NCBI RefSeq assembly: GCF_007994135.1
Contig: NZ_VLKF01000001.1
Location: 2,356,001-2,420,000, forward strand
DNA from: Modestobacter roseus
Lineage (GTDB): Bacteria; Actinomycetota; Actinomycetes; Mycobacteriales; Geodermatophilaceae
DNA: 64,000 nucleotides
Reading direction: 5' to 3'
In this document: positions 1 to 64,000 of the stretch, one piece after another
How the letters are laid out: each line of letters opens with the position of its first letter
How positions within the stretch are numbered: position 1 is the stretch's first letter
Notes under the pieces: model-generated
Database searches by the model: none
Told to the model about the DNA's origin: nothing
The model's input: the letters and a program-made list of their open reading frames with translations, nothing else
Position numbers and translations under genes: made by a program

Positions 1-2
1 GC

Positions 3-257
3 GAGCGACTGCCCGGCGCCCGCGACCTGGCGGCGTCGCTGGGCGTCAACCTGCACACCGTGCTGCGCGGCTACCAGGAGCTGCGCGCCGAGGGCCTGGT
101 GGAGCTGCGCCGCGGCCGGGGCGCGTCGGTGCGTGCCGACGCCGCCCCCGCGGTGGCCGCGCTCCGCCAGGCGGTGCACGCGCTGGTCGAGGAGGCGCGG
201 CGGCTCGGGCTGGAGCCAGGCGAGGTCACGGCGATGGTGAGAGAGGCGATGTCATGA
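3..257 (+). CDS. GntR-family transcriptional regulator, C-terminal part (5' end outside window)
   Basis: The frame is already open at the window edge, so only about 84 residues are seen. They hold the second half of a GntR winged helix: the recognition helix region LAASLGVNLHTVLRGYQEL, then the wing GLVELRRGRGASV. After it comes only a short helical tail of about 40 residues, with no room for an effector domain, which resembles the short YtrA-type GntR proteins. The stop codon overlaps the ATG of the next gene (ATGA), so the two are translationally coupled. YtrA-type regulators commonly sit beside membrane or transport genes; the target here is not visible. The DNA contacts of the first helix are outside the window. 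Confidence 0.85.
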   Translation, partial: ERLPGARDLAASLGVNLHTVLRGYQELRAEGLVELRRGRGASVRADAAPAVAALRQAVHALVEEARRLGLEPGEVTAMVREAMS

Positions 258-1234
258 GCGGTCGGGGGAACAGGCGGCTCCGGGAGCTGGCGGCGGGCGC
301 GGCGCCGGTCGCCGGCTGGGCCGTCGGGGTGGCGCTGGTGGCGTCCTGGACGGCCGAGCTGCCGGCCCGGGTGGCGGTCCACTGGGGGCCCGACGGCCGG
401 GCCGACGGGTTCGGCGGGCCGGTGTCGACCGTGCTGCTCACCGGGGTCGTCGCCGGTCTCGCCGCGCTGGCCACCGCCGGTGTGCTGCGCGCCCGCCGGT
501 TCGCCGTCCCCGAGCGCCGGCTGCTCGTGGGCTCCGCGGCCGGCACGGCGTTCTTCTGCGTCGCGCTGCTGGTGGGCGCGCTCGCCGGTCAGCGCGGGCT
601 GGCCGACCCGGCCGCCGCCCCCTCCCCCACGGTGCCCGCCCTGGTGGCGGCCGTGCTCGCCGTCGCCGGCGGGGCCGTCGTCGCCCGGCTGCTGCCGGCC
701 GACCCGCCCGGTGCGGCCCACGCCCGCACCGCACCGCCGGCGACCGCCCCGCGGTTGCCGCTGGCCGAGGGTGAGCGGGCCGTGTGGTCGGGCTTCACCA
801 CGATGCAGCCGGCCGGCCTCGCCGTGCTGGTCACCACCGGCCTGGTGCTCGGCGGGCTGGTCGTGGTCGGGGTCGCCCCCGTGCCCCTGCTGCTCGCCCC
901 GGCCCTGCTGCTGGTCATCGGGCTGGTCGTCGGCAGCGCCCGGGTCTGGGTCGACGAGCGCGGGCTGACGGTCCGCTCCCCGCTGGGTCGCCCCACGTGG
1001 TCGGTGCCGCTGGCCGAGGTCGCCGAGGCAGGCGTCACCGACGTCCGGCCGTTCCGCGAGTTCGGCGGCTGGGGGTACCGGGTGGGCCGCGACGGGCGGG
1101 CCGGCATCGTGCTGCGCGCCGGCGAGGCGCTGGAGGTGACCCGGGGAGACGGGCGGCGCTTCGTGGTGACCGTGCCCGGTGCCGCCCAGGCCGCCGCGCT
1201 GCTGAACAGCCTGGCGACCCGGCAGCGCACCTGA
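254..1234 (+). CDS. DUF1648-domain integral membrane protein
   Basis: A 326-residue protein with several hydrophobic segments (about residues 15-33, 55-75, 90-108, 125-145, 185-225). The N-terminal segment ends in LPARVAVHWGPDG (HWGPDG at 43-48), the hallmark of DUF1648, which often heads SdpI-like or GntR-associated membrane proteins. The C-terminal third is a soluble, beta-rich part with WSVPLAEV and GWGYRVG motifs that resembles PH-like membrane-associated domains. The gene overlaps the GntR gene by four bases, so the regulator probably controls its own operon. Function unknown; the family assignment is good, the physiological role is not. Confidence 0.8.
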   Translation: MSGRGNRRLRELAAGAAPVAGWAVGVALVASWTAELPARVAVHWGPDGRADGFGGPVSTVLLTGVVAGLAALATAGVLRARRFAVPERRLLVGSAAGTAFFCVALLVGALAGQRGLADPAAAPSPTVPALVAAVLAVAGGAVVARLLPADPPGAAHARTAPPATAPRLPLAEGERAVWSGFTTMQPAGLAVLVTTGLVLGGLVVVGVAPVPLLLAPALLLVIGLVVGSARVWVDERGLTVRSPLGRPTWSVPLAEVAEAGVTDVRPFREFGGWGYRVGRDGRAGIVLRAGEALEVTRGDGRRFVVTVPGAAQAAALLNSLATRQRT

Positions 1235-1270
1235 CCGGCTGGTCGGCGCCGCCAGTGCACCCTGCCCCTG

Positions 1271-1288
1271 TTCGTCGCCGGGGACGAA
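1271..1288. promoter_or_regulatory. TTCGT-N8-ACGAA dyad upstream of the S9 peptidase gene
   Basis: Perfect 5-bp inverted half-sites TTCGT/ACGAA separated by 8 bp. The S9 gene has a -10-like hexamer CAGGCT at 1311-1316, six bases before its ATG at 1323, so the dyad would cover about -52 to -35 of a leaderless transcript. The same arrangement recurs at 16887-16904 and 22227-22244, and with one mismatch at 15366-15383. Which protein binds is unknown; the PucR regulator at 7553 is the closest candidate. Confidence 0.5.
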
Positions 1289-1322
1289 GACCCGCCGTCC
1301 CCGGGAGCAGCAGGCTCGGCGC

Positions 1323-3353
1323 ATGGGCCGGCCACTGGACCTCGCGGACGTGCACTGCCTGCAGCTGCCCGACTCGCCCACCATCGCCCCGGACGGACGG
1401 CACGTCGTCTACGTGCTGCGCACGACCGACGCGGACGCCGACGCCGACCGGCGGGCGCTGTGGTCGGTGCGCGCCACCGCCGACGGCTGGGCGGCGCCCA
1501 CCCCGCTGACCCGGGGCACTGCCGACACCGCCCCCGCCTTCTCCCCGCAGGGTGACCGGGTGGCCTTCCTCCGCGCCGGTGACGGCCCGGCCCAGCTGCA
1601 CCTGCTGCCGGTGGACGGCGGGGAGGCCGAACGGGTCACCGCCCTGCCCGCCGGCGCCGGGGCCGCGGTGTGGAGCCCGGACGGTGGACGGATCGCGTTC
1701 ACCGCGCCGGTGCGGCCGGAGACGGACGAACACGACCCGGTGCCGGTCACCCGGATCGGCTTCAAGGCCGACGGCGTGGGGCTGCTGCGCGGCACCCGCC
1801 AGCACCTGCACGTGCTCGACCTGGCCACCGGTGAGGTACGGCAGCTGACCGACGGCGACTGGGACGCCGGCCGCCCCGCCTGGTCACCCGACGGCGCCCG
1901 GCTCGCCTTCGCCGCCGCGACCGACCCGGACGCCGACCTCACCCACCGCACCCCCGTGCACGTCATCGACGCCGCCGGGGGACCGCCCCGGCGGGTGGGC
2001 GACGGCCTCGGCGTCGCCGGCCCGGTGCTCTGGACCGCCGACGGCGAGGCGTTGCTGGTCGCCGGGCAGTCCACCGTCGCCGTCGGCCACACCGGGCTGC
2101 TGCTCCAGCCACGGGACGCCGCCGCCGTCGCGCGGGACCTGGCCGCGCCGCTGGACCGCACCGTCATGCCCGGCGGGCCCGGCTACCCCGGCGGGCTGCC
2201 GCAGCTCACCGCGGACGGCGCCACCGTGGTCTTCTGCGTCCGCGACCGCGGCTGCTCGCACGTGTACGCCACCGCCGTCGACGGCTCGTCCGCGCCACGG
2301 CCGGTGGTCACCGGGGCGGACACGGTCGTCTCCGGGCTGGCCGTCGCCGCCCGCGCGGACGTCGTGGCGGTGGTGCTGGCCGACCCGGCCACCTTCGGCG
2401 AGGTCGCCGTCGTCGACCTGACCACCGGCGCCCCGACCCGGCTCACCGCGCACACCGCCGGCAGCCTCCCCGACGTCGACCTCGTCGTCCCGGAGCCCCG
2501 GACGTTCACCGTGCACGACGGCACCGAGGTGCACGGCTGGCTGCTCCGCGGGCCGGCGGCCGGCCCGGTGCCACTGCTGGTCGACGTGCACGGCGGGCCG
2601 CACAACGCCTGGTCACCGGCCGCGGACCCGGCGCACGCGTACCACCAGGCGCTCGTCGCGGCGGGCTGGGCGGTGCTGCTGCTCAACATCCGCGGCAGCG
2701 ACGGCTACGGCCACGCGTTCTTCACCGCCGCCGTCGGCGCCTGGGGCACCGCCGACGAGCGCGACGTCCTCGACCCGGTCGACCAGCTGGTCACCGAGGG
2801 CGTGGCCGACCCGGCCCGGCTCGCGTTGACCGGCTACAGCTACGGCGGCTACCTCACCTGCTGGCTGACCGGGCGCACCGACCGGTTCGCCGCCGCGATC
2901 GCTGGCGGGGTGGTCGCCGACCTCACCAGCCTGGCCGGCACCAGCGACGCCGGGGAGGCGCTGGGGCTGGAGTTCGGCGACCCGGTCATCGACCCGGAGG
3001 CCGTCAGGGAGCACTCACCCATCACGCACGTGCACCGGGTGCGCACGCCGACGCTGGTGCTGCACGGCGGCGCCGACGAGCGCTGCCCGGTCGGCCAGGC
3101 CGAGCAGTGGTTCACCGCGCTGCGCACCCAGCGGGTGCCCACCGAGCTGGTGCTGTTCCCCGGCGGCTCGCACCTGTTCATCCTCGACGGCCGCCCCTCG
3201 CACCGGGTCGACTACGGCCGCCGGCTCATCGACTGGGCGCTGCGGCACACGACCGGGGCGGGCGGCCGGTCGGTCACCGGCGGACTGTTCGCGCCGGGCG
3301 CCCCGGGTACCCGGGTGGCGCACCCACCCCAGGAAAGGGCTGAACTCCCGTGA
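1323..3353 (+). CDS. S9-family (prolyl oligopeptidase type) serine peptidase
   Basis: 676 residues. The N-terminal two thirds are a WD40/TolB-like beta-propeller with repeated SPDG(G/A) turns. The C-terminal alpha/beta-hydrolase domain carries the family triad: nucleophile Ser506 in GYSYGG, Asp585 in GGADERCP and His617 in GGSHLF. There is no signal peptide, so it should act in the cytoplasm on short peptides (acylaminoacyl-peptidase or dipeptidyl-peptidase type). The C-terminal 30 residues are low in complexity. The stop overlaps the GTG of the M20 gene (GTGA). The start is the ATG six bases after a CAGGCT hexamer, which suggests leaderless transcription. It opens the run of peptide-processing genes that extends to the racemase. 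Confidence 0.9.
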   Translation: MGRPLDLADVHCLQLPDSPTIAPDGRHVVYVLRTTDADADADRRALWSVRATADGWAAPTPLTRGTADTAPAFSPQGDRVAFLRAGDGPAQLHLLPVDGGEAERVTALPAGAGAAVWSPDGGRIAFTAPVRPETDEHDPVPVTRIGFKADGVGLLRGTRQHLHVLDLATGEVRQLTDGDWDAGRPAWSPDGARLAFAAATDPDADLTHRTPVHVIDAAGGPPRRVGDGLGVAGPVLWTADGEALLVAGQSTVAVGHTGLLLQPRDAAAVARDLAAPLDRTVMPGGPGYPGGLPQLTADGATVVFCVRDRGCSHVYATAVDGSSAPRPVVTGADTVVSGLAVAARADVVAVVLADPATFGEVAVVDLTTGAPTRLTAHTAGSLPDVDLVVPEPRTFTVHDGTEVHGWLLRGPAAGPVPLLVDVHGGPHNAWSPAADPAHAYHQALVAAGWAVLLLNIRGSDGYGHAFFTAAVGAWGTADERDVLDPVDQLVTEGVADPARLALTGYSYGGYLTCWLTGRTDRFAAAIAGGVVADLTSLAGTSDAGEALGLEFGDPVIDPEAVREHSPITHVHRVRTPTLVLHGGADERCPVGQAEQWFTALRTQRVPTELVLFPGGSHLFILDGRPSHRVDYGRRLIDWALRHTTGAGGRSVTGGLFAPGAPGTRVAHPPQERAELP

Positions 3354-4555
3354 CCGACCTGCTGGCCGGAAGTGACACCGAGGCACTGCTGCCCGGGATG
3401 CTGGCCGACCTCGAGGAGCTGGTCAGCTGCGAGACGCCGTCGTCGGACCCGGCCGCGGTGGCCGCCGGCGCCGAGCGGGTGGCCCGGCTGGGCGCCCGCG
3501 ACCTCGGTACCGACCCGGAGGTGCTGGTCGTCGACGGCTGCACGCACCTGCGCTGGCGGCTGGGCGGCGGGCCGCGGCGCCTGCTGCTGCTGTGCCACCA
3601 GGACACCGTGTGGCCGCGGGGCACCCTGGCGGAGATCCCGTGGTCGGTGACCGACGGCGTGGTGCGCGGACCCGGCTGCTTCGACATGAAGGCCGGCATC
3701 GTGCTCGCCTGCACCGCGCTGGCCCGGCTGCGTGCCGACGGCCTCGACCTCGACGGCGTGACCGTGCTGGTCACCGGCGACGAGGAGATCGGCTCCCCGA
3801 CGTCGGCCGACCTGATCCGCGCCGAGGCCCGGGACTGCGCCGCCGTCCTGGTGCTGGAGGCCAGCGCCGACGGCGGCGCGCTGAAGACCGGCCGCAAGGG
3901 CGCGTCGATGTACGAGCTGCTGGTGACCGGCCGGGCCGCGCACGCGGGGCTGGAGCCGGAGGCCGGCGTCAACACCACGATCGAGCTGGCGCACCAGGTG
4001 CTGGCGATCGCCGCCCTGGCCGACCCTGCACAGGGCACCACGGTCACCCCGACCGTGCTGGCCTCGGGCACGACGACGAACACCGTGCCGGCAGCCGGGC
4101 GGCTCGCCGTGGACGTGCGGGCGCTGACCGCGGCCGAGCAGCAGCGGGTGGACGCCGGCATCCGGGCGCTCACCCCGCGGGTGCCCGGCGCGGTGCTGGA
4201 GCTGCGCGGCGGCATCAACCGCCCGCCGCTGGAGGTGGCGTCGTCGGCCGCGCTGTTCGCCCTGGCTCAGCAGGTGGCGGCCCGGCTCGGGCTGCCCGCC
4301 CCTGCCGGGGTGACCGTCGGCGGGGCCTCGGACGGGAACTTCACCGCCGGCATCGGGGTGCCGACGCTGGACGGGCTGGGCGCCGTGGGCGGTGGGGCGC
4401 ACGCCGTGGGCGAGCACGTGCTGGCCGGTGAGCTCCCCGCCCGGCTGGCGCTGCTGACCGGTTTGGTCCGCGCGGTCCTCGACGGCGAGCTGGGCACGCA
4501 CGCCCGGGACGGCGGGGGCGTTGGTGTCCCGGACGAAGAGCCCTCCGGTGAATGA
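3350..4555 (+). CDS. M20-family metallopeptidase, probable N-succinyl-L-amino acid desuccinylase or carboxypeptidase
   Basis: 401 residues, the usual length for M20A/CPG2-like enzymes. Visible ligands are His83 and Asp85 (CHQDTVWP), the bridging Asp112 (GCFDMKAG) and the general-base pair Glu145/Glu146 in GDEEIGS, followed by the dimerisation (lid) domain and a closing GGASDGNF/GGGAHAVGE region with the last His. It begins at a GTG overlapping the S9 stop. Directly downstream are a COG3375 GNAT protein and an NSAR-type enolase. In Geobacillus kaustophilus an M20 enzyme in the same gene set removes succinate from N-succinyl-L-amino acids; that role is inferred here from context. A plain aminoacyl-peptide carboxypeptidase is the alternative. 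Confidence 0.88.
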   Translation: MTDLLAGSDTEALLPGMLADLEELVSCETPSSDPAAVAAGAERVARLGARDLGTDPEVLVVDGCTHLRWRLGGGPRRLLLLCHQDTVWPRGTLAEIPWSVTDGVVRGPGCFDMKAGIVLACTALARLRADGLDLDGVTVLVTGDEEIGSPTSADLIRAEARDCAAVLVLEASADGGALKTGRKGASMYELLVTGRAAHAGLEPEAGVNTTIELAHQVLAIAALADPAQGTTVTPTVLASGTTTNTVPAAGRLAVDVRALTAAEQQRVDAGIRALTPRVPGAVLELRGGINRPPLEVASSAALFALAQQVAARLGLPAPAGVTVGGASDGNFTAGIGVPTLDGLGAVGGGAHAVGEHVLAGELPARLALLTGLVRAVLDGELGTHARDGGGVGVPDEEPSGE

Positions 4556-4595
4556 GGAGCCCGCACCAAGCCCGGCGGGGTCTCCCCCACCGACC

Positions 4596-5558
4596 ATGGC
4601 CGGTGTGACCGACCTGATCGACGCGACGCCGGCGTCCCCGCTCCCGGCAGCAGGGGGCACCGGGGTCGCCCGGGCCGTCGCGCGTGCGGCCGCCGCCACC
4701 TCCGGCGTCCGGATCGTCGAGCTGACCGACCTCGCCGAGCTGCGCGCGGTGCAGGCGCTGTTCGACTCGATCTGGCACCCGGCGCCGGACAACCCCCCGG
4801 TGACCATCGAGCTGATGCGCGCGCTCACCAAGGCGGGCAACCCCCTCACCGGCGCCTACGCCGGCGGTGAGCTGGTCGGCGCCTGCATCGGCTTCTTCGC
4901 CGCCCCGTCGGGCACCTCGCTGCACAGCCACGTGACCGGCGTCGTCCCGGCCGCGCAGCGGCGGAGCGTGGGCCGGGCGCTGAAGCTGCACCAGCGCGCC
5001 TGGGCACTGGAGCACGGCATCACCCGGATCAGCTGGACCTTCGACCCGCTGGTGCGGCGCAACGCCTGGTTCAACCTGGGCCGGCTGGGCGCGGTGCCGG
5101 TCGAGTACCTGACCGACTTCTACGGCCCGATGCACGACACGATCAACGCCGCGGACGCCTCCGACCGGCTGCTGACCTGCTGGGCGCTGGACAGCGAGCC
5201 GGTGGTCCGCGCGGCGGCCGGGGAGCCGGTGACGGTCGACCTGCCGGGGCTGCGGGCGGCCGGGGCCGACGTCGTCGTCTCCGCCGGTGCCGACGGCGCC
5301 CCGGTGCTCGCCCCCGGCACACCGGGCCACCCCTGGCTGGTCGGGGTGCCGGCGGACGTCGAAGGCCTGCGCGCCCGGGACCCCGAGCTCGCCGCACGAT
5401 GGCGGGTGGCGGTGCGCAGCGCGCTGGGCGGGGCGCTGGCGGCCGGCGGCCGGGTGCGCGGTTTCGCCCGCGAGGGCTGGTACGTGGTGGACGGCGCAGG
5501 CACAGTCGACGGCGCGGGGACACCCGCCGCCCCCGAGGCCGGGAGGGCCACCCGATGA
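4596..5558 (+). CDS. GNAT-superfamily acyltransferase of the COG3375 type
   Basis: 320 residues from the ATG at 4596; an in-frame start at 4521 would overlap the M20 gene and is less likely. The GNAT core is in the first half, with an acyl-CoA pyrophosphate loop region VVPAAQRRSVGRALK at about 116-130 and the sequence RISWTFDPLVRRNAWFNL that is typical of COG3375 (predicted acyltransferases found beside menC-like genes). In the characterised Geobacillus pathway the neighbouring GNAT enzyme succinylates D-amino acids using succinyl-CoA. The next gene starts 10 bp downstream and is the racemase partner. The C-terminal half is variable and may carry substrate-specificity elements. Substrate assignment is inference. 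Confidence 0.85.
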   Translation: MAGVTDLIDATPASPLPAAGGTGVARAVARAAAATSGVRIVELTDLAELRAVQALFDSIWHPAPDNPPVTIELMRALTKAGNPLTGAYAGGELVGACIGFFAAPSGTSLHSHVTGVVPAAQRRSVGRALKLHQRAWALEHGITRISWTFDPLVRRNAWFNLGRLGAVPVEYLTDFYGPMHDTINAADASDRLLTCWALDSEPVVRAAAGEPVTVDLPGLRAAGADVVVSAGADGAPVLAPGTPGHPWLVGVPADVEGLRARDPELAARWRVAVRSALGGALAAGGRVRGFAREGWYVVDGAGTVDGAGTPAAPEAGRATR

Positions 5559-5568
5559 GAGCCACGCC

Positions 5569-6675
5569 GTGAAGCTGCAGAGCGTCGAGCTGCGCCGGAT
5601 CAGCATGCCGCTGGTCGCGCCGTTCCGGACGTCGTTCAGCACCCAGACCAGCCGCGACATCCTGCTGGTGCGCGCCCGCACCGACGTCGGCGAGGGCTGG
5701 GGCGAGTGCGCCGCGCTGGTCGACCCCCGGTACTCCGCCGAGTACGTCGACGGCGCGGCCGACGTGCTGCGCCGCTTCCTCGTGCCGGCCGTCGCCGCGG
5801 TGCCCGACCTCGACGCGAACGCCGTCGGCCGGGTGCTGTCGCCCTTCCTCGGCCACTTCATGGCCAAGGCCGCGCTGGAGACCGCCGTCCTCGACGCGGA
5901 GCTGCGCGCGGCCGGCCGGTCCTTCGGCGGGTTCCTCGGCGCCGCCACCGACCGGGTGCCCTGCGGGGTCTCGGTGGGGATCATGGACTCGATCCCGGCG
6001 CTGCTGGACGCCGTCGGGGGCTACCTCGAGCAGGGGTACCTGCGGATCAAGCTGAAGATCGAGCCCGGCTGGGACGTCGAGCCGGTGCGCGCCGTGCGGG
6101 AGCGGTTCGGCGACGTCGCACTGCAGGTCGACGCCAACACCGCCTACGCGGTCTCCGACGCCCGGCACCTGGCGAAGCTGGACCCCTTCGAGCTGCTGCT
6201 GATCGAGCAGCCGCTGCCCGAGGACGACGTGCTGGGCCACGCCGAGCTCGCCCGGCTGGTGCGCACGCCGATCTGCCTGGACGAGTCGATCACCTCCGCC
6301 CGGACCGCGGCCGCGGCGATCCGGCTGGGCGCCTGCTCGATCGTGAACGTCAAGCCGGCCCGGGTCGGCGGCTACCTGGAGGCCCGGCGGATCCACGACC
6401 TCTGCGCCGCGCACGGGGTGCCGGTGTGGTGCGGCGGCATGCTGGAGACCGGGCTCGGGCGGGCGGCGAACGTGGCGCTGGCGGCGCTGCCGAACTTCAC
6501 GCTGCCCGGCGACACCTCGGCGTCCGACCGCTACTACGCCACCGACATCACCGAGCCGTTCCGGCTGTCCGACGGCCACCTCGCCGTCCCGACCGGCCCC
6601 GGGCTCGGGGTCGAGCCCGACCCGGCCCGGCTCGACGCGGTGACGACGTCGGTCGAGGAGCTCAGCCTGCGCTGA
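5569..6675 (+). CDS. o-succinylbenzoate synthase / N-succinylamino acid racemase (enolase superfamily)
   Basis: 368 residues from GTG 5569, the normal family length. Enolase-superfamily MenC/NSAR subgroup signatures are complete: catalytic KxK at Lys161/Lys163 (KLKIEPGWD), metal ligands Asp188 (VDAN), Glu213 (IEQPL) and Asp238 (CLDES), second catalytic Lys262 (NVKPARVGG), and the C-terminal WCGGMLETGLGRAAN block. The subgroup contains enzymes that make OSB for menaquinone, that racemise N-succinylamino acids, or both. No men genes are present nearby, whereas a GNAT acyltransferase and an M20 peptidase lie directly upstream, so NSAR is favoured. The gene is 10 bp downstream of the GNAT gene. 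Two strong stem-loops follow it. Confidence 0.9.
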   Translation: MKLQSVELRRISMPLVAPFRTSFSTQTSRDILLVRARTDVGEGWGECAALVDPRYSAEYVDGAADVLRRFLVPAVAAVPDLDANAVGRVLSPFLGHFMAKAALETAVLDAELRAAGRSFGGFLGAATDRVPCGVSVGIMDSIPALLDAVGGYLEQGYLRIKLKIEPGWDVEPVRAVRERFGDVALQVDANTAYAVSDARHLAKLDPFELLLIEQPLPEDDVLGHAELARLVRTPICLDESITSARTAAAAIRLGACSIVNVKPARVGGYLEARRIHDLCAAHGVPVWCGGMLETGLGRAANVALAALPNFTLPGDTSASDRYYATDITEPFRLSDGHLAVPTGPGLGVEPDPARLDAVTTSVEELSLR

Positions 6676-6697
6676 GCCCGGCGGACTCCCGAGCGCG

Positions 6698-6754
6698 CGA
6701 GATCTGCGGTCTCGGGGCCACCGCGGCCGGGAAGCCCCGAGACCGCAGATCTCG
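6698..6754 (+). terminator. Long perfect stem-loop after the racemase gene
   Basis: Arms 6698-6718 and 6734-6754 are perfect 21-bp inverted repeats around a 15-nt loop, starting 23 nt after the racemase stop. There is no T-tract, as is common for actinobacterial terminators. The length and perfection would also fit a palindromic repeat element; no second copy was seen in this window. Confidence 0.6.
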
Positions 6755-6795
6755 TCGCGCGACCGGTCGCCGGCGCACCAGGCGATGAGTTCCGG

Positions 6796-6832
6796 CGCCG
6801 GCGGGCGTCTCATCGATGGGCGCCCGCCGGCG
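6796..6832 (+). terminator. Second stem-loop before the DinB-like gene
   Basis: CGCCGGCGGGCG at 6796-6807 pairs perfectly with 6821-6832 across a 13-nt loop. It lies 22 nt upstream of the ATG at 6855, just before the ribosome binding site at 6844-6848. It could end transcription from the racemase operon or shape the 5' leader of the next gene. Confidence 0.45.
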
Positions 6833-6854
6833 TCCATGGCGACGGAGGCAGCAG

Positions 6855-7469
6855 ATGAACGGGGACGGGGACGTCCGGTCCTGGGTGGGGCGCACGTACG
6901 ACGGGCTCGCGGACCTGCTGGCCACCGGGCCGGCCGGCACCTGGGAGGCACCGACGCTCTGCACCGGCTGGCAGGCGCGGCACGTCGTCGCGCACGTGAC
7001 CATGCCCGCGCGGCTGTCGGCCGAGCAGTTCGGCGCCGAGCTGGCAGCAGCGGGCGGCGACTTCGGCCGGCTGTCGGACACGGTGGCCGCCCGCGACGCC
7101 GCCCTGCCGACGGACGAGCTGCTGGTCGCGCTGCGCTCGCCGGTGCTGCACGCGTGGCAGCCACCGGGCGGGGGCGCCGCGGGGGCGCTGGTGCACGCCG
7201 TCGTCCACTCGCTGGACGTGACCGTCGCGCTGGACCGGCCGCCGGCCGCCCCGGCGGACGCGGTGCGCGCCGTCCTCGACCAGCTGACCGCCGCGCGGGG
7301 CGCGGTCTTCGGCGTGGACCTGGCCGGCGTCCGGCTCGAGGCCACCGACACCAGCTGGAGCTGGGGCGAGGGCACCAGCGAGGGCGACGTCGTCCGGGCG
7401 GACGGCGGCTCGCTGGTGGCGCTGCTCAGCGCCCGCCGGCTGCCCGACGGCCGCGACCTCCGCCGCTGA
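6855..7469 (+). CDS. Maleylpyruvate isomerase-family mycothiol-dependent (DinB-fold) enzyme
   Basis: 204 residues from the ATG at 6855, chosen because GGAGG stands at 6844-6848 with six-base spacing; the upstream in-frame ATG at 6816 has none. The segment TLCTGWQARHVVAHV (35-49) is the signature of the MDMPI N-terminal/TIGR03083 family, with metal-ligand His47 and a second His cluster HAVVHSLDV near 120. Members are DinB-like four-helix bundles thought to use mycothiol as cofactor. The substrate is not evident. It is separated from the racemase by two hairpins and followed 83 bp later by the PucR regulator, so it may be independent of the peptide operon. Confidence 0.8.
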   Translation: MNGDGDVRSWVGRTYDGLADLLATGPAGTWEAPTLCTGWQARHVVAHVTMPARLSAEQFGAELAAAGGDFGRLSDTVAARDAALPTDELLVALRSPVLHAWQPPGGGAAGALVHAVVHSLDVTVALDRPPAAPADAVRAVLDQLTAARGAVFGVDLAGVRLEATDTSWSWGEGTSEGDVVRADGGSLVALLSARRLPDGRDLRR

Positions 7470-7500
7470 CTCGTCCGACCCGACCATGGAAAGCGGCCTG

Positions 7501-7552
7501 ATCGTGCGATCGGACAACCACGGGAGGCCCCGATCTCCCTAGGCTCGGGGAG
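7501..7552 (+). promoter_or_regulatory. Leaderless promoter of the PucR gene with a weak TTCGT-N8-ACGAA-like site
   Basis: TAGGCT at 7540-7545 lies seven bases before the GTG start at 7553, so the transcript would begin at the start codon; the GGGGAGG beside the GTG is too close to act as a ribosome binding site. ATCGT-N8-ACAAC at 7501-7518 matches seven of the ten half-site positions of the dyad found upstream of the neighbouring peptidase genes, and reaches the expected -35 position. Autoregulation is a guess. Confidence 0.4.
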
Positions 7553-9235
7553 GTGACCCTGACTGCTGCGCACGTCCCGGGACCGGCCCCGCTCCAGCAC
7601 GCCCCGCGGGCCAGCCTCGGCAACGTGCTCGAACACCTGGGCACCACCCTGCTGGAGGTGGTGGCCGGCGACCCCACCCGGCCACTGGACGAGCTCGGCG
7701 TGGGCGGGGTGGTCATCCACGACCCGGTCGACGCCCCGGTCCTGCCGCCCCGCGCGCTGGTGCTGGGGGTCGGGGTGCACGAGCCCGACGACGTCCTGGC
7801 GCTGCTGACGGAGACCGCCGCCGCCGGCGGTGCCGGGGTGGTGGTGCGCGCGCCGGCGCCGACCGACCCGCGGATCGCCGAGGTCGCCGCGCGCACCGGC
7901 ACCCTGCTGCTGGCGCTGACCCGGGGCGCGAGCTGGAACCAGCTGGCCGCCCTGGTGCGGGCCCTGCTCGGCGAGGGCGAGGTGGGCACCGCCGAGCCGG
8001 AGTCGTTCGGCGGCGTGCCGGCCGGTGACCTGTTCGCCCTGGCCAACGCGATCGGGTCGCTGCTGGACGCGCCGGTGACGATCGAGGACCGCAGCTCCCG
8101 GATCCTGGCGTTCTCCGGCCGCCAGGACGAGGCCGACGAGTCACGGATCCAGACCATCCTCGGCCGCCAGGTGCCCGACCGGTTCACCCGCGGCCTGGAG
8201 GCGCACGGCATCTTCCGGCAGGTCTACGCCAGCGACCGGCCGGTGTGGCTGCCCGCGGACACCCTGGGCATGCCGGAGGTGACGGTGGCGCGCACGGCGA
8301 TCGCGGTGCGGGCCGGCGACGAGATCCTGGGCACCATCTGGGCCGCCACCGACGAGCCGCTGGACGACGCCCGGGAGCGCAGCCTGGTCGACGCGGCCAA
8401 GCTGGTCGCGCTGCACCTGCTGCGGATGCGGGCCGGCGCCGACGTCGAGCGCCGGCTGGCCAGCGAGCTGGTGGCCACCGCGCTGGAGGGCGGCCCGGGC
8501 ACCGTCGACGCGCTGGCCCGGCTCGGGCTCGCCGGCCGCCCGCTCATCGTCCTGGCGATGGGGCTGACCGAGCCCGACGCCGAGCCGGGCACGCTCAGCC
8601 TGGCCCGGCGGGAGGCGGAGCGGCAGCGGTCCGCCGACGCGCTCGCCGTGCACCTCACCGCGCTGCACCCGGGATCGGTGGTCGCGGTGGTCGGCGGGGT
8701 CAGCTACGCCGTCCTCCCGGTGACCGCCGGGATCGAGGGCGCCGACGAACGGGCGGCGGCCGTGGCCACGGAGTTCCTGCAGCGCACCGGCGGGCGGGTG
8801 CCCGGGATGATCGGCGTCGGCACCGTCGCCGCGGAGGTCTCCGCGCTGACCCGCTCCCGGGACAGCGCCGACCGGGCGCTGCGGGTGCTGCGCAGCGGCA
8901 CCACCTCCCGGCGGGTGGCGCGCGCCGCCGAGGTGCACATCGAGTCGCTGATGCTCCAGCTGGCCGACCTGGCCGCCGCCGAGGGGCACCAGGCCTCCGG
9001 TCCGGTGGCCCGGCTGGCCGCCTACGACGCCGCGCACCGCACCCAGCTGGTGGCGACGCTGCGGGCCTGGCTGGACGCCTTCGGCGACGCCATCCGCGCG
9101 GCCGGTGAGGTGCACGTGCACCCCAACACGTTCCGCTACCGGCTGCGGCGGATCGCCGAGGTCGGCGGCATCGACCTCGACGACGCCGACTCCCGGTTCG
9201 CCGCGATGCTGGAGCTCCGCCTGCTGCGCTGGTGA
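7553..9235 (+). CDS. PucR-family transcriptional regulator
   Basis: 560 residues. The N-terminal about 130 residues form the PucR ligand-type domain, the middle (about 155-290) looks GAF-like (LLDAPVTIEDRSSRILAFSG; ILGTIWAATDEP), and the C-terminus has the PucR helix-turn-helix: VHVHPNTFRYRLRRIAEVGG followed by DDADSRFAAMLELRLL. PucR/CdaR-type proteins usually activate catabolic or transport genes (purines, sugar acids, amino acids, peptides). Its place between the NSAR cluster and the oligopeptide transporter operon, and a weak copy of the shared dyad at its own promoter, make it the natural candidate regulator of this region. That link is inference. Confidence 0.88.
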   Translation: MTLTAAHVPGPAPLQHAPRASLGNVLEHLGTTLLEVVAGDPTRPLDELGVGGVVIHDPVDAPVLPPRALVLGVGVHEPDDVLALLTETAAAGGAGVVVRAPAPTDPRIAEVAARTGTLLLALTRGASWNQLAALVRALLGEGEVGTAEPESFGGVPAGDLFALANAIGSLLDAPVTIEDRSSRILAFSGRQDEADESRIQTILGRQVPDRFTRGLEAHGIFRQVYASDRPVWLPADTLGMPEVTVARTAIAVRAGDEILGTIWAATDEPLDDARERSLVDAAKLVALHLLRMRAGADVERRLASELVATALEGGPGTVDALARLGLAGRPLIVLAMGLTEPDAEPGTLSLARREAERQRSADALAVHLTALHPGSVVAVVGGVSYAVLPVTAGIEGADERAAAVATEFLQRTGGRVPGMIGVGTVAAEVSALTRSRDSADRALRVLRSGTTSRRVARAAEVHIESLMLQLADLAAAEGHQASGPVARLAAYDAAHRTQLVATLRAWLDAFGDAIRAAGEVHVHPNTFRYRLRRIAEVGGIDLDDADSRFAAMLELRLLRW

Positions 9236-9237
9236 GC

Positions 9238-9353
9238 CGTCCCGCCGCCGACCACTCGGCCAGCCGGTCACTCAGCTCCGCGGGGGCGAGCACGGTGAAC
9301 TCCGCCCGGGTCGCGCCGAGCACCAGCACCGGTTCGATCCACACGCTGGGCGG
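9238..9353 (-). pseudogene. Possible gene remnant (C-terminal fragment)
   Basis: The - strand reads a coherent piece, VWIEPVLVLGATRAEFTVLA then PAELSDRLAEWSAAGRL, with strong G/C third-position bias although no gene covers it. The pattern VW-EPVLVL followed by a V-LAP-ELSD-L segment recalls the ends of nuclease-related (NERD) domain proteins. No start or body is present: upstream lies the small + gene and downstream the end of the PucR gene. It may be the last trace of a deleted gene, or chance bias in G+C-rich DNA. Confidence 0.25.
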
Positions 9354-9356
9354 GTG

Positions 9357-9548
9357 ATGACCAGCCCGCCTCCCCCCGGCGCGGTGGCGCGGGGCGGACC
9401 GCTCGACGGCAGCGTCCTCGGCGAGTCCGCACCGGCGCAGTTCGAGGTCGAGATGGCGGACGGCTCGCGCCACCGGTACGTCGCCACCGACGAGTGGTCC
9501 GAGAGCGCACGGGTCTACGACTGGCGTGGCCGGGCGGGAGCCCGCTGA
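9357..9548 (+). CDS. Small hypothetical protein (63 aa)
   Basis: ATG at 9357 to TGA at 9548. The sequence has an ARGGPLDGSVLGE turn, a short beta-rich middle ending RHRYVATDE, and a closing VYDWRGRAG, a layout seen in small hypothetical actinobacterial and phage proteins that begin G-GPLDG and end Y-W-GR. No membrane segment or signal peptide. It stands between the convergent PucR gene and the transporter operon. Function unknown. Confidence 0.55.
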   Translation: MTSPPPPGAVARGGPLDGSVLGESAPAQFEVEMADGSRHRYVATDEWSESARVYDWRGRAGAR

Positions 9549-9578
9549 GCCCGTGGCGACCGGCCGCGCCGGTCCGGC

Positions 9579-10580
9579 TCAGCCGGTCGCGGGCCGGCCG
9601 GTGACCTGGAGCAGCGGCTCCCGCGTCGCGGCGAAGTGGCAGGCCGCCGCGTGCCGGTGGTCGCTGCCGGGCTCGGTCGTGCGGCAGACCTCGCGGTCGG
9701 GGTGCACGAGCGGGCCGATCGGGCAGCGCGGGTGGTACCGGCACCCCGACGGCGGGGCGTGCGGGTCGGGCGGGTCGGCGTCCGGCACCGCCACCCCAGC
9801 CGCTGCCTCCGCCGGATCCGCCTCCGGGATGGCCCGGGGGTGCACCGAGTCGGGGACGGCGGCCAGCAGGTCGCGGGTGTAGGGGTGCTGGGGGTCGGTG
9901 AGCACCTGCTGGGCCGGCCCGTGCTCGACGATCCGGCCCAGGTACATCACCGCGATCTCGCTGGCCACGTACCGGACGACGGCGAGGTTGTGCGAGATGA
10001 ACAGCATCGAGGTGCCGAGCTCCCGCTGCAGCCGGCGCACCAGGTTGAGCACGGTGCCCTGGATGGAGACGTCCAGCGCGGAGGTGATCTCGTCGGCGAT
10101 GAGCACCTCCGGCCGGGCAGCCAGCGCCCGGGCCAGCGCCACCCGCTGCCGCTGCCCGCCGGACAGCTCCCCGGGGTACGCGCCGGCCCGGGTCGGGTCG
10201 AGCTCCACCAGCTCCAGCAGCCGGGCGACCTCGGCGCGGCGCTCGGCGGCGCGGAGGCCGCGGGGCACCGCCTCGGCGATGCTGGCGCCCACCGTCATGC
10301 GCGGGTCCAGCGAGGAGTACGGGTCCTGGAAGACCAGCTGCACCGGCCGGGCACCGGACCGGTGCGACAGCGGCCGCCCGTCGAGGGAGATCTCACCACC
10401 GGCCAGCGGGGCGAGGCCGACGGCGGCGCGGGCGAGGGTGGACTTGCCCGAGCCGGACTCCCCCACCAGGCCGACCACCGCGCCGTCGGGGACGGTCAGC
10501 GAGACCCGGTCGACGGCGGTCATCGCCCGCCGCCGGGAGCCGAAGCGGACGCTGACGTCGGAGAACCGCAGTTCGCTCAT
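9579..10580 (-). CDS. Oligopeptide/dipeptide ABC transporter ATP-binding protein (DppF/OppF type)
   Basis: 333 residues from ATG 10580. Walker A GESGSGKS at about 40-47, Q-loop VFQDPYSS, signature LSGGQRQR, Walker B VLIADE, and the family-specific C-terminal oligo_HPY region with CRYHPRCP and later Cys, which is typical of Opp/Dpp ATPases (in some members these Cys bind an iron-sulfur cluster). Its ATG overlaps the stop of the upstream CD-fusion gene. It is the last gene of the operon SBP-B-CD-F and supplies the second ATPase. Substrate is probably a di- or oligopeptide, which fits the neighbouring peptidases; nickel or muropeptide uptake cannot be excluded. Confidence 0.9.
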   Translation of the reverse strand: MSELRFSDVSVRFGSRRRAMTAVDRVSLTVPDGAVVGLVGESGSGKSTLARAAVGLAPLAGGEISLDGRPLSHRSGARPVQLVFQDPYSSLDPRMTVGASIAEAVPRGLRAAERRAEVARLLELVELDPTRAGAYPGELSGGQRQRVALARALAARPEVLIADEITSALDVSIQGTVLNLVRRLQRELGTSMLFISHNLAVVRYVASEIAVMYLGRIVEHGPAQQVLTDPQHPYTRDLLAAVPDSVHPRAIPEADPAEAAAGVAVPDADPPDPHAPPSGCRYHPRCPIGPLVHPDREVCRTTEPGSDHRHAAACHFAATREPLLQVTGRPATG

Positions 10581-12652
10581 GCCTGCCTCTCCAGGGCGGT
10601 CCCGGCGGGGAGCTCGTCCTCGGTGTCCCCGGCGTCCGCCGTCGCCCCGGCACCGGGTTCGGCCGGGGCGCGCTCGCCGGCGTGCCAGCAGGCCACCCGG
10701 CGGCCGGCGCCGTCGTCGGCCAGCGCCGGGTCCTCCTCGTGGCAACGGGCCGAGGCCAGCGGGCACCGCGGCGCGTAGGCGCAGCCGACGGGCTGGTGCG
10801 CTGGGTCGACCGGCCGCCCGGGGATGACCGGGAGCGGGCGGTCGAGGTCGACGTGCATGTCCGGCACCGTGGCGACCAGCGCCCGCGTGTAGGGGTGCCG
10901 GGCCGCGGTGGCCAGCTCCGCGGCGGGCAGGTCCTCCACGACCCGGCCGGCGTACATCACCAGCACCCGGTCGCAGACCTGGCCGACGACGGCGACGTCG
11001 TGGCTGATCAGCAGCAGCGCGACGTCGTCTGCGGCCCGGATCGAGGCCAGCAGGTCGAGCACCTGACGCTGGACGGTCACGTCGAGGGCGGTGGTCGGCT
11101 CGTCGGCGACGATCAGCGCCGGCTCGCCCATCAGGCCCATGCCGATCATCGCCCGCTGCCGCATGCCACCGGAGAACTCGTGCGGGTACTGGTGGGCCCG
11201 CCGCTCGGCGGCGGGGACCCGGACGCTGCGCAGCCGGTCGACGGCGCGGCCCAGCGCCTGGCGCCGGTTCATCCCCTGGTGCTCCTCGGCGACCTCGGCC
11301 AGCTGCCGGCCGATCCGGCGGGTGGGGTTGAAGGAGGTCATCGGGTCCTGGAAGACCATGGCGAAGGAGGTGCCGAGCAGCCGGCGGTGGGGCCGCACGT
11401 CGCCCCGCAGGTCCTCGCCGAGGAAGTCCAGCCGCTCCGCGGTCACCTGCCCGGGCTGCTCGACCAGCCGGGCCACCGCCAGCGCGGTCAGCGACTTGCC
11501 CGACCCGGACTCCCCCACGACGCCGACGGCCTCGCCGCGGCCGATCCGGAAGCTGACCCCGCGCACCGGCCGCACCGGCCCGTTCCCGCTGCCGGGGAAG
11601 GTGACCGTGAGGTCCTGGACGTCGAGCACCGTCCGGCCCCCGGCCGGCCCCGGATCGGTCGCCGGCGTCCCCTGGTCCTCGGTCCTCGCCCGCGCGGTGT
11701 CCAGGCTGACCACGCGGCCGGGGGCGAAGGCGCCGCCGACGCCGGCGGTCAGCCCGATGCCCTTGGCCACCGCCTCGCCGAACATGTTGAACGCCAGCCC
11801 GGCGACGACGATCGCCAGGCCGGGGGCGAGCGCCGCCACGGGGTGGATGTAGATGCCGGAGAGCCCGTCCTGCAGCAGCCGCCCCCAGTCGTAGGCCGGG
11901 GCCTGCACGCCGAGGCCCAGGAAGGACAGCCCGGCGAAGGCCAGCAGCGCGCCGCCGGCGCCGATGGTGGCGTTGACCACCAGCGGCTCGCCGATGTTGG
12001 GCAGCACGTGCCGCAGCAGGACCCGGACGCGGCCGACCCCGACGATCCGGGCCGCGGCCACGTAGTCGCGGTCGGCGACGCCGGCGGACAGCGTGTGGGT
12101 GAGCCGGGCGAAGGCCGGTGCGCCGGCGAAGCCGATGGCCAGCACCGCACCGGTCGCGCCGACGCCGAAGACGACGGCGAAGAACAGCGCGAGCAGCAGC
12201 CCGGGGAAGGCGACGGCGATGTCGACCCCCGCGGTGACCAGCCGCCCGGCCCGCCGCCCCAGCAGCAGCGGTGCGGTGCCCAGCAGGAGTCCCGCGACGA
12301 CGGCGATGAGGGTGGCCAGCAGGGCCAGCCCGATCGACAGCCGGGTGGCCACGAGCACGCGGGCGAACAGGTCCCGGCCCAGCGCGTCGGTGCCCACCCA
12401 GTGCTCGGCGGAGGCGCCCTGCAGTGCGTCGGCGGTGTCCACCGTGTCGGCGGCGTCGGACCAGAACACCGGGCCGAACACCGCCAGCAGGAGCACCAGC
12501 GCCAGCAGCAGACCGGCCCCCGCGCCGACCGGCGTCCGCAGCACGGCGAACCAGCGGGAGCGCCCCGCCGACCGGCGGGGCGCCACGGCCGCCGGACGGT
12601 CGTCCGGTGCGGCGGCGGGGGTGGCTGCTGCCGGGGTGGCTGGGGTGACCAT
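10577..12652 (-). CDS. Fused ABC permease (DppC) and ATP-binding protein (DppD)
   Basis: 691 residues. Residues 1 to about 310 are a DppC-type permease (N-terminal OppC_N region, WVGTDALGRDLFARV, five or six membrane segments, EAA-like loop AARIVGVGRVRVLLRHVLPN). Residues about 345-660 are a complete ATPase: Walker A GESGSGKS, QDPMTSFNP, signature FSGGMRQR, Walker B LIVADEPTTALD, and an oligo_HPY tail with CAYAPRCPLASARC. Such CD fusions occur in actinobacteria. The start lies 3 bp after the DppB stop and the stop overlaps the DppF start, so all are one operon. Confidence 0.92.
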   Translation of the reverse strand: MVTPATPAAATPAAAPDDRPAAVAPRRSAGRSRWFAVLRTPVGAGAGLLLALVLLLAVFGPVFWSDAADTVDTADALQGASAEHWVGTDALGRDLFARVLVATRLSIGLALLATLIAVVAGLLLGTAPLLLGRRAGRLVTAGVDIAVAFPGLLLALFFAVVFGVGATGAVLAIGFAGAPAFARLTHTLSAGVADRDYVAAARIVGVGRVRVLLRHVLPNIGEPLVVNATIGAGGALLAFAGLSFLGLGVQAPAYDWGRLLQDGLSGIYIHPVAALAPGLAIVVAGLAFNMFGEAVAKGIGLTAGVGGAFAPGRVVSLDTARARTEDQGTPATDPGPAGGRTVLDVQDLTVTFPGSGNGPVRPVRGVSFRIGRGEAVGVVGESGSGKSLTALAVARLVEQPGQVTAERLDFLGEDLRGDVRPHRRLLGTSFAMVFQDPMTSFNPTRRIGRQLAEVAEEHQGMNRRQALGRAVDRLRSVRVPAAERRAHQYPHEFSGGMRQRAMIGMGLMGEPALIVADEPTTALDVTVQRQVLDLLASIRAADDVALLLISHDVAVVGQVCDRVLVMYAGRVVEDLPAAELATAARHPYTRALVATVPDMHVDLDRPLPVIPGRPVDPAHQPVGCAYAPRCPLASARCHEEDPALADDGAGRRVACWHAGERAPAEPGAGATADAGDTEDELPAGTALERQA

Positions 12653-12655
12653 CGC

Positions 12656-13666
12656 TCAGCTCTCCCGGATGGCCGAGCGCGGGTCCAGCAGCGCCAGCAC
12701 GACGTCGACGACGAGGTTGACCAGCAGCACCCCCGCGCCGTAGACGAGGACGATGCCCTGCACCACCGGGTAGTCCTTGAGCAGGATCGACTGCACGATC
12801 GTGCTGCCCAGGCCCGGCCAGGCGAAGACGTTCTCCACCAGCACGGTGCCGGCGATCAGCGCGCTGAGCAGCAGCCCGCCCAGGGTGATGGTCGAGGTGA
12901 GCGCGTTGGGCACCGCGTGCCGCAGGTAGGTCTTCGACGGCGGCAGGCGTTTGGCCCGGGCGGTGCGCACGTAGTCGGTCTGCAGCACCGCGAGCATCTC
13001 CACGCGCAGGATGCGCGCCAGCGCCGCCGCCGGGCCGATCGCCAGCGCCAGCACCGGCAGGACGTAGGAGCTGGGCCCCTCCTGCCCGGCCACCGGCAGC
13101 CACCCCAGCTCGACGCCGAAGACGAAGACCAGGCCCACCCCGAGCAGGAACTCCGGGATCGCACCGAAGACGACGCTGCCGGAGGAGAACGCCAGCTCCC
13201 GGCGCCGGGCCCGCCCGCCCCGGGTGAGCACGCCCATCGCCACCCCGATCGGGACGGCGAGGGCCATGGTCACCAGGAACGCCAGCAGGGCCATCTGCAC
13301 GGTGGCCGGCAGCCGCTGCCCGATGACCTGCGACACCGGCAGCTGGGAGGTCATCGACGTCCCCAGGTCCCCGGTGAACACCCCGCGCAGGCTGCGCAGG
13401 TACTGCAGCAGCAGGGGGTCGTCCAGCCCGAGCGACGCCCGGCGGGCGGCCACCAGCGACGCCGGCGCCGTCGGCCCCAGCGCCGAGCGGACCGGGTCGC
13501 CGGGGATCAGGTGGATCATCAGGAAGGAGGCGGTGAACAGCACCCACAACGAGACCAGCAGCCGGCCGCCGCGGCGGAGCGCGAAGCGGGCCCAGGGGCC
13601 CTGCAGCGCCGCCGCCACCCTCCCCTGCCCCGTGGTCGGACCGTGTTCCGCGGTCGTGCTGGCCAC
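12656..13666 (-). CDS. Oligopeptide ABC transporter permease (DppB type)
   Basis: 336 residues from GTG 13666, which has GGAGG about seven bases upstream; another GTG six bases earlier is too close to it. BPD_transp_1 family: first membrane helix at about 33-53 followed by IHLIPGDPVRSALGP, then five helices and the EAA loop VRTARAKRLPPSKTYLRHAVPNAL. It pairs with the DppC half of the next gene to form the membrane channel. It follows the substrate-binding protein gene by 44 bp. Confidence 0.92.
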   Translation of the reverse strand: MASTTAEHGPTTGQGRVAAALQGPWARFALRRGGRLLVSLWVLFTASFLMIHLIPGDPVRSALGPTAPASLVAARRASLGLDDPLLLQYLRSLRGVFTGDLGTSMTSQLPVSQVIGQRLPATVQMALLAFLVTMALAVPIGVAMGVLTRGGRARRRELAFSSGSVVFGAIPEFLLGVGLVFVFGVELGWLPVAGQEGPSSYVLPVLALAIGPAAALARILRVEMLAVLQTDYVRTARAKRLPPSKTYLRHAVPNALTSTITLGGLLLSALIAGTVLVENVFAWPGLGSTIVQSILLKDYPVVQGIVLVYGAGVLLVNLVVDVVLALLDPRSAIRES

Positions 13667-13710
13667 GTGCACCTCCTCCGCTCCGAGCGCCCTGTCCGTG
13701 ACCCGCCTGC

Positions 13711-15291
13711 TCAGTCGGCCAGCATCCGGATGGTCGTGGGCACGACGGCGACCGCACCGGAGTCGAACTCCGCCCCGCTGCCGAACGTGCTGGCCGACTG
13801 GTTGGCGAAGGGGACGACGTCGGCCGCTTCGATGAGGTTCGCCTCCGCGGCCAGCCACTCGTCGCAGCCCTCGGCGCCGGCCATCGCCGCCGCCCGGGCC
13901 ACGCCCTCCTCGTAGTCGGCGTTCGCGATCCGCGAGAAGTTGTTGCCCTCGGGGGCGGCCGGGCCGGAGAAGAAGGGCACCAGCTGGTCGGGGCTGCTGA
14001 CGTTGAGCGCCAGCCAGGTCACATCCCAGTTGCCGCTGCCGAAGACGGTCTGCAGGAGTGCGGTGTCGTCCTGCCCGCTCATGCTCACCTCGGCCCCCAG
14101 CTCCTGCCACGTCGCGGCGGCGAGCTCGGCGGCGGCGGCCCCGCCGGAGCCCAGACCCGAGTTGTAGATGAAGGTCAGCTCGAGGGGGGTCCCGTCCTTG
14201 GTCCGGGTGCCGTCCGGCCCGGCGGTCCACCCGGCGTCGTCCAGCGTCTGCCGGGCCACGTCGAGCCCCCCGGTGGGGAGCGCGCCCGACACCGAGTCCC
14301 CCGGGCAGGCCACCGGGGCAGCGGTCGCCAGGGTGGTGGCGGGACCGCCGGTGCCCCCGGTGAGCACCGACTGCAGCTCGTCCAGGTCCAGGGCCTGGGT
14401 CAGCGCGCGGCGGACCGCCGGGTCGGCGCCGGGCCGGCCCTCCTGCTGGTGGAACCACATCTCGCCCAGCACCGCGTCCAGGGTGCTGGCGAAGAGGTCG
14501 GACTCGACGAGGCGCTGGGCGTCCGGGCCGAGCACCGTGGCCGCGTTGAGCCCGCCGGACAGCAGCAGGTTGGCCGCCGTCGTCGCGTTCGGCACCACCT
14601 GCACGACCACCTGGTCGGGCATGCCCTCCTCGGCCGTGGTCGCGCCGTCGGGCCCCCACGTGTAGCCCTCGCGGAGCGTGTAGGTGATGCGGTCGCCCGG
14701 GACCACCTCGGTCAGCTCGTACGGGCCGGTGCCGCGGGTCTCGTCGGCCAGCACCGAGCGGTCCGCCAGCCCGCTGGCGCAGACCATCGGGATGCTGGCC
14801 AGTCCCTGGAGGACGAAGGGCGCGGGCTCGGCGAGCGTGATGGTCAGCGTCGAGCCGTCGGCGGTGGCCGTGGCGCCGGGGGGCAGGTACGTGCCCAGCA
14901 GCGGGCTCTCGTTCGCCGGGTCGGCGACGTAGGAGATGTTCGCCGCGGCGTCGGCCGCGGTGAACGGCGAACCGTCGGCGCAGGTGACGCCGTCGCCCAG
15001 GGTCAGCGTGACCTCCGTGCCGTCCACCGCCCAGTCGCTGGCGAGCCCGCTGACCACGGTGCCGTCGTCGGCCAGGTGCACCAGCGAGTCGTAGGCGAAG
15101 GCGCTGAGCTGGAACACGTTGCTGGCCGGGGACATCTGCGGGTCGAGGTTCCCCGGGTCGGCGTCCATCGCCATGGTGAAGGTGCCGCCGGAGGCGACCT
15201 CTCCCCCGCCACCGCCGCCGTCCCCACCTCCGCAGCCGGCGAGGAGGATCACGACGGCACACGCGCCGGCGCCGGTGCGGATGAACCTCAT
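13711..15291 (-). CDS. Family 5 extracellular solute-binding lipoprotein (peptide-type)
   Basis: 526 residues. Signal peptide with lipobox LLAGC (Cys at 20), a Gly-rich linker, then the SBP_bac_5 fold with its early NLDPQMSPASNVFQLSAFAY segment and the VRRALTQALDLDEL helix typical of DppA/OppA proteins. The protein would be anchored outside the membrane and feed the B/CD/F transporter. The gene starts the operon after a 141-bp gap that holds a hairpin and a TTCGT-N8-ACGAG dyad, so it probably has its own promoter despite the co-directional S12 hydrolase upstream. Confidence 0.92.
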   Translation of the reverse strand: MRFIRTGAGACAVVILLAGCGGGDGGGGGGEVASGGTFTMAMDADPGNLDPQMSPASNVFQLSAFAYDSLVHLADDGTVVSGLASDWAVDGTEVTLTLGDGVTCADGSPFTAADAAANISYVADPANESPLLGTYLPPGATATADGSTLTITLAEPAPFVLQGLASIPMVCASGLADRSVLADETRGTGPYELTEVVPGDRITYTLREGYTWGPDGATTAEEGMPDQVVVQVVPNATTAANLLLSGGLNAATVLGPDAQRLVESDLFASTLDAVLGEMWFHQQEGRPGADPAVRRALTQALDLDELQSVLTGGTGGPATTLATAAPVACPGDSVSGALPTGGLDVARQTLDDAGWTAGPDGTRTKDGTPLELTFIYNSGLGSGGAAAAELAAATWQELGAEVSMSGQDDTALLQTVFGSGNWDVTWLALNVSSPDQLVPFFSGPAAPEGNNFSRIANADYEEGVARAAAMAGAEGCDEWLAAEANLIEAADVVPFANQSASTFGSGAEFDSGAVAVVPTTIRMLAD

Positions 15292-15365
15292 GGGGTGTCC
15301 TCTCGGGAGGTCAGTGCGGAGGAGTGGCGGTTGCGAGAAGGCTGCCCGGCATCGGGCGGGGGGTC

Positions 15366-15383
15366 TTCGTGCGCTGGCACGAG
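15366..15383. promoter_or_regulatory. TTCGT-N8-ACGAG dyad upstream of the peptide transporter operon
   Basis: One mismatch from the TTCGT-N8-ACGAA dyad seen at 1271, 16887 and 22227; its spacer begins GCGC like the 16887 copy. It lies 75 bp upstream of the SBP start codon at 15291. Confidence 0.45.
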
Positions 15384-15395
15384 GTGACCGGGGGC

Positions 15396-15417
15396 GGCTC
15401 GTCGGTGGTGACGAGCC
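15396..15417 (-). terminator. Hairpin between S12 hydrolase gene and transporter operon
   Basis: GGCTCGTC (15396-15403) pairs with GACGAGCC (15410-15417) around a 6-nt loop, 16 nt after the S12 stop in the transcribed direction. It would end the S12 transcript or lower read-through into the SBP gene. Confidence 0.4.
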
Positions 15418-15432
15418 AGGTGGACGACCGGG

Positions 15433-16821
15433 TCACCCAGCGGCCCGGGGCACGGCCCGGCCGATGTGCAGGAACGCGGCGTGGCCGGCGCCGTCGTCAC
15501 CGAGGAAGGCGAAGGGCACGTGCAGCCCCGACTGGGCCTGCACCGGGATGAGCGTGTCCGGGGCGAAGGCCACCAGCTCGCTGCGCTCGGGCTGCTCGCC
15601 CAGCTCGAGCGCGTCGCCCTTGGGCCGCATCTCCAGCCACACCCGGCCGTCGTCGTCCTGGCTGACCACGAGGTCGGCGACCCGGCTGCTGTAGGTGCCG
15701 GCGTACCGCATCGCGTCGACCGGCTCCGGGTGCTCCGGCGGCACCGGCAGCGGGTGCAGCTGCACGTCGGCCAGTTCGCGGAGCACGTGCCCCACCACGT
15801 CGCGGTAGAGCCCGTAGGGGTTCCCGCCGTTGGTGAGCAGGACGACGGCGATGCCGCGCTCGGGCAGCACCCGCAGGAACGAGGCCTGGCCGATGGTGTT
15901 GCCGTCGTGCCCGACCACCGGGGTGCCCAGCCCGTCGAACAGCTCCCAGCCCAGCCCCCAGGCGTCGCCCATCACCCGGATGTCGGGCAGCCGCACCCGG
16001 GGCTCCTGCATGGCCGCGACCGTGCCGGCGTCCAGCACGGTCGCGCCGTCGGCGGCCTTGCCCGCCTCCAGGTGCATCCGGGCGAAGGCGATCAGGTCCC
16101 GCGGCCGCATCGCCAGCGTGGAGCCGGCCGGGGCGTTGGACCGGGCCAGCGCCCACACCGGGGCCGGCACCTCCGGGGCGTCCGGCTCGGGGCGCACGTG
16201 GCCCACCGCCACCCGGTGCACGATCGCCTCGTACGGGCTCGCCGCGGCGTGGGTGAGCCCGAGCGGGGTGAACAGGTGCTCGGCCAGGCACTCGTCGAAG
16301 GGCTTGCCGCGCAGCACCTCCACCAGCCGGCCGAGCACGCAGTAGCCGGCGTTGTTGTAGGAGAACTGGTCGCCGGGCGGGAAGAGCTGGGCCAGGTCGC
16401 CGAGGCCGGCGACGTAGCGCGCCAGGGCGTCGTCGCCGCGACCGGTGTCGGTGAAGACGTCGCCCTCGAAGCCCGCGGTGTGGCTGAGCAGCTGCTCGAC
16501 GGTGAGGGTGCGGGCCGCGTGCTCGTCGGCCAGCGCGAAGTCGGGCAGGTGCCGGCTCACCGGGTCCGCCAGCGCGACCCTGCCGTCGTCGACCAGCTGC
16601 ATCACCAGCGTCGCCGTCCACACCTTGGTGATCGAGCCGATCTGGAACAGCGAGTCCGGCGTCGCCTCCACTCCGGTGGCCGTGCTGAGCAGCCCGGCGG
16701 CGGCGTCGACCACCTCGCCGTCGGCGAGCACCGCCACCCCGGCGGCGGGTACGTCGTGCTCGGCCAGGAGTGCGGGCAGGCGGTCGCGGATCCAGGCTCC
16801 GACCTCGTCCAGCTTCGTCAT
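15433..16821 (-). CDS. S12-family serine hydrolase (beta-lactamase class C / D-aminopeptidase fold), copy A
   Basis: 462 residues from ATG 16821; TACCGT lies six bases before it (minus-strand reading, 16833-16828), so it is probably leaderless. Catalytic SxxK is Ser63-Ile-Thr-Lys66, YxN is Tyr155-Asn-Asn157, and the later GHDG motif corresponds to the KTG-like box. No signal peptide. The beta-rich C-terminal domain (about 365-462) resembles the extra domains of D-aminopeptidases and esterases in this family. It is clearly paralogous to the gene at 22347 (shared blocks FQIGSITKVWTATLVMQLVD and DVFTDTGRGDD). The family includes D-stereospecific peptidases, which would fit the D-amino-acid theme; an esterase or beta-lactamase-like role is also possible. 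Confidence 0.87.
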   Translation of the reverse strand: MTKLDEVGAWIRDRLPALLAEHDVPAAGVAVLADGEVVDAAAGLLSTATGVEATPDSLFQIGSITKVWTATLVMQLVDDGRVALADPVSRHLPDFALADEHAARTLTVEQLLSHTAGFEGDVFTDTGRGDDALARYVAGLGDLAQLFPPGDQFSYNNAGYCVLGRLVEVLRGKPFDECLAEHLFTPLGLTHAAASPYEAIVHRVAVGHVRPEPDAPEVPAPVWALARSNAPAGSTLAMRPRDLIAFARMHLEAGKAADGATVLDAGTVAAMQEPRVRLPDIRVMGDAWGLGWELFDGLGTPVVGHDGNTIGQASFLRVLPERGIAVVLLTNGGNPYGLYRDVVGHVLRELADVQLHPLPVPPEHPEPVDAMRYAGTYSSRVADLVVSQDDDGRVWLEMRPKGDALELGEQPERSELVAFAPDTLIPVQAQSGLHVPFAFLGDDGAGHAAFLHIGRAVPRAAG

Positions 16822-16853
16822 GCCGGAACGGTAGGAGCGCCGGTGCGCTGGTG

Positions 16854-16993
16854 GTTCGTGGTGGCGGCCAGCCCTCGGGGACGGCGTTCGTGCGCACCGA
16901 CGAAGCCCGCCCTGGGCCGTCGCGGCAGACCGCGAGAGGCGGACCGACCGGGTGGACGCCGACCCGCGGGGCCCGACGGGTGGACCAGCACGT
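16854..16993. repeat. Direct repeat, copy A (partner at 22194-22349)
   Basis: From TTCGTGGT to CACGTG this non-coding stretch aligns with 22194-22349 in the same orientation; over the first 74 aligned bases 61 are identical, and 28 of 29 around GGCGTTCGT-CGCACCGACGAA. At copy B the repeat ends in the GTG start of the S12 gene; here the equivalent GTG opens no gene. The two copies bracket the GH81 gene. Confidence 0.7.
16887..16904. promoter_or_regulatory. TTCGT-N8-ACGAA dyad upstream of S12 hydrolase A
   Basis: Perfect dyad with spacer GCGCACCG, centred about 75 bp upstream of the leaderless start at 16821 and lying inside repeat copy A. A position this far upstream suits an activator. Confidence 0.5.
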
Positions 16994-16995
16994 GC

Positions 16996-17032
16996 CCCGG
17001 TGGCACGGCGGCGCCGCCGCCGTGCCACCGGG
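16996..17032 (-). terminator. Terminator of the GH81 gene
   Basis: Perfect 17-bp arms, 16996-17012 (CCCGGTGGCACGGCGGC) and 17016-17032, with a 3-nt loop, beginning 5 nt after the GH81 stop. No T-tract. Confidence 0.7.
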
Positions 17033-17037
17033 CCGGA

Positions 17038-20000
17038 TCAGTCCTCGACGACCGGCGACCAGACGCCCAGCTCCCACAGCGAGTAGCCGTACCCGGTGGC
17101 CCGCTGCAGGCCCTGCACCCGCACGTGGCGCGCGGTGGCCGACACGTCGTACGCCGTCTCGCCGACCGACCCGGCGCGGTCGGGCCCGAGCTGCCGCCAG
17201 GGGTCGTCCTCGCTGTCGCGCACCTGGATGCGGAACTGCGTGGCGTACGCGGCCTCCCAGTCGGTGGTCACCCGGGAGATCGGGGTGACCCGTCCCAGGT
17301 CGACCTGCACCCACTCGTCGTCGCTGCCCCAGGCGCTGGACCAGCGGGTGGTGGTCCGCCCGTCGACGGCGTCGGCGAGCGGGGTGCCCTCCCACTCCAC
17401 CGACGAGGCGGTCACCGGCCGACCGAGCGCGACGTTGCGCAGCGCCGGGGGCGGAGCGGGCGACGTGGCCTGCGTCCGGACGTCGACCGTGGCCGTCCCG
17501 GTGGCCGACCCGACGGCGGCCGTGACCGTGGCCGAGCCGGCCGCCGGGGCGGTGAACCGGCCGGTGGCGTCGACCTCGCCGGCGGTGGTCGTCCAGGTCA
17601 CCGGCGCGTCCGCGGTCAGCGGGCCGCCGTTGCCCGCGGCGTCGAAGGCGTACGCGGTGAGCTGCGTCGTCGTCCCGGCGAGCACGGTGCTCGTCGGCGG
17701 GCCGACCAGCACGGTCGTCGGGGTGACCGCCGCGGCGCTGGGCGTGCCGTGGACCTCGACTCCGTAGATCGAGTAGCCGTACTGGGTCAGCCGGGTCAGC
17801 CCGGTGATCCGGACGTACCGGCCGGTGGCCGCCACGACCAGGTCGTCGTCGCCGGCGTCGGTCTTGGTGACCGTCTGCACCGGGGCGCCGCCGTCCGGGT
17901 CGTCGGAGACCGACAGCTGGTACGTGCGCGCCGCGGCCCCCTCCCAGTCGACGTGCACCCGGCGGACGTCGTACTCCGCACCCAGGTCGATCTGCAGCCA
18001 CTCGTCGTCGCTGCCGTGGACGCTCTCCCAGCGGGTGTCGCCGCGCCCGTCGACGGCCAGCGGCGCGGTGTTGCCACCGAGCTCGCTGCTCGCGGTCACC
18101 TGGGCGCCGCGGGCCACGTCGGCCAGCGGGGCGACCACGGCGACGACGGCGGAGCCGGTGGCCCCGCCCGCCGCGGTCGCCGTCACGTACCCGGCCCCGA
18201 CCGCACCGGCGGTGAACCGGCCGCCCTCGACCGTCCCGTCGGCGGACGTCGTCCAGGTGAGCTCGCCGGCATCGGCCGGGTCGCCGTACTGGTCCCGGCC
18301 GGTCGCGGTGAGCGCCAGCTCCTGTCCGCTGACCACCTGCTGCCACCCGGGGGTGACGGTCAGCGCGGTGAGCACCGGTGCCGGCGCGACCCGCAGCGCG
18401 TACGCCTGGGTGACGCCGCCACTGGTGGCGGTGACGGTCACCGGGTCGGCCTCGGTGGTGGCGGTGAACACCCCGGCCGGGCTGATCGTGCCGCCGCCGC
18501 TGACCTGCCAGGTCACCTCGTCCAGGGCGATGGTGGCGCCGTACTGGTCGATGCCGGTGGCGGTGAAGGCCACGGTGCTGCCCGGCTGGACCGTGCGGAC
18601 GGCGCCCGGGGTGGTGACCTCGACGTGGTCGAGCGCCGCGTCCAGGTGGTGCCGCACGGTGGCGTGCGCCGGCACCCGGATCGTGCCGATCTCCCGCGCC
18701 GCCGTACCGGTGCCCTCGTAGACCGGGTACACCTGCTCGCTGTCGGTCGGGTTGGTGACGACGTAGGTGTACGTGCCGTCGGCGGCGCGGTAGACCTGGC
18801 TCAGCGGGGCGCCGGTGTGCCGGTCGAGGGTCTCGGTGCCGGTGCCCAGGTTGGACAGGGCGTTCCAGTAGACGATCCCGGCCATCGACTGCGACGTCGC
18901 CACCGGGTCCTGCGCCGCCCACAGCGCGTCGGCGATGTCGACGTACTGCGCCGGGTCGGCCTGGGCCAGGTAGCCCAGCAGCACGTTGCCCAGCGCGTCA
19001 CCGATCCGGCTGTACACGGCCACCGCCTGCGCGGTGTCCTCGCCGGGCTCGTAGTCCCCGGCGTCGTAGGCGTACAGCGCCCTCGCCGCTGCGGGGTCGG
19101 CCACGTAGTCCGTGGACAGCCGCTCGAACAGCGGCCAGGCGGGGCCCCACGTCTTCGGGTCGGCGTCCGGGTCCGCGGCCGGCGGGGCGATCGGGGTCAG
19201 CGCTGCGGGCAGGGCGTCGGGCGTCCAGACGTCGGCCGGGAAGGTCAGCGAGCCGTCGGCGGCGACCGTGACCAGCAGCCGGCCGTCGTCGTACAGCGGG
19301 TTGTCCGGGGTCTCCGCCGTCACGTACGCCGGGTTGTGCAGGTACGCCGTCCGGACGGCGTTCTGCACGTCGCCGATCGCGGCGTTGCGGTCCAGGGTGA
19401 TGATCGTGTCGCCGTAGGTGCCGACGCCGTACCAGCTCTTGGCTGCCGCCTGCAGCCTGCCCGCGACGTCGCCGGGCACGCCGGCCGCGAGCGCGGCCGG
19501 TCGCAGGGTGAAGAGGTCGGCCAGCCGGGACCGGGAGAACGCCGGGTCCCAGCCGAGGTAGTTGAACCACGGCGCGGTCGGCATCCACTGGATGCCGTAG
19601 GTCCACGCCGGGTCGCCGGAGAAGTAGTTGGCGAACGTGGGGCCGCTGTCGAAGAGGATCCCGACGGTGGTGTGGTCGAACTCCGCCGGGTAGGTCGAGG
19701 GCCCCTGCGGGTCGCTGGCAGCCGGGCTGCCGACGGCATCCAGCCAGTACTGGCGCACCGAGGCGCGCTCGGTGACGTAGCCCATCGCGCCCTCGGCCTG
19801 CATCTCGGCGTCGCCGAGCACGGTGCCCAGCAGGTAGAGCCCGGCCCACGACTGGATCGCCTCGGAGCTGGACTCCTGGTTGTTGCCGCCGGGCGAGCTG
19901 AAGCCGCCGGCGTAGGAGTGGCCCTCGAAGGTGTCGAAGGTGCGCTGGTAGGGGAAGTCGGCGTCGTCGCGGTCCCAGTTGGCGTACTGCTTGGCCACCA

Positions 20001-22056
20001 GGGTCGCCATCTCGCCGTACTGCTCGGCGAACTGCGGGTCGGTCAGCCCCAGCAGCGCGGTGGCCAGGGTGAAGTAGCCGTAGTGGAAGTGGTTGTCGGT
20101 GAACTGGTAGGAGCCGTAGGAGTCACCGAACCCGATGAGCGCCGCCCACGAGTCGTACCGGGCGAAGAAGTGCTCGGTCTCCCCCGGCGTGTACGTGTAC
20201 CAGTCGGCGAGCGCCGTGCGCAGCGTCGACTGGAGCGTGGTGAACGCCTCGGTGTCGCCGATCTGCTGGGCGATGAGCATGTACTCGGCGTACTGCTGCA
20301 GGTCCTTGCCGCCCCAGTAGGTGTCGCCGCCGTAGCTGGTGCGCTCGGCGTACTCGTCGACGTAGCGCTGCATCCGCGCCGGGTCGTACTCGGCGGCCTC
20401 GGGCAGCGCGGCCAGCGGGCTGATGCCGGTGAAGGGGTAGGTGACCGTCCACGGTCCCGGGCCGATCGTGGTCTCCATCGGCCCGCGCGGGGTGGCGTAG
20501 CGGACGCCGGAGAACGCCAGGTCGTGCGTCGTCTCGACGTGGTGGTGCGGCAGCCAGCCCTGCACGACCTCGGTGCCGGTGCCCTCCAGCGCCTCGGCGT
20601 CGACGGTCCAGGTCTCGGCGACCGTGCCGGCCGCCTGGTCGTAGACCGACTCCATCGCCACGTCCCGCGGGACGGCGAACGCCGTGCGGTGCAGGTCGTC
20701 CAGCGTCGCGCCGCTGGCCGGGACGGCGCTGACGACGAGGTGCGGCACGTCGGTCTCGGCGGTGAGCACGTCGCCCGCGCGGGAGAAGGTGGTGCCCGCC
20801 GGCACGTGGACGCCGTAGGTGCGCCCGCCCTGGGTGACGGCGAACCGGTCGGCGGTCAGCGGGAAGGTCACCGGGTCGCCGTCGGCGTCGGTGACCACGG
20901 CGCCGGGCTGCAGGGTGAGCCGCGGGGCCATGTCGGTGTACTCGAACCAGGTGTAGGGCATGCCGCGCGAGGCGGTGACGTCGACGTGCTGGGTGCCGCC
21001 GGTCTGCTGCATCCGCCAGCTCACGTTCTGGTCGCCCCAGCGCAGCGCCGTCGCGCTCTCGGCGCGGAACGCCGGGTCGAAGCGGGTGGCCAGACCCTCG
21101 GGTTCGTCGGTGAGCACGACCTGGTCGACGAGCACGTGCGCCCAGCCGGCGGTCAGCGTGTCGACCACCCGGATCTGCGCCTGCTGCCCGGCCCAGGCCG
21201 ACAGGTCCCAGGTCACCCAGCGCAGCGCCTCGGAGTTCTCGCCGGTGGCCGACTGCACGACCTCGCCGTCGACGACCAGCTGGACCTCCTCGGCTCCCGG
21301 GTGGTTGCCGCCGGCGACCAGGAAGCCGGCGAAGCCGCGGTCGACGGTGAACGCCGGCGAGGTGAGCGTGCCGGTGGCGCCGTCGCCGCGGCCGTCGGTG
21401 AAGGAGTTGGCCAGGCCGGCGCCGAGGAAGCCGGCGACCGCGCTCTGCCCCGCGTTGGTGCCCGCCGAGGGCACGTCGGCGAAGGCGTCGCCGGTCGCGG
21501 TCCAGCCGGTCGCACCGGTGGCGGAGTCGAAGTCGGCGAGGACCACGTCGGAGGCGGCCGGCTGCGGCGTCACGGTGCCGCCGACGACCAGCGGCTGCTC
21601 GAGGCGCATCGCGGTGCCGTCGGCGTTCCACCGCGTGGGGTAGGTGACCGTGGTGCCGTTCGCGCTGTTCGAGACGACCAGCGGGTCGGCCCACAGGTCC
21701 CCGGACCAGCGGCTGACCACGAGGTCGGTCCACCAGGCGTTGGTCGGGACGGGGTGGCCGTCCAGGCTGGGGTCGATGAACAGCTGCTGGTCGACCGTCT
21801 CCGACACCGTCGGCCGGTGGTTGGCGTCCAGCGACGCCGGGGGCGCGGCGGCGTAGGACCCGCTGCCGACCGCCACGACGGACGGGTCGCCGGGAGCGGC
21901 GTGCGCGGGCGGGGCGGCCAGCACGAGCGGGACGGCGCCCAGCGCGGTGGCCGCGGCGAGCGCCGCGGCCAGCCGCGGCATCCGGCGGGACGGCGTCGGT
22001 CGGCGGGTGCGGTGCGGGTCGGTCACGGGGTCTGCCACCCGATCAGCGGAGGTCAC
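17038..22056 (-). CDS. Secreted GH81 endo-beta-1,3-glucanase with Ig-like and F5/8-type C domains
   Basis: About 1672 residues; the start is uncertain (GTG 22056 chosen; 22077 and 22026 are alternatives). An Arg-rich n-region, a hydrophobic core and PAHAAPGD form a signal peptide. The GH81 body begins near TNAWWTDLVV and has both catalytic motif regions, DNHFHYGYF (about 20075-20103) and GGNNQESSSEAIQSW (about 19845-19890). A beta-sandwich CBM-like module is inserted in the N-terminal GH81 domain (about 21105-21540). After the catalytic part come three bacterial Ig-like domains (about 18380-18620, 18130-18380, 17480-17720) and two F5/8-type C (discoidin) domains (about 17745-18130 and 17040-17440). 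Substrate is expected to be beta-1,3-glucan of fungal, oomycete or algal walls. It lies alone on its strand, bracketed by two direct repeats. Confidence 0.9.
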   Translation of the reverse strand: MTSADRVADPVTDPHRTRRPTPSRRMPRLAAALAAATALGAVPLVLAAPPAHAAPGDPSVVAVGSGSYAAAPPASLDANHRPTVSETVDQQLFIDPSLDGHPVPTNAWWTDLVVSRWSGDLWADPLVVSNSANGTTVTYPTRWNADGTAMRLEQPLVVGGTVTPQPAASDVVLADFDSATGATGWTATGDAFADVPSAGTNAGQSAVAGFLGAGLANSFTDGRGDGATGTLTSPAFTVDRGFAGFLVAGGNHPGAEEVQLVVDGEVVQSATGENSEALRWVTWDLSAWAGQQAQIRVVDTLTAGWAHVLVDQVVLTDEPEGLATRFDPAFRAESATALRWGDQNVSWRMQQTGGTQHVDVTASRGMPYTWFEYTDMAPRLTLQPGAVVTDADGDPVTFPLTADRFAVTQGGRTYGVHVPAGTTFSRAGDVLTAETDVPHLVVSAVPASGATLDDLHRTAFAVPRDVAMESVYDQAAGTVAETWTVDAEALEGTGTEVVQGWLPHHHVETTHDLAFSGVRYATPRGPMETTIGPGPWTVTYPFTGISPLAALPEAAEYDPARMQRYVDEYAERTSYGGDTYWGGKDLQQYAEYMLIAQQIGDTEAFTTLQSTLRTALADWYTYTPGETEHFFARYDSWAALIGFGDSYGSYQFTDNHFHYGYFTLATALLGLTDPQFAEQYGEMATLVAKQYANWDRDDADFPYQRTFDTFEGHSYAGGFSSPGGNNQESSSEAIQSWAGLYLLGTVLGDAEMQAEGAMGYVTERASVRQYWLDAVGSPAASDPQGPSTYPAEFDHTTVGILFDSGPTFANYFSGDPAWTYGIQWMPTAPWFNYLGWDPAFSRSRLADLFTLRPAALAAGVPGDVAGRLQAAAKSWYGVGTYGDTIITLDRNAAIGDVQNAVRTAYLHNPAYVTAETPDNPLYDDGRLLVTVAADGSLTFPADVWTPDALPAALTPIAPPAADPDADPKTWGPAWPLFERLSTDYVADPAAARALYAYDAGDYEPGEDTAQAVAVYSRIGDALGNVLLGYLAQADPAQYVDIADALWAAQDPVATSQSMAGIVYWNALSNLGTGTETLDRHTGAPLSQVYRAADGTYTYVVTNPTDSEQVYPVYEGTGTAAREIGTIRVPAHATVRHHLDAALDHVEVTTPGAVRTVQPGSTVAFTATGIDQYGATIALDEVTWQVSGGGTISPAGVFTATTEADPVTVTATSGGVTQAYALRVAPAPVLTALTVTPGWQQVVSGQELALTATGRDQYGDPADAGELTWTTSADGTVEGGRFTAGAVGAGYVTATAAGGATGSAVVAVVAPLADVARGAQVTASSELGGNTAPLAVDGRGDTRWESVHGSDDEWLQIDLGAEYDVRRVHVDWEGAAARTYQLSVSDDPDGGAPVQTVTKTDAGDDDLVVAATGRYVRITGLTRLTQYGYSIYGVEVHGTPSAAAVTPTTVLVGPPTSTVLAGTTTQLTAYAFDAAGNGGPLTADAPVTWTTTAGEVDATGRFTAPAAGSATVTAAVGSATGTATVDVRTQATSPAPPPALRNVALGRPVTASSVEWEGTPLADAVDGRTTTRWSSAWGSDDEWVQVDLGRVTPISRVTTDWEAAYATQFRIQVRDSEDDPWRQLGPDRAGSVGETAYDVSATARHVRVQGLQRATGYGYSLWELGVWSPVVED

Positions 22057-22346
22057 GGGCGGTGAACCTATAGGCACTTTGTGTCACATAGATTGCCGGG
22101 TGCAACCGCAGGGACGAACAGCCGGTGCCGGCATCGGCCCCGACGCCGCGAGCCGGCGCCGGCACTCGCCGCGGTGCGCCGGCCCCCTCCCGGCTTCGTG
22201 GTCCCGGCCAGCCGTGCCCGGCGGCGTTCGTACGCACCGACGAAGCCCGCCGCGGGCCCGCGCGGCAGGCTGCGGCCACGGGCCGACCAGGTGCACGCCG
22301 ACCCGCCGACACGCCGACCCGCGCAGCCCGACGGACGGAGCAGCAC
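22057..22346. promoter_or_regulatory. Divergent control region between GH81 and S12 hydrolase B
   Basis: 290 bp without a gene. The left end is unusually A+T-rich for this genome (22065-22090), with an imperfect CTAT...ATAG dyad around CACAAAGTG, and could hold the GH81 promoter. The right part is repeat copy B with the TTCGT-N8-ACGAA dyad at 22227-22244. GGAG at 22337-22340 is the ribosome binding site of the S12 gene. Confidence 0.45.
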
Positions 22347-22349
22347 GTG
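22194..22349. repeat. Direct repeat, copy B (partner at 16854-16993)
   Basis: Same orientation as copy A and a constant 5340-bp offset over the first part; copy B carries an extra CGACACGCCGACCCG-like duplication near 22308-22322, so the right parts need a gap to align. It runs into the start codon of the S12 gene at 22347. Confidence 0.7.
22227..22244. promoter_or_regulatory. TTCGT-N8-ACGAA dyad upstream of S12 hydrolase B
   Basis: Perfect dyad with spacer ACGCACCG, which differs from the 16887 copy in one base. It lies 103-120 bp upstream of the GTG at 22347 and about 170 bp upstream of the divergent GH81 gene. Confidence 0.5.
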
Positions 22350-23777
22350 ACCAGCAACCCGACGACCCCGACCGACACCCGACCCGCCCTGGACCGGGAG
22401 CACTGGCAGCAGCGGCTGGACGAGCTGGCCGCGAAGCACCAGGTGCCCGGGGCGACCCTCGCCGTCCTGCGGCTGGGCCCGGACGGCGACGAGCTGGTCG
22501 AGGCCGCCACCGGCGTGCTGAACAAGTCCACCGGCGCCCGGGCCACCCCCGACTCGGTGTTCCAGATCGGCTCCATCACCAAGGTGTGGACCGCGACCCT
22601 GGTCATGCAGCTGGTCGACGAGGGGAAGCTGGACCTGGACGCCCCGCTGGTCGAGGTGCTGCCCGACCTCCAGCTCGGCGACCCCGAGGCCACCCGCCAG
22701 GTCACCATGCGGCACCTGCTCAACCACACCAGCGGCATCGACGGCGACGTCTTCACCGACACCGGCCGCGGCGACGACGTGCTCGAGCGCTACGTCGCGG
22801 CGCTGGCCGACGTGGCGCAGAACCACCCGCTGGGCGCCACCTTCTCCTACTGCAACTCCGGCTTCAGCCTGGCCGGCCGGGTCGTCGAGGTGCTCACCGG
22901 CAAGACCTGGGACGCCGCGCTGCGCGAGCAGCTCGCCGAGCCGCTCGGCCTGACGCACACCTCGACGCTGCCGGAGGAGGCGATCCGGCACGGCGTGGCG
23001 GTCGGGCACATCAGCCCCGAGCCGGGGCAGGAGCAGCAGGTGGCCCCGGTCTGGATGCTGCCCCGCTCGCTCGGCCCGGCCGGACTGGTCAACGCCACCG
23101 CCCGCGACGTCGCCGCCTTCGCCCGGATGCACCTGTCGCAGGGCCGGGCCGCCGACGGCACGGCGGTGCTGTCCCCGGCGTCGACCGCGGCCATGCAGGC
23201 GCACTCCACGGACCTGCCCGACCACTGGTCCCTCGGCGACTCGTGGGGGCTGGGCTGGATCCGGTTCGACTGGCAGGGGCGGCGGCTCTACGGCCACGAC
23301 GGGACGACGTTCGGCCAGAACGCCTTCCTGCGGGTGCTGCCCGGCCCCGACGGCACCGGGGGCATCGCGGTGGCCCTGCTGACCAACGGCGGGCAGCCGC
23401 GCGACCTGTTCAACGACCTCTACAGCGAGCTCTTCTCCGAGCTGGCCGGCATCCGGGTCGCCGAGCAGCTGGAGCCGCCGGCGGAGGCGCCCGAGGTCGA
23501 GCTGACCCGCTTCGTGGGCACCTACGAGCGCAGCTCGATCACCACCGAGGTCTTCGAGCGCGACGGCGGCCTGGTCATGCGGGTCATCCCCACCGGCCAG
23601 GTCGCCCTGGAGTCCGGGGCGACCGTGGAGGAGCTGGCGCTGCACCCGGTGGAGCCGGGCGTGTTCGCCACCCGGGCACCGGAGTCGGAGACCTGGATGG
23701 CCGTGGTCTTCTACACGCTCCCGGGCGGCGCCGAGTACCTGCACTACGGGGTGCGGGCCAACCCGCGGAAGGCCTGA
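22347..23777 (+). CDS. S12-family serine hydrolase, copy B
   Basis: 476 residues from GTG 22347, preceded by GGAG with six-base spacing. SxxK is Ser76-Ile-Thr-Lys79, YxN is Tyr168-Cys-Asn170, and GHDG appears near 315. No signal peptide, so cytoplasmic. It is a divergent paralogue of the gene at 15433. The C-terminal about 100 residues form an extra beta domain. Its TGA overlaps the ATG of a D-aminoacylase-like amidohydrolase by one base, so the pair is translated together; this supports action on D-amino-acid-containing amides or peptides. Esterase or D,D-peptidase alternatives remain. Confidence 0.88.
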   Translation: MTSNPTTPTDTRPALDREHWQQRLDELAAKHQVPGATLAVLRLGPDGDELVEAATGVLNKSTGARATPDSVFQIGSITKVWTATLVMQLVDEGKLDLDAPLVEVLPDLQLGDPEATRQVTMRHLLNHTSGIDGDVFTDTGRGDDVLERYVAALADVAQNHPLGATFSYCNSGFSLAGRVVEVLTGKTWDAALREQLAEPLGLTHTSTLPEEAIRHGVAVGHISPEPGQEQQVAPVWMLPRSLGPAGLVNATARDVAAFARMHLSQGRAADGTAVLSPASTAAMQAHSTDLPDHWSLGDSWGLGWIRFDWQGRRLYGHDGTTFGQNAFLRVLPGPDGTGGIAVALLTNGGQPRDLFNDLYSELFSELAGIRVAEQLEPPAEAPEVELTRFVGTYERSSITTEVFERDGGLVMRVIPTGQVALESGATVEELALHPVEPGVFATRAPESETWMAVVFYTLPGGAEYLHYGVRANPRKA

Positions 23778-25264
23778 TGCCGGCACCGGTCGCCGACCTC
23801 GTCCTGACCGGCGCCCGGGTCATCGACCCGGAGACCGGCCTGGACGCGGTGCGGGCGGTCGCGGTCACCGGCGGCACGATCACCGCCGTCGGTGAGGCCG
23901 CGCCGCCGGCCCGCGAGGTGTGGGACGTCGCCGGGTCGGTGCTGGCCCCGGGCTTCATCGACCTGCACAGCCACGCGCAGAGCACCACCGGGCTGCGGCT
24001 GCAGGCGCTGGACGGCGTGACCACCGCCCTGGAGCTGGAGGCCGGGGTGCTGCCGGTGGCCGGCGCCTACGCCCGCGCGGCGGCCGAGGGCCGGCCGGTC
24101 AACTACGGGTTCTCCGCCTCCTGGACCGACGCCCGCATGCACGTGCTGGACGGCGTCCCGCTGGACGCCGACGGGTCACTGGACCTGTTCAGCACCCACC
24201 AGGCGCTGCCGAACTGGCGCGGTCCGGCGGGTGACCGGGACGTCGCGCGCATCCTGGACTTGCTGGAGGGCGCGGTCGCCGACGGTGCGCTGGGCATCGG
24301 GGTGCTGGTCGGCTACGCCCCGGACAGCGGCCGGGCGGAGTACTTCCGGCTGGCCGGGCTCGCCGCCCGGCTGGGCGTGCCGACCTTCACGCACACCCGG
24401 TACATCTCGACCGCGGAGCCGGGCACCTCCCTGGAGGGGGCGCTGGAGGTGATCGCCGCGGCGGCCGGCACCGGGGCGGCCATGCACATGTGCCACGTCA
24501 ACAGCACCTCGAACCGGATGATCGACGAGGTGGCCGGCGCCGTCGACGCCGCCCGCGCGACCGGGGTGCGGGTGACGACGGAGGCCTACCCCTACGGCGC
24601 CGGCGCGACGGTCATCGGCGCGGCCTTCCTGGCTCCCGAGGTGCTGCACCGGATGGGCATCGGGCCGCGGCGGCTGACCTACCTGGCCACCGGGGAGCGG
24701 GTCGCCGACGAGCGCCGGCTGGCCGAGCTGCGCGCCGCCGATCCCGGCGGTGACGTGGTGGTGCACTTCCTCGACGAGGAGGACCCGGCCGACCTCGCCG
24801 TCCTGGAGCGGTCCTTCACCCTCGCCGACACCGCGATCGCCACCGACGCGATGCCGCTGGTCTCCCCGGGCGGAGGCGCTGCACCGGACGTCTGGCCCCC
24901 GCCACCGGGCGTGCACACCCACCCCCGCTCGGCGGGGTCGTACGCGCGCACGCTGCGCTGGCTGGTCCGCGAGCGCGGCGTGCTGACCCTGACCGAGGCG
25001 CTGCGGCGCTCGTCGCTGCTGCCGGCGCAGGTGCTCGCCGAGGCCGTGCCCGCCATGCGGCGCAAGGGCCGGGTGCAGGCGGGGGCCGACGCCGACCTCG
25101 TGGTGTTCGACCCGGACACGGTCACCGACCGGGCGACCTACGCGCAGGTGGCGCCCTCGACGGGCTTCCGGCACGTGCTCGTCGGCGGGACGCCGGTGGT
25201 CCGCGACGGCGAGCTGCAGACCGGCGCCCTGCCCGGGCGGCCGATCCGGTCGGGCGACCGCTGA
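23777..25264 (+). CDS. Amidohydrolase of the D-aminoacylase / N-acyl-D-amino-acid deacylase type
   Basis: 495 residues. Metal site HxH at His64/His66 (FIDLHSHAQ), then TTALELEAG at about 83-90, THTRY and HMCHVNST providing later histidines, and a late TDAMP aspartate (IATDAMPL). The composite beta-sandwich ends are present at both termini (GARVIDPETG; ADLVVFDPDTV). Known D-aminoacylases have a bridging Cys where this protein shows Glu in LELEAG, as seen in other members of the family, so substrate range may differ. It is coupled by a one-base overlap to S12 hydrolase B. Expected reaction: release of the acyl group from N-acyl-D-amino acids, or hydrolysis of a related amide. Confidence 0.85.
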   Translation: MPAPVADLVLTGARVIDPETGLDAVRAVAVTGGTITAVGEAAPPAREVWDVAGSVLAPGFIDLHSHAQSTTGLRLQALDGVTTALELEAGVLPVAGAYARAAAEGRPVNYGFSASWTDARMHVLDGVPLDADGSLDLFSTHQALPNWRGPAGDRDVARILDLLEGAVADGALGIGVLVGYAPDSGRAEYFRLAGLAARLGVPTFTHTRYISTAEPGTSLEGALEVIAAAAGTGAAMHMCHVNSTSNRMIDEVAGAVDAARATGVRVTTEAYPYGAGATVIGAAFLAPEVLHRMGIGPRRLTYLATGERVADERRLAELRAADPGGDVVVHFLDEEDPADLAVLERSFTLADTAIATDAMPLVSPGGGAAPDVWPPPPGVHTHPRSAGSYARTLRWLVRERGVLTLTEALRRSSLLPAQVLAEAVPAMRRKGRVQAGADADLVVFDPDTVTDRATYAQVAPSTGFRHVLVGGTPVVRDGELQTGALPGRPIRSGDR

Positions 25265-25337
25265 GGCCCGACGTCACGATGCCGTTGCGGATCAGCGGCT
25301 CCCGGGTGCGGCGGCCTCCGGTGGGTACTCCTCACCG

Positions 25338-25955
25338 ATGCATCGCTCTGCCCTCCTGACTCCGCTGGCCGCCGTCCTGATCGGGTGCACCGGCTGCGCC
25401 GTCGTCAGCACCGACGTCGCGGCCGGTGGTGCCGTCGCGACCGCCCCGGCGTCCCAGTCCCCGCCCGCCGGCGGGACCGGGGCGCCCGCCGAGGAGCAGG
25501 TGGCCCGAGCCGTCTTCGACCGGGTCAACGCCGAGCGCGAGGAGCGGGGTCTGGGACCGGTGTCCTGGAACGACGACCTGGCCGCGGTGGCGAGGGGCTG
25601 GAGCCAGGAGATGTCCGAGACCGGCCGGTTCGAGCACCAGGACCTCCAGCAGGTGCTGCAGAGCGACCGGGTGTCGGGCTTCACCGCGATGGGCGAGAAC
25701 CTCTTCCGGTCGACCGGGCCGGTGCCGGCCGGCACGATCCATGCCGGCTGGATGCGTTCGGACGAGCACCGGGTCAACGTGTTGAACCCCGGCTTCGACC
25801 GCCTCGGCGTCGGGGTGTTCTGCGCCGCCGACGGCTCGGTCTGGGCCACCCAGGAGTTCGGCCGGACGACGGGCGCCGACCGGCCCGCCGTCGCCTCCAC
25901 CACCCCGCCGGTCGAGCCGATCGCCCGCCCCGAGGACGACGGACCGACCTGCTGA
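25338..25955 (+). CDS. CAP/SCP-domain lipoprotein
   Basis: 205 residues. A short signal peptide with a lipobox-like LIGCTGC, then a Pro/Gly-rich linker, then a CAP (SCP/PR1, CxxA-like) domain at about 50-185: FDRVNAEREERGLGPVSWNDDL, HQDLQQ, GENLF and GWMRSDEHRVNVLNPGFDRLGVGV. This bacterial class is secreted and of largely unknown role. It has its own promoter region; TACTCC stands six bases before the ATG, so it may be leaderless. The C-terminal tail is disordered and ends in Cys. Confidence 0.85.
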   Translation: MHRSALLTPLAAVLIGCTGCAVVSTDVAAGGAVATAPASQSPPAGGTGAPAEEQVARAVFDRVNAEREERGLGPVSWNDDLAAVARGWSQEMSETGRFEHQDLQQVLQSDRVSGFTAMGENLFRSTGPVPAGTIHAGWMRSDEHRVNVLNPGFDRLGVGVFCAADGSVWATQEFGRTTGADRPAVASTTPPVEPIARPEDDGPTC

Positions 25956-25998
25956 TCCCACGGTTGCCCGGCGCACCCGATCGGGTAGCCGATCGCGG

Positions 25999-26871
25999 AT
26001 GACCAGCCTCGACCACCTGCCCCGCGTCCGCCGGGCACTTCGCCGTGCCCGGCAGCGGTACGCCCGCACCCGGGACACGCTGCCGGCCCCCGTGCTGCGC
26101 TTCGGCCGGTGGGTGCGCGGGCCGGAGTTCTTCACCGTCGCCGCCAGCCTCGCGTTCTACGCGATGATCTCCCTGCCTCCGATGGTGCTGATCGCCTTCT
26201 GGATCGCCGGGGCCTTCGTCGACGCGTCGGCGCTGGAGGGGCTGGGCAGCGAGGTGTCGGGGCAGACACCCGAGCAGCTGCCGGTGGGCGAGGTGCTCCG
26301 CGCGCTGATCGACATCGCCTCCCGGGCCGGCCCGCTCGCGGTCCTCTCCGCCGCCTGGCCGGCTACCGCCTACGGCGCCGCGCTGGCCCGGGCGTTCACG
26401 CAGGTGGCCCCGCAGTCCGAACGGCAGATCCGCGGCTGGCGGGGCCGGCTGCTGGCGCTGGTGCTCATCGCCGTCCTGCCGCTGGTCGTGTTCTCCGCCC
26501 TCGCCACGCTGTACGTCGTGCCCCGCCTGTTCGGCACCGGCTGGGCCCTCACCGCGCTGCTCGGACTGGGCGCGTTCGTCGTGCTCGCCCTGGTGATCGC
26601 GCTCGTCTACGCCCTCTTCCAGCTCCGGGACACGCGCTGGCACGACGTGGCCTTCGGGGCGCTGATCGCCGCCGGCCTGGTCGCCGTCACCACCGCCGGC
26701 TACCTGGTCTACCTGCGGTTCTTCGCCGACTTCTCCGACCGGTACGGCACCAGCTCGCTCGCCACCGCGGTGCTGCTCGGGCTCTGGCTGCTGCTGGGCA
26801 ACGCGGTGCTGCTGGTCGGGTACCGGCTGATGCTGCGCCGGGCCATCCGCCGCCACGAGGCAGGCGGCTGA
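25999..26871 (+). CDS. YihY/BrkB-family membrane protein
   Basis: 290 residues with the family start RGPEFFTVAASLAFYAMISLPP and six membrane segments, ending RYGTSSLATAVLLGLWLLLGNAVLL. A basic N-terminal cytoplasmic stretch precedes. YihY/BrkB proteins are inner-membrane proteins of uncertain function (once mis-assigned as RNase BN); transport has been proposed. It stands as a single gene 43 bp after the CAP lipoprotein gene. Confidence 0.85.
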   Translation: MTSLDHLPRVRRALRRARQRYARTRDTLPAPVLRFGRWVRGPEFFTVAASLAFYAMISLPPMVLIAFWIAGAFVDASALEGLGSEVSGQTPEQLPVGEVLRALIDIASRAGPLAVLSAAWPATAYGAALARAFTQVAPQSERQIRGWRGRLLALVLIAVLPLVVFSALATLYVVPRLFGTGWALTALLGLGAFVVLALVIALVYALFQLRDTRWHDVAFGALIAAGLVAVTTAGYLVYLRFFADFSDRYGTSSLATAVLLGLWLLLGNAVLLVGYRLMLRRAIRRHEAGG

Positions 26872-26962
26872 TCGTCCCCGGGTGTTCGCTCAGGGCGTTC
26901 CCACCACTGCCCGGAGCGGCGTTCACTGGTGCACGTAACCGTGTAATCGTCGGAGGTCGGAC

Positions 26963-27901
26963 ATGGACGGGATCGACGAGACGGCGCTGGACGCCTACTC
27001 GCGGGTGGTCACCACCGTGGCCGCGGAGCTGATGCCGCACGTCGCCGCGCTCTCGGTGGGCGGTCCGGGTGGCCGGGGCGGCGCCGGGTCGGCCGTCGTC
27101 GTCGACGCAGACGGGCTGCTGCTGACCAACGCCCACGTCGTCGGCCGGGCGACCGGCGGACGCGCGGCGTTCAGCGACGGCTCGGAGGTGCCGGTCGACG
27201 TGGTCGGGGCCGACCCGCTGTCGGACCTGGCCGTGGTGCGGGCCCGGGGTGCGACTCCCCCGCCGGCCGAGCTCGGCGACGCCGCGGAGCTGCGGGTCGG
27301 CCAGCTGGTGGTGGCGGTCGGGAACCCGTTCGGGCTCGCCGGGTCCGTCACCGCCGGTGTGGTGAGCGGACTGGGCCGCTCGCTGCCCACCCGGGAGGGC
27401 CGGGCCGCGCGGGTGGTCGAGGACGTGATCCAGACCGACGCGGCGCTCAACCCGGGCAACTCCGGTGGCGCGCTGGCGGATGCGCACGGCCGGGTGGTCG
27501 GGATCAACACCGCCGTCGCCGGGTGGGGCCTGGGCCTCGCGGTGCCGGTCAACGACACCAGCCGGCGGATCGTGGCGACGCTGGTCCGCGACGGCCGGGT
27601 GCGCCGCGCCTACCTCGGCGTGGTCAGCAGCCCGGTGCCGCTGCCGGCCGAGCTCGCCGCGCGCACCGGGCAGCGGCGCGGGCTGCAGGTGCTCGACGTC
27701 ATCGCCGGCTCCCCGGCCGACCGGGCCGGGCTGAAGGGCGGCGACCTGGTGCTGGAGGCGGGCCGGGCGGCCGTGGCGTCGGCGCAGAGCCTGCAACGGC
27801 TGCTCTTCGACGAGGCGATCGGGCAACCGCTGCCGGTGACCGTGGTGCGCCGCGGGGCGATGGTCGACGTCGTGGCGGTGCCCACCGAGCTCACCGGCTG
27901 A
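26963..27901 (+). CDS. HtrA-like trypsin-type serine protease with PDZ domain, no export signal
   Basis: 312 residues from ATG 26963 with GGAGG at 26952-26956. Catalytic triad His58 (TNAHVV), Asp88 (DPLSDLAVV) and Ser167 (NPGNSGG), followed by a PDZ domain at about 215-305 (YLGVVSS, GSPADRAGLKGGDLVL). Typical actinobacterial HtrA/DegP proteins have a long N-terminal cytoplasmic region and a membrane anchor or signal; here the protease domain starts within 30 residues and neither is present, so it should be cytoplasmic. A degradative or chaperone role on cytosolic proteins is inferred. It converges on the DUF881 gene with an 8-bp gap. Confidence 0.88.
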   Translation: MDGIDETALDAYSRVVTTVAAELMPHVAALSVGGPGGRGGAGSAVVVDADGLLLTNAHVVGRATGGRAAFSDGSEVPVDVVGADPLSDLAVVRARGATPPPAELGDAAELRVGQLVVAVGNPFGLAGSVTAGVVSGLGRSLPTREGRAARVVEDVIQTDAALNPGNSGGALADAHGRVVGINTAVAGWGLGLAVPVNDTSRRIVATLVRDGRVRRAYLGVVSSPVPLPAELAARTGQRRGLQVLDVIAGSPADRAGLKGGDLVLEAGRAAVASAQSLQRLLFDEAIGQPLPVTVVRRGAMVDVVAVPTELTG

Positions 27902-27909
27902 CCGGCGGG

Positions 27910-28815
27910 TCAGTCGTCGAGCGGGTCACCCACCAGGGCGTCGATGGCGACGTCGTCCTGCTCCACGACGCGGGCGGTGCCGTCGGCGCGCGCGACGTCG
28001 CTGAGCACGCCGCCGGGCACGCTCAGCAGGCGGATCATCTCCTCGCCCGGTCCGATGGCCAGCACGGTGTACGGGCCGGTGACCAGCTCGCCGTCCACCC
28101 GGACGCCGTCGGCACCGTCGACCAGGGCGGTGGAGACGACCACCCGCACGCCGTTGACCTGGATCGCCTCCGCGCCGGCGCCGCGCAGCTCCTGCACCGC
28201 CTCCAGCAGCAGGGCGGCGTCGACCTCCTCCTCCGGGTCGACGATCGACAACCGGATACCAGGGCCGCGGACGGGGACGGCACCGGTCAGCACGTCGACC
28301 GCCTGCGAGCGCTCCACCGCCTGCTCGAGGGCGCTGTCGGCCTCCGACCGGTCACTGGTCAGCTCGTCCACCGTGCGGCGGGTCTCGGCGAGCTGCTGCC
28401 GCAGCAGGTCCTCGTTGGCGTCGATGTCGTTGAGGATCGTGACCAGGTCCTCCTCGGTGGTCGTACTGAGCGGGTCATCGGTGTTGCTGATCCGGATCTG
28501 CAGCGTCATGCCCAGCCCGAGCGCCAGCGCCAAGGCCCCGGTCACCACGGACAGCACGAGGCGGCGTCGCCGCCGCTGCCGGGCCCGTTCCGGGCCTGCG
28601 GGGCTCACCGGCCCGGTCTCGTCGCCCCCGGTCACGTCGCCCCCGGGTTCGCTGCCTGCGGGTTCGCCGGCGGGCGGACTCCGGTCGGGGTCGGTCTGGC
28701 CAGGTGCCGACCGGTTCGCTGCGGGGTCGACCCGGACCGCGCCGGCCTCGTCGGCGGGCGCGGTCTGCTCCGGACCGGCGTCGTGGGACGGTCCGGTCGG
28801 CTCGCCGGCGCTCAT
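27910..28815 (-). CDS. DUF881-family membrane-anchored protein
   Basis: 301 residues. About 80 disordered acidic/Pro-rich residues and a basic RQRRRRR stop precede one membrane helix (about 87-106), then a coiled coil (about 120-165, LRQQLAETRRTVDELTSD) and the DUF881 domain with GPGIRLSIVDP, NGVRVVVSTALVDG and GPYTVLAIGP. DUF881 proteins accompany actinobacterial cell-division or wall genes; function unknown. The start at 28815 has TAGGCT seven bases upstream, an example of leaderless structure. Confidence 0.85.
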   Translation of the reverse strand: MSAGEPTGPSHDAGPEQTAPADEAGAVRVDPAANRSAPGQTDPDRSPPAGEPAGSEPGGDVTGGDETGPVSPAGPERARQRRRRRLVLSVVTGALALALGLGMTLQIRISNTDDPLSTTTEEDLVTILNDIDANEDLLRQQLAETRRTVDELTSDRSEADSALEQAVERSQAVDVLTGAVPVRGPGIRLSIVDPEEEVDAALLLEAVQELRGAGAEAIQVNGVRVVVSTALVDGADGVRVDGELVTGPYTVLAIGPGEEMIRLLSVPGGVLSDVARADGTARVVEQDDVAIDALVGDPLDD

Positions 28816-28904
28816 CGCAGCCAGCCTAGGCGGCGGACGGCGCCTGTCGACGATGACGCGAGGGAGCGCTTGTCCTCGCTCCCGGAGGTGGATAGCCTGC
28901 CGAC

Positions 28905-28946
28905 GTGGACGGGCAGCAGATTCGGTGCGGGCTCGCCGGCGACTGA
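28905..28946 (+). CDS. Possible 13-residue leader peptide before the ACT gene
   Basis: TAGCCT at 28893-28898 lies six bases before a GTG, which opens VDGQQIRCGLAGD and a TGA. The ACT-protein ORF starts 80 bp later with its own GGAGG. In between, CCTCG near 28948 can pair with CGAGG near 28979. Leaderless short ORFs upstream of regulated genes are known in actinobacteria, some of them cysteine-sensing; this one has a single Cys. It may equally be only a 5' leader. Confidence 0.25.
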   Translation: MDGQQIRCGLAGD

Positions 28947-29026
28947 TCCTCGCACCGGCGGGTCCGTGGGCACACCCTCGAGGTCGCTCCCCCGCTGACC
29001 AGGGCCGTTCCGGCCCGGAGGCACTC

Positions 29027-29347
29027 ATGTCCCTGCGCCCCACCCCCACCATCAGCTACCGCGCCGCGACCACGGACGCCGCGCGCCTCCGGGTGACCGT
29101 CACCGACGGCGTGGCCCTGCAGCGCGTGCTCACGGTGCTGACCGGACGCAATCACACGTTCACCCGCCTGGAGGCCGAGGAGGCCGGCGGCGGCCGGTGG
29201 ACGGTCAGCCTGGACCTGGCGGCCTCCCCTCGGGAGGTCGACCTGGTGGCCGTCCGACTGCAGCGGCTGCCCAGCGTGCTGAGCGTCGCCGTCGTGGGCC
29301 ACGCCGTCGAGCTGGTCACCGGGGTCGGCCAGACCCGCGCGGGCTGA
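29027..29347 (+). CDS. Stand-alone ACT-like domain protein
   Basis: 106 residues from ATG 29027; GGAGG at 29017-29021 fixes the start. After RAATTDAARLRVTVTD the sequence follows a beta-alpha-beta-beta-alpha-beta pattern (ALQRVLTVLTGRNHTFTRL, GGRWTVSLDLA, VDLVAVRLQRLPSVLSVAVV), like the small ACT domain of acetohydroxyacid synthase regulatory subunits. No enzyme partner is adjacent. It may sense an amino acid or be a degenerate IlvH-like protein. A transcriptional terminator follows. Confidence 0.6.
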   Translation: MSLRPTPTISYRAATTDAARLRVTVTDGVALQRVLTVLTGRNHTFTRLEAEEAGGGRWTVSLDLAASPREVDLVAVRLQRLPSVLSVAVVGHAVELVTGVGQTRAG

Positions 29348-29444
29348 CGGTCGGCCGGTCCCCTGCGGGCCACCGAACGGGGCCGCCTGTCCTCGGACTG
29401 ACCGACGTCCCCTCGTCGCACGAGCCGCCCCCTGGAACGCCACC

Positions 29445-29472
29445 GGCCCGGTCCCCTGGTGGGGACCGGGCC
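29445..29472. terminator. Bidirectional terminator between ACT gene and nrdJ
   Basis: GGCCCGGTCCCC (29445-29456) pairs perfectly with 29461-29472 around TGGT, midway between the convergent stops at 29347 and 29542. Confidence 0.65.
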
Positions 29473-29541
29473 AGTGGTCGGTGGGTCGCGGCCACGGGGC
29501 GTCCGATCAGCTGGTGACCGGCCACCCCGTGGCCGACGGCG

Positions 29542-32439
29542 TCAGCTGCAGCCGCTGGTGGAGCCGCAGCCCTCGCAGACGTAGCAGCTGCCGGCCGGGC
29601 GCATCTTCGTACCGCAGGTCATGCACAGCGGCGCGTCGGTCGCAGTGCCGGTGACCAGCTCCAGCAGCTCGGCCGAGGAGTGGGCCTCCTTGATCGCCTG
29701 CTTCGGCGACTCCTTGACGACCGTCTCGGTCTCCGCCTTGGCCGGGGCCTCGGTGGGCACCGAGCCGCGCAGCGCCTCGACGTCGACCTCGTCCTCCTCG
29801 GTCACCTGCGGGGTGGCGGCGGAGGTGTCGTAGCCGGCGACCTGGGCGGCCCGCTCCTCGGCGCTGAAGATGCCGAGGTTGGCCCGCGCGTCCACCGGCA
29901 GGTGGTCCAGCGCCAGGCGACGGAAGATGTAGTCCATCACCGACTGGGCGATGCGGATGTCCGGGTCGTCGGTCATGCCGGCCGGCTCGAAGCGCATGTT
30001 GGTGAACTTCTGGATGTAGGTCTCCAGCGGCACACCGTGCTGCAGCGCGATCGAGATGCCGATCGAGAAGGCGTCCATCACCCCGGCCAGGGTCGAGCCC
30101 TGCTTGCCGAGCTTCAGGAAGACCTCACCGAGGCTGCCGTCCTCGTACATGCCGGCGGTCATGTAGCCCTCGGCACCGGCGACGCTGAACGACGTCGTCA
30201 TGCTGGTGCGCTTCTTGGGCAGCCGCTTGCGGACCGGGTGCGCCAGCGCGGTGGCGGCGGGTGCGGTCTCCTCGGCGGCGACCTCGGCCTTGGTGCCGTC
30301 GTTCTTGCCCTTGCCACCGGACAGCGGCTGGCCGACCTTGCAGTTGTCGCGGTAGATGGCCAGCGCCTTGATGCCCATCTTCCAGCCCTGGAAGTAGATG
30401 TCCGCGACCTCCTCGACGGTCGCCGACTCGGGCATGTTGACCGTCTTGCTGATCGCGCCGGAGATGAACGGCTGCACCGCGGCCATCATCCGGACGTGGC
30501 CCATCGGGGAGATGGCCCGCTCGCCCATGGCGCAGTCGAAGACCTCGTAGTGCTCCGGGCGCAGGCTCGGGGCGTCGACGACGTGGCCGTGCTCGGCGAT
30601 GTACTCGACGATCGCCTCGACCTGCTCGTCCTGGTAGCCCAGGCTCTTCAGCGCCCGCGGCACCGTCTGGTTGACGATCTGCATGGAGCCGCCGCCGACC
30701 AGCTTCTTGAACTTGACCAGCGAGAAGTCCGGCTCGATGCCGGTCGTGTCGCAGTCCATCATGAAGCCGATGGTGCCGGTGGGGGCGAGCACCGAGGCCT
30801 GCGCGTTGCGCCAGCCGTTCTCGGTGCCGATGGCCAGGCAGTCCTGCCACTGCTGGGTGGCGACCTTGAGCACGTCGGCGTCGTCGGCGCCGACCGGGCG
30901 GATGGCGTCGTTGGCGGCGGCGTGCTTGCGCATGACCCGGGCGTGGGCGTCGGCGTTGCGGGCGTAGCCCTCGTAGGCGCCGACGACACCGGCCAGCTCG
31001 GCCGAGCGGCGGTAGGCGGTGCCGGTCATCAGCGAGGTGATCGCCGCGGCCAGGGTCTGCCCGCCCCGGGAGTCGTAGGCGTGGCCGGTGGCCATCAGCA
31101 TCGCGCCGAGGTTGGCGTAGCCGATGCCCAGCTGCCGGTAGGCCCGGGTGGTCTCCCCGATCGGGTCGGTCGGGAAGTCGGCGAAGCAGATCGAGATGTC
31201 CATCGCGGTGATGATCAGCTCGACGGCCTTGACGAAGTTCTTGGAGTCGAACGTGCCGTCGTCCTTCAGGAACTTCATGAGGTTCAGCGACGCCAGGTTG
31301 CACGAGCTGTTGTCCAGGCTCATGTACTCCGAGCAGGGGTTGGACGCGTTGATCCGCCCGGTCTCGGGGTTGGTGTGCCAGTCGTTGATCGTGTCGTCGT
31401 ACTGGATGCCCGGGTCGGCGCACTCCCAGGCGGCCTGGGTGACCTTGCCGAACAGCTCGCGGGCGTCGACGGTCTCGATGACCGAGCCGTCGGAGCGGGC
31501 CCGGAGACCGAACTCGGCGCCCTCCTCCACGGCGCGCATGAACTCGTCGTTGACCCGAACCGAGTTGTTGGCGTTCTGGTACTGGACGCTGGTGATGTCC
31601 TTGCCGCCGAGGTCCATGTCGTAGCCGGCGTCGCGCAGCGCGCGGATCTTGTCCTCCTCGCGCGCCTTGGTCTCGATGAACTCCTCGATGTCGGGGTGGT
31701 CGATGTCGAGGACGACCATCTTCGCCGCGCGGCGGGTGGCGCCACCGGACTTGATGGTGCCGGCGGAGGCGTCGGCACCGCGCATGAAGGAGACCGGGCC
31801 GGAGGCGGTGCCACCGGAGGAGAGCAGCTCCTTGGAGGAGCGGATCCGGGAGAGGTTCAGGCCGGCGCCGGAGCCGCCCTTGAAGATCAGGCCCTCTTCC
31901 CGGTACCAGTTCAGGATCGAGTCCATCGTGTCGTCGACCGCGAGGATGAAGCAGGCGCTGACCTGCTGCGGCGAGGCGGTGCCCACGTTGAACCAGACGG
32001 GGCTGTTGAAGCTGAACACCTGGTGCAGCAGCATCCAGGTGAGCTCGTGCTCGAAGATCTCGGCGTCGCCCTCGGTGGCGAAGTAGTCGTGCTCACGGCC
32101 GGCCGCGCCGTAGGTCAGGACGACCCGGTCGATCAGCTGGCGGAGGCTCGTCTCCCGCTGCGGGCTGCCGACCGCGCCGCGGAAGTACTTGGTGGTGACG
32201 ATGTTGGTGGCGTTGATGCTCCACTCGGCCGGGAACTCGACGCCCCGCTGCTCGAAGTTGATCGAGCCGTCCCGCCAGTTGGTCATGACGACGTCGCGAC
32301 GCTCCCAGACCACCTCGTCGTAGGGGTGCACCCCCGCGGAGGTGAAGACGCGCTTGACCTTGAGGCCCTTCCCCCGGGCTGGCGCCTTGCCGCCGCGGCG
32401 TGCACGGGTGGTGGCGAGGCGGTCTTCGGTCTCGGTCAT
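29542..32439 (-). CDS. nrdJ: Adenosylcobalamin-dependent (class II) ribonucleotide reductase
   Basis: 965 residues from ATG 32439. Reduces ribonucleotides to deoxyribonucleotides with vitamin B12 coenzyme. The N-terminus RVFTSAGVHPYDEVVWERRD, the radical-site cluster ASNPCSEYMSLDNSSCNLASLNL with its NPCSE motif, and the glycine-rich barrel (GGSGAGLNLSRIRSS) are those of actinobacterial NrdJ. The C-terminus carries a Cys-rich tail (CMTCGTKMRPAGSCYVCEGCG) that serves in thiol transfer or zinc binding. It follows nrdR by 112 bp on the same strand, a classic arrangement. No class I genes or cobalamin riboswitch were seen in the window. Confidence 0.96.
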   Translation of the reverse strand: MTETEDRLATTRARRGGKAPARGKGLKVKRVFTSAGVHPYDEVVWERRDVVMTNWRDGSINFEQRGVEFPAEWSINATNIVTTKYFRGAVGSPQRETSLRQLIDRVVLTYGAAGREHDYFATEGDAEIFEHELTWMLLHQVFSFNSPVWFNVGTASPQQVSACFILAVDDTMDSILNWYREEGLIFKGGSGAGLNLSRIRSSKELLSSGGTASGPVSFMRGADASAGTIKSGGATRRAAKMVVLDIDHPDIEEFIETKAREEDKIRALRDAGYDMDLGGKDITSVQYQNANNSVRVNDEFMRAVEEGAEFGLRARSDGSVIETVDARELFGKVTQAAWECADPGIQYDDTINDWHTNPETGRINASNPCSEYMSLDNSSCNLASLNLMKFLKDDGTFDSKNFVKAVELIITAMDISICFADFPTDPIGETTRAYRQLGIGYANLGAMLMATGHAYDSRGGQTLAAAITSLMTGTAYRRSAELAGVVGAYEGYARNADAHARVMRKHAAANDAIRPVGADDADVLKVATQQWQDCLAIGTENGWRNAQASVLAPTGTIGFMMDCDTTGIEPDFSLVKFKKLVGGGSMQIVNQTVPRALKSLGYQDEQVEAIVEYIAEHGHVVDAPSLRPEHYEVFDCAMGERAISPMGHVRMMAAVQPFISGAISKTVNMPESATVEEVADIYFQGWKMGIKALAIYRDNCKVGQPLSGGKGKNDGTKAEVAAEETAPAATALAHPVRKRLPKKRTSMTTSFSVAGAEGYMTAGMYEDGSLGEVFLKLGKQGSTLAGVMDAFSIGISIALQHGVPLETYIQKFTNMRFEPAGMTDDPDIRIAQSVMDYIFRRLALDHLPVDARANLGIFSAEERAAQVAGYDTSAATPQVTEEDEVDVEALRGSVPTEAPAKAETETVVKESPKQAIKEAHSSAELLELVTGTATDAPLCMTCGTKMRPAGSCYVCEGCGSTSGCS

Positions 32440-32551
32440 GGTGTGCGGGATCTCCCTCGTGGGCAGCGGCGGGGGAAGCGCCGCGATGGGTGCTGCTCTG
32501 ACTGGTGTAGCGGACGGTGCTGACAGTTCCGGGACGGCCCGGCGCCGGTCG

Positions 32552-33088
32552 TCAGGAGGTGGTCGGGGCCCGGCTGCCCGCACGACGCCGGCCGCCCGGC
32601 TCGTCGGGCTGCAGACCGGGCAGTGGCGGGGTGCCACCGGGCAGGTGCCGGGAGCGGAGCTCGGTGATCTCCTGCTCGAAGTCCTCGATCGAGTCGAACG
32701 CCCGGTAGACGCTGGCGAACCGGAGGTAGGCCACCTCGTCGAGCTCCCGCAGCGGCTGCAGGATCGCCAGCCCGACCTCGTTGCTCGGCACCTCGGCGCA
32801 GCCGGTGGCCCGGACCGCCTCCTCGACCCGCTGGGCGAGGACTGCCAGCTGGTCCTCGTCGACCGGGCGGCCCTGGCAGGCGCGTCGCACGCCGGCGACG
32901 ACCTTGGTGCGGTTGAAGGGCTCGGTGACCCCGCTGCGCTTGACGACGGCGAGGACCGGCTCCTCGACCGTGGTGAACCGGCGTCCACAGCCGGGGCAGG
33001 ACCGGCGGCGGCGGGTGGTGGCCCCCTCGTCGGTCTCGCGCGAGTCGACCACGCGGGAGTCGGGGTTGTGGCAGAAGGGGCAGCGCAC
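32552..33088 (-). CDS. nrdR: Transcriptional repressor NrdR
   Basis: 178 residues. N-terminal zinc ribbon with Cys3-Pro-Phe-Cys6 and Cys31-Pro-Gly-Cys34, then an ATP-cone domain ([24 protein letters not shown]...). NrdR senses ATP/dATP and represses ribonucleotide reductase genes by binding paired NrdR boxes. It is cotranscribed with nrdJ. The C-terminal 25 residues are disordered. A good NrdR-box candidate lies 170 bp upstream. Confidence 0.96.
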
Positions 33089-33257
33089 AGCGGTTCACCT
33101 CCTCTCTCGAGGTGTCGCGGGCGGGTTCCTCCCGGCGACGTGACACCGTGGGGAGGGACCTGCTCGACGGGCCGTCCTGTGGACTCGTCCGGGGACATCC
33201 GGTGGATGCCCCGGGGAGAACGTGTGGAACGGCTGTGGACGACTTACAGCGGTGTAA

Positions 33258-33273
33258 GCACTAGATGTTGTGG
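33258..33273 (-). promoter_or_regulatory. NrdR-box candidate in the nrdR promoter region (33089-33427)
   Basis: Read on the - strand, CCACAACATCTAGTGC matches 11 of 16 positions of the ACACTATATATAGTGT-type NrdR consensus, with CAC and GTG in place. The surrounding 339-bp gap between nrdR and the LysM gene holds no gene; a second perfect dyad, CTTACA-GCGG-TGTAAG, abuts it at 33243-33258. The usual second box, about three helical turns away, was not recognised. Confidence 0.55.
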
Positions 33274-33427
33274 TGGAACCGTAAGGGAGACCCCACAGAA
33301 GGTGCAAGCGCTGCGCGGCGTGTCCTGTTCCACCGCGCGCACCCGCCCACGCACCACCAGCCGCCACACCGGCCACAGCCGCCGGCAGGCCGCACCACGC
33401 CCCCTGCCCTGACGGCTCGGCGCCCCG

Positions 33428-33964
33428 TCAGGGCAGCTCGAGCACCTGCCCCGGCTGCAGCACGACGTCGTCGAGGTCGTTGCGCTCCAGGAGCGCGTCG
33501 ACCACGGCGCGCCGGTCCTCGTCCGGGGCCACCTCGCCGGCGATCGACCACAGCGTGTCGCCGGGCTGGACCACCACCGTGCCGGCGGCGGCCAGTCGCA
33601 GCGCCGGCCCCCCGTCGCCCGCCACGGCGAGCGTGCCCGCCGCCACCCCCAGGCCGACGGCGATCGACAGGGCCGCCACGACCCGCCGACCGCGACGGGT
33701 GAGCCGCATCGGCAGCTCGTCCCGCTCGCCCACCCGCGAGGGCGGCCCGGTGGGCACCGTCCGGCACCCACCACCGCGGACGGTCCGCGTGCTCGCGACC
33801 CCGGAGCCCGCCACCGGACGCCCACCGGGACGCGCCGACGGCCGTCGCACTGCACCCGACCCGGCCCGCCCGGCCGAGACCTCCTCGACCACCGGGGAGG
33901 TCACCAGCCGCAGCGGCGGGCGGGAACGGGTGACACGGGCATCCGGGGACTCGGCGGTGACCAT
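33428..33964 (-). CDS. LysM-domain membrane protein, probable SOS-induced cell-division inhibitor
   Basis: 178 residues from ATG 33964 (GGAG eight bases upstream). A 90-residue disordered basic region, one membrane helix (about 97-115, [20 protein letters not shown]), then a C-terminal LysM domain ([18 protein letters not shown] ... [13 protein letters not shown]). Size, layout and position divergent from lexA match YneA of Bacillus, DivS of Corynebacterium and Rv2719c (ChiZ) of Mycobacterium, which block division during DNA damage. Perfect and near-perfect SOS boxes lie directly upstream. Function is inferred from this conserved context. Confidence 0.8.
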
Positions 33965-34004
33965 CGGTGCACTCCTCGCAACGGGCACCCGTGCGGGTGC
34001 TGGC

Positions 34005-34020
34005 TCGAACGCCTGTTCGA
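34005..34020. promoter_or_regulatory. SOS (LexA) box 1, perfect
   Basis: TCGAACGCCTGTTCGA matches the actinobacterial/Gram-positive LexA consensus TCGAAC-N4-GTTCGA at every fixed position. It is 41 bp upstream of the LysM gene start. Confidence 0.92.
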
Positions 34021-34021
34021 T

Positions 34022-34037
34022 TCGAACGTCTGTGCGA
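34022..34037. promoter_or_regulatory. SOS box 2, one mismatch
   Basis: TCGAACGTCTGTGCGA, separated from box 1 by one base, so two LexA dimers could bind side by side. Confidence 0.75.
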
Positions 34038-34083
34038 TGTCTACCGCATGCCACCGACAGACGGGCCGCGACACGGCGTTTCT

Positions 34084-34099
34084 TCGAACACGTGTTTGA
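34084..34099. promoter_or_regulatory. SOS box 3, one mismatch, proximal to lexA
   Basis: TCGAACACGTGTTTGA, 115 bp upstream of the lexA start and suited to autoregulation of lexA. Confidence 0.8.
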
Positions 34100-34214
34100 A
34101 CCGGACCCCGGGAGCCGTTACCGTGCGCAGGGAGACCACGACGGCGTCTCACTCCCGTCCCCGCGGGAGCGACGCCACCGGGCAGCTGCGCGGGCAGCCG
34201 GACGAGGAGGACAC

Positions 34215-35030
34215 ATGGCGGTCGACGGCCGGACGGCGGACGAACGCAAGGGGTCCAGCCGACGCAAGCGACCGGCTGGGCAGTCGACGGAGACCGCCGA
34301 GACCACCGGCGGCGCCGCGGTCCGCGAGTTCCCCGACCGCGGGGAGGCCGGGGACGGCCTGACCCAGCGCCAGCGCCGGGTGCTCGAGGTCATCCGCGAC
34401 TCGATCGAACGCCGCGGCTACCCGCCTTCGGTCCGCGAGATCGGCGAGGCCGTCGGGCTCTCGTCCGCCTCCTCGGTCGCCCACCAGCTCTCGGTGCTGC
34501 AGCGCAAGGGCTGGCTGCGTCGCGACCCGAACCGGCCGCGCGCTCTCGACGTCCGGCTGCCGGGCGAGAACGGCACGACCACGGCCACCGACACCGCACC
34601 CTCGGCGCTCGCCGCCGCGGGTGCGGGCAGCGGGGTCGACGAGGCGGGCGCCCCCGCCCCGACGTACGTGCCCCTGGTGGGCCGCATCGCGGCCGGTGGC
34701 CCGGTGCTGGCGGAGCAGGCGGTGGAAGAGGTCTTCCCGCTGCCGCGCGAGCTGGTCGGCGAGGGCACGCTCTTCATGCTCAAGGTCGCCGGCGACTCGA
34801 TGGTCGAGGCCGCGATCTGCGACGGCGACTGGGTGGTGGTCCGTCAGCAGCCCACCGCGGAGAACGGCGAGATCGTCGCCGCCATGATCGACGGCGAGGC
34901 GACCGTGAAGACCTACAAGCGACGCGACGGGCACGTGTGGCTCATGCCGCACAACCCGGCGTACGCGCCGATCCCGGGTGACGACGCGACCGTCCTCGGC
35001 CGGGTCGTGACGGTCCTGCGCCGGGTCTGA
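34215..35030 (+). CDS. lexA: SOS-response repressor LexA
   Basis: 271 residues from ATG 34215 with GAGGAGG four bases upstream. A roughly 50-residue disordered head precedes the winged helix ([36 protein letters not shown]...). The self-cleavage site is Ala160-Gly161 (RIAAGGPV) and the catalytic dyad Ser195 (GDSMVEA) and Lys232 (ATVKTYK). The DNA-binding domain matches TCGAAC-N4-GTTCGA boxes, three of which precede the gene and one of which precedes recA at 59331. Confidence 0.97.
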
Positions 35031-35038
35031 GCCCGATC

Positions 35039-35075
35039 ACCGGGCCGGCGGCGACGATGCCGCCGTCGGCCCGGT
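35039..35075. terminator. Terminator between lexA and the convergent propeller gene
   Basis: ACCGGGCCG (35039-35047) pairs with 35067-35075, extended by an inner GCGGC/GCCGC stem with a 3-nt bulge. It lies between convergent stops. Confidence 0.55.
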
Positions 35076-36139
35076 CACTCCCGCCGTCGGCGGAGCTTCC
35101 CCCCGACCCAGACGAGCACGGTGGCGATGCCGGCGGCGATGATGCCCGCCGTCACCGGGGGCACCCCCGGAGCAGCCGTCGCCAGCTCCCCGGTCGGGGC
35201 AGGCCCGGACGCCGCACCGGCCGGGCCTGCCGCAGCCGCCTCCCCGGTCACCGGGACCAGGGTCACCGGTGCGGGCAGGCCCTCGCTGGCGACCAGCAGG
35301 TCCCGGTTGTTGGCCGCGAAGGTGATCGCCTCGCCCTGGGGCGACTCCGGGAGCGGGACCCGGATCGGGGCGCCCGACAGCGCGCCGGCCACGTCGGAGC
35401 CCTCCAAGGTCCAGACGTAGGCGTCGGTGTAGGTGCGCAGGGCGATCCGCTCCCCGTCCGCCGAGACCGCTCCGCCGGTCACCAGCAGCTGCCCGGCCCG
35501 GCCGACCGGACCGCCCGGCGTGCCGGTCAGGGTGAAGCCCAGCCCGACCACCCTGGTCATCGGCACGGTGGCGCCGTCGGCCAGGAGCGCGTCCGGGCGG
35601 TAGACGCCGGATGCACCGAGCACCTCCTTGGTCACGATGTAGGGGGTGCCGTCGGGCGCCAGCAGCAGCGCTTCGGCGTCGTGCGCGCCGTCGGGGTAGG
35701 TGAGCCGGGTCAGCGTGGTCCCACCGTCGGGCCGGAGCCCGATCAGCGCGACGGTCTCCCGGACGGCGTTGTTGTCACCGATGTCGGCCAGCCAGAGCGT
35801 GCCGTCGGCGGCCAGCGCGAGGTCCTCGGGGTCGTAGGGGTCGACCTCACCCGACCGCACCTCGGCGACGGCGCAGGCGGCGTCCAGGACGTACACCTCG
35901 GCCCGGTCGCCGCCGTCGTTCATCGCCAGCAGCGTCTCCCCCGCGCTGGCCAGCCCGGAGATCTCCGGCAGCCGCGGGTCGGTGATCGTGCAGCGCGTGC
36001 CGGGAGCCGCCTCCTCGGCGAGTGCCACGGAGACGGGCAGGACCGCCAGCAGGGCCGCCGCAGGCAGGGCGAGGACCGCGGCGTCCGCCAGACAACGGCG
36101 GCCGGCGCGGCTACGCGTGCGTGCGGCCCACTCTGGCAC
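35075..36139 (-). CDS. Secreted, C-terminally anchored beta-propeller-like protein
   Basis: 354 residues from GTG 36139. N-terminal signal peptide (LPAAALLAVLPVSVALAEEA), then repeats of LPEISGLASAGETLLAMNDGGD, DPEDLALAADGTLWLADIGDN and AEALLLAPDGTPYIVTKE, a pattern of SdiA-regulated/esterase-like phytase or NHL-type propellers, then a Pro/Ala linker and a C-terminal membrane helix with a basic tail (TVLVWVGGKLRRRR). It is thus displayed on the cell surface. Two Cys (CTITD, DAACAVAE) may form a disulfide. It overlaps the end of the PAP2 gene by 29 bp. Ligand or enzyme activity unknown. Confidence 0.7.
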   Translation of the reverse strand: MPEWAARTRSRAGRRCLADAAVLALPAAALLAVLPVSVALAEEAAPGTRCTITDPRLPEISGLASAGETLLAMNDGGDRAEVYVLDAACAVAEVRSGEVDPYDPEDLALAADGTLWLADIGDNNAVRETVALIGLRPDGGTTLTRLTYPDGAHDAEALLLAPDGTPYIVTKEVLGASGVYRPDALLADGATVPMTRVVGLGFTLTGTPGGPVGRAGQLLVTGGAVSADGERIALRTYTDAYVWTLEGSDVAGALSGAPIRVPLPESPQGEAITFAANNRDLLVASEGLPAPVTLVPVTGEAAAAGPAGAASGPAPTGELATAAPGVPPVTAGIIAAGIATVLVWVGGKLRRRRE

Positions 36140-36848
36140 GAACCCAGCGTGACACCACGGCTGCGTCCAGTGCGTGAACCACGCCCAACAGCACGATCCC
36201 GACGGCCGCGCCGACGACTGCGTCGGTGACCCAGTGGAAGTTCAGCGCCACCATGGCCACTCCCGTGGCCAACGGCCCCAGCACGCTGAGCAGCCAGGCG
36301 GCTCGCTGCACGCCGGCGGGCAGCCCGTAGCTGACCGCCTGCCAGCGGGCGACGCCCCACATCAGCACGGCGTTGGCCACGTGCCCGGACGGGAAGCTCT
36401 CCCCGTCCCGGTGGAAGTACGACCCGGGGTAGGCCGGGGCGGTGCGGCCCGTGCCCCACTTGAACGCGTAGACCACCGCGGTGAGCAGCACCAGGGCCAG
36501 CAGCACGCGCACGAGCGGCGCGACCGTGCGGTGGCGCCAGAACAGCCAGGCCACCAGCGCGGTGAGGACCAGCAGGATGGTGACCCGTCCGCCGGCCTGG
36601 GTGAACACCCACACCGGCCAGTAGGCGGCCGAGTCGCGCAGCCCCCAGGCCCCGATCTGCTCCGAGATCGCGACGTCCAGCCGTTCGAGGCGGCCACCGA
36701 CGAGGAGGTCGACGGTGACGCCTGCGGCGAGGAGCACGGAGGCGAGCACCAGCCACCACGGCGGACGCCCCACGCCGACCACCGGACGGGCCCGGGAGGG
36801 CGGCCCACCGGTGGCGCCGTCGCTCACGCGCACCGCTCCGCTCGCCAC
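36111..36848 (-). CDS. PAP2-superfamily membrane phosphatase
   Basis: 245 residues, six predicted membrane segments. Phosphatase motifs are KWGTGRTAP (K-x6-RP-like), FPSGH and the final HWVTDAVVG histidine, as in type 2 phosphatidic acid phosphatases and undecaprenyl-pyrophosphate phosphatases. The GTG at 36848 has TACCGT six bases upstream (leaderless). Its 3' end overlaps the downstream secreted-protein gene, so the two are coexpressed. Substrate, a lipid phosphate or pyrophosphate, is inferred from the family. Confidence 0.88.
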   Translation of the reverse strand: MASGAVRVSDGATGGPPSRARPVVGVGRPPWWLVLASVLLAAGVTVDLLVGGRLERLDVAISEQIGAWGLRDSAAYWPVWVFTQAGGRVTILLVLTALVAWLFWRHRTVAPLVRVLLALVLLTAVVYAFKWGTGRTAPAYPGSYFHRDGESFPSGHVANAVLMWGVARWQAVSYGLPAGVQRAAWLLSVLGPLATGVAMVALNFHWVTDAVVGAAVGIVLLGVVHALDAAVVSRWVRARVGRTHA

Positions 36849-36956
36849 GGCGTCACGGTACCGGCACCGTGACCTGACCGTGATCGAGCGGGGACACCGC
36901 TGGCGGCGCGACCCGTCACGGGTCGCGCCGTCCGACGGTGCCGTGCAGCCGGGTGG

Positions 36957-38507
36957 TCAGCCGCCGGCGACGGGGGTGGCGAACCCGTCGAGCGCCGCAG
37001 CCAGCCCGTCGTCGACCCGAGCGGTGAGCCGGGTGCCGTCGGCCTCGTGCCGCTCCTCGAGCACCTCGCCGTCCCGGTGCACCCGGGCGACCAGGTCGCC
37101 CCGGTCGTAGGGCACGAGGACGTCGACGTCGATCTGGGGGTGCGGCAGCCGGGCCGCGACGATGTCGCGCAGCGCCTCGATCCCCTCGCCGGTGCGGGCG
37201 GACACCCACGCGGCACCGGGCAGCGCCTGGCGCAGCGCCAGGACGTCGTCCTCGCTCATGGCGTCGATCTTGTTGACCACGATCAGCTCGGGCACGGCGG
37301 CGGCGTCGATCTCGCCGAGCACGGTGTGCACCGCGTTGATCTGCCCGATCGGGTCGGGGTCGGCGCCGTCGACGACGTGCAGCAGCAGGTCGGCGGCGGC
37401 CACCTCCTCCAGCGTCGACCGGAAGGCGTCGACCAGCTGGTGGGGCAGGTGCCGCACGAAGCCGACGGTGTCGGTCATCGTGAACTCGCGCCCCTCCGGG
37501 GTCTGCGCCCGGCGGACCGTCGGGTCCAGGGTGGCGAACAGCGCGTCCTGCACCAGCACGCCGGCATCGGTGAGCTGGTTGAGCAGGCTGGACTTGCCGG
37601 CGTTGGTGTACCCGGCGATGGCCACGCTGGGGGTGGCGTTCCGGTCGCGGGAGTTGCGCTGGGTGGTGCGCGCGGTCGCCATGCCGGCGATCTCCTTGCG
37701 CAGCTTGCTCACCCGGGCCCGGATCCGGCGTCGGTCGGTCTCGATCTTCGTCTCACCGGGACCACGGGTTCCGATTCCGCCACCGCCGGCGACGCGACCA
37801 CCGGCCTGCCGGCTCAGCGACTCACCCCAGCCGCGCAGTCGCGGCAGCATGTACTGCATCTGGGCGAGCTCGACCTGCGCCTTGCCCTCCCGGCTGGTGG
37901 CGTGCTGGGCGAAGATGTCCAGGATCAGTGCGGTCCGGTCGACCACCTTGACCTTGAGGATCTTCTCCAGCTGGTTGAGCTGGCCGGGGGCGAGCTCCCC
38001 GTCGCAGATCACCGTGTCCGCACCGGTGGCCGCGACGATGTCCCGCAGCTCGGCGGCCTTGCCCGAGCCCACGTAGGTCGCCGGGTCGGGCTTGTCCCGG
38101 CGCTGCATCAGCGCGTCGAGCACCTGCGAGCCGGCGGTCTCGGCGAGCGCGGCCAGCTCGGCCAGCGAGCGCTGGGCGTCGGCGACAGTGCCCTCGGTCC
38201 ACACGCCGACCAGCACGACGCGCTCCAGCCGGAGCTGGCGGTACTCGACCTCGGTGACGTCGGTGAGCTCGGTGGAGAGCCCGGCGACGCGGCGGAGGGC
38301 TCCGCGCTCTTCCTTGATGTAGGAGCCCGTGGTGTCGTCGGGGGCGTCCCAGGGGGTGGCCGCGGCGGGGCTCGGGTCCTTGGCGCGGGCACGCGCCGCC
38401 TTGTCCACCCGGGCTTCGGCCTCGTCGAGGATCGCGCGGTTCTGGGCTGTCGTCATCGGGTCCAGCGTGGCACGCCCGTCGGTGCGGGGCGAGTGAGTTG
38501 TCGTCAT
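36957..38507 (-). CDS. hflX: GTPase HflX
   Basis: About 516 residues (ATG 38507; ATG 38456 is an alternative start). N-terminal HflX domain with YVGSGKAAELRD and the GGRVAGGGGIGTRGPGETKIE glycine-rich segment, then the GTPase G domain: G1 GYTNAGKSS, G3 DTVGFVRHLPHQLVDAF, G4 NKID. HflX splits stalled or hibernating ribosomes under stress. The C-terminal domain is short. It is monocistronic, with the ArsR regulator gene ending just upstream on the same strand. Confidence 0.95.
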   Translation of the reverse strand: MTTTHSPRTDGRATLDPMTTAQNRAILDEAEARVDKAARARAKDPSPAAATPWDAPDDTTGSYIKEERGALRRVAGLSTELTDVTEVEYRQLRLERVVLVGVWTEGTVADAQRSLAELAALAETAGSQVLDALMQRRDKPDPATYVGSGKAAELRDIVAATGADTVICDGELAPGQLNQLEKILKVKVVDRTALILDIFAQHATSREGKAQVELAQMQYMLPRLRGWGESLSRQAGGRVAGGGGIGTRGPGETKIETDRRRIRARVSKLRKEIAGMATARTTQRNSRDRNATPSVAIAGYTNAGKSSLLNQLTDAGVLVQDALFATLDPTVRRAQTPEGREFTMTDTVGFVRHLPHQLVDAFRSTLEEVAAADLLLHVVDGADPDPIGQINAVHTVLGEIDAAAVPELIVVNKIDAMSEDDVLALRQALPGAAWVSARTGEGIEALRDIVAARLPHPQIDVDVLVPYDRGDLVARVHRDGEVLEERHEADGTRLTARVDDGLAAALDGFATPVAGG

Positions 38508-38523
38508 CACGGGGTGCAACGCC

Positions 38524-39063
38524 TCAGCGCTCCGGATGCATCCCCAGGTAGAGCGACCACCGCTCGCCTGCCGGGTCGGCCGGGCGGCGGGCGTACTCGT
38601 CCAGCAGTTCGTGGAGCCGGTCCCGGAGCTCCGCCAGCGCCTCGGGCGCGAGCTGCAGCCCCAACCGGGTGCTCTCCAGGTGCGCCTCCCCCACGGCGGC
38701 GACCTCCTGGAGGAAGGCCGCGAGCAGGACGTCGGACCCGGGCGTGGCCGCGCCGGAGCCGTCCATCAGCCAGCTCTTGCCGGTGGCCCGGTAGGGCACC
38801 TCCCGGGCGCCGCGCCTGCCGCGCCGCGGCGGCTCGGCGGCGAGGAAGCCGGTGTCGACCAGGGTGCGCACGTGGTGCAGCACGGTGGCCGGGTTGCGGT
38901 CCAGGCGGGCCGCGATCTCCTTGTTGGTCAGCGCCTCGTGCAGGCACAGCCGGAGGACCCGCAGGCGCAGCGCCGAGGCCAGCGCCCGCGCCTCGGCGTC
39001 GGTGGGTGGACGGCGCGGGCCGGACGCCCGCCCGGTCGTCGCGGGCTCCCCCTGGTCGCTCAT
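38524..39063 (-). CDS. ArsR-type winged-helix transcriptional regulator
   Basis: 179 residues from ATG 39063. Winged helix at about 24-90: ASALRLRVLRLCLHEALTNKEIAARLDRNPATVLHHVRTLVDTGFL, then a YRATGKSW wing end and a C-terminal helical domain of unknown ligand. TACGCT at 39076-39071 lies seven bases before the ATG, so the gene is leaderless. It is divergent from an MFS exporter gene with a shared inverted repeat over the promoters, a standard local repressor arrangement. Confidence 0.85.
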   Translation of the reverse strand: MSDQGEPATTGRASGPRRPPTDAEARALASALRLRVLRLCLHEALTNKEIAARLDRNPATVLHHVRTLVDTGFLAAEPPRRGRRGAREVPYRATGKSWLMDGSGAATPGSDVLLAAFLQEVAAVGEAHLESTRLGLQLAPEALAELRDRLHELLDEYARRPADPAGERWSLYLGMHPER

Positions 39064-39093
39064 CCCGGCCAGCGTAGGACGACGCGCCCGCCA

Positions 39094-39132
39094 GTGATTG
39101 ACATCCCCCAATCACACGACCACGCTCGCCCG
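39094..39132. promoter_or_regulatory. ArsR operator and MFS promoter
   Basis: GTGATTG (39094-39100) and CAATCAC (39109-39115) form a perfect 7-bp inverted repeat. On the + strand it overlaps the -35 box TTGACA (39098-39103), which is 17 bp from CACGCT (39121-39126), itself six bases before the GTG of the MFS gene. Binding here would block the promoter directly; the divergent ArsR promoter has its -35 region in the same repeat. Confidence 0.7.
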
Positions 39133-40431
39133 GTGAGCAACGACCGGAGCCTGGTGCGGCACCCCGACTTCCGCCGGCTGTGGGCCGCGGAGACCGTCAG
39201 CCAGGTGGGCACCCAGGTCACCCTGCTCGCCCTGCCGGTGCTGGCGGTCTCCCTGCTCGACGCGACGCCGCTGCAGATGGGGTACCTCACCGCGCTGGAG
39301 ACCGCGGCCTTCCTGCTCATCGGCCTCCCGGCCGGGGCGTGGGTGGACCGCTGGCGGCGCAAGCGGGTGCTGGTGACCGCCGACCTGGTGCGCGCGGTCG
39401 TGCTGGGCACGCTGCCGCTGGCGTACCTGCTCGACGTGCTCACCCTCGGCCAGCTGTTCGTCGTCGCGGCCCTCACCGGGACGGCGACGGTCTTCTTCGA
39501 CGTCGCCTACCAGAGCTACCTGCCCGCCCTCGTCGACCGCGACCAGCTCGTCGACGGCAACGGCAAGCTGGAGGCCAGCCGCGCCGTCGCCCAGGTGGCC
39601 GGGCCGGGGGTCACCGGCGTGCTGCTGCGCGTGATGAGCGCGCCCGTCGTCATCGCCCTGGACGCGGCGTCCTTCCTGCTGTCGGCGTTCTTCCTCGGCC
39701 GCATCCGCCGGCCCGACGTCGTCCCCGACCGCGCCGGCCGCCGGTCGTTGCGCGCGGAGATCGGCGAGGGGCTGTCCTTCGTCGTCCGGCAGCCGCTGCT
39801 GCGCCGGATCGTGGCCTGCACCGGCACCTCCAACCTGTTCTCCTCGATCACCACGACGCTGCTGGTGCTGTACGCGCTGCGGGAGCTGGAGCTGTCGGAG
39901 AGCACGCTGGGGCTGGTCTTCTCCGCCGGCGCGGTGGGCGGGCTGGTCGGTGCGGCGACCGCGGCCCGGTTCGCGCGGCGGGTGGGCGAAGGGCGGGCGA
40001 TCCCGCTGGCGATCCTGGTGGCCCTGCCGTTCACCGCGCTCACCCCGCTCGCCGCCGTCGGGGCGCCGCTGGTGCTGCTGACGCTGGGGCAGCTGGGCTT
40101 CAGCTGGTCGGTCGTGGTCTACAACGTGACCCAGGTGAGCTTCCGCCAGCGGCTCTGCCCCCCGGCGCTGCTCGGCCGGATGAACGCCTCCGTGCGGTTC
40201 ATCGTCTTCGGCACCATGCCGCTGGGCGGCCTGCTGGGCGGGGTGCTCGGCACCTGGCTGGGAGTGCTGCCGGCGCTGTGGATCGCCGCCGCCGGGCAGG
40301 TGCTCGCCGCCGGCTGGGTGGTGGCCAGCCCGCTGCGGCACCTGCGGGAGCTGCCGGGAGGGCCCGACGACCCCGCCGTCCCGGTCGTCGGGTTGACCGG
40401 GCCGGCGCCGGGTAGCCCGCCGGGGACCTGA
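39133..40431 (+). CDS. MFS transporter (enterobactin-exporter/MdtH-like type)
   Basis: 432 residues from GTG 39133. Begins HPDFRRLWAAETVSQVGTQVT, typical of the MFS_3/EntS-like exporter subfamily, with 10-12 membrane helices and the loop motif AGAWVDRWRRKRVL between helices 2 and 3. Likely a drug or metabolite efflux pump controlled by the divergent ArsR protein. The C-terminal tail (last 40 residues) is Pro/Gly-rich and cytoplasmic. Confidence 0.87.
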   Translation: MSNDRSLVRHPDFRRLWAAETVSQVGTQVTLLALPVLAVSLLDATPLQMGYLTALETAAFLLIGLPAGAWVDRWRRKRVLVTADLVRAVVLGTLPLAYLLDVLTLGQLFVVAALTGTATVFFDVAYQSYLPALVDRDQLVDGNGKLEASRAVAQVAGPGVTGVLLRVMSAPVVIALDAASFLLSAFFLGRIRRPDVVPDRAGRRSLRAEIGEGLSFVVRQPLLRRIVACTGTSNLFSSITTTLLVLYALRELELSESTLGLVFSAGAVGGLVGAATAARFARRVGEGRAIPLAILVALPFTALTPLAAVGAPLVLLTLGQLGFSWSVVVYNVTQVSFRQRLCPPALLGRMNASVRFIVFGTMPLGGLLGGVLGTWLGVLPALWIAAAGQVLAAGWVVASPLRHLRELPGGPDDPAVPVVGLTGPAPGSPPGT

Positions 40432-40453
40432 CGCCCATCCAGGGAGGACGACG

Positions 40454-40654
40454 ATGACCAGCCCGAACGAGGAACTCGACGACCCCGGCCGCGACCCCGT
40501 CGGCCTCACCCCGCCGCGCAACCCGTTCGGCGGCGCCGACCAGGACACCGGCCGCGGGGAACCGCGCGGCACCGGCAACGTCGGGCCGGGCGACAAGCCC
40601 GAGGCGCCGACCGACGACCCGGAGACCCGGGCCGACGAGCCGGACCGGCCCTGA
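40454..40654 (+). CDS. Small acidic disordered protein (66 aa)
   Basis: ATG 40454 with GGAGG seven bases upstream, 22 bp after the MFS gene. Composition is dominated by Pro, Gly, Asp, Glu and Thr with no hydrophobic core (PRNPFGG, GTGNVGPGDKPEAP). Probably cotranscribed with the MFS gene. It ends 3 bp from the convergent dapF stop. Function unknown. Confidence 0.6.
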   Translation: MTSPNEELDDPGRDPVGLTPPRNPFGGADQDTGRGEPRGTGNVGPGDKPEAPTDDPETRADEPDRP

Positions 40655-40657
40655 CCC

Positions 40658-41557
40658 TCAGCTGGCCAGCCACTCCGGGGTGAGCACCCCGGTGGCGACG
40701 ACGACGGCGGGGCCGGCGAGCACCGTCGTCGTCCCGTCGAACTCCACCGACAGCCGGCCGCCCGGGACGTCCACCGTGACCGTCCCGGCGGTCCGGCCAC
40801 CGGCCTCCAGGGCGGCGAACGCCGCGGCGCAGGCCCCGGTGCCGCACGAGCGGGTCTCCCCCACCCCGCGCTCGTGCACCCGCAGCCGGATGTGCGCACT
40901 GGCCCCGCCCGGGGCGTCGCCGGCGGCCAGCACGTTGACCAGCTCGACGTTCACGCCGTCGGGGAAGAAGTCGGCGTCCACCCCCGGCAGGACGGTCAGG
41001 TCCAGGGTGTCGACCGGGACGTCGGTCAGCGCGGCCAGGTGCGGGTTGCCCATGGAGACACCCAGGCCGGGGAACTCGGCGCCGCCGATGCGGGCGGCGC
41101 TGCGGCCGAGCACCCGGGCCGGGCCCATGTCCACCCAGTAGCCGCCGTCGGGGCGGGCGCCCACCCGGCGGGGGCCACCGCGGGTGCCGACCAGCACGCC
41201 GGCCTCGGCCACCGCGCGGTCGAGCAACCCCTCGGTCAGCAGCACGTGCAGGAACAGCCGGACGCCGTTGCCGCACATCTCGGCGAACGAGCCGTCGGCG
41301 TTGCGGTGGTCCATGAACCACTCGCACTGCGGGAGCGCCTCGCCCAGCACGGCGGCCGCGTCCGGCACGTGCCGGCTCGGCACCACCCGCAGCACGCCGT
41401 CGCCGCCCAGACCCGCCCGCCGGTCGCACAGCCGGCGGACCAGCGCGGCGTCCAGCCGCTGCTCCGGCCACACCGAGCCGTCGGGGTCGGGCAGGACGAC
41501 GAAGTCGTTCTCCGTGCCGTGGCCGAGGAGGACCCGGGGACCAGCGCTGTCGATCAC
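40658..41557 (-). CDS. dapF: Diaminopimelate epimerase
   Basis: 299 residues from GTG 41557, which overlaps the miaA stop (GTGA). The enzyme interconverts LL- and meso-diaminopimelate for lysine and peptidoglycan. Both catalytic cysteines are present: MCGNGVRLF in the first half and RSCGTGACAA in the second, along with MGNPHLAAL. The N-terminus GHGTENDFVVL replaces the usual GxGNDFVVL, as seen in actinobacteria. Third gene of the operon dioxygenase-like/miaA/dapF. Confidence 0.95.
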   Translation of the reverse strand: MIDSAGPRVLLGHGTENDFVVLPDPDGSVWPEQRLDAALVRRLCDRRAGLGGDGVLRVVPSRHVPDAAAVLGEALPQCEWFMDHRNADGSFAEMCGNGVRLFLHVLLTEGLLDRAVAEAGVLVGTRGGPRRVGARPDGGYWVDMGPARVLGRSAARIGGAEFPGLGVSMGNPHLAALTDVPVDTLDLTVLPGVDADFFPDGVNVELVNVLAAGDAPGGASAHIRLRVHERGVGETRSCGTGACAAAFAALEAGGRTAGTVTVDVPGGRLSVEFDGTTTVLAGPAVVVATGVLTPEWLAS

Positions 41558-42489
41558 CGCCCGATCGTACGGTCGGTGATCGCGGTGGCCACGGCGTCGG
41601 CCAGGTCTGCCCGGGCGGCGTCGAACCAGGCCGTGGCCGCGTCGCGGCGGAACCAGGAGCGCTGCCGGCGGACGAACCGCCGGGTGGTGGTGACCGTGCG
41701 CTCCCGGGCCTCGTCGGCGGTGAGCGCGCCGTCGAACTGCTGCAGCACCTGCGCGTAGCCCAGCGCCCGGGAGGCGGTGGGGCCCGCGCGCAGCCCGTCG
41801 GCGGCCAGGGCCGCCACCTCCGCGACGAAACCGGCGGCCCACATGGCGTCCACCCGGCGGGCTACCCGGTCGTCGAGCTCCTCGGGTGCCCGGTCCAGCC
41901 CGACGGTCACCGACGGGTAGCGGGGGCGGGGATCGGGGAGCCGGGCGGTGAACGGCTGCCCGGTGAGCTCGATGACCTCGAGGGCGCGCACCACCCGGCG
42001 GGTGTTGCTGGGCAGGATCGCCGCCGCGGCCGCCGGGTCGAGCCCCGCCAGCCGGTCGTGCAGCGCCTGCGCCCCCTCGACGGCGAGCTCACCGTCCAGC
42101 CGCGCCCGCACCCCGGCGTCGGTGCCCGGGAAGTCCAGCTCGTCCAGGACGGCGCGCACGTACAGCCCCGACCCGCCGACGAGCAGCGGGACGGCGCCGG
42201 CCGCGCGCAACCGGTCGATCTCGGTGCGCGCCCGCTGCCGGTACTCCGCCACCGAGGCCGGCTCCCGCACGTGCCAGAGGTCCATCAGGTGGTGCGGCAC
42301 CCCGTCGCGCTCGGCGGTGCTCGGCTTGGCGGTGCCGATGTCCATGCCGCGGTAGAGCTGCATGGAGTCGGCGTTGACCACCTCGCCGCCGAGCCGGTGG
42401 GCGAGGGCGACGGCGAGGGCGGTCTTGCCCGTGGCCGTCGGCCCGACCACCGCGACCACCGGCGGCAGCCCCGCGGACTGCCCGGTCAC
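41554..42489 (-). CDS. miaA: tRNA dimethylallyltransferase
   Basis: 311 residues. P-loop GPTATGKTALAV, then NADSMQLYRGMDIGTAKP, GGSGLYVRAVLDELDFPG, and the tRNA-binding RQRSWFRRD near the end. Transfers a dimethylallyl group to A37 of tRNAs reading UNN codons; miaB at 46459 would then methylthiolate the product. Its GTG overlaps the stop of the upstream dioxygenase-like gene by four bases. Confidence 0.95.
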   Translation of the reverse strand: MTGQSAGLPPVVAVVGPTATGKTALAVALAHRLGGEVVNADSMQLYRGMDIGTAKPSTAERDGVPHHLMDLWHVREPASVAEYRQRARTEIDRLRAAGAVPLLVGGSGLYVRAVLDELDFPGTDAGVRARLDGELAVEGAQALHDRLAGLDPAAAAAILPSNTRRVVRALEVIELTGQPFTARLPDPRPRYPSVTVGLDRAPEELDDRVARRVDAMWAAGFVAEVAALAADGLRAGPTASRALGYAQVLQQFDGALTADEARERTVTTTRRFVRRQRSWFRRDAATAWFDAARADLADAVATAITDRTIGR

Positions 42490-43178
42490 CGGGCAGTCCA
42501 GGAGGCGACGAGGTAGCCGACCCCGAAGGGCGCATCGTCGTGGCGGAGCTCCGCGGTGACCGGCCTGCCCAGCAGGGCAGCGCCCACGGCCCGCCAGACC
42601 GGCACCCCGGCGGCCAGCAGGCGGGCTCCCTCGGCGGCGTCCAGGTCGGCCAGGACCGCGGCGTCCCCGGAGGCCAGCGCCGCGGCGACGGCGGCGTCGA
42701 ACGGCGCGGCCGCCGGGTCGAGGGCACCGGGCGCCTTCTCGCTCCGCCGCGCCGACCCGTCCCCCATGGCCAGCACGCCGACCGGGCCGGGGAGGTCGCG
42801 CAGCACGCCCGCCAGGTCGTCGGGGCCGACACCCAGGCGGGACCCGGTGTGGCCGGCGTCGTCGAGCAGCTGGGCGCCGACCAGGTGCGGCAACGGCGGC
42901 CGGCGCCCACCCGGTCGCACCCGCCCGGCGAAGGGCACCTCCCGGTCGACGCCGAATCCGCGCAGGTCACCGCCGTCCCCGGGGCCGAACCGCACGCCGC
43001 CGGCGCCGTCACCGACGACGACCACGACCTCGGGGCCGGCCTCCAGCACGGTCTGCACCGCAGCCGAGACCGCGGCCCGCAGCACCGCGAGCGCGGAGCC
43101 CGGCGAACCGGTGACGACGGGCAGCAGCACCGGAGCCTGCGGGCAGAACGCCAGCGTGACCGGAGAGGGAGGACTCAC
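42486..43178 (-). CDS. Class III extradiol dioxygenase subunit B-like protein
   Basis: 230 residues from GTG 43178. The opening VTLAFCPQAPVLLPVVTG and the core VLEAGPEVVVVVGDGAG, GVLAMGDGSARRSEKAPG and SWTAR ending match the LigB-like family regularly found upstream of miaA in actinobacteria. The usual His pair of true extradiol dioxygenases is not obvious, so catalysis is unproven. It starts a four-base-overlapping operon with miaA and dapF from a leaderless-type GACACT element, mirrored by the divergent DUF349 gene. Confidence 0.75.
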   Translation of the reverse strand: MSPPSPVTLAFCPQAPVLLPVVTGSPGSALAVLRAAVSAAVQTVLEAGPEVVVVVGDGAGGVRFGPGDGGDLRGFGVDREVPFAGRVRPGGRRPPLPHLVGAQLLDDAGHTGSRLGVGPDDLAGVLRDLPGPVGVLAMGDGSARRSEKAPGALDPAAAPFDAAVAAALASGDAAVLADLDAAEGARLLAAGVPVWRAVGAALLGRPVTAELRHDDAPFGVGYLVASWTAR

Positions 43179-43221
43179 GCCAGGCAGTGTCGCGCAGGCA
43201 TCGTGGGACACTGCTGGCGTG
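43176..43221. promoter_or_regulatory. Mirror-image divergent leaderless promoter pair
   Basis: CACGCCAGGCAGTGTC (43176-43191) and GACACTGCTGGCGTG (43207-43221) are inverted repeats apart from one extra G. Each arm contains a GACACT -10-like hexamer and, six or seven bases on, the GTG start of its gene. The 15-bp spacer separates the two promoters. Confidence 0.6.
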
Positions 43222-44970
43222 TCGAGCACGGAGAACACCGGAGACCGGACGCAGCAGGCCACCCCCGACGTCGAGGAGCACCCCGAGACGGCAGCGACCG
43301 CGGTCGCGCCGGTCGACGAAGGGCCCCTGGCCGCGACCCCGGACGCCGCCGTCCCCACCGGCGCCGCCGAGCAGGGTGAGGCGGTCCAGGAGACCCCGGC
43401 GGCACCCGACGCCGCCGCGGCTGAGGAGCCGTCGGTCGCGGTCGCCCCCGTCGACGAGGGCCCCCTGGCGGCCACCCCCGACGCCGCCGTCCCCACCGGC
43501 ACCGAGTCCCCCGCCCAGGCGGTGACCGACACCGCCGACACCCCGGCTGCCGAGGCCCCGGCCGCCGCAGAGACACCCGGCACCGAGACACCCGGCACCG
43601 AGACACCCGGCACCGAGACACCCAGCACCGAGACGCCGGCTGCCGGGACGCCCGGCGAGACCCCTGCCCCGGCGCCCAAGCCCGGCCGCAACCGGGGTCG
43701 TGGCCGTGGCCGCGGCGCCGGCGCCCCGGCCGCCGAGCCGCTGGTCGTCCCCGCCGTCACCCCCTCCGACCCGACCGAGTGGGGCCGGGTCGACGAGGAG
43801 GGGACCGTCTACGTGCGCACCGCCACCGGCGAGCGCCCCGTGGGCTCCTGGCAGGCCGGCGCGCCCGACGAGGGCCTGGCGCACTTCGGCCGGCGCTACG
43901 ACGACCTGGCCACCGAGGTGGCCCTGCTGGAGGCGCGGCTGGCCGCGCACACCGGAAACCCCAACGAGATCAAGACCAAGGCCGAGGAGCTCGCCGAGCA
44001 GATCCTCACCTCGGCCGCGGTCGGCGACCTGGACCACCTCGCACTGCGCGCCCGGGCGATCAGCAGCATGGCCGAGACCGCCGTCGCCGCGAACCGCCGG
44101 GAGCGGGCCGCCCAGCGCGCCGTCCTCGTCGAGCGCAAGGAGTCCCTCGCCGCCGAGGCCGAGCAGATCGGCGCGGAGTCCACGCAGTGGAAGGCCGCCG
44201 GCGACCGGCTCAAGGCCATCGTCGAGGAGTGGAAGACGATCAAGGGCATCGACCGCAAGACCGACGAGGCGCTGTGGCAGCGCTTCGCGGCCGCGCGGGA
44301 CGCCTTCGGTCGTCGCCGGGGTGCGCACTTCGCCGAGCTGGACAAGCAGCGGGGCGAGTCGCGGGCGGCCAAGCAGGAGCTCATCGCCGAGGCCGAGCGG
44401 CTGTCGACCTCCACCGAGTGGGGGCCGACCAGCGCCGCGATGCGCACCCTGATGGACCGCTGGAAGGCCGTGCCGCGGGTGGGCCGGGACACCGACGACG
44501 ACCTGTGGAAGAAGTTCCGGGCCGCCCAGGACGTGTTCTTCGCCGCCCGCACCGCCAACGACCAGGCGCGCAGCAGCGACGAGCTGGCCAACCAGCAGGC
44601 CAAGGAGGAGCTGCTCGCCGAGGCCGAGAAGCTCGACCCTTCCAACCGGGGCAACCAGAACGCGCTGCGCAAGATCCAGGAGCGCTACGACGCCATCGGG
44701 CACGTGCCCCGTGGCGCCATGCGGCAGCTCGAGGACCGGATGCGGGCCGTGGAGGAGAAGTTCCGGGGCGTCGCCGACGCCTCCCGCCCCCGGGTGCAGC
44801 CGGAGAACCCGCTGCTCACCTCGATGCGTGAGGCCGTCACCAAGGCCGAGGACCAGCTGGCCAAGGCCCAGGCCGCCGGCAACGCCAAGCGGATCAGCGA
44901 GGCGGAGGCCAACCTGGCCACCCGCCGCGAGTGGCTCGCCGAGGCCGAGAAGGCCGCCGGCCGCCGCTGA
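43219..44970 (+). CDS. DUF349-domain protein with repetitive N-terminus
   Basis: 583 residues from GTG 43219. Residues 1 to about 170 are disordered, with a duplicated block VAPVDEGPLAATPDAAVPTG and four TETPG-type repeats, followed by a basic RNRGRGRGRGAG stretch. The rest is helical, with three or so DUF349 repeats (WKTIKGIDRKTDEALWQRFAAARDAFGRRR; WKAVPRVGRDTDDDLWKKFRAAQDVFF). DUF349 proteins are long coiled-coil rods of unknown function in actinobacteria. A strong terminator follows. Confidence 0.85.
   Translation: MSSTENTGDRTQQATPDVEEHPETAATAVAPVDEGPLAATPDAAVPTGAAEQGEAVQETPAAPDAAAAEEPSVAVAPVDEGPLAATPDAAVPTGTESPAQAVTDTADTPAAEAPAAAETPGTETPGTETPGTETPSTETPAAGTPGETPAPAPKPGRNRGRGRGRGAGAPAAEPLVVPAVTPSDPTEWGRVDEEGTVYVRTATGERPVGSWQAGAPDEGLAHFGRRYDDLATEVALLEARLAAHTGNPNEIKTKAEELAEQILTSAAVGDLDHLALRARAISSMAETAVAANRRERAAQRAVLVERKESLAAEAEQIGAESTQWKAAGDRLKAIVEEWKTIKGIDRKTDEALWQRFAAARDAFGRRRGAHFAELDKQRGESRAAKQELIAEAERLSTSTEWGPTSAAMRTLMDRWKAVPRVGRDTDDDLWKKFRAAQDVFFAARTANDQARSSDELANQQAKEELLAEAEKLDPSNRGNQNALRKIQERYDAIGHVPRGAMRQLEDRMRAVEEKFRGVADASRPRVQPENPLLTSMREAVTKAEDQLAKAQAAGNAKRISEAEANLATRREWLAEAEKAAGRR
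43300..43500 (+). repeat. 63-bp in-frame duplication inside the DUF349 gene
   Basis: 43300-43362 and 43438-43500 encode the same 21 residues, AVAPVDEGPLAATPDAAVPTG, with mostly synonymous changes, which shows that the protein sequence has been kept. Confidence 0.75.
43570..43629 (+). repeat. Four tandem 15-bp repeats (ETPGT) in the DUF349 gene
   Basis: Unit GAGACACCCGGCACC repeated at 43570, 43585 and 43600, with one change at 43615. Length variation would stay in frame. Confidence 0.8.
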
Positions 44971-45008
44971 CCCCCACCCCGAGCCGCCGTCGGCCGGGGA
45001 GCACCGCC

Positions 45009-45049
45009 CCGAGGGCCCGTCCGTTCACCGGACGGGCCCTCGGTGTTTT
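45009..45049 (+). terminator. Intrinsic terminator of the DUF349 gene
   Basis: CCGAGGGCCCGTCCG (45009-45023) pairs perfectly with 45029-45043 around a 5-nt loop and is followed by TGTTTT. Confidence 0.85.
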
Positions 45050-45190
45050 CCGGAACGGTCGTGTAGCCCTGAGGTCGCCGGGTAGGTCGTGGACGACGGA
45101 ATGCGCCGCGCTGCATGCGTGCGCGCCCCTCCAGCTCACCCGGGCGTTCGGCACCTGCTGTTCGCCGCCCCCCAGGGAAGGAGCACCACC

Positions 45191-46333
45191 ATGAAGGCCA
45201 TCGTCTACCGAGGCCCCAAGAACGTCGCCGTCGAGGAGGTGCCGGACGCCACGATCCAGGCGCCCACCGACGCGGTCATCCGGATCACCACCACCAACAT
45301 CTGCGGGTCCGACCTGCACATGTACGAGGGCCGCACCTCCGTCGAGGAGGGCAAGGTCCTCGGCCACGAGAACATGGGCGTCGTCGAGGCCGTCGGCGAC
45401 GGCGTCGACCGGATCAAGGTCGGCGACCGCGTGTCGGTCCCGTTCAACATCGCCTGCGGCAGCTGCCGCAACTGCACCGAGGGCTGGACGTCGTTCTGCC
45501 TGCGCGCCAACCCCACCGAGGGGATGGACGGCGCGGCGTACGGCTACGCCAACATGGGCCCCTACGACGGCGGGCAGGCCGAGTACCTGCGCGTGCCGTG
45601 GGCGGACTTCAACCTGCTGCACCTGCCCGAGGGCAGCGAGCACGAGAACGACTTCACGATGCTCTCGGACATCTTCCCGACCGGCTGGCACGGCGTGGAG
45701 CTCTCCGGCTTCCAGGTCGGTGACCGGGTGGCGGTGTTCGGCGGCGGCCCGGTCGGGCTCATGGCCGCGCACAGCGCGATGATCCGCGGCGCCTCCGAGG
45801 TCTTCGTCGTCGACAAGGAGACCGACCGGTTGGCGCTGGCGGAGAAGTACGGGGCCACCCCGATCGACTTCAGCGCCGGCGACCCGGTGGAGCAGCTGAT
45901 GCAGGCCACCGGCGGGCGCGGCGTCGACCGTGGCGTCGAGGCGGTCGGCTACCAGGCGCACGACTCCGACGGCGAGGAGCACCCGGAGCTGGTGCTGGAC
46001 AACCTGGTGCAGGTCGTCCGCGCCACCGGTGGCATCGGCGTCGTCGGCGTCTACATGCCGGAGGACCCGGGCGCGGGCAGCGACCTGGCCAAGGAGGGCC
46101 GGATCCCCTGGCAGTTCGGCACCTTCTTCACCAAGGGCCAGTCGATGGGCACCGGGCAGGCGCCGGTCAAGCGCTACAACCGGCAGCTCCGTGACCTGAT
46201 CATCGACGGCAAGGCCAACCCCGGCTGGATCACCAGCCACGAGCTGGGTCTGGACCAGGCCGTCGAGGGCTACCAGCACTTCGACGACCGGGACAAGGGC
46301 TGGACCAAGGTCCTGCTGCACCCCGGCAGCTGA
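45191..46333 (+). CDS. Zinc-dependent alcohol dehydrogenase, glutathione-independent formaldehyde dehydrogenase type
   Basis: 380 residues from ATG 45191 with GGAAGGAG upstream. Catalytic zinc ligands Cys38 (ICGSD) and His59-Glu60 (GHENMG); structural zinc Cys89, Cys92, Cys95 and Cys103. Rossmann motif GGGPVGLMA followed by VVDKETDRL. The long C-terminal insert (VYMPEDPGAGSDLAKEGRIPWQFGTFFTKGQ) is typical of the FdhA-like formaldehyde dismutase/dehydrogenase branch. Monocistronic between two strong terminators. Mycothiol-dependent formaldehyde dehydrogenase is a different MDR branch, so substrate is inferred from sequence pattern only. Confidence 0.88.
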   Translation: MKAIVYRGPKNVAVEEVPDATIQAPTDAVIRITTTNICGSDLHMYEGRTSVEEGKVLGHENMGVVEAVGDGVDRIKVGDRVSVPFNIACGSCRNCTEGWTSFCLRANPTEGMDGAAYGYANMGPYDGGQAEYLRVPWADFNLLHLPEGSEHENDFTMLSDIFPTGWHGVELSGFQVGDRVAVFGGGPVGLMAAHSAMIRGASEVFVVDKETDRLALAEKYGATPIDFSAGDPVEQLMQATGGRGVDRGVEAVGYQAHDSDGEEHPELVLDNLVQVVRATGGIGVVGVYMPEDPGAGSDLAKEGRIPWQFGTFFTKGQSMGTGQAPVKRYNRQLRDLIIDGKANPGWITSHELGLDQAVEGYQHFDDRDKGWTKVLLHPGS

Positions 46334-46351
46334 CCCGTCGGCCGTGGGTTC

Positions 46352-46368
46352 GATCAGGTGACCTGATC
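46352..46368. repeat. 17-bp palindrome GATCAGGT-G-ACCTGATC
   Basis: Perfect dyad 18 bp after the formaldehyde dehydrogenase stop. A second GATCAGG...CCTGATC palindrome follows the terminator at 46415-46431, so the terminator is framed by two related dyads. Confidence 0.7.
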
Positions 46369-46372
46369 ACTG

Positions 46373-46414
46373 GGCGTCCCCCTGCACCAGCTTTGGTGCA
46401 GGGGGACGCCTTTT
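46373..46414 (+). terminator. Intrinsic terminator of the formaldehyde dehydrogenase gene
   Basis: GGCGTCCCCCTGCACCA (46373-46389) pairs with 46394-46410 around GCTT and is followed by TTTT. Confidence 0.9.
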
Positions 46415-46435
46415 GATCAGGGCACCTGATCAAAA
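46411..46435. terminator. Palindrome with T/A flanks, terminator facing miaB
   Basis: TTTTGATCAGG-GCA-CCTGATCAAAA is a perfect 11-bp inverted repeat ending in runs of T on both strands; it lies 23 bp beyond the miaB stop and would serve - strand transcripts. Confidence 0.7.
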
Positions 46436-46458
46436 GGCGCAGGGGTGAGGGCGCTGGC

Positions 46459-47922
46459 TCAGCCGCAGGCGGGAACGGCGGCGGGCAGCGGCGCGGGGAC
46501 GCCGATGCCCGGCATGCCCAGCGCGACGCCGGGCGTGGTGGGCCGGGTGCCCGCCTCGGCGGCGTCGCCGGCCCGGGTCCGGCGGTGCGAGAGCAGCGGG
46601 CCCTCGGCGACCAGGAAGTGCGGCTTGCCCTCGGTGACCACCGTCTCGACGACGTCGCCCGGGCGGACGCCGGCCGCCGCGTCGAAGTGCACCAGCCGGC
46701 CGTCGCGGGACCGCCCGGAGAGCCGGCCGCGAGCGGCGTCCTTGCTGCCCTCCCCCGCCGCGACCAGCAGCTCCACGCGGGTGCCGACGAGCGCCTTGTT
46801 CAGGTCCCAGCTGATCTCGTCCTGCAGCGCGGTGAGCCGCAGGTAGCGCTCCTGGACGACCTCCTTGGGCAGCTGGTCGGCCATCTCCGCGGCCGGGGTG
46901 CCCGGGCGCTTGGAGTACTGGAAGGTGAAGGCGCTGGCGAAGCGGGCCTCGCGGACGACGTGCAGCGTCTGCTCGAAGTCGGCCTCGGTCTCGCCCGGGA
47001 AGCCGACGATGATGTCGGTGGTGATCGCGGCGTCGGGCATCGCGGCCCGCACCCGGTCGATGATCCCCAGGTAGCGGTCCTGCCGGTAGCCACGGCGCAT
47101 CGCACGCAGCACCTCGTCGGAGCCGGACTGCAGCGGCATGTGCAGCTGGTGGCAGACCGCGGGGGTCTCGGCCATGGCGGAGATGACGTCGTCGGTGAAC
47201 TCGCGCGGGTGCGGGCTGGTGAAGCGCACCCGCTCCAGGCCCTCGATCGCGCCGGTGGCGCGCAGCAGGTCGGCGAAGGCCCCGCGGTCGCGGAACTCCA
47301 CCCCGTAGGCGTTCACGTTCTGGCCGAGCAGGGTCACCTCGAGCACGCCCTGGTCGACCAGCGCCTGCACCTCGGCCAGGATGTCCCCGGGACGGCGGTC
47401 CTTCTCCTTGCCACGCAGCGCCGGGACGATGCAGAACGTGCAGGTGTTGTTGCACCCGACGCTGATCGACACCCAGCCGGAGTGGGCGGAGTCCCGCTTG
47501 GCCGGCAGCGTGGACGGGAAGACCTCGAGCGCCTCGGCGATCTCGACCTGCGCCTCCTCGTTGTGCCGCGCCCGCTCCAGCAGCGCCGGCAGCGAGCCGA
47601 CGTTGTGCGTGCCGAAGACGACGTCGACCCAGGGGGCGCGCCGGACGATCTCGCCGCGGTCCTTCTGCGCCAGGCAACCGCCGACGGCGATCTGCATGCC
47701 GGGGTGGGCGTCCTTGACCGGGCGCAGGTGGCCGAGGTTGCCGTAGAGGCGGTTGTCGGCGTTCTCCCGGACCGCGCACGTGTTGAGCACGACGACGTCC
47801 GCGTCGGTGCCTTCCGGAGCTGCCGAGTACCCGGCCGACTCCAGCAGCCCGGACAGGCGCTCGGAGTCGTGCACGTTCATCTGGCAGCCGTAGGTGCGCA
47901 CGAGGTAGGTCTTGCCGTTCAC
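46459..47922 (-). CDS. miaB: tRNA-2-methylthio-N6-dimethylallyladenosine synthase
   Basis: 487 residues from GTG 47922, six bases after TACGAT (leaderless). Radical-SAM methylthiotransferase: N-terminal cluster cysteines in [14 protein letters not shown] and GGCLAQ; radical-SAM cluster [10 protein letters not shown]-terminal TRAM domain ([17 protein letters not shown]...). It adds the methylthio group to i6A37 of tRNA made by MiaA, encoded 4 kb upstream. The last 40 residues are a Pro/Ala-rich tail. Confidence 0.95.
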
Positions 47923-48042
47923 CACCGCATCGTACGGAGGACCGCGCCGGACCCGGTGCCCGCAGCCAGGTCCTGCGTTCGACCGACTCCGGAAGGTGAC
48001 CGGGACGACCCCCACCGGGTGAACTCCGGGCCCGCCGGCAGC

Positions 48043-48107
48043 TTCGTTACAGGTTCGTGATGGCTTCGCGACGTTCCTGCGGCGGGAGCCACCTAGGGTC
48101 ACCCGCT
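48043..48107 (+). promoter_or_regulatory. Phased TTCGY repeats and leaderless promoter of the glutamate-type importer
   Basis: TTCGT at 48043 and 48054 and TTCGC at 48065 recur every 11 bp, one helical turn, just upstream of TAGGGT (48094-48099), which lies eight bases before the GTG at 48108. Phased direct repeats suggest a binding site for an activator or a global nitrogen/carbon regulator; the protein is unknown. Confidence 0.35.
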
Positions 48108-48863
<756 letters not shown>

Positions 48864-48894
48864 TCCGCCGCACCACCGACGAGAGGACCCCCTC

Positions 48895-49785
48895 ATGCGC
48901 ATCACCCGCTACGCCGCTGGTCTCGCGGCCCTGGGCATCGTGCTCACCGGCTGCTCCAGCGAGGCCGGCAACCAGGCCGAGGAGGCCGCCGAGGGCACCG
49001 CCGAGGTCGCCGAGGACGTCGAGTTCGAGGCCGGGACGACCATGGCCGAGCTCGCCGAGGCGGGCTCGATGACCGTGGGCACGAAGTTCGACCAGCCCGG
49101 GTTCGGCCTGCTCAACCCCAGCGGCACCCCCGAGGGCTTCGACGTCGAGATCGCCAAGATCATCGCGGCCGAGATGGGCATCGCGGCCGAGGACATCGAG
49201 TGGACCGAGACGGTCTCGGCGAACCGGGAGCCGTTCATCGAGAACGGCCAGGTCGACATGGTCGTGGCCACCTACACGATCAACGACGCCCGCAAGGAGC
49301 GGATCGACTTCGCCGGCCCGTACTACGAGGCCGGGCAGGACATCATGGTCGCGGCGGGCAACCCGCTGGGCATCGAGGGCCCCGAGGACCTGGCCGGCAA
49401 GAACGTCTGCTCGGTCGAGGGCTCCACCCCGGCGGAGACGATCCGCACCGACTACCCCGAGGCGCAGCTGACGCTCTTCGACGTGTACTCCAAGTGCGCC
49501 GACGCCCTCACCAACGGCCAGGTCGACGCGGTCACCACCGACAACGTCATCCTGACCGGCCTGGTGGCCGGCAACCCCGACGGCTTCGAGCTGGTGGGCA
49601 ACCCGTTCACCGAGGAGCCCTACGGCATCGGCATCGAGAAGGGCGACCAGGAGTTCCGCGACTTCATCAACGACACCCTCGAGCAGGCGTACGAGGACGG
49701 CACCTGGGCCGCCGCCTGGGACCGCACCGCCGGTGCCATCAGCGACACCGAGGCCCCCGAGCCGCCGGACGTCGACCGCTACTGA
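48895..49785 (+). CDS. gluB: Glutamate-type substrate-binding lipoprotein (GluB type)
   Basis: 296 residues. Signal peptide with lipobox VLTGC (Cys at 20), then an acidic linker and the SBP_bac_3 fold: VGTKFDQPGFGLLNPSGTPEGFDVEIAKIIAAEMG, TYTINDARKERIDFAGPYYEAGQD. Binds an acidic or polar amino acid outside the membrane. A stem-loop just after the stop probably sets SBP above permease expression. Confidence 0.93.
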   Translation: MRITRYAAGLAALGIVLTGCSSEAGNQAEEAAEGTAEVAEDVEFEAGTTMAELAEAGSMTVGTKFDQPGFGLLNPSGTPEGFDVEIAKIIAAEMGIAAEDIEWTETVSANREPFIENGQVDMVVATYTINDARKERIDFAGPYYEAGQDIMVAAGNPLGIEGPEDLAGKNVCSVEGSTPAETIRTDYPEAQLTLFDVYSKCADALTNGQVDAVTTDNVILTGLVAGNPDGFELVGNPFTEEPYGIGIEKGDQEFRDFINDTLEQAYEDGTWAAAWDRTAGAISDTEAPEPPDVDRY

Positions 49786-49794
49786 CCGTTCCAT

Positions 49795-49833
49795 GACACC
49801 GCCGGGTGGGGTCAGCCCCCGCCCGGCGGTGTC
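49795..49833 (+). terminator. Intercistronic attenuating stem-loop between gluB and gluC
   Basis: GACACCGCCGGG (49795-49806) pairs perfectly with 49822-49833 across 15 nt, 10 bp after gluB. No T-tract: expected to protect the upstream mRNA or end part of the transcripts. Confidence 0.65.
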
Positions 49834-49862
49834 ACGCTCCCCCAGCCTCGAGAGGAGGCGCT

Positions 49863-50510
49863 GTGCAGTTCTTCGTCGACAACTTCCCGCTGCTGCGGGA
49901 CGCCTTCCTCACGACGCTGAGCCTGTCCCTGCTGGGCGGGCTGCTCGCCCTGGTGCTCGGCACGCTGCTCGCCGCGTTCCGGGTCAGCCCGATCCCCCCG
50001 CTGCGCGGGCTGTCCACCTTCTACGTGGAGACCTTCCGCAACACACCACTGACCGTGGTCTTCTTCTTCATCATCTTCGGGCTGCCGCAGATCGACTTCG
50101 CCCTCAGCTTCTACACCGGCTCGGTGCTCGCGGTGGGGCTCTACACCGCGGCCTTCGTCTGCGAGGCGGTGCGCTCGGGCATCAACGCGGTGAACCCCGG
50201 CCAGGCGGAGGCGTCCCGGGCCATCGGTCTCACCTTCGGCCAGTCGCTGCGGGAGGTCGTCCTCCCGCAGGCGTTCCGCACGGTGGTCCCACCGCTGGGG
50301 AACGTCTGGATCGCGATGGTGAAGAACACCTCGATCGCCGCCGGGTTCGCCGTCACCGAGCTCACCGCCTCGCTGCAGCGCCTCGCCAACGCCAACGCCG
50401 GTGAGCTGCTGCTGGTGCTGGTCGCCGTGGTCGCCGGGTACATGCTCATCACGGTGCCGTCCGCGATCGCGATCAACCACGTCGAGCGACGGGTGGCGAT
50501 CCTGCGATGA
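49863..50510 (+). CDS. gluC: Amino-acid ABC transporter permease (GluC type)
   Basis: 215 residues from GTG 49863 preceded by GAGAGGAGG. HisM-like fold with first helix FLTTLSLSLLGGLLALVLGTLLA, the ETFRNTPLTVVFFF motif and the EAA loop EASRAIGLTFGQSLREVVLPQAF. The stop overlaps the ATG of the second permease. Confidence 0.92.
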   Translation: MQFFVDNFPLLRDAFLTTLSLSLLGGLLALVLGTLLAAFRVSPIPPLRGLSTFYVETFRNTPLTVVFFFIIFGLPQIDFALSFYTGSVLAVGLYTAAFVCEAVRSGINAVNPGQAEASRAIGLTFGQSLREVVLPQAFRTVVPPLGNVWIAMVKNTSIAAGFAVTELTASLQRLANANAGELLLVLVAVVAGYMLITVPSAIAINHVERRVAILR

Positions 50511-51397
50511 GCACTCCCGTTCTCTTCGACGTCCCCGGCCCGAAGGCCAAGGCGCGGATCCGGATCGGCACCGTCGTCGGCGCGCTGCTCGTGCTCGCCG
50601 TCATCGCATTCGTGCTGGTCCGGCTGGCCGGCAACCAGCAGCTCGACCCGCAGCGCTGGTCGGTGCTCTTCGACCCCGCGAGCGGCGTGCCGCAGGCGCT
50701 GGGTGAGGCCCTGGTCAGCACGCTGCAGGTCGCCGCCGTCGGCATGGTGTTCGCCACCCTGCTCGGCCTGCTGCTCGCCGTCGGCCGGCTCTCCGACCAC
50801 CGCTGGGTGCGACTGCCGATCACCCTGCTGATCGAGTTCTTCCGCGCTGTGCCGCTGCTGGTGGTCATCTTCGCGCTGTACCTCGTGCTGCCCGGGTTCG
50901 GGATCCGGCTCAGCGCCTACGCCGCGCTGACCGGCGGCCTGGTGCTCTACAACATGGCGGTGCTGGCGGAGATCTTCCGGGCCGGCATCCTCTCGATCGA
51001 CAAGGGGCAACGGGAGGCCGCCTTCGGTCTCGGCCTGCGGAAGTCGCAGGTGATGACCCTCGTGCTGCTGCCCCAGGCGATCCGCCGGATGCTGCCGGTG
51101 CTCGTCGCCCAGCTGGTCGTGCTGCTCAAGGACAGCTCGCTGGGCTTCATCATCGGCTACTTCGAACTCCTCCGGCAGGCGCGCAGCCTGGTCGAGTTCT
51201 TCACCCCGCAGTTCGGCAACCAGTACACCTTCCAGCTCTACGTGGCCGCCGGGCTGATCTACATCCTGGTGAACGTGCTGCTCTCCCAGCTGGCCAAGTA
51301 CCTGGAGGGACGGACGAACCGCAGCAACCAGGCCGGCGGCGCTGCCGTGAAGGCGGAGCCGGCCGACCAGATGGGGGCCGGCGCCGGGGCCCCCTGA
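50507..51397 (+). CDS. gluD: Amino-acid ABC transporter permease (GluD type)
   Basis: 296 residues, four-base overlap with gluC. One extra N-terminal helix (about 25-43), then the HisM-type core with EFFRAVPLLVVIFALY and the EAA loop EAAFGLGLRKSQVMTLVLLPQAI. C-terminal tail cytoplasmic. A terminator follows. Confidence 0.92.
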   Translation: MSTPVLFDVPGPKAKARIRIGTVVGALLVLAVIAFVLVRLAGNQQLDPQRWSVLFDPASGVPQALGEALVSTLQVAAVGMVFATLLGLLLAVGRLSDHRWVRLPITLLIEFFRAVPLLVVIFALYLVLPGFGIRLSAYAALTGGLVLYNMAVLAEIFRAGILSIDKGQREAAFGLGLRKSQVMTLVLLPQAIRRMLPVLVAQLVVLLKDSSLGFIIGYFELLRQARSLVEFFTPQFGNQYTFQLYVAAGLIYILVNVLLSQLAKYLEGRTNRSNQAGGAAVKAEPADQMGAGAGAP

Positions 51398-51403
51398 CCC
51401 CAG

Positions 51404-51438
51404 CCCCTGCACCACCTTCCGGGGAGGCGGTGCAGGGG
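51404..51438 (+). terminator. Terminator of the gluABCD operon
   Basis: CCCCTGCACC (51404-51413) pairs with GGTGCAGGGG (51429-51438); the interior CCTTCC/GGAGG extends the stem with one mismatch. It begins 7 nt after the stop. The stem shares CCCCTGCACCA with the terminator at 46373. Confidence 0.7.
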
Positions 51439-51564
51439 TGCAGGACCCGCGTGCCGCCCGTACTGTCGACCAGCGTCGTCCCGGGCCGGACCGGCTCTGG
51501 CCGTCGCAGCGGACGGGTGGGCCGGTGCAACGCCGCGCTCCCCGCGGACTCGACGAGGAGTCGC

Positions 51565-52350
51565 ATGGCAATGGCGCCATCACGGCCTGAGTTCCCGGTC
51601 GACGGTCCGGTCTCGGGCCTGCTCGACCACCTGATCACGGTCAGCGGCCGGGCGCTGGGGGCGGGAGCAGGCAGCATCTCGCTCGTCGACGGCTCCCGGG
51701 ACCGTTACGCCAAGCTCGCCGAGCGCGGCACGTCCTGCCAGCTGGGCGGCAGCTTCCCGCTCGACGAGGGGGTCACCGGCCGGGTGGTGGCCCGGCGACG
51801 CCCCGTCGTGCTCGCGGCCTACGGCGAGATCGGCGCCGGGCACCTGGCCGCCGACGGGGCGGCCCGCGCCGGTTCCGTCGTCGCCGTGCCGCTCTGGTGG
51901 CGCGGTGAGGTGGTGGGCGCGAACGTCGTCTTCGCCTGCCGGCCCCGCCGCTTCACCACGGCCGAGGTCGACGAGCTCGAGCTGCTCACCCAGGCCGCGG
52001 TGCCCCGCCTGGTCCGCGCCGGGGTCGATGACGCCTCCCTCTGCCACCTGATCCGCCGGCAGGACGCGGGCGACCGTCCGGAGTGCGACGAGGCCGCCGC
52101 ATCACCGCTGACCCGGCGGGAGCGGGAGACCGTCGCCCTGCTCGCCCGCGGCTTCAGCAACCGGCAGGTGGCCACTGCCCTGGTGCTCTCCCCCAAGACG
52201 GTCGAGAAGCACGTGGCCGCGGTGCTGCGCAAGACCGGGACCGGCAGCCGCACCGCGGCGGTGATGGCTGCGCTGGCCCAGGGCTGGGTGCTGCCCGCGC
52301 CGGCCCGCCGACCAGGGCCGGGACGCACAACTGGGGGAAACACCCCATAG
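51565..52350 (+). CDS. GAF-domain LuxR-family transcriptional regulator
   Basis: 261 residues from ATG 51565 (GAGGAG four bases upstream; ATG 51571 also possible). GAF domain at about 20-155 (LLDHLITVSGRALGAGAGSISLVDG ... EGVTGRVVARRRPVVL). LuxR helix-turn-helix at about 190-250: PLTRRERETVALLARGFSNRQVATAL and VLSPKTVEKHVAAVLRKTG. No receiver domain. It lies 75 bp upstream of the aldolase-Dha operon on the same strand and probably regulates it; the effector is unknown. Confidence 0.85.
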   Translation: MAMAPSRPEFPVDGPVSGLLDHLITVSGRALGAGAGSISLVDGSRDRYAKLAERGTSCQLGGSFPLDEGVTGRVVARRRPVVLAAYGEIGAGHLAADGAARAGSVVAVPLWWRGEVVGANVVFACRPRRFTTAEVDELELLTQAAVPRLVRAGVDDASLCHLIRRQDAGDRPECDEAAASPLTRRERETVALLARGFSNRQVATALVLSPKTVEKHVAAVLRKTGTGSRTAAVMAALAQGWVLPAPARRPGPGRTTGGNTP

Positions 52351-52425
52351 AACTGTTGCGCACGTCACGGTCTACTCCGGGGACACAGCTGGCAGCCCGG
52401 CCCGACCGACAGCGCAGGAGCGTCC

Positions 52426-53286
52426 GTGCCCGTCGTCCCCCTGAAGGAACTGCTCGACCGAGCCCTGGCCGACCGGTACGGCGTGCCGGCGTTCAACATC
52501 GTCAACGACCTGAGCATCGAGGCGGTGGTGGCGGCCGCCGTCGCGGAGAACTCGCCGGTGATCCTGCAGACCTCGGTCAAGACGGTGCGGATGTACGGCC
52601 GAGCGCAGCTGTTCGACATCGTGCACACCCTGATCCGCGACTCGACGGTGCCGGTGACGCTGCACCTGGACCACTGCCCCGACCGCGCGGTGATCAGCGA
52701 CTGCCTGGCCGGCGGCTGGAACTCGGTGCTGTTCGACGCCCACGAGCTGGACGTCGCGGAGAACCTGCGCCAGACCACCGAGGTGGTGGCCGAGGCCCGG
52801 GCCCGTGGCGCGCACGTCGAGGGTGAGATCGAGGGCATCCAGGGCGTCGAGGACGACCTGGGCTCCGACGAGGCCGCCGTCCTGCAGACCCTCGAGGTGG
52901 CGGTGGACTTCATCCAGCGCACCGGCGTCGACTGCTTCGCGCCGGCCATCGGCAACGCGCACGGTCAGTACGCGAGCGCGCCGGTGCTCGACGCCCAGCG
53001 GGTCAGCGACCTGGTCGCGGCGACCGGCGTGCCGATGGCCCTGCACGGCGGCACCGGGTTGTCCGCCGAGCAGTTCCAGGACCTCATCAGCCGCGGCTGC
53101 GCCAAGGTCAACATCTCCACGGCGCTCAAGCAGGTCTACATGCAGTCCAGTCTGGAGTTCCTCCGCGGCGCGGAGGAGAAGGGGAAGTGGGACCCGCCGT
53201 CGCTGTTCACCCACCAGCGCGCCGCGGTCATGGCCATGGCGCAGGAGCACATGCGGGTCTTCGGCAGCTCGGGGCGTGCCTGGTGA
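52426..53286 (+). CDS. Class II (zinc) ketose-phosphate aldolase
   Basis: 286 residues from GTG 52426 with AGGAG five bases upstream. Fructose/tagatose-bisphosphate aldolase family: PAFNIVNDLSIEAVVAAA at the start, LHLDHC with catalytic Asp82 and zinc His83, GEIEGIQGVED and the phosphate-binding MALHGGTGLS. Coupled to HAD, DhaL and DhaK genes, it probably cleaves or forms a ketose 1-phosphate or bisphosphate giving DHAP. The exact sugar cannot be read from sequence. Confidence 0.88.
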   Translation: MPVVPLKELLDRALADRYGVPAFNIVNDLSIEAVVAAAVAENSPVILQTSVKTVRMYGRAQLFDIVHTLIRDSTVPVTLHLDHCPDRAVISDCLAGGWNSVLFDAHELDVAENLRQTTEVVAEARARGAHVEGEIEGIQGVEDDLGSDEAAVLQTLEVAVDFIQRTGVDCFAPAIGNAHGQYASAPVLDAQRVSDLVAATGVPMALHGGTGLSAEQFQDLISRGCAKVNISTALKQVYMQSSLEFLRGAEEKGKWDPPSLFTHQRAAVMAMAQEHMRVFGSSGRAW

Positions 53287-54092
53287 GCGCGCTGGTCTTC
53301 GACTGCGACGGCGTGCTGGCCGACACCGAGCGGTACGGGCACCTGCCGGCGTTCAACGCGACGTTCGCCGAGCACGGTCTCCCGGTGCGGTGGAGCGAGG
53401 AGGAGTACGGCGAGAAGCTGGCCATCGGCGGCGGCAAGGAGCGGATGGCCAGCCTGTTCGCCGACCCGGCGTTCGTCCGGGAGGCCGGCGTCCCGGACGA
53501 CGACGCCGCGCGCGCGGAGCTGCTCGCCCAGTGGCACCGCACCAAGACGACGCGGTTCCGGGCCCTGGTGGCCGCCGGGGAGATCCCCGCCCGCCCCGGG
53601 GTCGCCCGGCTGATCGGCGAGGCGCTGGACGCCGGGTGGACGGTCGCGGTGGCCTCCACCTCGGCCGAGGAGTCCGTCCGCGCCGTCCTCGAGCACGCCG
53701 TCGGCGCGGACACCGCAGCCGGCATCCCGGTGTTCGCCGGTGACGTCGTCCCGGCCAAGAAGCCCGACCCGGCCATCTACGACCTCGTGGTGGCGGACCT
53801 GGGCCTGGACCGCGGCGACACCCTCGTCGTCGAGGACTCGCGCAACGGGCTGCTCGCCGCCACCGGCGCCGGGCTGCCCTGCCTGGTGACGGTCAACGGC
53901 TACACCCGGGCCGAGCCGTTCGACGAGGCGGTCCTGGTGGTGTCCGAGCTCGGTGACCCCGACCGCCCACCGGTCGAGGTCCTCGCCAACCGCGGCCCGG
54001 CCCGGCCCGGGCACCACGTCACCCTGGCCGACGCCCGCGCCTGCCTGGGGGCCGTCCCGTCCACCGACCGTCCCGAGGGAGCCACGCCGTGA
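53283..54092 (+). CDS. HAD-IA family phosphatase (CbbY/beta-phosphoglucomutase-like)
   Basis: 269 residues from GTG 53283, overlapping the aldolase stop. HAD motif I DCDGVLADTE (Asp7, Asp9), motif II VASTSAEES, motif III Lys in PAKKPDP and motif IV VVEDSRNGL. The cap insertion YGEKLAIGGGKERM is of the CbbY type that dephosphorylates xylulose bisphosphate or related sugar phosphates. Overlaps the DhaL start (GTGA). A role in removing phosphate from an intermediate of the aldolase pathway is inferred. Confidence 0.87.
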   Translation: MSALVFDCDGVLADTERYGHLPAFNATFAEHGLPVRWSEEEYGEKLAIGGGKERMASLFADPAFVREAGVPDDDAARAELLAQWHRTKTTRFRALVAAGEIPARPGVARLIGEALDAGWTVAVASTSAEESVRAVLEHAVGADTAAGIPVFAGDVVPAKKPDPAIYDLVVADLGLDRGDTLVVEDSRNGLLAATGAGLPCLVTVNGYTRAEPFDEAVLVVSELGDPDRPPVEVLANRGPARPGHHVTLADARACLGAVPSTDRPEGATP

Positions 54093-54748
54093 GCGGGTCG
54101 CAGCAGCAGGTCGACCTCGTCGTCCGCACGATCGCCCAGGCGGCGGTGGACAACGAGAAGTACTTCGGGGACCTGGACGCCGTCGTCGGCGACGGCGACT
54201 TCGGCTACTCGCTGGCCCGCGGGTTCGAGACGGTGCTCGCCGGCTGGGACGACGTCGACCGCAGCGACATCGGCACGTTCCTGAAGAAGACCGGGATGAT
54301 GATCACCGCCAGGATCGGCGGGACGTCCGGGCCGATCTGGGGCACGGCGTTCATGCGCGCGGGGATGACCGCCGGCGCGACGGACACCCTGACCGGGAAC
54401 CAGGTCGTGGCGATGCTCCGGGCGGCCATCGAGGGCATCAAGGCCCGCGGCCAGTCCGACGTCGGCGACAAGACGCTGCTCGACGTCCTGGTGCCGGTCA
54501 CCGACCGGCTCGAGGCCGAGGTGGCGGCCGGCGCCGACGCCGGGCAGGCGCTGTCCGCGATGGCCGACACCGCCCGCGAGGCGGCCGAGGCGACCGCCGA
54601 CATGGTCGCGAGGCGGGGACGCGCCTCCTACACCGGGGAGCGCAGCAAGGGCTCGGTCGACGCCGGCGCCATGGGCGTGGCCGTGATCATCGGCCGGATC
54701 AACGAGGCCTGGCAGACAGAGGGCTGGCAGACAGAGGGAGCGTCATGA
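54089..54748 (+). CDS. dhaL: Dihydroxyacetone kinase nucleotide-binding subunit DhaL
   Basis: 219 residues. The Mg-ADP-binding aspartates are Asp30, Asp35 and Asp37 in LDAVVGDGDFG (the family usually has GDGDHG), with GGTSGPIWGTAF and SKGSVDAGAM following. It would supply the nucleotide to DhaK. No DhaM or PTS gene is in the window, so the pair may use ATP directly. The C-terminus ends in a perfect duplication WQTEGWQTEG. Four-base overlap with dhaK. Confidence 0.9.
   Translation: MSGSQQQVDLVVRTIAQAAVDNEKYFGDLDAVVGDGDFGYSLARGFETVLAGWDDVDRSDIGTFLKKTGMMITARIGGTSGPIWGTAFMRAGMTAGATDTLTGNQVVAMLRAAIEGIKARGQSDVGDKTLLDVLVPVTDRLEAEVAAGADAGQALSAMADTAREAAEATADMVARRGRASYTGERSKGSVDAGAMGVAVIIGRINEAWQTEGWQTEGAS
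54709..54738 (+). repeat. Tandem 15-bp duplication at the end of dhaL
   Basis: CTGGCAGACAGAGGG occurs twice with no gap or change, adding five residues to DhaL; the exactness suggests a recent event. It also sets the distance to the dhaK ribosome binding site. Confidence 0.85.
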
Positions 54749-55740
54749 AGAAGTTCGTCAACGACCCGAAGCAGTTCGTCCCCGAGATGCTCGAGGGCCT
54801 CGCGCTGGCCAACCCGGACACCCTCCGGTACGTCCCCGAGCACAACCTGATCATGCGGGCGGACTCGCCCCGCGACGACAAGGTGTCCGTCGTGCAGGGG
54901 TCGGGCTCCGGTCACGAGCCCGCCCACGTCATGGTCGTCGGCACGGGGATGCTGGACGCCGCCTGCCCCGGCGACGTCTTCGCCGCACCGCCGATGAACT
55001 ACGTCTACGAGACGGCCAAGCTGCTGGCCACCCCCAAGGGCGTGCTGCTGCTGGTGAACAACTACACCGGCGACCGGATGGCCTTCGACATGGGCCGGGA
55101 GATGGCCGAGGCCGAGGGCATCAAGGTCGAGATCCTGACCATCAACGACGACGTCGCCGTCAAGGACTCCACGTACACCGTCGGCCGCCGCGGGGTGGCC
55201 GGCAACTTCTTCGTCATCAAGGCCGTGGGCGCGGCCGCCGAGCAGGGCGCCGACCTCGACGAGGTGGTGCGAGTCGGGAAGAAGGTCAACGACGTCACCC
55301 GCACCATGGGCGTGGCCCTCACCGCCTGCACCCCGCCGGCCAAGGGCTCCCCGCTGTTCGAGCTCGGCGCGGACGAGATCGAGATGGGCGTGGGCATCCA
55401 CGGCGAGCCGGGCCGGGAGCGGAAGAAGCTGACCAACGCCGACGCCATCGTCGACGAGCTGCTCGACTCGGTGGTCGGTGACCTGCCCTACCAGTCCGGC
55501 GACAACGTGGCGCTCATGATCAACGGGCTGGGCGGCACCCCGATCAGCGAGCTGTACATCCTCTACCGCCGCGCCCACCAGCAGCTGGCCGAGCGCGGGA
55601 TCACGGTGACCCGCAGCTACGTCAACGAGTACTGCACCTCGCTGGACATGGCAGGGGCCTCGCTGACCCTGGTCCGGCTCGACGACGAGATCGACGCCCT
55701 GCTCGGCGCACCGGCGGAGGTCCCGGTCCGGGTGTTCTGA
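54745..55740 (+). CDS. dhaK: Dihydroxyacetone kinase substrate-binding subunit DhaK
   Basis: 331 residues from ATG 54745. GSGSGHEPAH with His57, NNYTGD with Asp110 and the covalent substrate histidine His219 (GVGIHGEPG) are all present. With DhaL it phosphorylates dihydroxyacetone or a related short ketose such as erythrulose. The kinase, aldolase and phosphatase genes overlap and would be made together. Confidence 0.93.
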   Translation: MKKFVNDPKQFVPEMLEGLALANPDTLRYVPEHNLIMRADSPRDDKVSVVQGSGSGHEPAHVMVVGTGMLDAACPGDVFAAPPMNYVYETAKLLATPKGVLLLVNNYTGDRMAFDMGREMAEAEGIKVEILTINDDVAVKDSTYTVGRRGVAGNFFVIKAVGAAAEQGADLDEVVRVGKKVNDVTRTMGVALTACTPPAKGSPLFELGADEIEMGVGIHGEPGRERKKLTNADAIVDELLDSVVGDLPYQSGDNVALMINGLGGTPISELYILYRRAHQQLAERGITVTRSYVNEYCTSLDMAGASLTLVRLDDEIDALLGAPAEVPVRVF

Positions 55741-55793
55741 GGGGTCCCCTACCGGTCCGGGGCCCCCGACCCACATCTCCCGACGGAGGCGCC

Positions 55794-56207
55794 ATGGGCA
55801 GGCAGATCACCCTCGAGCAGGCCGAGTCGATCATCGACGCGTGCACGGCGGAGGCGGTGTCCGTCGGGTAGCCGATGAACATCGCCGTGGTGGACGACGG
55901 AGGCAACCTGGTGACCTTCGTGGCGATGGACGGCACCAGGCTCATCGGCGTCGACATCTCGCAGAAGAAGGCGCTCACGGCGGTCTGGTTCCAGACCGAC
56001 ACCCGCGAGCTCGCCGCGCTCGTGCAGCCGGGTCAGCCCCTCTACGGCATCGAGTCGACCTCCGGCGGCCGGCTGGTCGTCTTCGGCGGCGGGGTGCTGC
56101 TGACCGGTGCCGACGGCGCCGTCGTCGGCGGGGTGGGGGTCAGCGCCGGAACCGTCGACCAGGACCACCAGGTGGCCGACGCCGGCCGGCGCGCCTGGTC
56201 CGGCTGA
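55794..56207 (+). pseudogene. GlcG/HbpS-family gene interrupted by an in-frame TAG
   Basis: From ATG 55794 (CGGAGG upstream) the frame reads GRQITLEQAESIIDACTAEA, then SVG, then TAG at codon 26 (55869-55871), then continues PMNIAVVDDGGNLVTFVAMDGTRLIGVD... to 56207 as a normal GlcG/HbpS protein of about 137 residues. Family members have a sense codon in the G-PMNIAVVD turn. An ATG lies three bases after the TAG, so a shortened product might be made by reinitiation. GlcG/HbpS proteins bind haem or cobalamin-like ligands or accompany diol metabolism genes; it follows dhaK by 53 bp. Confidence 0.8.
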
Positions 56208-56231
56208 CGCTCCACTCCCCCAGCCCGGTCC

Positions 56232-56271
56232 GCCGGGCAGCCCCGACCGCTCCGGCGGTCGACTGCCCGGC
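56232..56271 (+). terminator. Terminator of the aldolase-Dha operon
   Basis: Outer stem GCCGGGCAG/CTGCCCGGC (56232-56240, 56263-56271) and inner stem GACCGC/GCGGTC (56245-56250, 56255-56260) around TCCG. The rest of 56208-56423 shows no gene. Confidence 0.6.
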
Positions 56272-56423
56272 CGCGCTGCCCCGACGGCCCTGCCCCGCCG
56301 CCGGGGTGGCTGCACGTCTGCCCGAGTTCGCCGGCGAGCTTGTCACTTTCAGCCGGTCAGCGGCGGGCACCGACTGCCGAGAACGGGGGTGTGACCGCCT
56401 CTCCCCTCGCCGCGAGGTTCGAC

Positions 56424-56819
56424 ATGGACTACGACCTGGACCACACCTCGCAGCTCTTCGTGAACCGGCTGCGGTCGTCCGCCGCGGGTTTCGCCGCCGC
56501 AGCCGGCGCCGAGGAGGCGATCGTCCGCGAAGCGGTACCCCCGGCCCGCCACCGCCGCTCGCGCTGCCGGGTGGTGCTGCGCTACCCCGGTGGGCAGGAG
56601 AGCGACGTGACGTTCCTGGGTCCTGTCGTCTCCCCCGACCTGGGCAAGTACCTGTCGATGTCGGAGTTCGACTCCTCGATCGAGCAGTGGCTGGTCGCCG
56701 GTCAGCAGCGCAGCCGCCGCTGGCTGGTGCCGGACGACGAGGCCGCCGACGGCGTCGCGATCGACGTCAGCGCCTGGCTGGACCGCGCCCCCGGCGCGTT
56801 CGTCCCACGCCCGCGCTGA
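56424..56819 (+). CDS. Hypothetical protein (131 aa)
   Basis: Start ATG 56424 has GAGG six bases upstream; GTG 56391 would add eleven residues. Begins MDYDLDHTSQLFVNRLRSSAAGFAAAAGAEEAIVREAV (helical), then a beta segment CRVVLRYPGGQESDVTFLGPV and WLVPDDEAADGVAIDVSAWLDRAPG. No membrane segment, Cys pair or known motif. Third-position G/C bias supports coding. Function unknown. Confidence 0.6.
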   Translation: MDYDLDHTSQLFVNRLRSSAAGFAAAAGAEEAIVREAVPPARHRRSRCRVVLRYPGGQESDVTFLGPVVSPDLGKYLSMSEFDSSIEQWLVAGQQRSRRWLVPDDEAADGVAIDVSAWLDRAPGAFVPRPR

Positions 56820-56976
56820 ACCACCCGCGCTGAGCCCATCGGTCCCGGGTCCGCGAGGCGGCGGGCCCGGGACCACGACTCCCCCAGCACGCGCTCCGGA
56901 CGTGCGGGGACGACGGAGGCCGGCACGACGCACCGAGCGTCGCACCGGCCTCGTCGGCGTTGCGGGCGTGCGTGCC

Positions 56977-57189
56977 TCAGAAGCCGCTCCCGCCGAGCAT
57001 CCAGCTGTTCTTGTTCACGGCGCCGCGGGCGTCGGGCGACTGGTTCTCGGAGCGAGTACCGCGGCCGGGTGGGTCGTTGCTGGGGAACTGCGGAGTCATC
57101 GCCTGTTCCCAGCGGCGACGGCGGCTGCCCAGGTAGCCGACGGCGCCGACCACCACCAGGACCGGGACGAGCACGAGCAGCCACTCCAC
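56977..57189 (-). CDS. Small single-pass membrane protein (70 aa)
   Basis: GTG 57189 with GAGGG six bases upstream. One N-terminal helix (VEWLLVLVPVLVVVGAVGYLG), then a basic stop GSRRRRW and a polar tail of about 45 residues ending NKNSWMLGGSGF. It follows recX on the same strand by 84 bp. Function unknown. Confidence 0.6.
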   Translation of the reverse strand: MEWLLVLVPVLVVVGAVGYLGSRRRRWEQAMTPQFPSNDPPGRGTRSENQSPDARGAVNKNSWMLGGSGF

Positions 57190-57273
57190 CAGCAACCCTC
57201 CCCTCGTCTGCCCGGGCAGGGCGGCAGCGCCTGCTGGGCGCACTCCGGCGCGCCGCCGTGAGCCGCCCCGCGC

Positions 57274-58161
57274 TCAGGGAAGGTAGTCCTCCCAGACGTC
57301 GCCCGACTGTGCGGCACGGCGACCGAGCCGGCGTGCCTGCCCCTCCCCCACCTCGGCGGCACCGGACCCGGGACCATCGTCGCGGGGACCATCGTCGCGG
57401 GGGCCATCGTCGCGGGGGCCGTCGTCAGCGGAGCCGCCGTCGAGAGAACCTGCCTCCTCGTCACTCCGTTCGTCCTCGGCCAGCAGCTCGGCGGTGAGCG
57501 CGTCCAGCGCCTCGCGGACCACGTAGCCGGCCAGCCCACCGCCGTAGCCCTTGCGGGCGAGCATGCCGACCAGCCGGCGTTCCGCGGTCACCCGGTCCAG
57601 CCTGCGCATCCCGGGCAGCTTGCGTTCGACCAGCCGGCGGGCGGTGTCCCACTCGTCCTGGGGGTCGACCTCGGCGACCGCCGCGGCAGCCACCTCGCCG
57701 TCCACGCCCTTGGCCCGCAGCTCCGAGGCGAGCGCCCGGCGGGCCAGCCCCCGGCTCGACTGCCGCGAGCTCACCCAGGCGGCCGCGAAGGCGGCGTCGT
57801 CGATCAGCCCGACCTCGGTGAACCGGTCGAGCACCGTCGCCGCCACCTCGTCGGGGATCTCCCGCGTGGCGAGCAGGTCGGCCAGCTGCTTGCGCGTCTT
57901 GGATGCGCCCGTCAGCGCGCGCAGGCAGATCGCCCGCGCCTCCTGCGCCGGGTCACGGGGCTCGTCCTCGGGACGGTCGGAGGCCTGGTCCCGGCCCGGG
58001 CGGCGCTCAGCGCGGGAGGACCGGGCCCCCCGGTCGCCACCTCCCGATCGACCGGCGCTGGACCACCCGGAACGACGACGGCCGGCGCGGTGGGTCTCCC
58101 CACCGGCCGGCCGTGCGTGGTCCTCGGCCGGCCCGTCGCTGGTGGACAGCGAGTCGGACAC
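57274..58161 (-). CDS. recX: Regulatory protein RecX
   Basis: 295 residues from GTG 58161, eight bases after the recA stop. A 75-residue charged disordered head precedes the RecX three-helix repeats (ARAICLRALTGASKTRKQLADLLATREIPDEVAATVLDRFTEVGLIDDAAFAAAWVSSRQ ...), given here only in part as family evidence: KTRKQLADLL, GLIDDAAFA and RRLVGMLARKGY. RecX caps RecA filaments. After the domain comes an unusual acidic tail with four DDGPR repeats. Confidence 0.9.
   Translation of the reverse strand: MSDSLSTSDGPAEDHARPAGGETHRAGRRRSGWSSAGRSGGGDRGARSSRAERRPGRDQASDRPEDEPRDPAQEARAICLRALTGASKTRKQLADLLATREIPDEVAATVLDRFTEVGLIDDAAFAAAWVSSRQSSRGLARRALASELRAKGVDGEVAAAAVAEVDPQDEWDTARRLVERKLPGMRRLDRVTAERRLVGMLARKGYGGGLAGYVVREALDALTAELLAEDERSDEEAGSLDGGSADDGPRDDGPRDDGPRDDGPGSGAAEVGEGQARRLGRRAAQSGDVWEDYLP
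57371..57430 (-). repeat. Four tandem 15-bp repeats in the recX C-terminal tail
   Basis: Unit GGACCATCGTCGCGG at 57371 and 57386, with small changes at 57401 and 57416; encodes DDGPR repeats. In-frame length change is possible. Confidence 0.75.
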
Positions 58162-58169
58162 GGCCGGGC

Positions 58170-59204
58170 TCAGAAGTCGGCCGGCTCGGCGGCCGGGGTC
58201 TCGGCCACGACACCGATGCCCAGCTTCTCCTTGATCTTCTTCTCGATCTCGTCGGCCAGGTCCGGGTTGTCGCGCAGGAAGGACCGGGCGTTCTCCTTGC
58301 CCTGGCCGAGCTGGTCGCCCTCGTAGGTGTACCAAGCGCCGGACTTGCGGACGAAGCCCTGCTCGACACCCATGTCGATGAGACCGCCCTCGCGGCTGAA
58401 GCCGTGGCCCCAGAGCAGGTCGAGCTCGGCCTGCTTGAACGGCGCGGCGACCTTGTTCTTCACGACCTTCACCCGCACCCGGCTGCCGACCGCCTCGGTG
58501 CCCTGCTTGAGGGTCTCGATGCGGCGGATGTCGAGGCGGACCGAGGCGTAGAACTTCAGCGCCCGGCCACCGGTGGTGACCTCCGGCGAGCCGTAGACCA
58601 CGCCGACCTTCTCGCGCAGCTGGTTGATGAAGATGCAGGTGGTGCCGGAGTTGCTGAGCGCGCCGGTGATCTTGCGCAGCGCCTGGCTCATCAGCCGGGC
58701 CTGCAGACCGACGTGGCTGTCACCCATCTCGCCCTCGATCTCGGCGCGGGGCACCAGAGCCGCCACGGAGTCGATGACGATGAGGTCGAGCGCGCCGGAG
58801 CGGATCAGCATGTCGGCGATCTCGAGCGCCTGCTCACCGGTGTCGGGCTGGCTGACCAGGAGGGCGTCGGTGTCGACGCCGATGGCCCGGGCGTACTCGG
58901 GGTCGAGGGCGTGCTCGGCGTCGACGAAGGCCACGATGCCGCCGGCGGCCTGGGCGTTGGCCACCGCGTGCAGGGCGATCGTCGTCTTGCCGGAGGCCTC
59001 GGGGCCGTACACCTCGACGACGCGGCCGCGGGGCAGGCCACCGACACCGAGGGCGATGTCGAGGGCCACCGAGCCGGTCGGGATGACCTTCATGGCGATC
59101 TCGGGCGAGTCGCCCAGCCGCATGACCGAGCCCTTGCCGAACTGCTTGTCGATCTGGGCGAGGGCCATGTCGAGGGCCTTGTCGCGGTCCAGGGTTGCTG
59201 CCAT
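58170..59204 (-). CDS. recA: Recombinase RecA
   Basis: 344 residues from ATG 59204 (GAAGG eight bases upstream); no intein. Walker [10 protein letters not shown] at 67-75, Walker [13 protein letters not shown], loop 2 and the [10 protein letters not shown] segment, C-terminal acidic region. Catalyses strand exchange and stimulates LexA self-cleavage. A near-perfect SOS box lies about 130 bp upstream. recX follows. Confidence 0.98.
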
Positions 59205-59330
59205 GGTGGCCACCTTCGGGTGTCGCTGTGCGCTGTCTGCGGGTCGTCGCCGACGCTAGGTCGGGGGTCTGACAGTTTCGCCGGGCCGACGTCATCTGTG
59301 GACGAGCACCGGACCTGTGGACACCGTAGG

Positions 59331-59346
59331 CCGAACACGTGTTCGA
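59331..59346. promoter_or_regulatory. SOS box of recA
   Basis: Read on the - strand TCGAACACGTGTTCGG matches TCGAAC-N4-GTTCGA with one mismatch at the last base. It lies 127 bp upstream of the recA start codon. Confidence 0.85.
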
Positions 59347-59402
59347 AGCCAGCGACACGCCGTCCGCGCGCCACTCCCGTCCCACCGCGGGCGCGGCCGG
59401 CC

Positions 59403-59789
59403 TCAGTGAGCCGCGCGCGCTTCGTCCGCCGCGGCCCGGGCGGCGTGCACCGCCGGCATCCGCCCCTCGACGAAGTCGATGAGCGCCAGCAGGTGCGGCA
59501 CCAGCTGCGCCCCGGCCTCGGTGAGCCGGTACTCCACGTGCGGCGGGATCGACGACCGCACCTCGCGGTGCACCCAGCCGTCGCGCTCCAGGGTCTGCAG
59601 GCTCTGCGCCAGCATCTTCTCGCTGACGCCCTCGATCCGGCGGCGCAGCTCACCGAACCGGTGCGGGCACTCGGCCAGCGCCGACAGGGCGAGCAGCGAC
59701 CACTTCCCGGTGACGTGCTCGAGGGCCTCGCGGGAGGTACAGGCGCGCCGGAACACGTCGGCGACCAGTTGCTCCACCGTCTGCTCCAC
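59403..59789 (-). CDS. HxlR-family (QorR-like) redox-sensing regulator
   Basis: 128 residues from GTG 59789 with AGGAGGGG upstream. HxlR/DUF24 winged helix: EALEHVTGKWSLLALSALAECPHRFGELRRRIEGVSEKMLAQSLQTLERDG region. The single N-terminal cysteine is Cys17 (RRACTSREAL), the position of the redox-active cysteine of QorR in Corynebacterium glutamicum. It is divergent from an NmrA/QorB-like oxidoreductase gene with a perfect dyad between them, so it is probably a quinone- or thiol-stress repressor of that gene. Confidence 0.87.
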   Translation of the reverse strand: MEQTVEQLVADVFRRACTSREALEHVTGKWSLLALSALAECPHRFGELRRRIEGVSEKMLAQSLQTLERDGWVHREVRSSIPPHVEYRLTEAGAQLVPHLLALIDFVEGRMPAVHAARAAADEARAAH

Positions 59790-59839
59790 GGAACCCCTCC
59801 TGTTCGATGCGGCGACCCAGTGTACGGTGCGAACCTCCT

Positions 59840-59860
59840 GCACTAACGAATAGTTAGTGC
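59840..59860. promoter_or_regulatory. HxlR operator candidate
   Basis: GCACTAAC-GAATA-GTTAGTGC, a perfect 8-bp inverted repeat in one of the few A+T-rich stretches of the window, between the divergent regulator and oxidoreductase genes. Confidence 0.75.
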
Positions 59861-59890
59861 CCCTGCTCCCGCAAGCTCTCGGAGGGTCCC

Positions 59891-60748
59891 TTGATCACCG
59901 TCACCGGAGCCAGTGGCCACCTCGGCCGGCTCGTCGTCCTCGGCCTCCTCGACGCCGGCGTGCCCGCCGCCGAGGTCGTCGCCGTCGTGCGCACCCCCGC
60001 CAAGGCCGCCGACCTCGCCGACCGGGGGGTGCAGGTGCGCCAGGCCGACTACGCCGACCCCGCCGCCCTGGCGTCGGCCCTGCAGGGCACCGACCGGCTG
60101 CTGCTGGTCTCCGGCAGCGAGGTCGGCCAGCGCGTCGAGCAGCACGGCAACGTGCTGCAGGCGGCCGAGGCGGCCGGCGCCCAGCTGGTCGTCTACACCA
60201 GCGCGCCACGGGCCGACGACACCTCGCTCCCGCTGGCACCCGAGCACATCGCGACCGAGCGGCTCATCGCGGAGGCGGGCATCCCCGCCGTGGTCCTGCG
60301 GAACAACTGGTACCTGGAGAACTACGACACCCAGCTCCAGCAGGCGGCGAGCACCGGTGAGCTGACCGGCAGCTCCGGCAGCGGCCGCATCGCCGCGGCG
60401 ACCCGGGCGGACTACGCGGCCGGGGCGGTCGCCGTCCTCACCGCCGACCAGCCGGAGACCGGCGTCCTGGAGCTCGGCGGCGACGAGGCGTTCAGCCTCG
60501 CCGACCTCGCCGCGGTCGTCGCGGCGCAGACCGGCCGCGACGTCGTCTACCGGGACCTCTCCCCCGAGGAGCACCAGCGCACCCTGGTCGAGGCCGGCGT
60601 GCCCGAGGCCACCGCCGGGTTCGTCGTGGCGCTGGACCAGTCGATCGCGCAGGGTGCGCTGGACACCGGCAGCACCGACCTGCACCGGCTCATCGGCCGC
60701 GCCCCGACCACCCTGGAGCAGTACGCCCGCACGGTCCTGGGCAGCTGA
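59891..60748 (+). CDS. NmrA/QorB-like NAD(P)H-binding oxidoreductase
   Basis: 285 residues. TTG start at 59891 with GGAGG at 59881-59885; no ATG or GTG fits better. Rossmann GASGHLG at 6-12, VVRTPAKA next, then VVYTSAPRADD, and LRNNWYLENYDTQL, a pattern of the QorB/YtfG atypical short-chain family that reduces quinones with NADPH. The pairing with a divergent HxlR gene is the same as ytfG/ytfH of enteric bacteria and qor2/qorR of Corynebacterium. Confidence 0.88.
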   Translation: MITVTGASGHLGRLVVLGLLDAGVPAAEVVAVVRTPAKAADLADRGVQVRQADYADPAALASALQGTDRLLLVSGSEVGQRVEQHGNVLQAAEAAGAQLVVYTSAPRADDTSLPLAPEHIATERLIAEAGIPAVVLRNNWYLENYDTQLQQAASTGELTGSSGSGRIAAATRADYAAGAVAVLTADQPETGVLELGGDEAFSLADLAAVVAAQTGRDVVYRDLSPEEHQRTLVEAGVPEATAGFVVALDQSIAQGALDTGSTDLHRLIGRAPTTLEQYARTVLGS

Positions 60749-60774
60749 CCCGGCGGCGTCCCGCCGGACGGGCC

Positions 60775-60969
60775 TCAGCGGTCCTTCGGCGGGACGTCGT
60801 ACTCCTTGCAGATCTCCAGCCAGACGGTGCGCACCGGCACGCCCGCCTCGATCGCCTCGGACGCCGTCCGACCGCCCAGCGCACCGAACGAGTGGTCGCG
60901 CACGACGCTCTGCGACCGCATCGAGCCGAACTGCTGCTCCATCCGGGACCAGAACTCCTGCAGACGCAC
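60775..60969 (-). CDS. DUF3046 protein
   Basis: 64 residues from GTG 60969, with TACCGT seven bases upstream (leaderless). VRLQEFWSRMEQQFGSMRSQS, DHSFGALGGRTASEAIEAGV and PVRTVWLEICKEYDVPPKDR follow the DUF3046 family end to end. The family is usually encoded beside recA/recX in actinobacteria; here it is 1.6 kb from recA. Function unknown. Confidence 0.88.
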   Translation of the reverse strand: MRLQEFWSRMEQQFGSMRSQSVVRDHSFGALGGRTASEAIEAGVPVRTVWLEICKEYDVPPKDR

Positions 60970-61014
60970 GGCGAGCACGGTACCCGCCGGCAGCGCCCGG
61001 CCTACCCTGGGCGC

Positions 61015-61128
61015 ATGGTCCCGAGCACCGGCTCCCCCACCTGGGACACCGTCCTGGAGATCGGGATCGTGTGCGCGCTGGTGGTCTGGCTGGTGCTCCT
61101 GTGGCGGAGCTACCGCAACCGGCGCTGA
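61015..61128 (+). CDS. 37-residue single-pass membrane peptide
   Basis: ATG 61015 stands exactly six bases after TACCCT (61003-61008), a strong leaderless promoter signature. A short head PSTGSPTWDTV is followed by one membrane helix (LEIGIVCALVVWLVLLW) and a basic tail RSYRNRR, so it is oriented with the C-terminus inside. Its 3' end overlaps the convergent MFS gene by 19 bp. Not recognised. Confidence 0.6.
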   Translation: MVPSTGSPTWDTVLEIGIVCALVVWLVLLWRSYRNRR

Positions 61129-62374
61129 GCCGCCCACACCACCGCCAGCGGGACGACGAGCGCGGCGCTGACCGCCGCGACCAGCCCGAAGCCCCCACCG
61201 GCCAGCAGTGGCCCGCCGACCGCGCCGGCCAGCGCCGCCCCGAGCCCCATCAGCAGGTCGGTGGCGCCCTGCGCAGTCGGGCGCAGCTCGTCGGTCACCG
61301 ACTCGGTGACCAGGGTCGAACCGGCCACGAGGCCGCACGACCAGCCGACCCCGAGCAGGAACAGGCCGACGCCGAGCTGCCAGGCGGCGCCCGGCGGGGC
61401 GGTGCCGGCGACGAGCGCGGCCACCAGCAGCAGCGCACCGCCGAGCCCCACCGTGGCCGTGCGGCCGAACCGGTCGGCCAGCCAGCCGACCACCGGGGAG
61501 AAGAGGTACATCCCGGCGACGTGCACGCTGATCACCAGGCCGATCACCCGGAGCGTGGGGCCGTGGTCGTGCGCGCCGCCCGCGCCCATGTGCACGGGGG
61601 TCATGACCATCAGCCCGACCATCACCGAGTGCGCCACGACGACGGCGGTGAGCCCGAGCCGCCCGTCCGGCGTCGCCCACACCGCGCGCACGGCGGCGGC
61701 CGCGCCGGTGCGGGGGCGGGCCCGGCGGCGGGTGCGGCGGGGGCGAGCCGACGGGCGAGCAGCAGCGGGTCGGGCCGCAGCAGCGCGAGCACCCCCAGGA
61801 CGACGGCGAGGAAGGCCACGACCGGCAGCACGAAGGCCCCGCCCAGCGCCGGCAGCCCCAGGGCCCGGCCGAGGTCGTCGCCGGGGCCGGCCAGGTTCGG
61901 CCCGAGCACCGAGCCGATCGTGGTCGCCCACACCACCAGGGACAGCGCCCGGCCGCGGTGCGCCGGTTCGGCGAGGTCCGCGGCGGCGTACCGGGCCTGC
62001 AGCCCGCTGGTCGTGGCCGCCCCGAAGAGGAACAGCCCGGCCAACAGCAGGGCCAGCGACGAGAGTGCGGCGGCCGCGACGACGACCAGCGCGCCGAGCA
62101 CCGCGACCGCGTAGCCCAGGGCGAGTCCGGCTCGCCGGCCGGCGCGGTCGCTGACCCGCGCCAGGGGCACGGCGATCAACGCCGCGCCCAGCACGCTCGC
62201 GGTCTGGCCCAGCCCGGCGGCGGCGTCGCTGCCGGCGACCTCGCGGGCGAGCAGGCCGCCGACGGTGATGCCGACGGTCACCCCCAGCCCGCCCAGGGCC
62301 ACCCCCGCGGAGAGGACCCCGACGGTGCGGCGCTGCACGGCCGCACGGTCCGGGATCGTCGTCGGCAGGGTCAC
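61110..62374 (-). pseudogene. MFS transporter with a frameshift
   Basis: The first part from GTG/ATG 62374 encodes the N-terminal six helices (TVGVLSAGVALGGLGVTVGI ... RVSDRAGRRAGLALGYAV) and runs to about 61720; the second half (AVRAVWATPDGRLGLTAVVV ... VVPLAVVWAAQRRLR, with GWLADRFGRTATVGLGGA) is in the frame displaced by one base. The shift falls in a G/C-run near 61700-61740. Together they make a normal 12-helix transporter of about 420 residues. Either a true inactivating indel, a recent event, or a sequencing error; each half alone would be non-functional. Confidence 0.8.
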
Positions 62375-62426
62375 GGCGGGGAGTCTGCCGCAGTCACCAC
62401 CCGAGACGGCGCGGGGAACACGCCGT

Positions 62427-62648
62427 TCAGGCCACCCGGTGGACCACGCGGCAGCGGTGGTGCGGCTTGACCACGCCGTTGAGGTACCGGCCGATGGAGT
62501 CGGACTCCAGCAGCGCCAGCGCCTCCTCCGGCGGGACGTCGAGGTAGTCGTAGACCCCGCCGCCGACGTACTCGATCTCCAGCACGCGGTGGTCGAGGTC
62601 GTACCCCACCGACCGGACGCTGGACGACTGCACGTGAGCCCGTCTCAT
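62427..62648 (-). CDS. KTSC-domain protein
   Basis: 73 residues from ATG 62648 with GGAGG four bases upstream. VQSSSVRSVGYDLDHRVLEIEYVGGGVYDYLDVPPEE and SIGRYLNGVVKPHHRC are the KTSC fold pattern (about 60 residues, lysine tRNA synthetase-associated small domain); shown in parts as SVGYD, YDYLDVP and YLNGVVK. Such proteins are implicated in nucleic-acid binding but are uncharacterised. Divergent from a methyltransferase gene across a palindrome. Confidence 0.8.
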   Translation of the reverse strand: MRRAHVQSSSVRSVGYDLDHRVLEIEYVGGGVYDYLDVPPEEALALLESDSIGRYLNGVVKPHHRCRVVHRVA

Positions 62649-62661
62649 CGGCCCTCCAGGG

Positions 62662-62689
62662 TCACACCGGTGTGGTTCCACCAGTGTGA
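62662..62689. promoter_or_regulatory. Operator-like palindrome between KTSC and methyltransferase genes
   Basis: TCACACCGGTG and CACCAGTGTGA are inverted repeats with ten of eleven pairs matched, 6 bp apart; the left half contains the perfect palindrome CACACCGGTGTG. It lies 14-41 bp upstream of the KTSC start and 65-92 bp upstream of the other gene. Confidence 0.5.
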
Positions 62690-62753
62690 TCCCGAGGCGT
62701 CACGGGGACAAACCCGCTTGTCGACTCGTGGACCATCCGGGCAACCTCGGGCG

Positions 62754-63518
62754 ATGCGCTCGTTCGAGGACCTGGTCGCCGAGGCCGAGGCGGCGCCGGT
62801 CGACGGCTGGGACTTCTCCTGGTTCGCCGGGCGGGCGACCGAGGAGCGCCCGGCCTGGGGCTACGCCCGACTGCTGATCGCGCGCCTGGCCGGTGCCGAC
62901 ACGGCACTGGACGTGCAGACCGGGGGCGGCGAGGTCTTCACCGAGTGCCTGGGGCGGGCCGCGCGACGCCCCGCCGTCGTCCTCGCCACCGAGGGCTGGG
63001 CACCGAACGCGGCGCTCGCCCGGGTGGCCCTGGCCCCGTTCGGCGGCCGGGTCCACGAGGTGGGCGAGCGCGACCCGCTCCCGCTCGCCGACTCCACGGT
63101 CGACCTCGTCAGCAGCCGCCACCCGGTCGCCCGCGGCTGGGACGAGCTCGCCCGGGTGCTGCGACCCGGCGGCACCTACCTGTCCCAGGGCGTGGGACGC
63201 GGGTCGAACCGGGAGCTGGCGGAGTTCCTGCTGGGCCCCCAGCCGGACGTCGGCCAGCCCACCCTGGCCGAGGAGGTGGCCGCCGCAACGGCCGCCGGGC
63301 TGCAGGTGGTCGACGCCCGGGAGCAGTCGACCCGGGTGGAGTTCACCGACGTCGGCGCCGTCGTCCACTTCCTGCGCAAGGTCGTCTGGACCGTGCCGGG
63401 CTTCTCCGTCGAGGAGCACCGGGCACGCCTGGCGTCGCTGCACGACCGGATCCGCCGGGACGGGAGCTTCGTCTGCCACTCGCACCGGCAGCTGATCGAG
63501 GCGAGGCGCCCCCGCTGA
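62754..63518 (+). CDS. Class I SAM-dependent methyltransferase-like protein
   Basis: 254 residues from ATG 62754. Rossmann-like region with ALDVQTGGGEVFTE (motif I, with the usual G-G-G), LATEGWAPNAALARVAL, DPLPLADSTVDLVSSRH (motif II/III) and ELARVLRPGGTYLSQGVG (post-motif). The pattern is of the UbiE/methyltransferase-11 class found in actinobacteria. The substrate is unknown. CAACCT lies six bases before the start. Confidence 0.8.
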   Translation: MRSFEDLVAEAEAAPVDGWDFSWFAGRATEERPAWGYARLLIARLAGADTALDVQTGGGEVFTECLGRAARRPAVVLATEGWAPNAALARVALAPFGGRVHEVGERDPLPLADSTVDLVSSRHPVARGWDELARVLRPGGTYLSQGVGRGSNRELAEFLLGPQPDVGQPTLAEEVAAATAAGLQVVDAREQSTRVEFTDVGAVVHFLRKVVWTVPGFSVEEHRARLASLHDRIRRDGSFVCHSHRQLIEARRPR

Positions 63519-63576
63519 GGTCACCCGTTCGCGCGGGAGGACGGCGAACTGTCGTACCCGCGAGGAGACTGGAGAC

Positions 63577-64000
63577 GTGTCGGCCCTCGAGCGCTTCTCC
63601 GCGCCCACCCAGGCGTGGTTCACCGGTGCCTTCGAGCAGCCGACCGCCGCGCAGGAGGGCGCCTGGACGGCGATCAGCAGCGGCGAGCACGCGCTGGTCG
63701 TCGCCCCCACCGGATCGGGCAAGACGCTCGCGGCGTTCCTGTGGTCGCTCGACCGACTGGCCGCCGCGCCCCCGCCCGAGGAGCCGCTGGCCCGCTGCCG
63801 GGTGCTCTACGTCTCCCCGCTCAAGGCGCTGGCCGTCGACGTCGAGCGCAACCTGCGCGCACCCCTGACCGGCATCGGCCAGGCCGCCGCCCGGCTGGGC
63901 CTGCCGCGCCCGGAGATCACCGTGGGTATCCGGTCCGGCGACACCCCGGCCGACGAGCGACGGCTGTTCGCCAAGCGACCGCCGGACATCCTGATCACCA
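63577..64000 (+). CDS. lhr: Lhr-type ATP-dependent helicase, 5' part (continues beyond window)
   Basis: GTG 63577 after GGAG. About 141 residues visible: FSAPTQAWFTGAFEQPTAAQEGAW (Q-motif), Walker A APTGSGKTLAAFLW, motif Ia YVSPLKALAVDVERNLRAPL and GDTPADERR, PPDILIT. These are the signatures of Lhr superfamily-2 DNA helicases, about 1500 residues in full. It acts in DNA repair in mycobacteria. The remainder is outside the window. Confidence 0.88.
   Translation, partial: MSALERFSAPTQAWFTGAFEQPTAAQEGAWTAISSGEHALVVAPTGSGKTLAAFLWSLDRLAAAPPPEEPLARCRVLYVSPLKALAVDVERNLRAPLTGIGQAAARLGLPRPEITVGIRSGDTPADERRLFAKRPPDILIT

Follow-up and report, generated by a model that had tools for sequence, protein, structure and literature searches.

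Five promoters in the 64-kb window (the whole stretch of DNA that was analysed) share a composite element, in which two dyads with the consensus TTCGTC-N6-GACGAA lie 31–32 bp apart and are followed, at 21–22 bp, by a -10 hexamer. The dyad pair is probably the operator of an autoregulated PucR-family activator encoded at 7553–9235, controlling a D-amino-acid/peptide salvage regulon. A preliminary description had taken the single dyad, TTCGT-N8-ACGAA, as the operator; the site is real, but it forms one half of a larger element, and the unit is the tandem pair with its fixed distance to the -10 hexamer.

Composite promoters of the cluster

The cluster comprises the following genes, with domain labels from Pfam unless stated otherwise.

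1323–3353, + strand: S9 peptidase (Peptidase_S9)
3350–4555, + strand: M20 metallohydrolase (Peptidase_M20)
4521–5558, + strand: GNAT N-acyltransferase (Acetyltransf_6); the true start may be further in
5569–6675, + strand: N-acyl/N-succinylamino acid racemase of the enolase superfamily (MR_MLE; 584 bits to PDB 1sja)
7553–9235, + strand: PucR-family regulator, proposed binder (HTH_30, GGDEF_2); orthologues in relatives
9579–13714, - strand: oligopeptide ABC transporter genes OppF, OppD/OppC and OppB (labels from translations; conserved order)
13711–15291, - strand: peptide-binding protein SBP (SBP_bac_5)
15433–16821, - strand: S12 hydrolase A, S12A (Beta-lactamase)
17038–22077, - strand: GH81 glucanase (Glyco_hydro81C), between S12A and S12B
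22347–23777, + strand: S12 hydrolase B, S12B (Beta-lactamase)
23774–25264, + strand: D-aminoacylase-like amidohydrolase (Amidohydro_3; NCBIfam NF006560, amidohydrolase family protein), its D-specific label being putative

The GNAT, racemase and M20 genes adjoin in the window and the set recurs in relatives, which is the gene arrangement taken to mark an N-succinylamino acid racemase (NSAR) pathway.

A scan of the window recovered the exact dyads previously reported at 1271, 16887 and 22227, as compared with a mean of 0.00 across 100 dinucleotide shuffles, and likewise the copy at 15366 with its one mismatch; the weak copy noted at the PucR promoter spans 7501–7518. The distance from the named dyad to the start codon, put earlier at about 35–120 bp, was 34–102 bases at the five promoters: 34 for S9 (ATG 1323) and PucR (GTG 7553), 74 for SBP (ATG 15291), 65 for S12A (ATG 16821) and 102 for S12B (GTG 22347). 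The composite matched the window five times, before S9, PucR, SBP, S12A and S12B, and the reversed window not at all; the weaker dyad of each pair scores 6–9 of 12. The promoter features are as follows.

1239–1256, + strand: S9 promoter, distal dyad CTGGTCGGCGCCGCCAGT; weak, 6 of 12; 32 bp before its proximal partner (composite scan)
1271–1288, + strand: S9 promoter, proximal dyad TTCGTCGCCGGGGACGAA; 12 of 12; dyad before S9 also in loci L023–L028
1311–1316, + strand: S9 -10 hexamer CAGGCT, 22 bp after the dyad; ATG 1323
7470–7487, + strand: PucR promoter, distal dyad CTCGTCCGACCCGACCAT; 9 of 12; aligned site perfect in L024–L026
7501–7518, + strand: PucR promoter, proximal dyad ATCGTGCGATCGGACAAC, the weak copy of the preliminary description; 8 of 12; aligned in L020 and L024–L026
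7540–7545, + strand: PucR -10 hexamer TAGGCT, 21 bp after the dyad; GTG 7553
15339–15344, - strand: SBP -10 hexamer CAGCCT, 21 bp after the dyad (composite scan)
15366–15383, - strand: SBP promoter, proximal dyad CTCGTGCCAGCGCACGAA; 9 of 12; matching sites in L018–L022
15398–15415, - strand: SBP promoter, distal dyad CTCGTCACCACCGACGAG; 10 of 12; matching sites in L018–L022
16828–16833, - strand: S12A -10 hexamer TACCGT; ATG 16821 (alignment and composite scan)
16855–16872, - strand: S12A promoter, proximal weak dyad GCTGGCCGCCACCACGAA; 7 of 12; close match in L018, L021 and L022
16887–16904, - strand: S12A promoter, distal strong dyad TTCGTCGGTGCGCACGAA; 11 of 12; single copy between S12A and S12B in L018–L022
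22195–22212, + strand: S12B promoter, distal weak dyad TTCGTGGTCCCGGCCAGC; 7 of 12 (composite scan)
22227–22244, + strand: S12B promoter, proximal strong dyad TTCGTACGCACCGACGAA; 11 of 12; exact dyad
22266–22271, + strand: S12B -10 hexamer CAGGCT, 21 bp after the dyad; leadered, GTG 22347

From these positions the S9 transcript would be leaderless or nearly so.

The 4.5-Mb genome has four exact dyads, against none for the reversed pattern. Instead of spreading evenly through the genome, the three exact hits outside ORFs are all cluster promoters; the fourth, C1:228714, lies within a 181-aa ORF, and other ORFs overlap this 181-codon ORF. With up to one mismatch allowed, the genome has 83 sites and the reversed pattern matches 12 times, so that little weight can be given to a one-mismatch copy by itself. 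Among the 59 sites listed from the 76 one-mismatch sites outside the window, one had a partner scoring 8 and one had a -10 hexamer at the composite distance. Two further one-mismatch dyads, at 21103 and 23511, lie within the GH81 and S12B reading frames, outside the composite promoters, and were dropped as operators. The SOS regulator LexA recognises a palindromic box of the TCGAAC-N4-GTTCGA type, and none of the ten window dyads has this form. LexA-like boxes do occur among the one-mismatch matches elsewhere in the genome.

The dyads at 16887 and 22227 lie, as described before, in a duplicated stretch (81% identity over 80 nt and 86% over 42 nt), whose two copies are direct repeats flanking GH81.

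16855–16997, unstranded: left copy of the duplicated divergent promoter; S12B-side -10 changed (CAGACC), remnant of the S12B start kept
22195–22352, unstranded: right copy, beginning at the weak dyad

The S12A and S12B genes form an inverted pair (74% over 542 nt), and in L018–L022 an inverted S12 pair has one exact dyad between its genes. The idea that the dyad copies are a by-product of S12 gene duplication was therefore rejected, as the repeats are direct, the genes are inverted, and L018–L022 hold both genes with one exact dyad. A first alignment had placed the S12A start region in the right copy as well; this was discarded, since that stretch corresponds to GH81's own 5' flank (22080–22181 aligns with the sequence 5' of GH81 in a congener). 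GH81 is located elsewhere in two congeners. The one dyad region between the divergent S12 genes of L018–L022 might serve both; here GH81 lies within the S12A/S12B region, flanked by its direct repeats, so that each S12 gene has its own copy. Around GH81, a shared promoter has been duplicated naturally, and both copies have retained the dyads. GH81 itself, earlier named as perhaps a target, is probably not part of the regulon, as the composite scan gave no -10 hexamer on its side and the right copy begins at the weak dyad.

Conservation of the tandem pair across actinobacteria

Loci of relatives were picked by an S12 protein, independently of the motif, and after removal of 24 of the 88 sequences (those with fewer than four cluster genes) the dyad ranking and pair counts covered 64 sequences from 60 genomes, in which rows of related species are non-independent and the genus labels of the ranking are coarse groups. 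In the cluster promoter regions of other actinobacteria, TTCGT-N8-ACGAA ranked first among 15,360 half-site/spacer combinations and was found in 20 of 59 genomes (the window left out), as compared with about 0.01 expected from base composition. The dyad stands upstream of the same orthologues, with constant half-sites and variable spacers. Of the 60 genomes, 32 had a tandem pair scoring 19 of 24 or higher, whereas the best of 59 other half-site permutations did so in 4; yet 28/60 genomes fell below 19, and 23/60 below 18. At the former threshold, 17 genomes had the pair at 31 bp and 17 at 32 bp, and none of the other spacings from 20 to 60 bp exceeded 6; at the laxer score of 18 the figures were 17 and 22, with up to 9 at others. 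Genomes below threshold include most of the Actinoplanes group, several with a PucR orthologue in the locus, so PucR presence alone does not separate the pair-bearing genomes.

Of 72 promoter regions bearing the pair, 67 had the -10 hexamer 21–22 bp beyond it, and the next offsets counted 4 each; distances to transcription starts are estimated from such -10 matches. Within 624 kb of loci L018–L047, some of which overlap, the composite matched 33 times against 0 for the reversed sequence, and 32 of these matches fell in the scored promoter regions, from which the pattern had in part been learned. For the exact dyad in seven relatives, 12 of 33 matches lay in the cluster and 21 outside; the reversed pattern also matches 1–3 times in Kribbella and Flexivirga. 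The association with cluster promoters claimed for a local regulon's operator was upheld, but the site is not merely local, as many actinobacterial genera carry it.

The PucR-family regulator as candidate binder

A PucR match of at least 50% identity, in the locus or the genome, was present in all 32 genomes reaching pair score 19. PucR was matched in 9/9 genomes (own included) and in 18/21; L048, one of the three MAGs lacking it, lay outside the pair scoring. Upstream of pucR itself, the pair occurred in 21 of the 54 genomes with a usable upstream region, and 33/54 scored below 18 (9 of 65 hits, with less than 48% identity or a start after residue 60, had been dropped); the window's own pucR promoter has a pair score of 17 of 24. 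Of the 21 pucR promoters with the pair, 19 had a -10 hexamer at 21–22 bp. Negative autoregulation of pucR, considered for pairs around TAGGAT, was discarded, as longer downstream sequence revealed this hexamer.

The window regulator carries a C-terminal HTH_30 (70.4 bits, cut-off 27) and GGDEF_2 (32.4 bits, cut-off 24.5), and its best NCBIfam match is AdeR, at 118 bits against a cut-off of 700. PF07905, the N-terminal Pfam domain that names the PucR family (as described in PMC7652997), gave no match at E values up to 1, so that the PucR-family label is drawn solely from HTH_30.

PucR would be the binder of the dyads and act by activation. With dyad centres near -75 and -43, it might bind as an oligomer touching both dyads, and the proximal dyad, over the -35 position, would suit class II activation, including that of its own gene. 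The inducer may derive from the metabolism of peptides or D-amino acids. Such a regulon would couple peptide import (Opp) to cleavage (S9, S12), and the GNAT-NSAR-M20 set could convert the released D-amino acids to L-forms.

A repressor role for PucR at the same paired operator, with release by the inducer, appears unlikely. At all five window promoters the proximal dyad ends 21–22 bp before the -10 hexamer and therefore extends into the -35 region, as a repressor site could, and a second -10-like sequence was seen by eye between the dyads of some PucR promoters. However, two sites rigidly spaced ahead of the -10 hexamer fit the activator GabR, whose site is described as immediately upstream of its -35, and the PucR regulators compared in PMC7652997 are activators, except the dual PucR of B. 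subtilis.

We consider it improbable that another regulator binds the dyads, be it encoded elsewhere or the WYL-type neighbour of PucR in the Modestobacter locus L024. Adjacency of PucR does not amount to proof, and in L024 a WYL-type gene (labelled from its translation) does lie between PucR and OppF; against this, the PucR–OppF gap in the window is only about 340 bp, the remaining gene families (ORFs of at least 140 codons, composition filter) are each present in the loci of at most 8 of the 32 genomes with the pair, and the pair precedes pucR in the genomes counted above.

That the dyads are chance matches, a dispersed repeat or RNA hairpins can practically be dismissed: two of the three exact copies do lie in the duplicated stretch and one-mismatch copies are frequent genome-wide, but half-sites are conserved around a variable spacer at fixed distances, as the ranking, spacing and -10 data already show, the duplicated stretch strongly matches only its other copy (E 1.6e-22; next-best genome match 4.7e-6 over 38 bp), and the dyads lie upstream of the proposed transcription starts.

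Relation to known systems and significance

The PutR and AdeR regulons concern proline and alanine metabolism, respectively. These PucR-type regulators of Bacillus subtilis have inverted-repeat operators, as proposed here, of 17 and 24 bp, and tandem pairing is apparently not part of their description in PMC7652997. Closer in layout is GabR of Corynebacterium glutamicum, a PucR-type activator of gabTDP whose two inverted-repeat sites lie between -87 and -23, with weak binding to one complete site and strong binding to two (PMC7652997). Both regulators are PucR-type with a C-terminal HTH, and here, too, two predicted repeats precede the promoter core and fall roughly in the interval from -87 to -23. 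As described in that source, GabR differs in lacking the GGDEF-like domain present in the window PucR, in its 21-bp repeat, in a regulon for GABA use, and in that one promoter region was studied, whereas five are proposed here.

On the metabolic side, the likeness to the N-succinylamino acid racemase pathway lies in the adjacency of the GNAT, racemase and M20 genes; here these genes, for enzymes of predicted activity, are joined with a peptide transporter, S9/S12 hydrolases and PucR. In Geobacillus, this pathway for irreversible D- to L-amino-acid conversion was reportedly described by Sakai et al. in 2006. The N-acylamino acid racemase of PDB 1sja, presumably from Amycolatopsis, is known from structure and biocatalysis, and a literature search at the level of titles found no paper on its regulation. 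In Amycolatopsis loci, GNAT, racemase and PucR genes follow one another, and the pair precedes pucR.

We lean towards the broader view that this is a PucR-type activator system of many actinobacterial genera, undescribed as far as our searches went, which would be autoregulated, follow a rigid grammar (dyad, 31–32 bp, dyad, 21–22 bp, -10 hexamer, often a leaderless start), serve the scavenging of D-amino-acid peptides and provide a natural setting for N-acylamino acid racemase. Few operators have been mapped in the PucR family, according to PMC7652997, and the grammar proposed here is testable for the family. One proposed regulon links the GNAT/N-acylamino acid racemase/M20 set to peptide uptake and to S9/S12 hydrolases, and this link makes the physiological purpose of the racemase directly testable. 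The conserved promoter could act as a D-amino-acid or peptide sensor.

Conservation of the dyad in related genomes

Rescanning the window located the three exact copies of TTCGT-N8-ACGAA (1271, 16887 and 22227), the one-mismatch copy at 15366 and the weak copy before pucR (7501) exactly where the preliminary description had placed them. Across the whole 4.52-Mb genome, the exact pattern occurred four times and the reversed pattern not at all; three of the four copies were those of the window, and the fourth (C1:228714) lay within a 181-aa ORF. Allowing one mismatch added 79 genomic sites, so that the copy at 15366 needed other support. Three one-mismatch matches (G000:C1:346981, 2329158 and 2936574) are LexA-like boxes.

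Products of the cluster in the M. roseus genome, with the basis of each assignment
S9 peptidase, M20 and GNAT proteins: Pfam and PDB searches
N-acyl/N-succinylamino acid racemase: 584 bits to PDB 1sja
PucR-type regulator (7553-9235): domains HTH_30 and GGDEF_2
Peptide-binding protein (SBP) and amidohydrolase: Pfam and PDB searches
Two S12-type hydrolases (S12A, S12B): Pfam Beta-lactamase

The S12B protein, whose top match (92%) came from an uncultured Modestobacter, was used as query against named genomes and yielded 79 loci (L numbers). A single exact dyad lay between divergent S12A and S12B genes in Modestobacter and Blastococcus (L018-L022). Exact dyads also preceded the S9 gene in Klenkia (L023, L027, L028) and Modestobacter (L024-L026, with a further exact dyad before pucR), the S12A-led operon in five of the six Kribbella loci inspected and in Amorphoplanes L069, Pseudosporangium L077 and Trebonia L047, and the peptide-binding gene in Flexivirga L035 and one Streptomyces (L045), with spacer letters varying from species to species. 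Many more distant loci had no exact dyad, including six other Actinoplanes-group loci (L039, L042, L046, L049, L050, L085). When all 1,024 five-base half-sites were ranked with spacers of 0-14 over 289 promoter regions from 60 genomes, TTCGT-N8-ACGAA came first, in 21 genomes (20 of 59 without the window, versus about 0.01 expected from base composition). Among all exact dyads in the genomes of seven relatives, 12 of 33 fell inside the cluster when contig positions were compared, and the reversed pattern matched 0, 0, 0, 0, 1, 3 and 2 times; the sole exact dyad of Klenkia soli was in the cluster. In the relatives that carry it, the dyad precedes the same cluster genes, as expected of the operator-type site originally proposed. 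The regulon had been called local, which misses the breadth of the site across actinobacterial genera.

Tandem dyads at a fixed distance from the -10 hexamer

The single dyad first put forward as the unit was the right site, without its tandem partner and fixed -10 spacing. A second dyad lay 31 or 32 bp from the strong sites. The pair scored at least 19 of 24 in 32 of 60 genomes, while the best of 59 other half-site permutations did so in four. Among spacings of 20-60, 31 and 32 accounted for 17 genomes each and every other spacing for at most six; Trebonia carries two perfect dyads spaced exactly 32 bp. Of the 72 regions with a pair, 67 had a -10 hexamer (Y-A-N-N-N-T) 21 or 22 bp beyond the promoter-proximal dyad (next offsets, four each), the remainder being DAA (D-aminoacylase-like amidohydrolase) and S12A of L035, PucR of L045 and L078, and S12B of L020.

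A scan of both strands of the window gave five composites in all (pair score at least 16 plus a -10), at the S9, pucR, SBP, S12A and S12B promoters, and the reversed window none; 624 kb of loci L018-L047 (pair score at least 18) gave 33, of which 32 lay within scored promoter regions, versus 0 in the reversed control, and since the model was partly learned from these promoters, the controls weigh more than the matches. Of the 59 one-mismatch sites examined elsewhere in the genome, one had a partner of score 8 (a LexA-like box) and one a -10. The SBP pair (15366-15383 and 15398-15415) is matched in L018-L022, and the composite evidence places the 15366 copy in it. The predicted operator system is real and conserved.

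Judged from the -10 matches, the dyad centres would lie at about -75 and -43, the proximal dyad extending to the -35 position, and several start codons 6-8 bp past the -10, as in leaderless messages. This layout would be of the class II activator type. Where S12A and S12B share a region, S12A has the strong dyad at the distal position and the weak one at the proximal, S12B has the opposite arrangement, and one pair could act in both directions.

A glucanase gene within the shared promoter

The copies at 16887 and 22227 do lie in duplicated sequence: GH81 is flanked by direct repeats (16855-16997 and 22195-22352), each of which aligns with the one intergenic region that separates S12A from S12B in L018-L022. 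The GH81 glucanase gene (17038-22077), which encodes F5/8 type C domains, sits in this shared promoter. An 800-residue GH81 query matched 3 of 39 related genomes, M. roseus included; in the other two, both congeners, the surroundings of GH81 (20 and 17 kb) encoded none of the remaining cluster proteins, and the 5' flank in one matched window 22080-22181 (74% over 104 nt). The repeats, their alignment to one intergenic region, the occurrence of GH81 elsewhere in congeners and its own matching 5' flank together indicate that GH81 was probably inserted into the shared promoter, duplicating it. Both copies retain both dyads; in the left one the -10 of S12A survives and that of S12B is altered, and in the right one the S12B -10 survives. 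No -10 was seen that would put GH81 under dyad control, and its suggested place among the targets is unsupported.

PucR as candidate binder and a suggested role of the cluster

On sequence grounds PucR is the candidate binder, as first proposed. Matches to it came from 9 of 9 genomes (M. roseus included), from 18 of 21 of a second set, and, at 50% identity or more, from all 32 genomes whose pair score reached 19, although its presence alone does not discriminate, since many lower-scoring genomes also have it. The three genomes without PucR are all MAGs, whose incompleteness makes its absence alongside low pair scores count for less: L051 and L052, at 12, ranked last among the 60 by pair score, and L048 had too few cluster genes for pair scoring and no site scoring 10 or more. 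A pair preceded pucR in 21 of 54 genomes with a usable upstream region, spanning Modestobacter, Blastococcus, Actinocatenispora, Streptomyces, Kribbella, Nocardioides, Amycolatopsis and Arthrobacter. Among other ORFs of at least 140 codons, no family occurred in the loci of more than 8 of the 32 pair-bearing genomes, and the most widespread of those displayed looked, by eye, like antisense ORFs.

Searches of openly licensed literature on the regulon, PucR operators and racemase regulation surfaced GabR and, among the papers listed, nothing on the present system. GabR, a Corynebacterium activator of the PucR type, is an octamer; its operator consists of two inverted repeats within -87 to -23, and binding is strong only where both are present (PMC7652997).

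By eye, the PucR promoters of L029, L031, L036, L037, L038 and the Amycolatopsis loci carry a second -10-like sequence (e.g. TAGGAT) between the dyads, perhaps a basal promoter that bound regulator could block.

Gene order varies around this core. An MDMPI_N gene (mycothiol-dependent-isomerase-like, 6816-7469) separates racemase and pucR in the window, unlike L020 and L024-L026, where the pucR promoter directly follows the racemase; a terminator-like perfect inverted repeat (6698-6754; 21-bp arms 6698-6718/6734-6754) lies just 3' of the racemase gene. L024-L026 carry a third S12 hydrolase gene (70-71% identity to S12B) between S9 and M20, absent from the matching place in the window. Between pucR and oppF (oligopeptide transporter), L024 holds a WYL-type regulator and an opposite-strand DinB-like gene (11579-13160; labels read from translations), for which the window's gap is too small.

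In 2006 Sakai et al. reportedly described an N-succinyl pathway that converts D- to L-amino acids irreversibly, and the adjacent GNAT, racemase and M20 genes resemble it. Together with peptide import and the S9 and S12 hydrolases, this set suggests a role in salvaging D-amino-acid-containing peptides, for example muropeptides; both the substrate and the inducer are putative.
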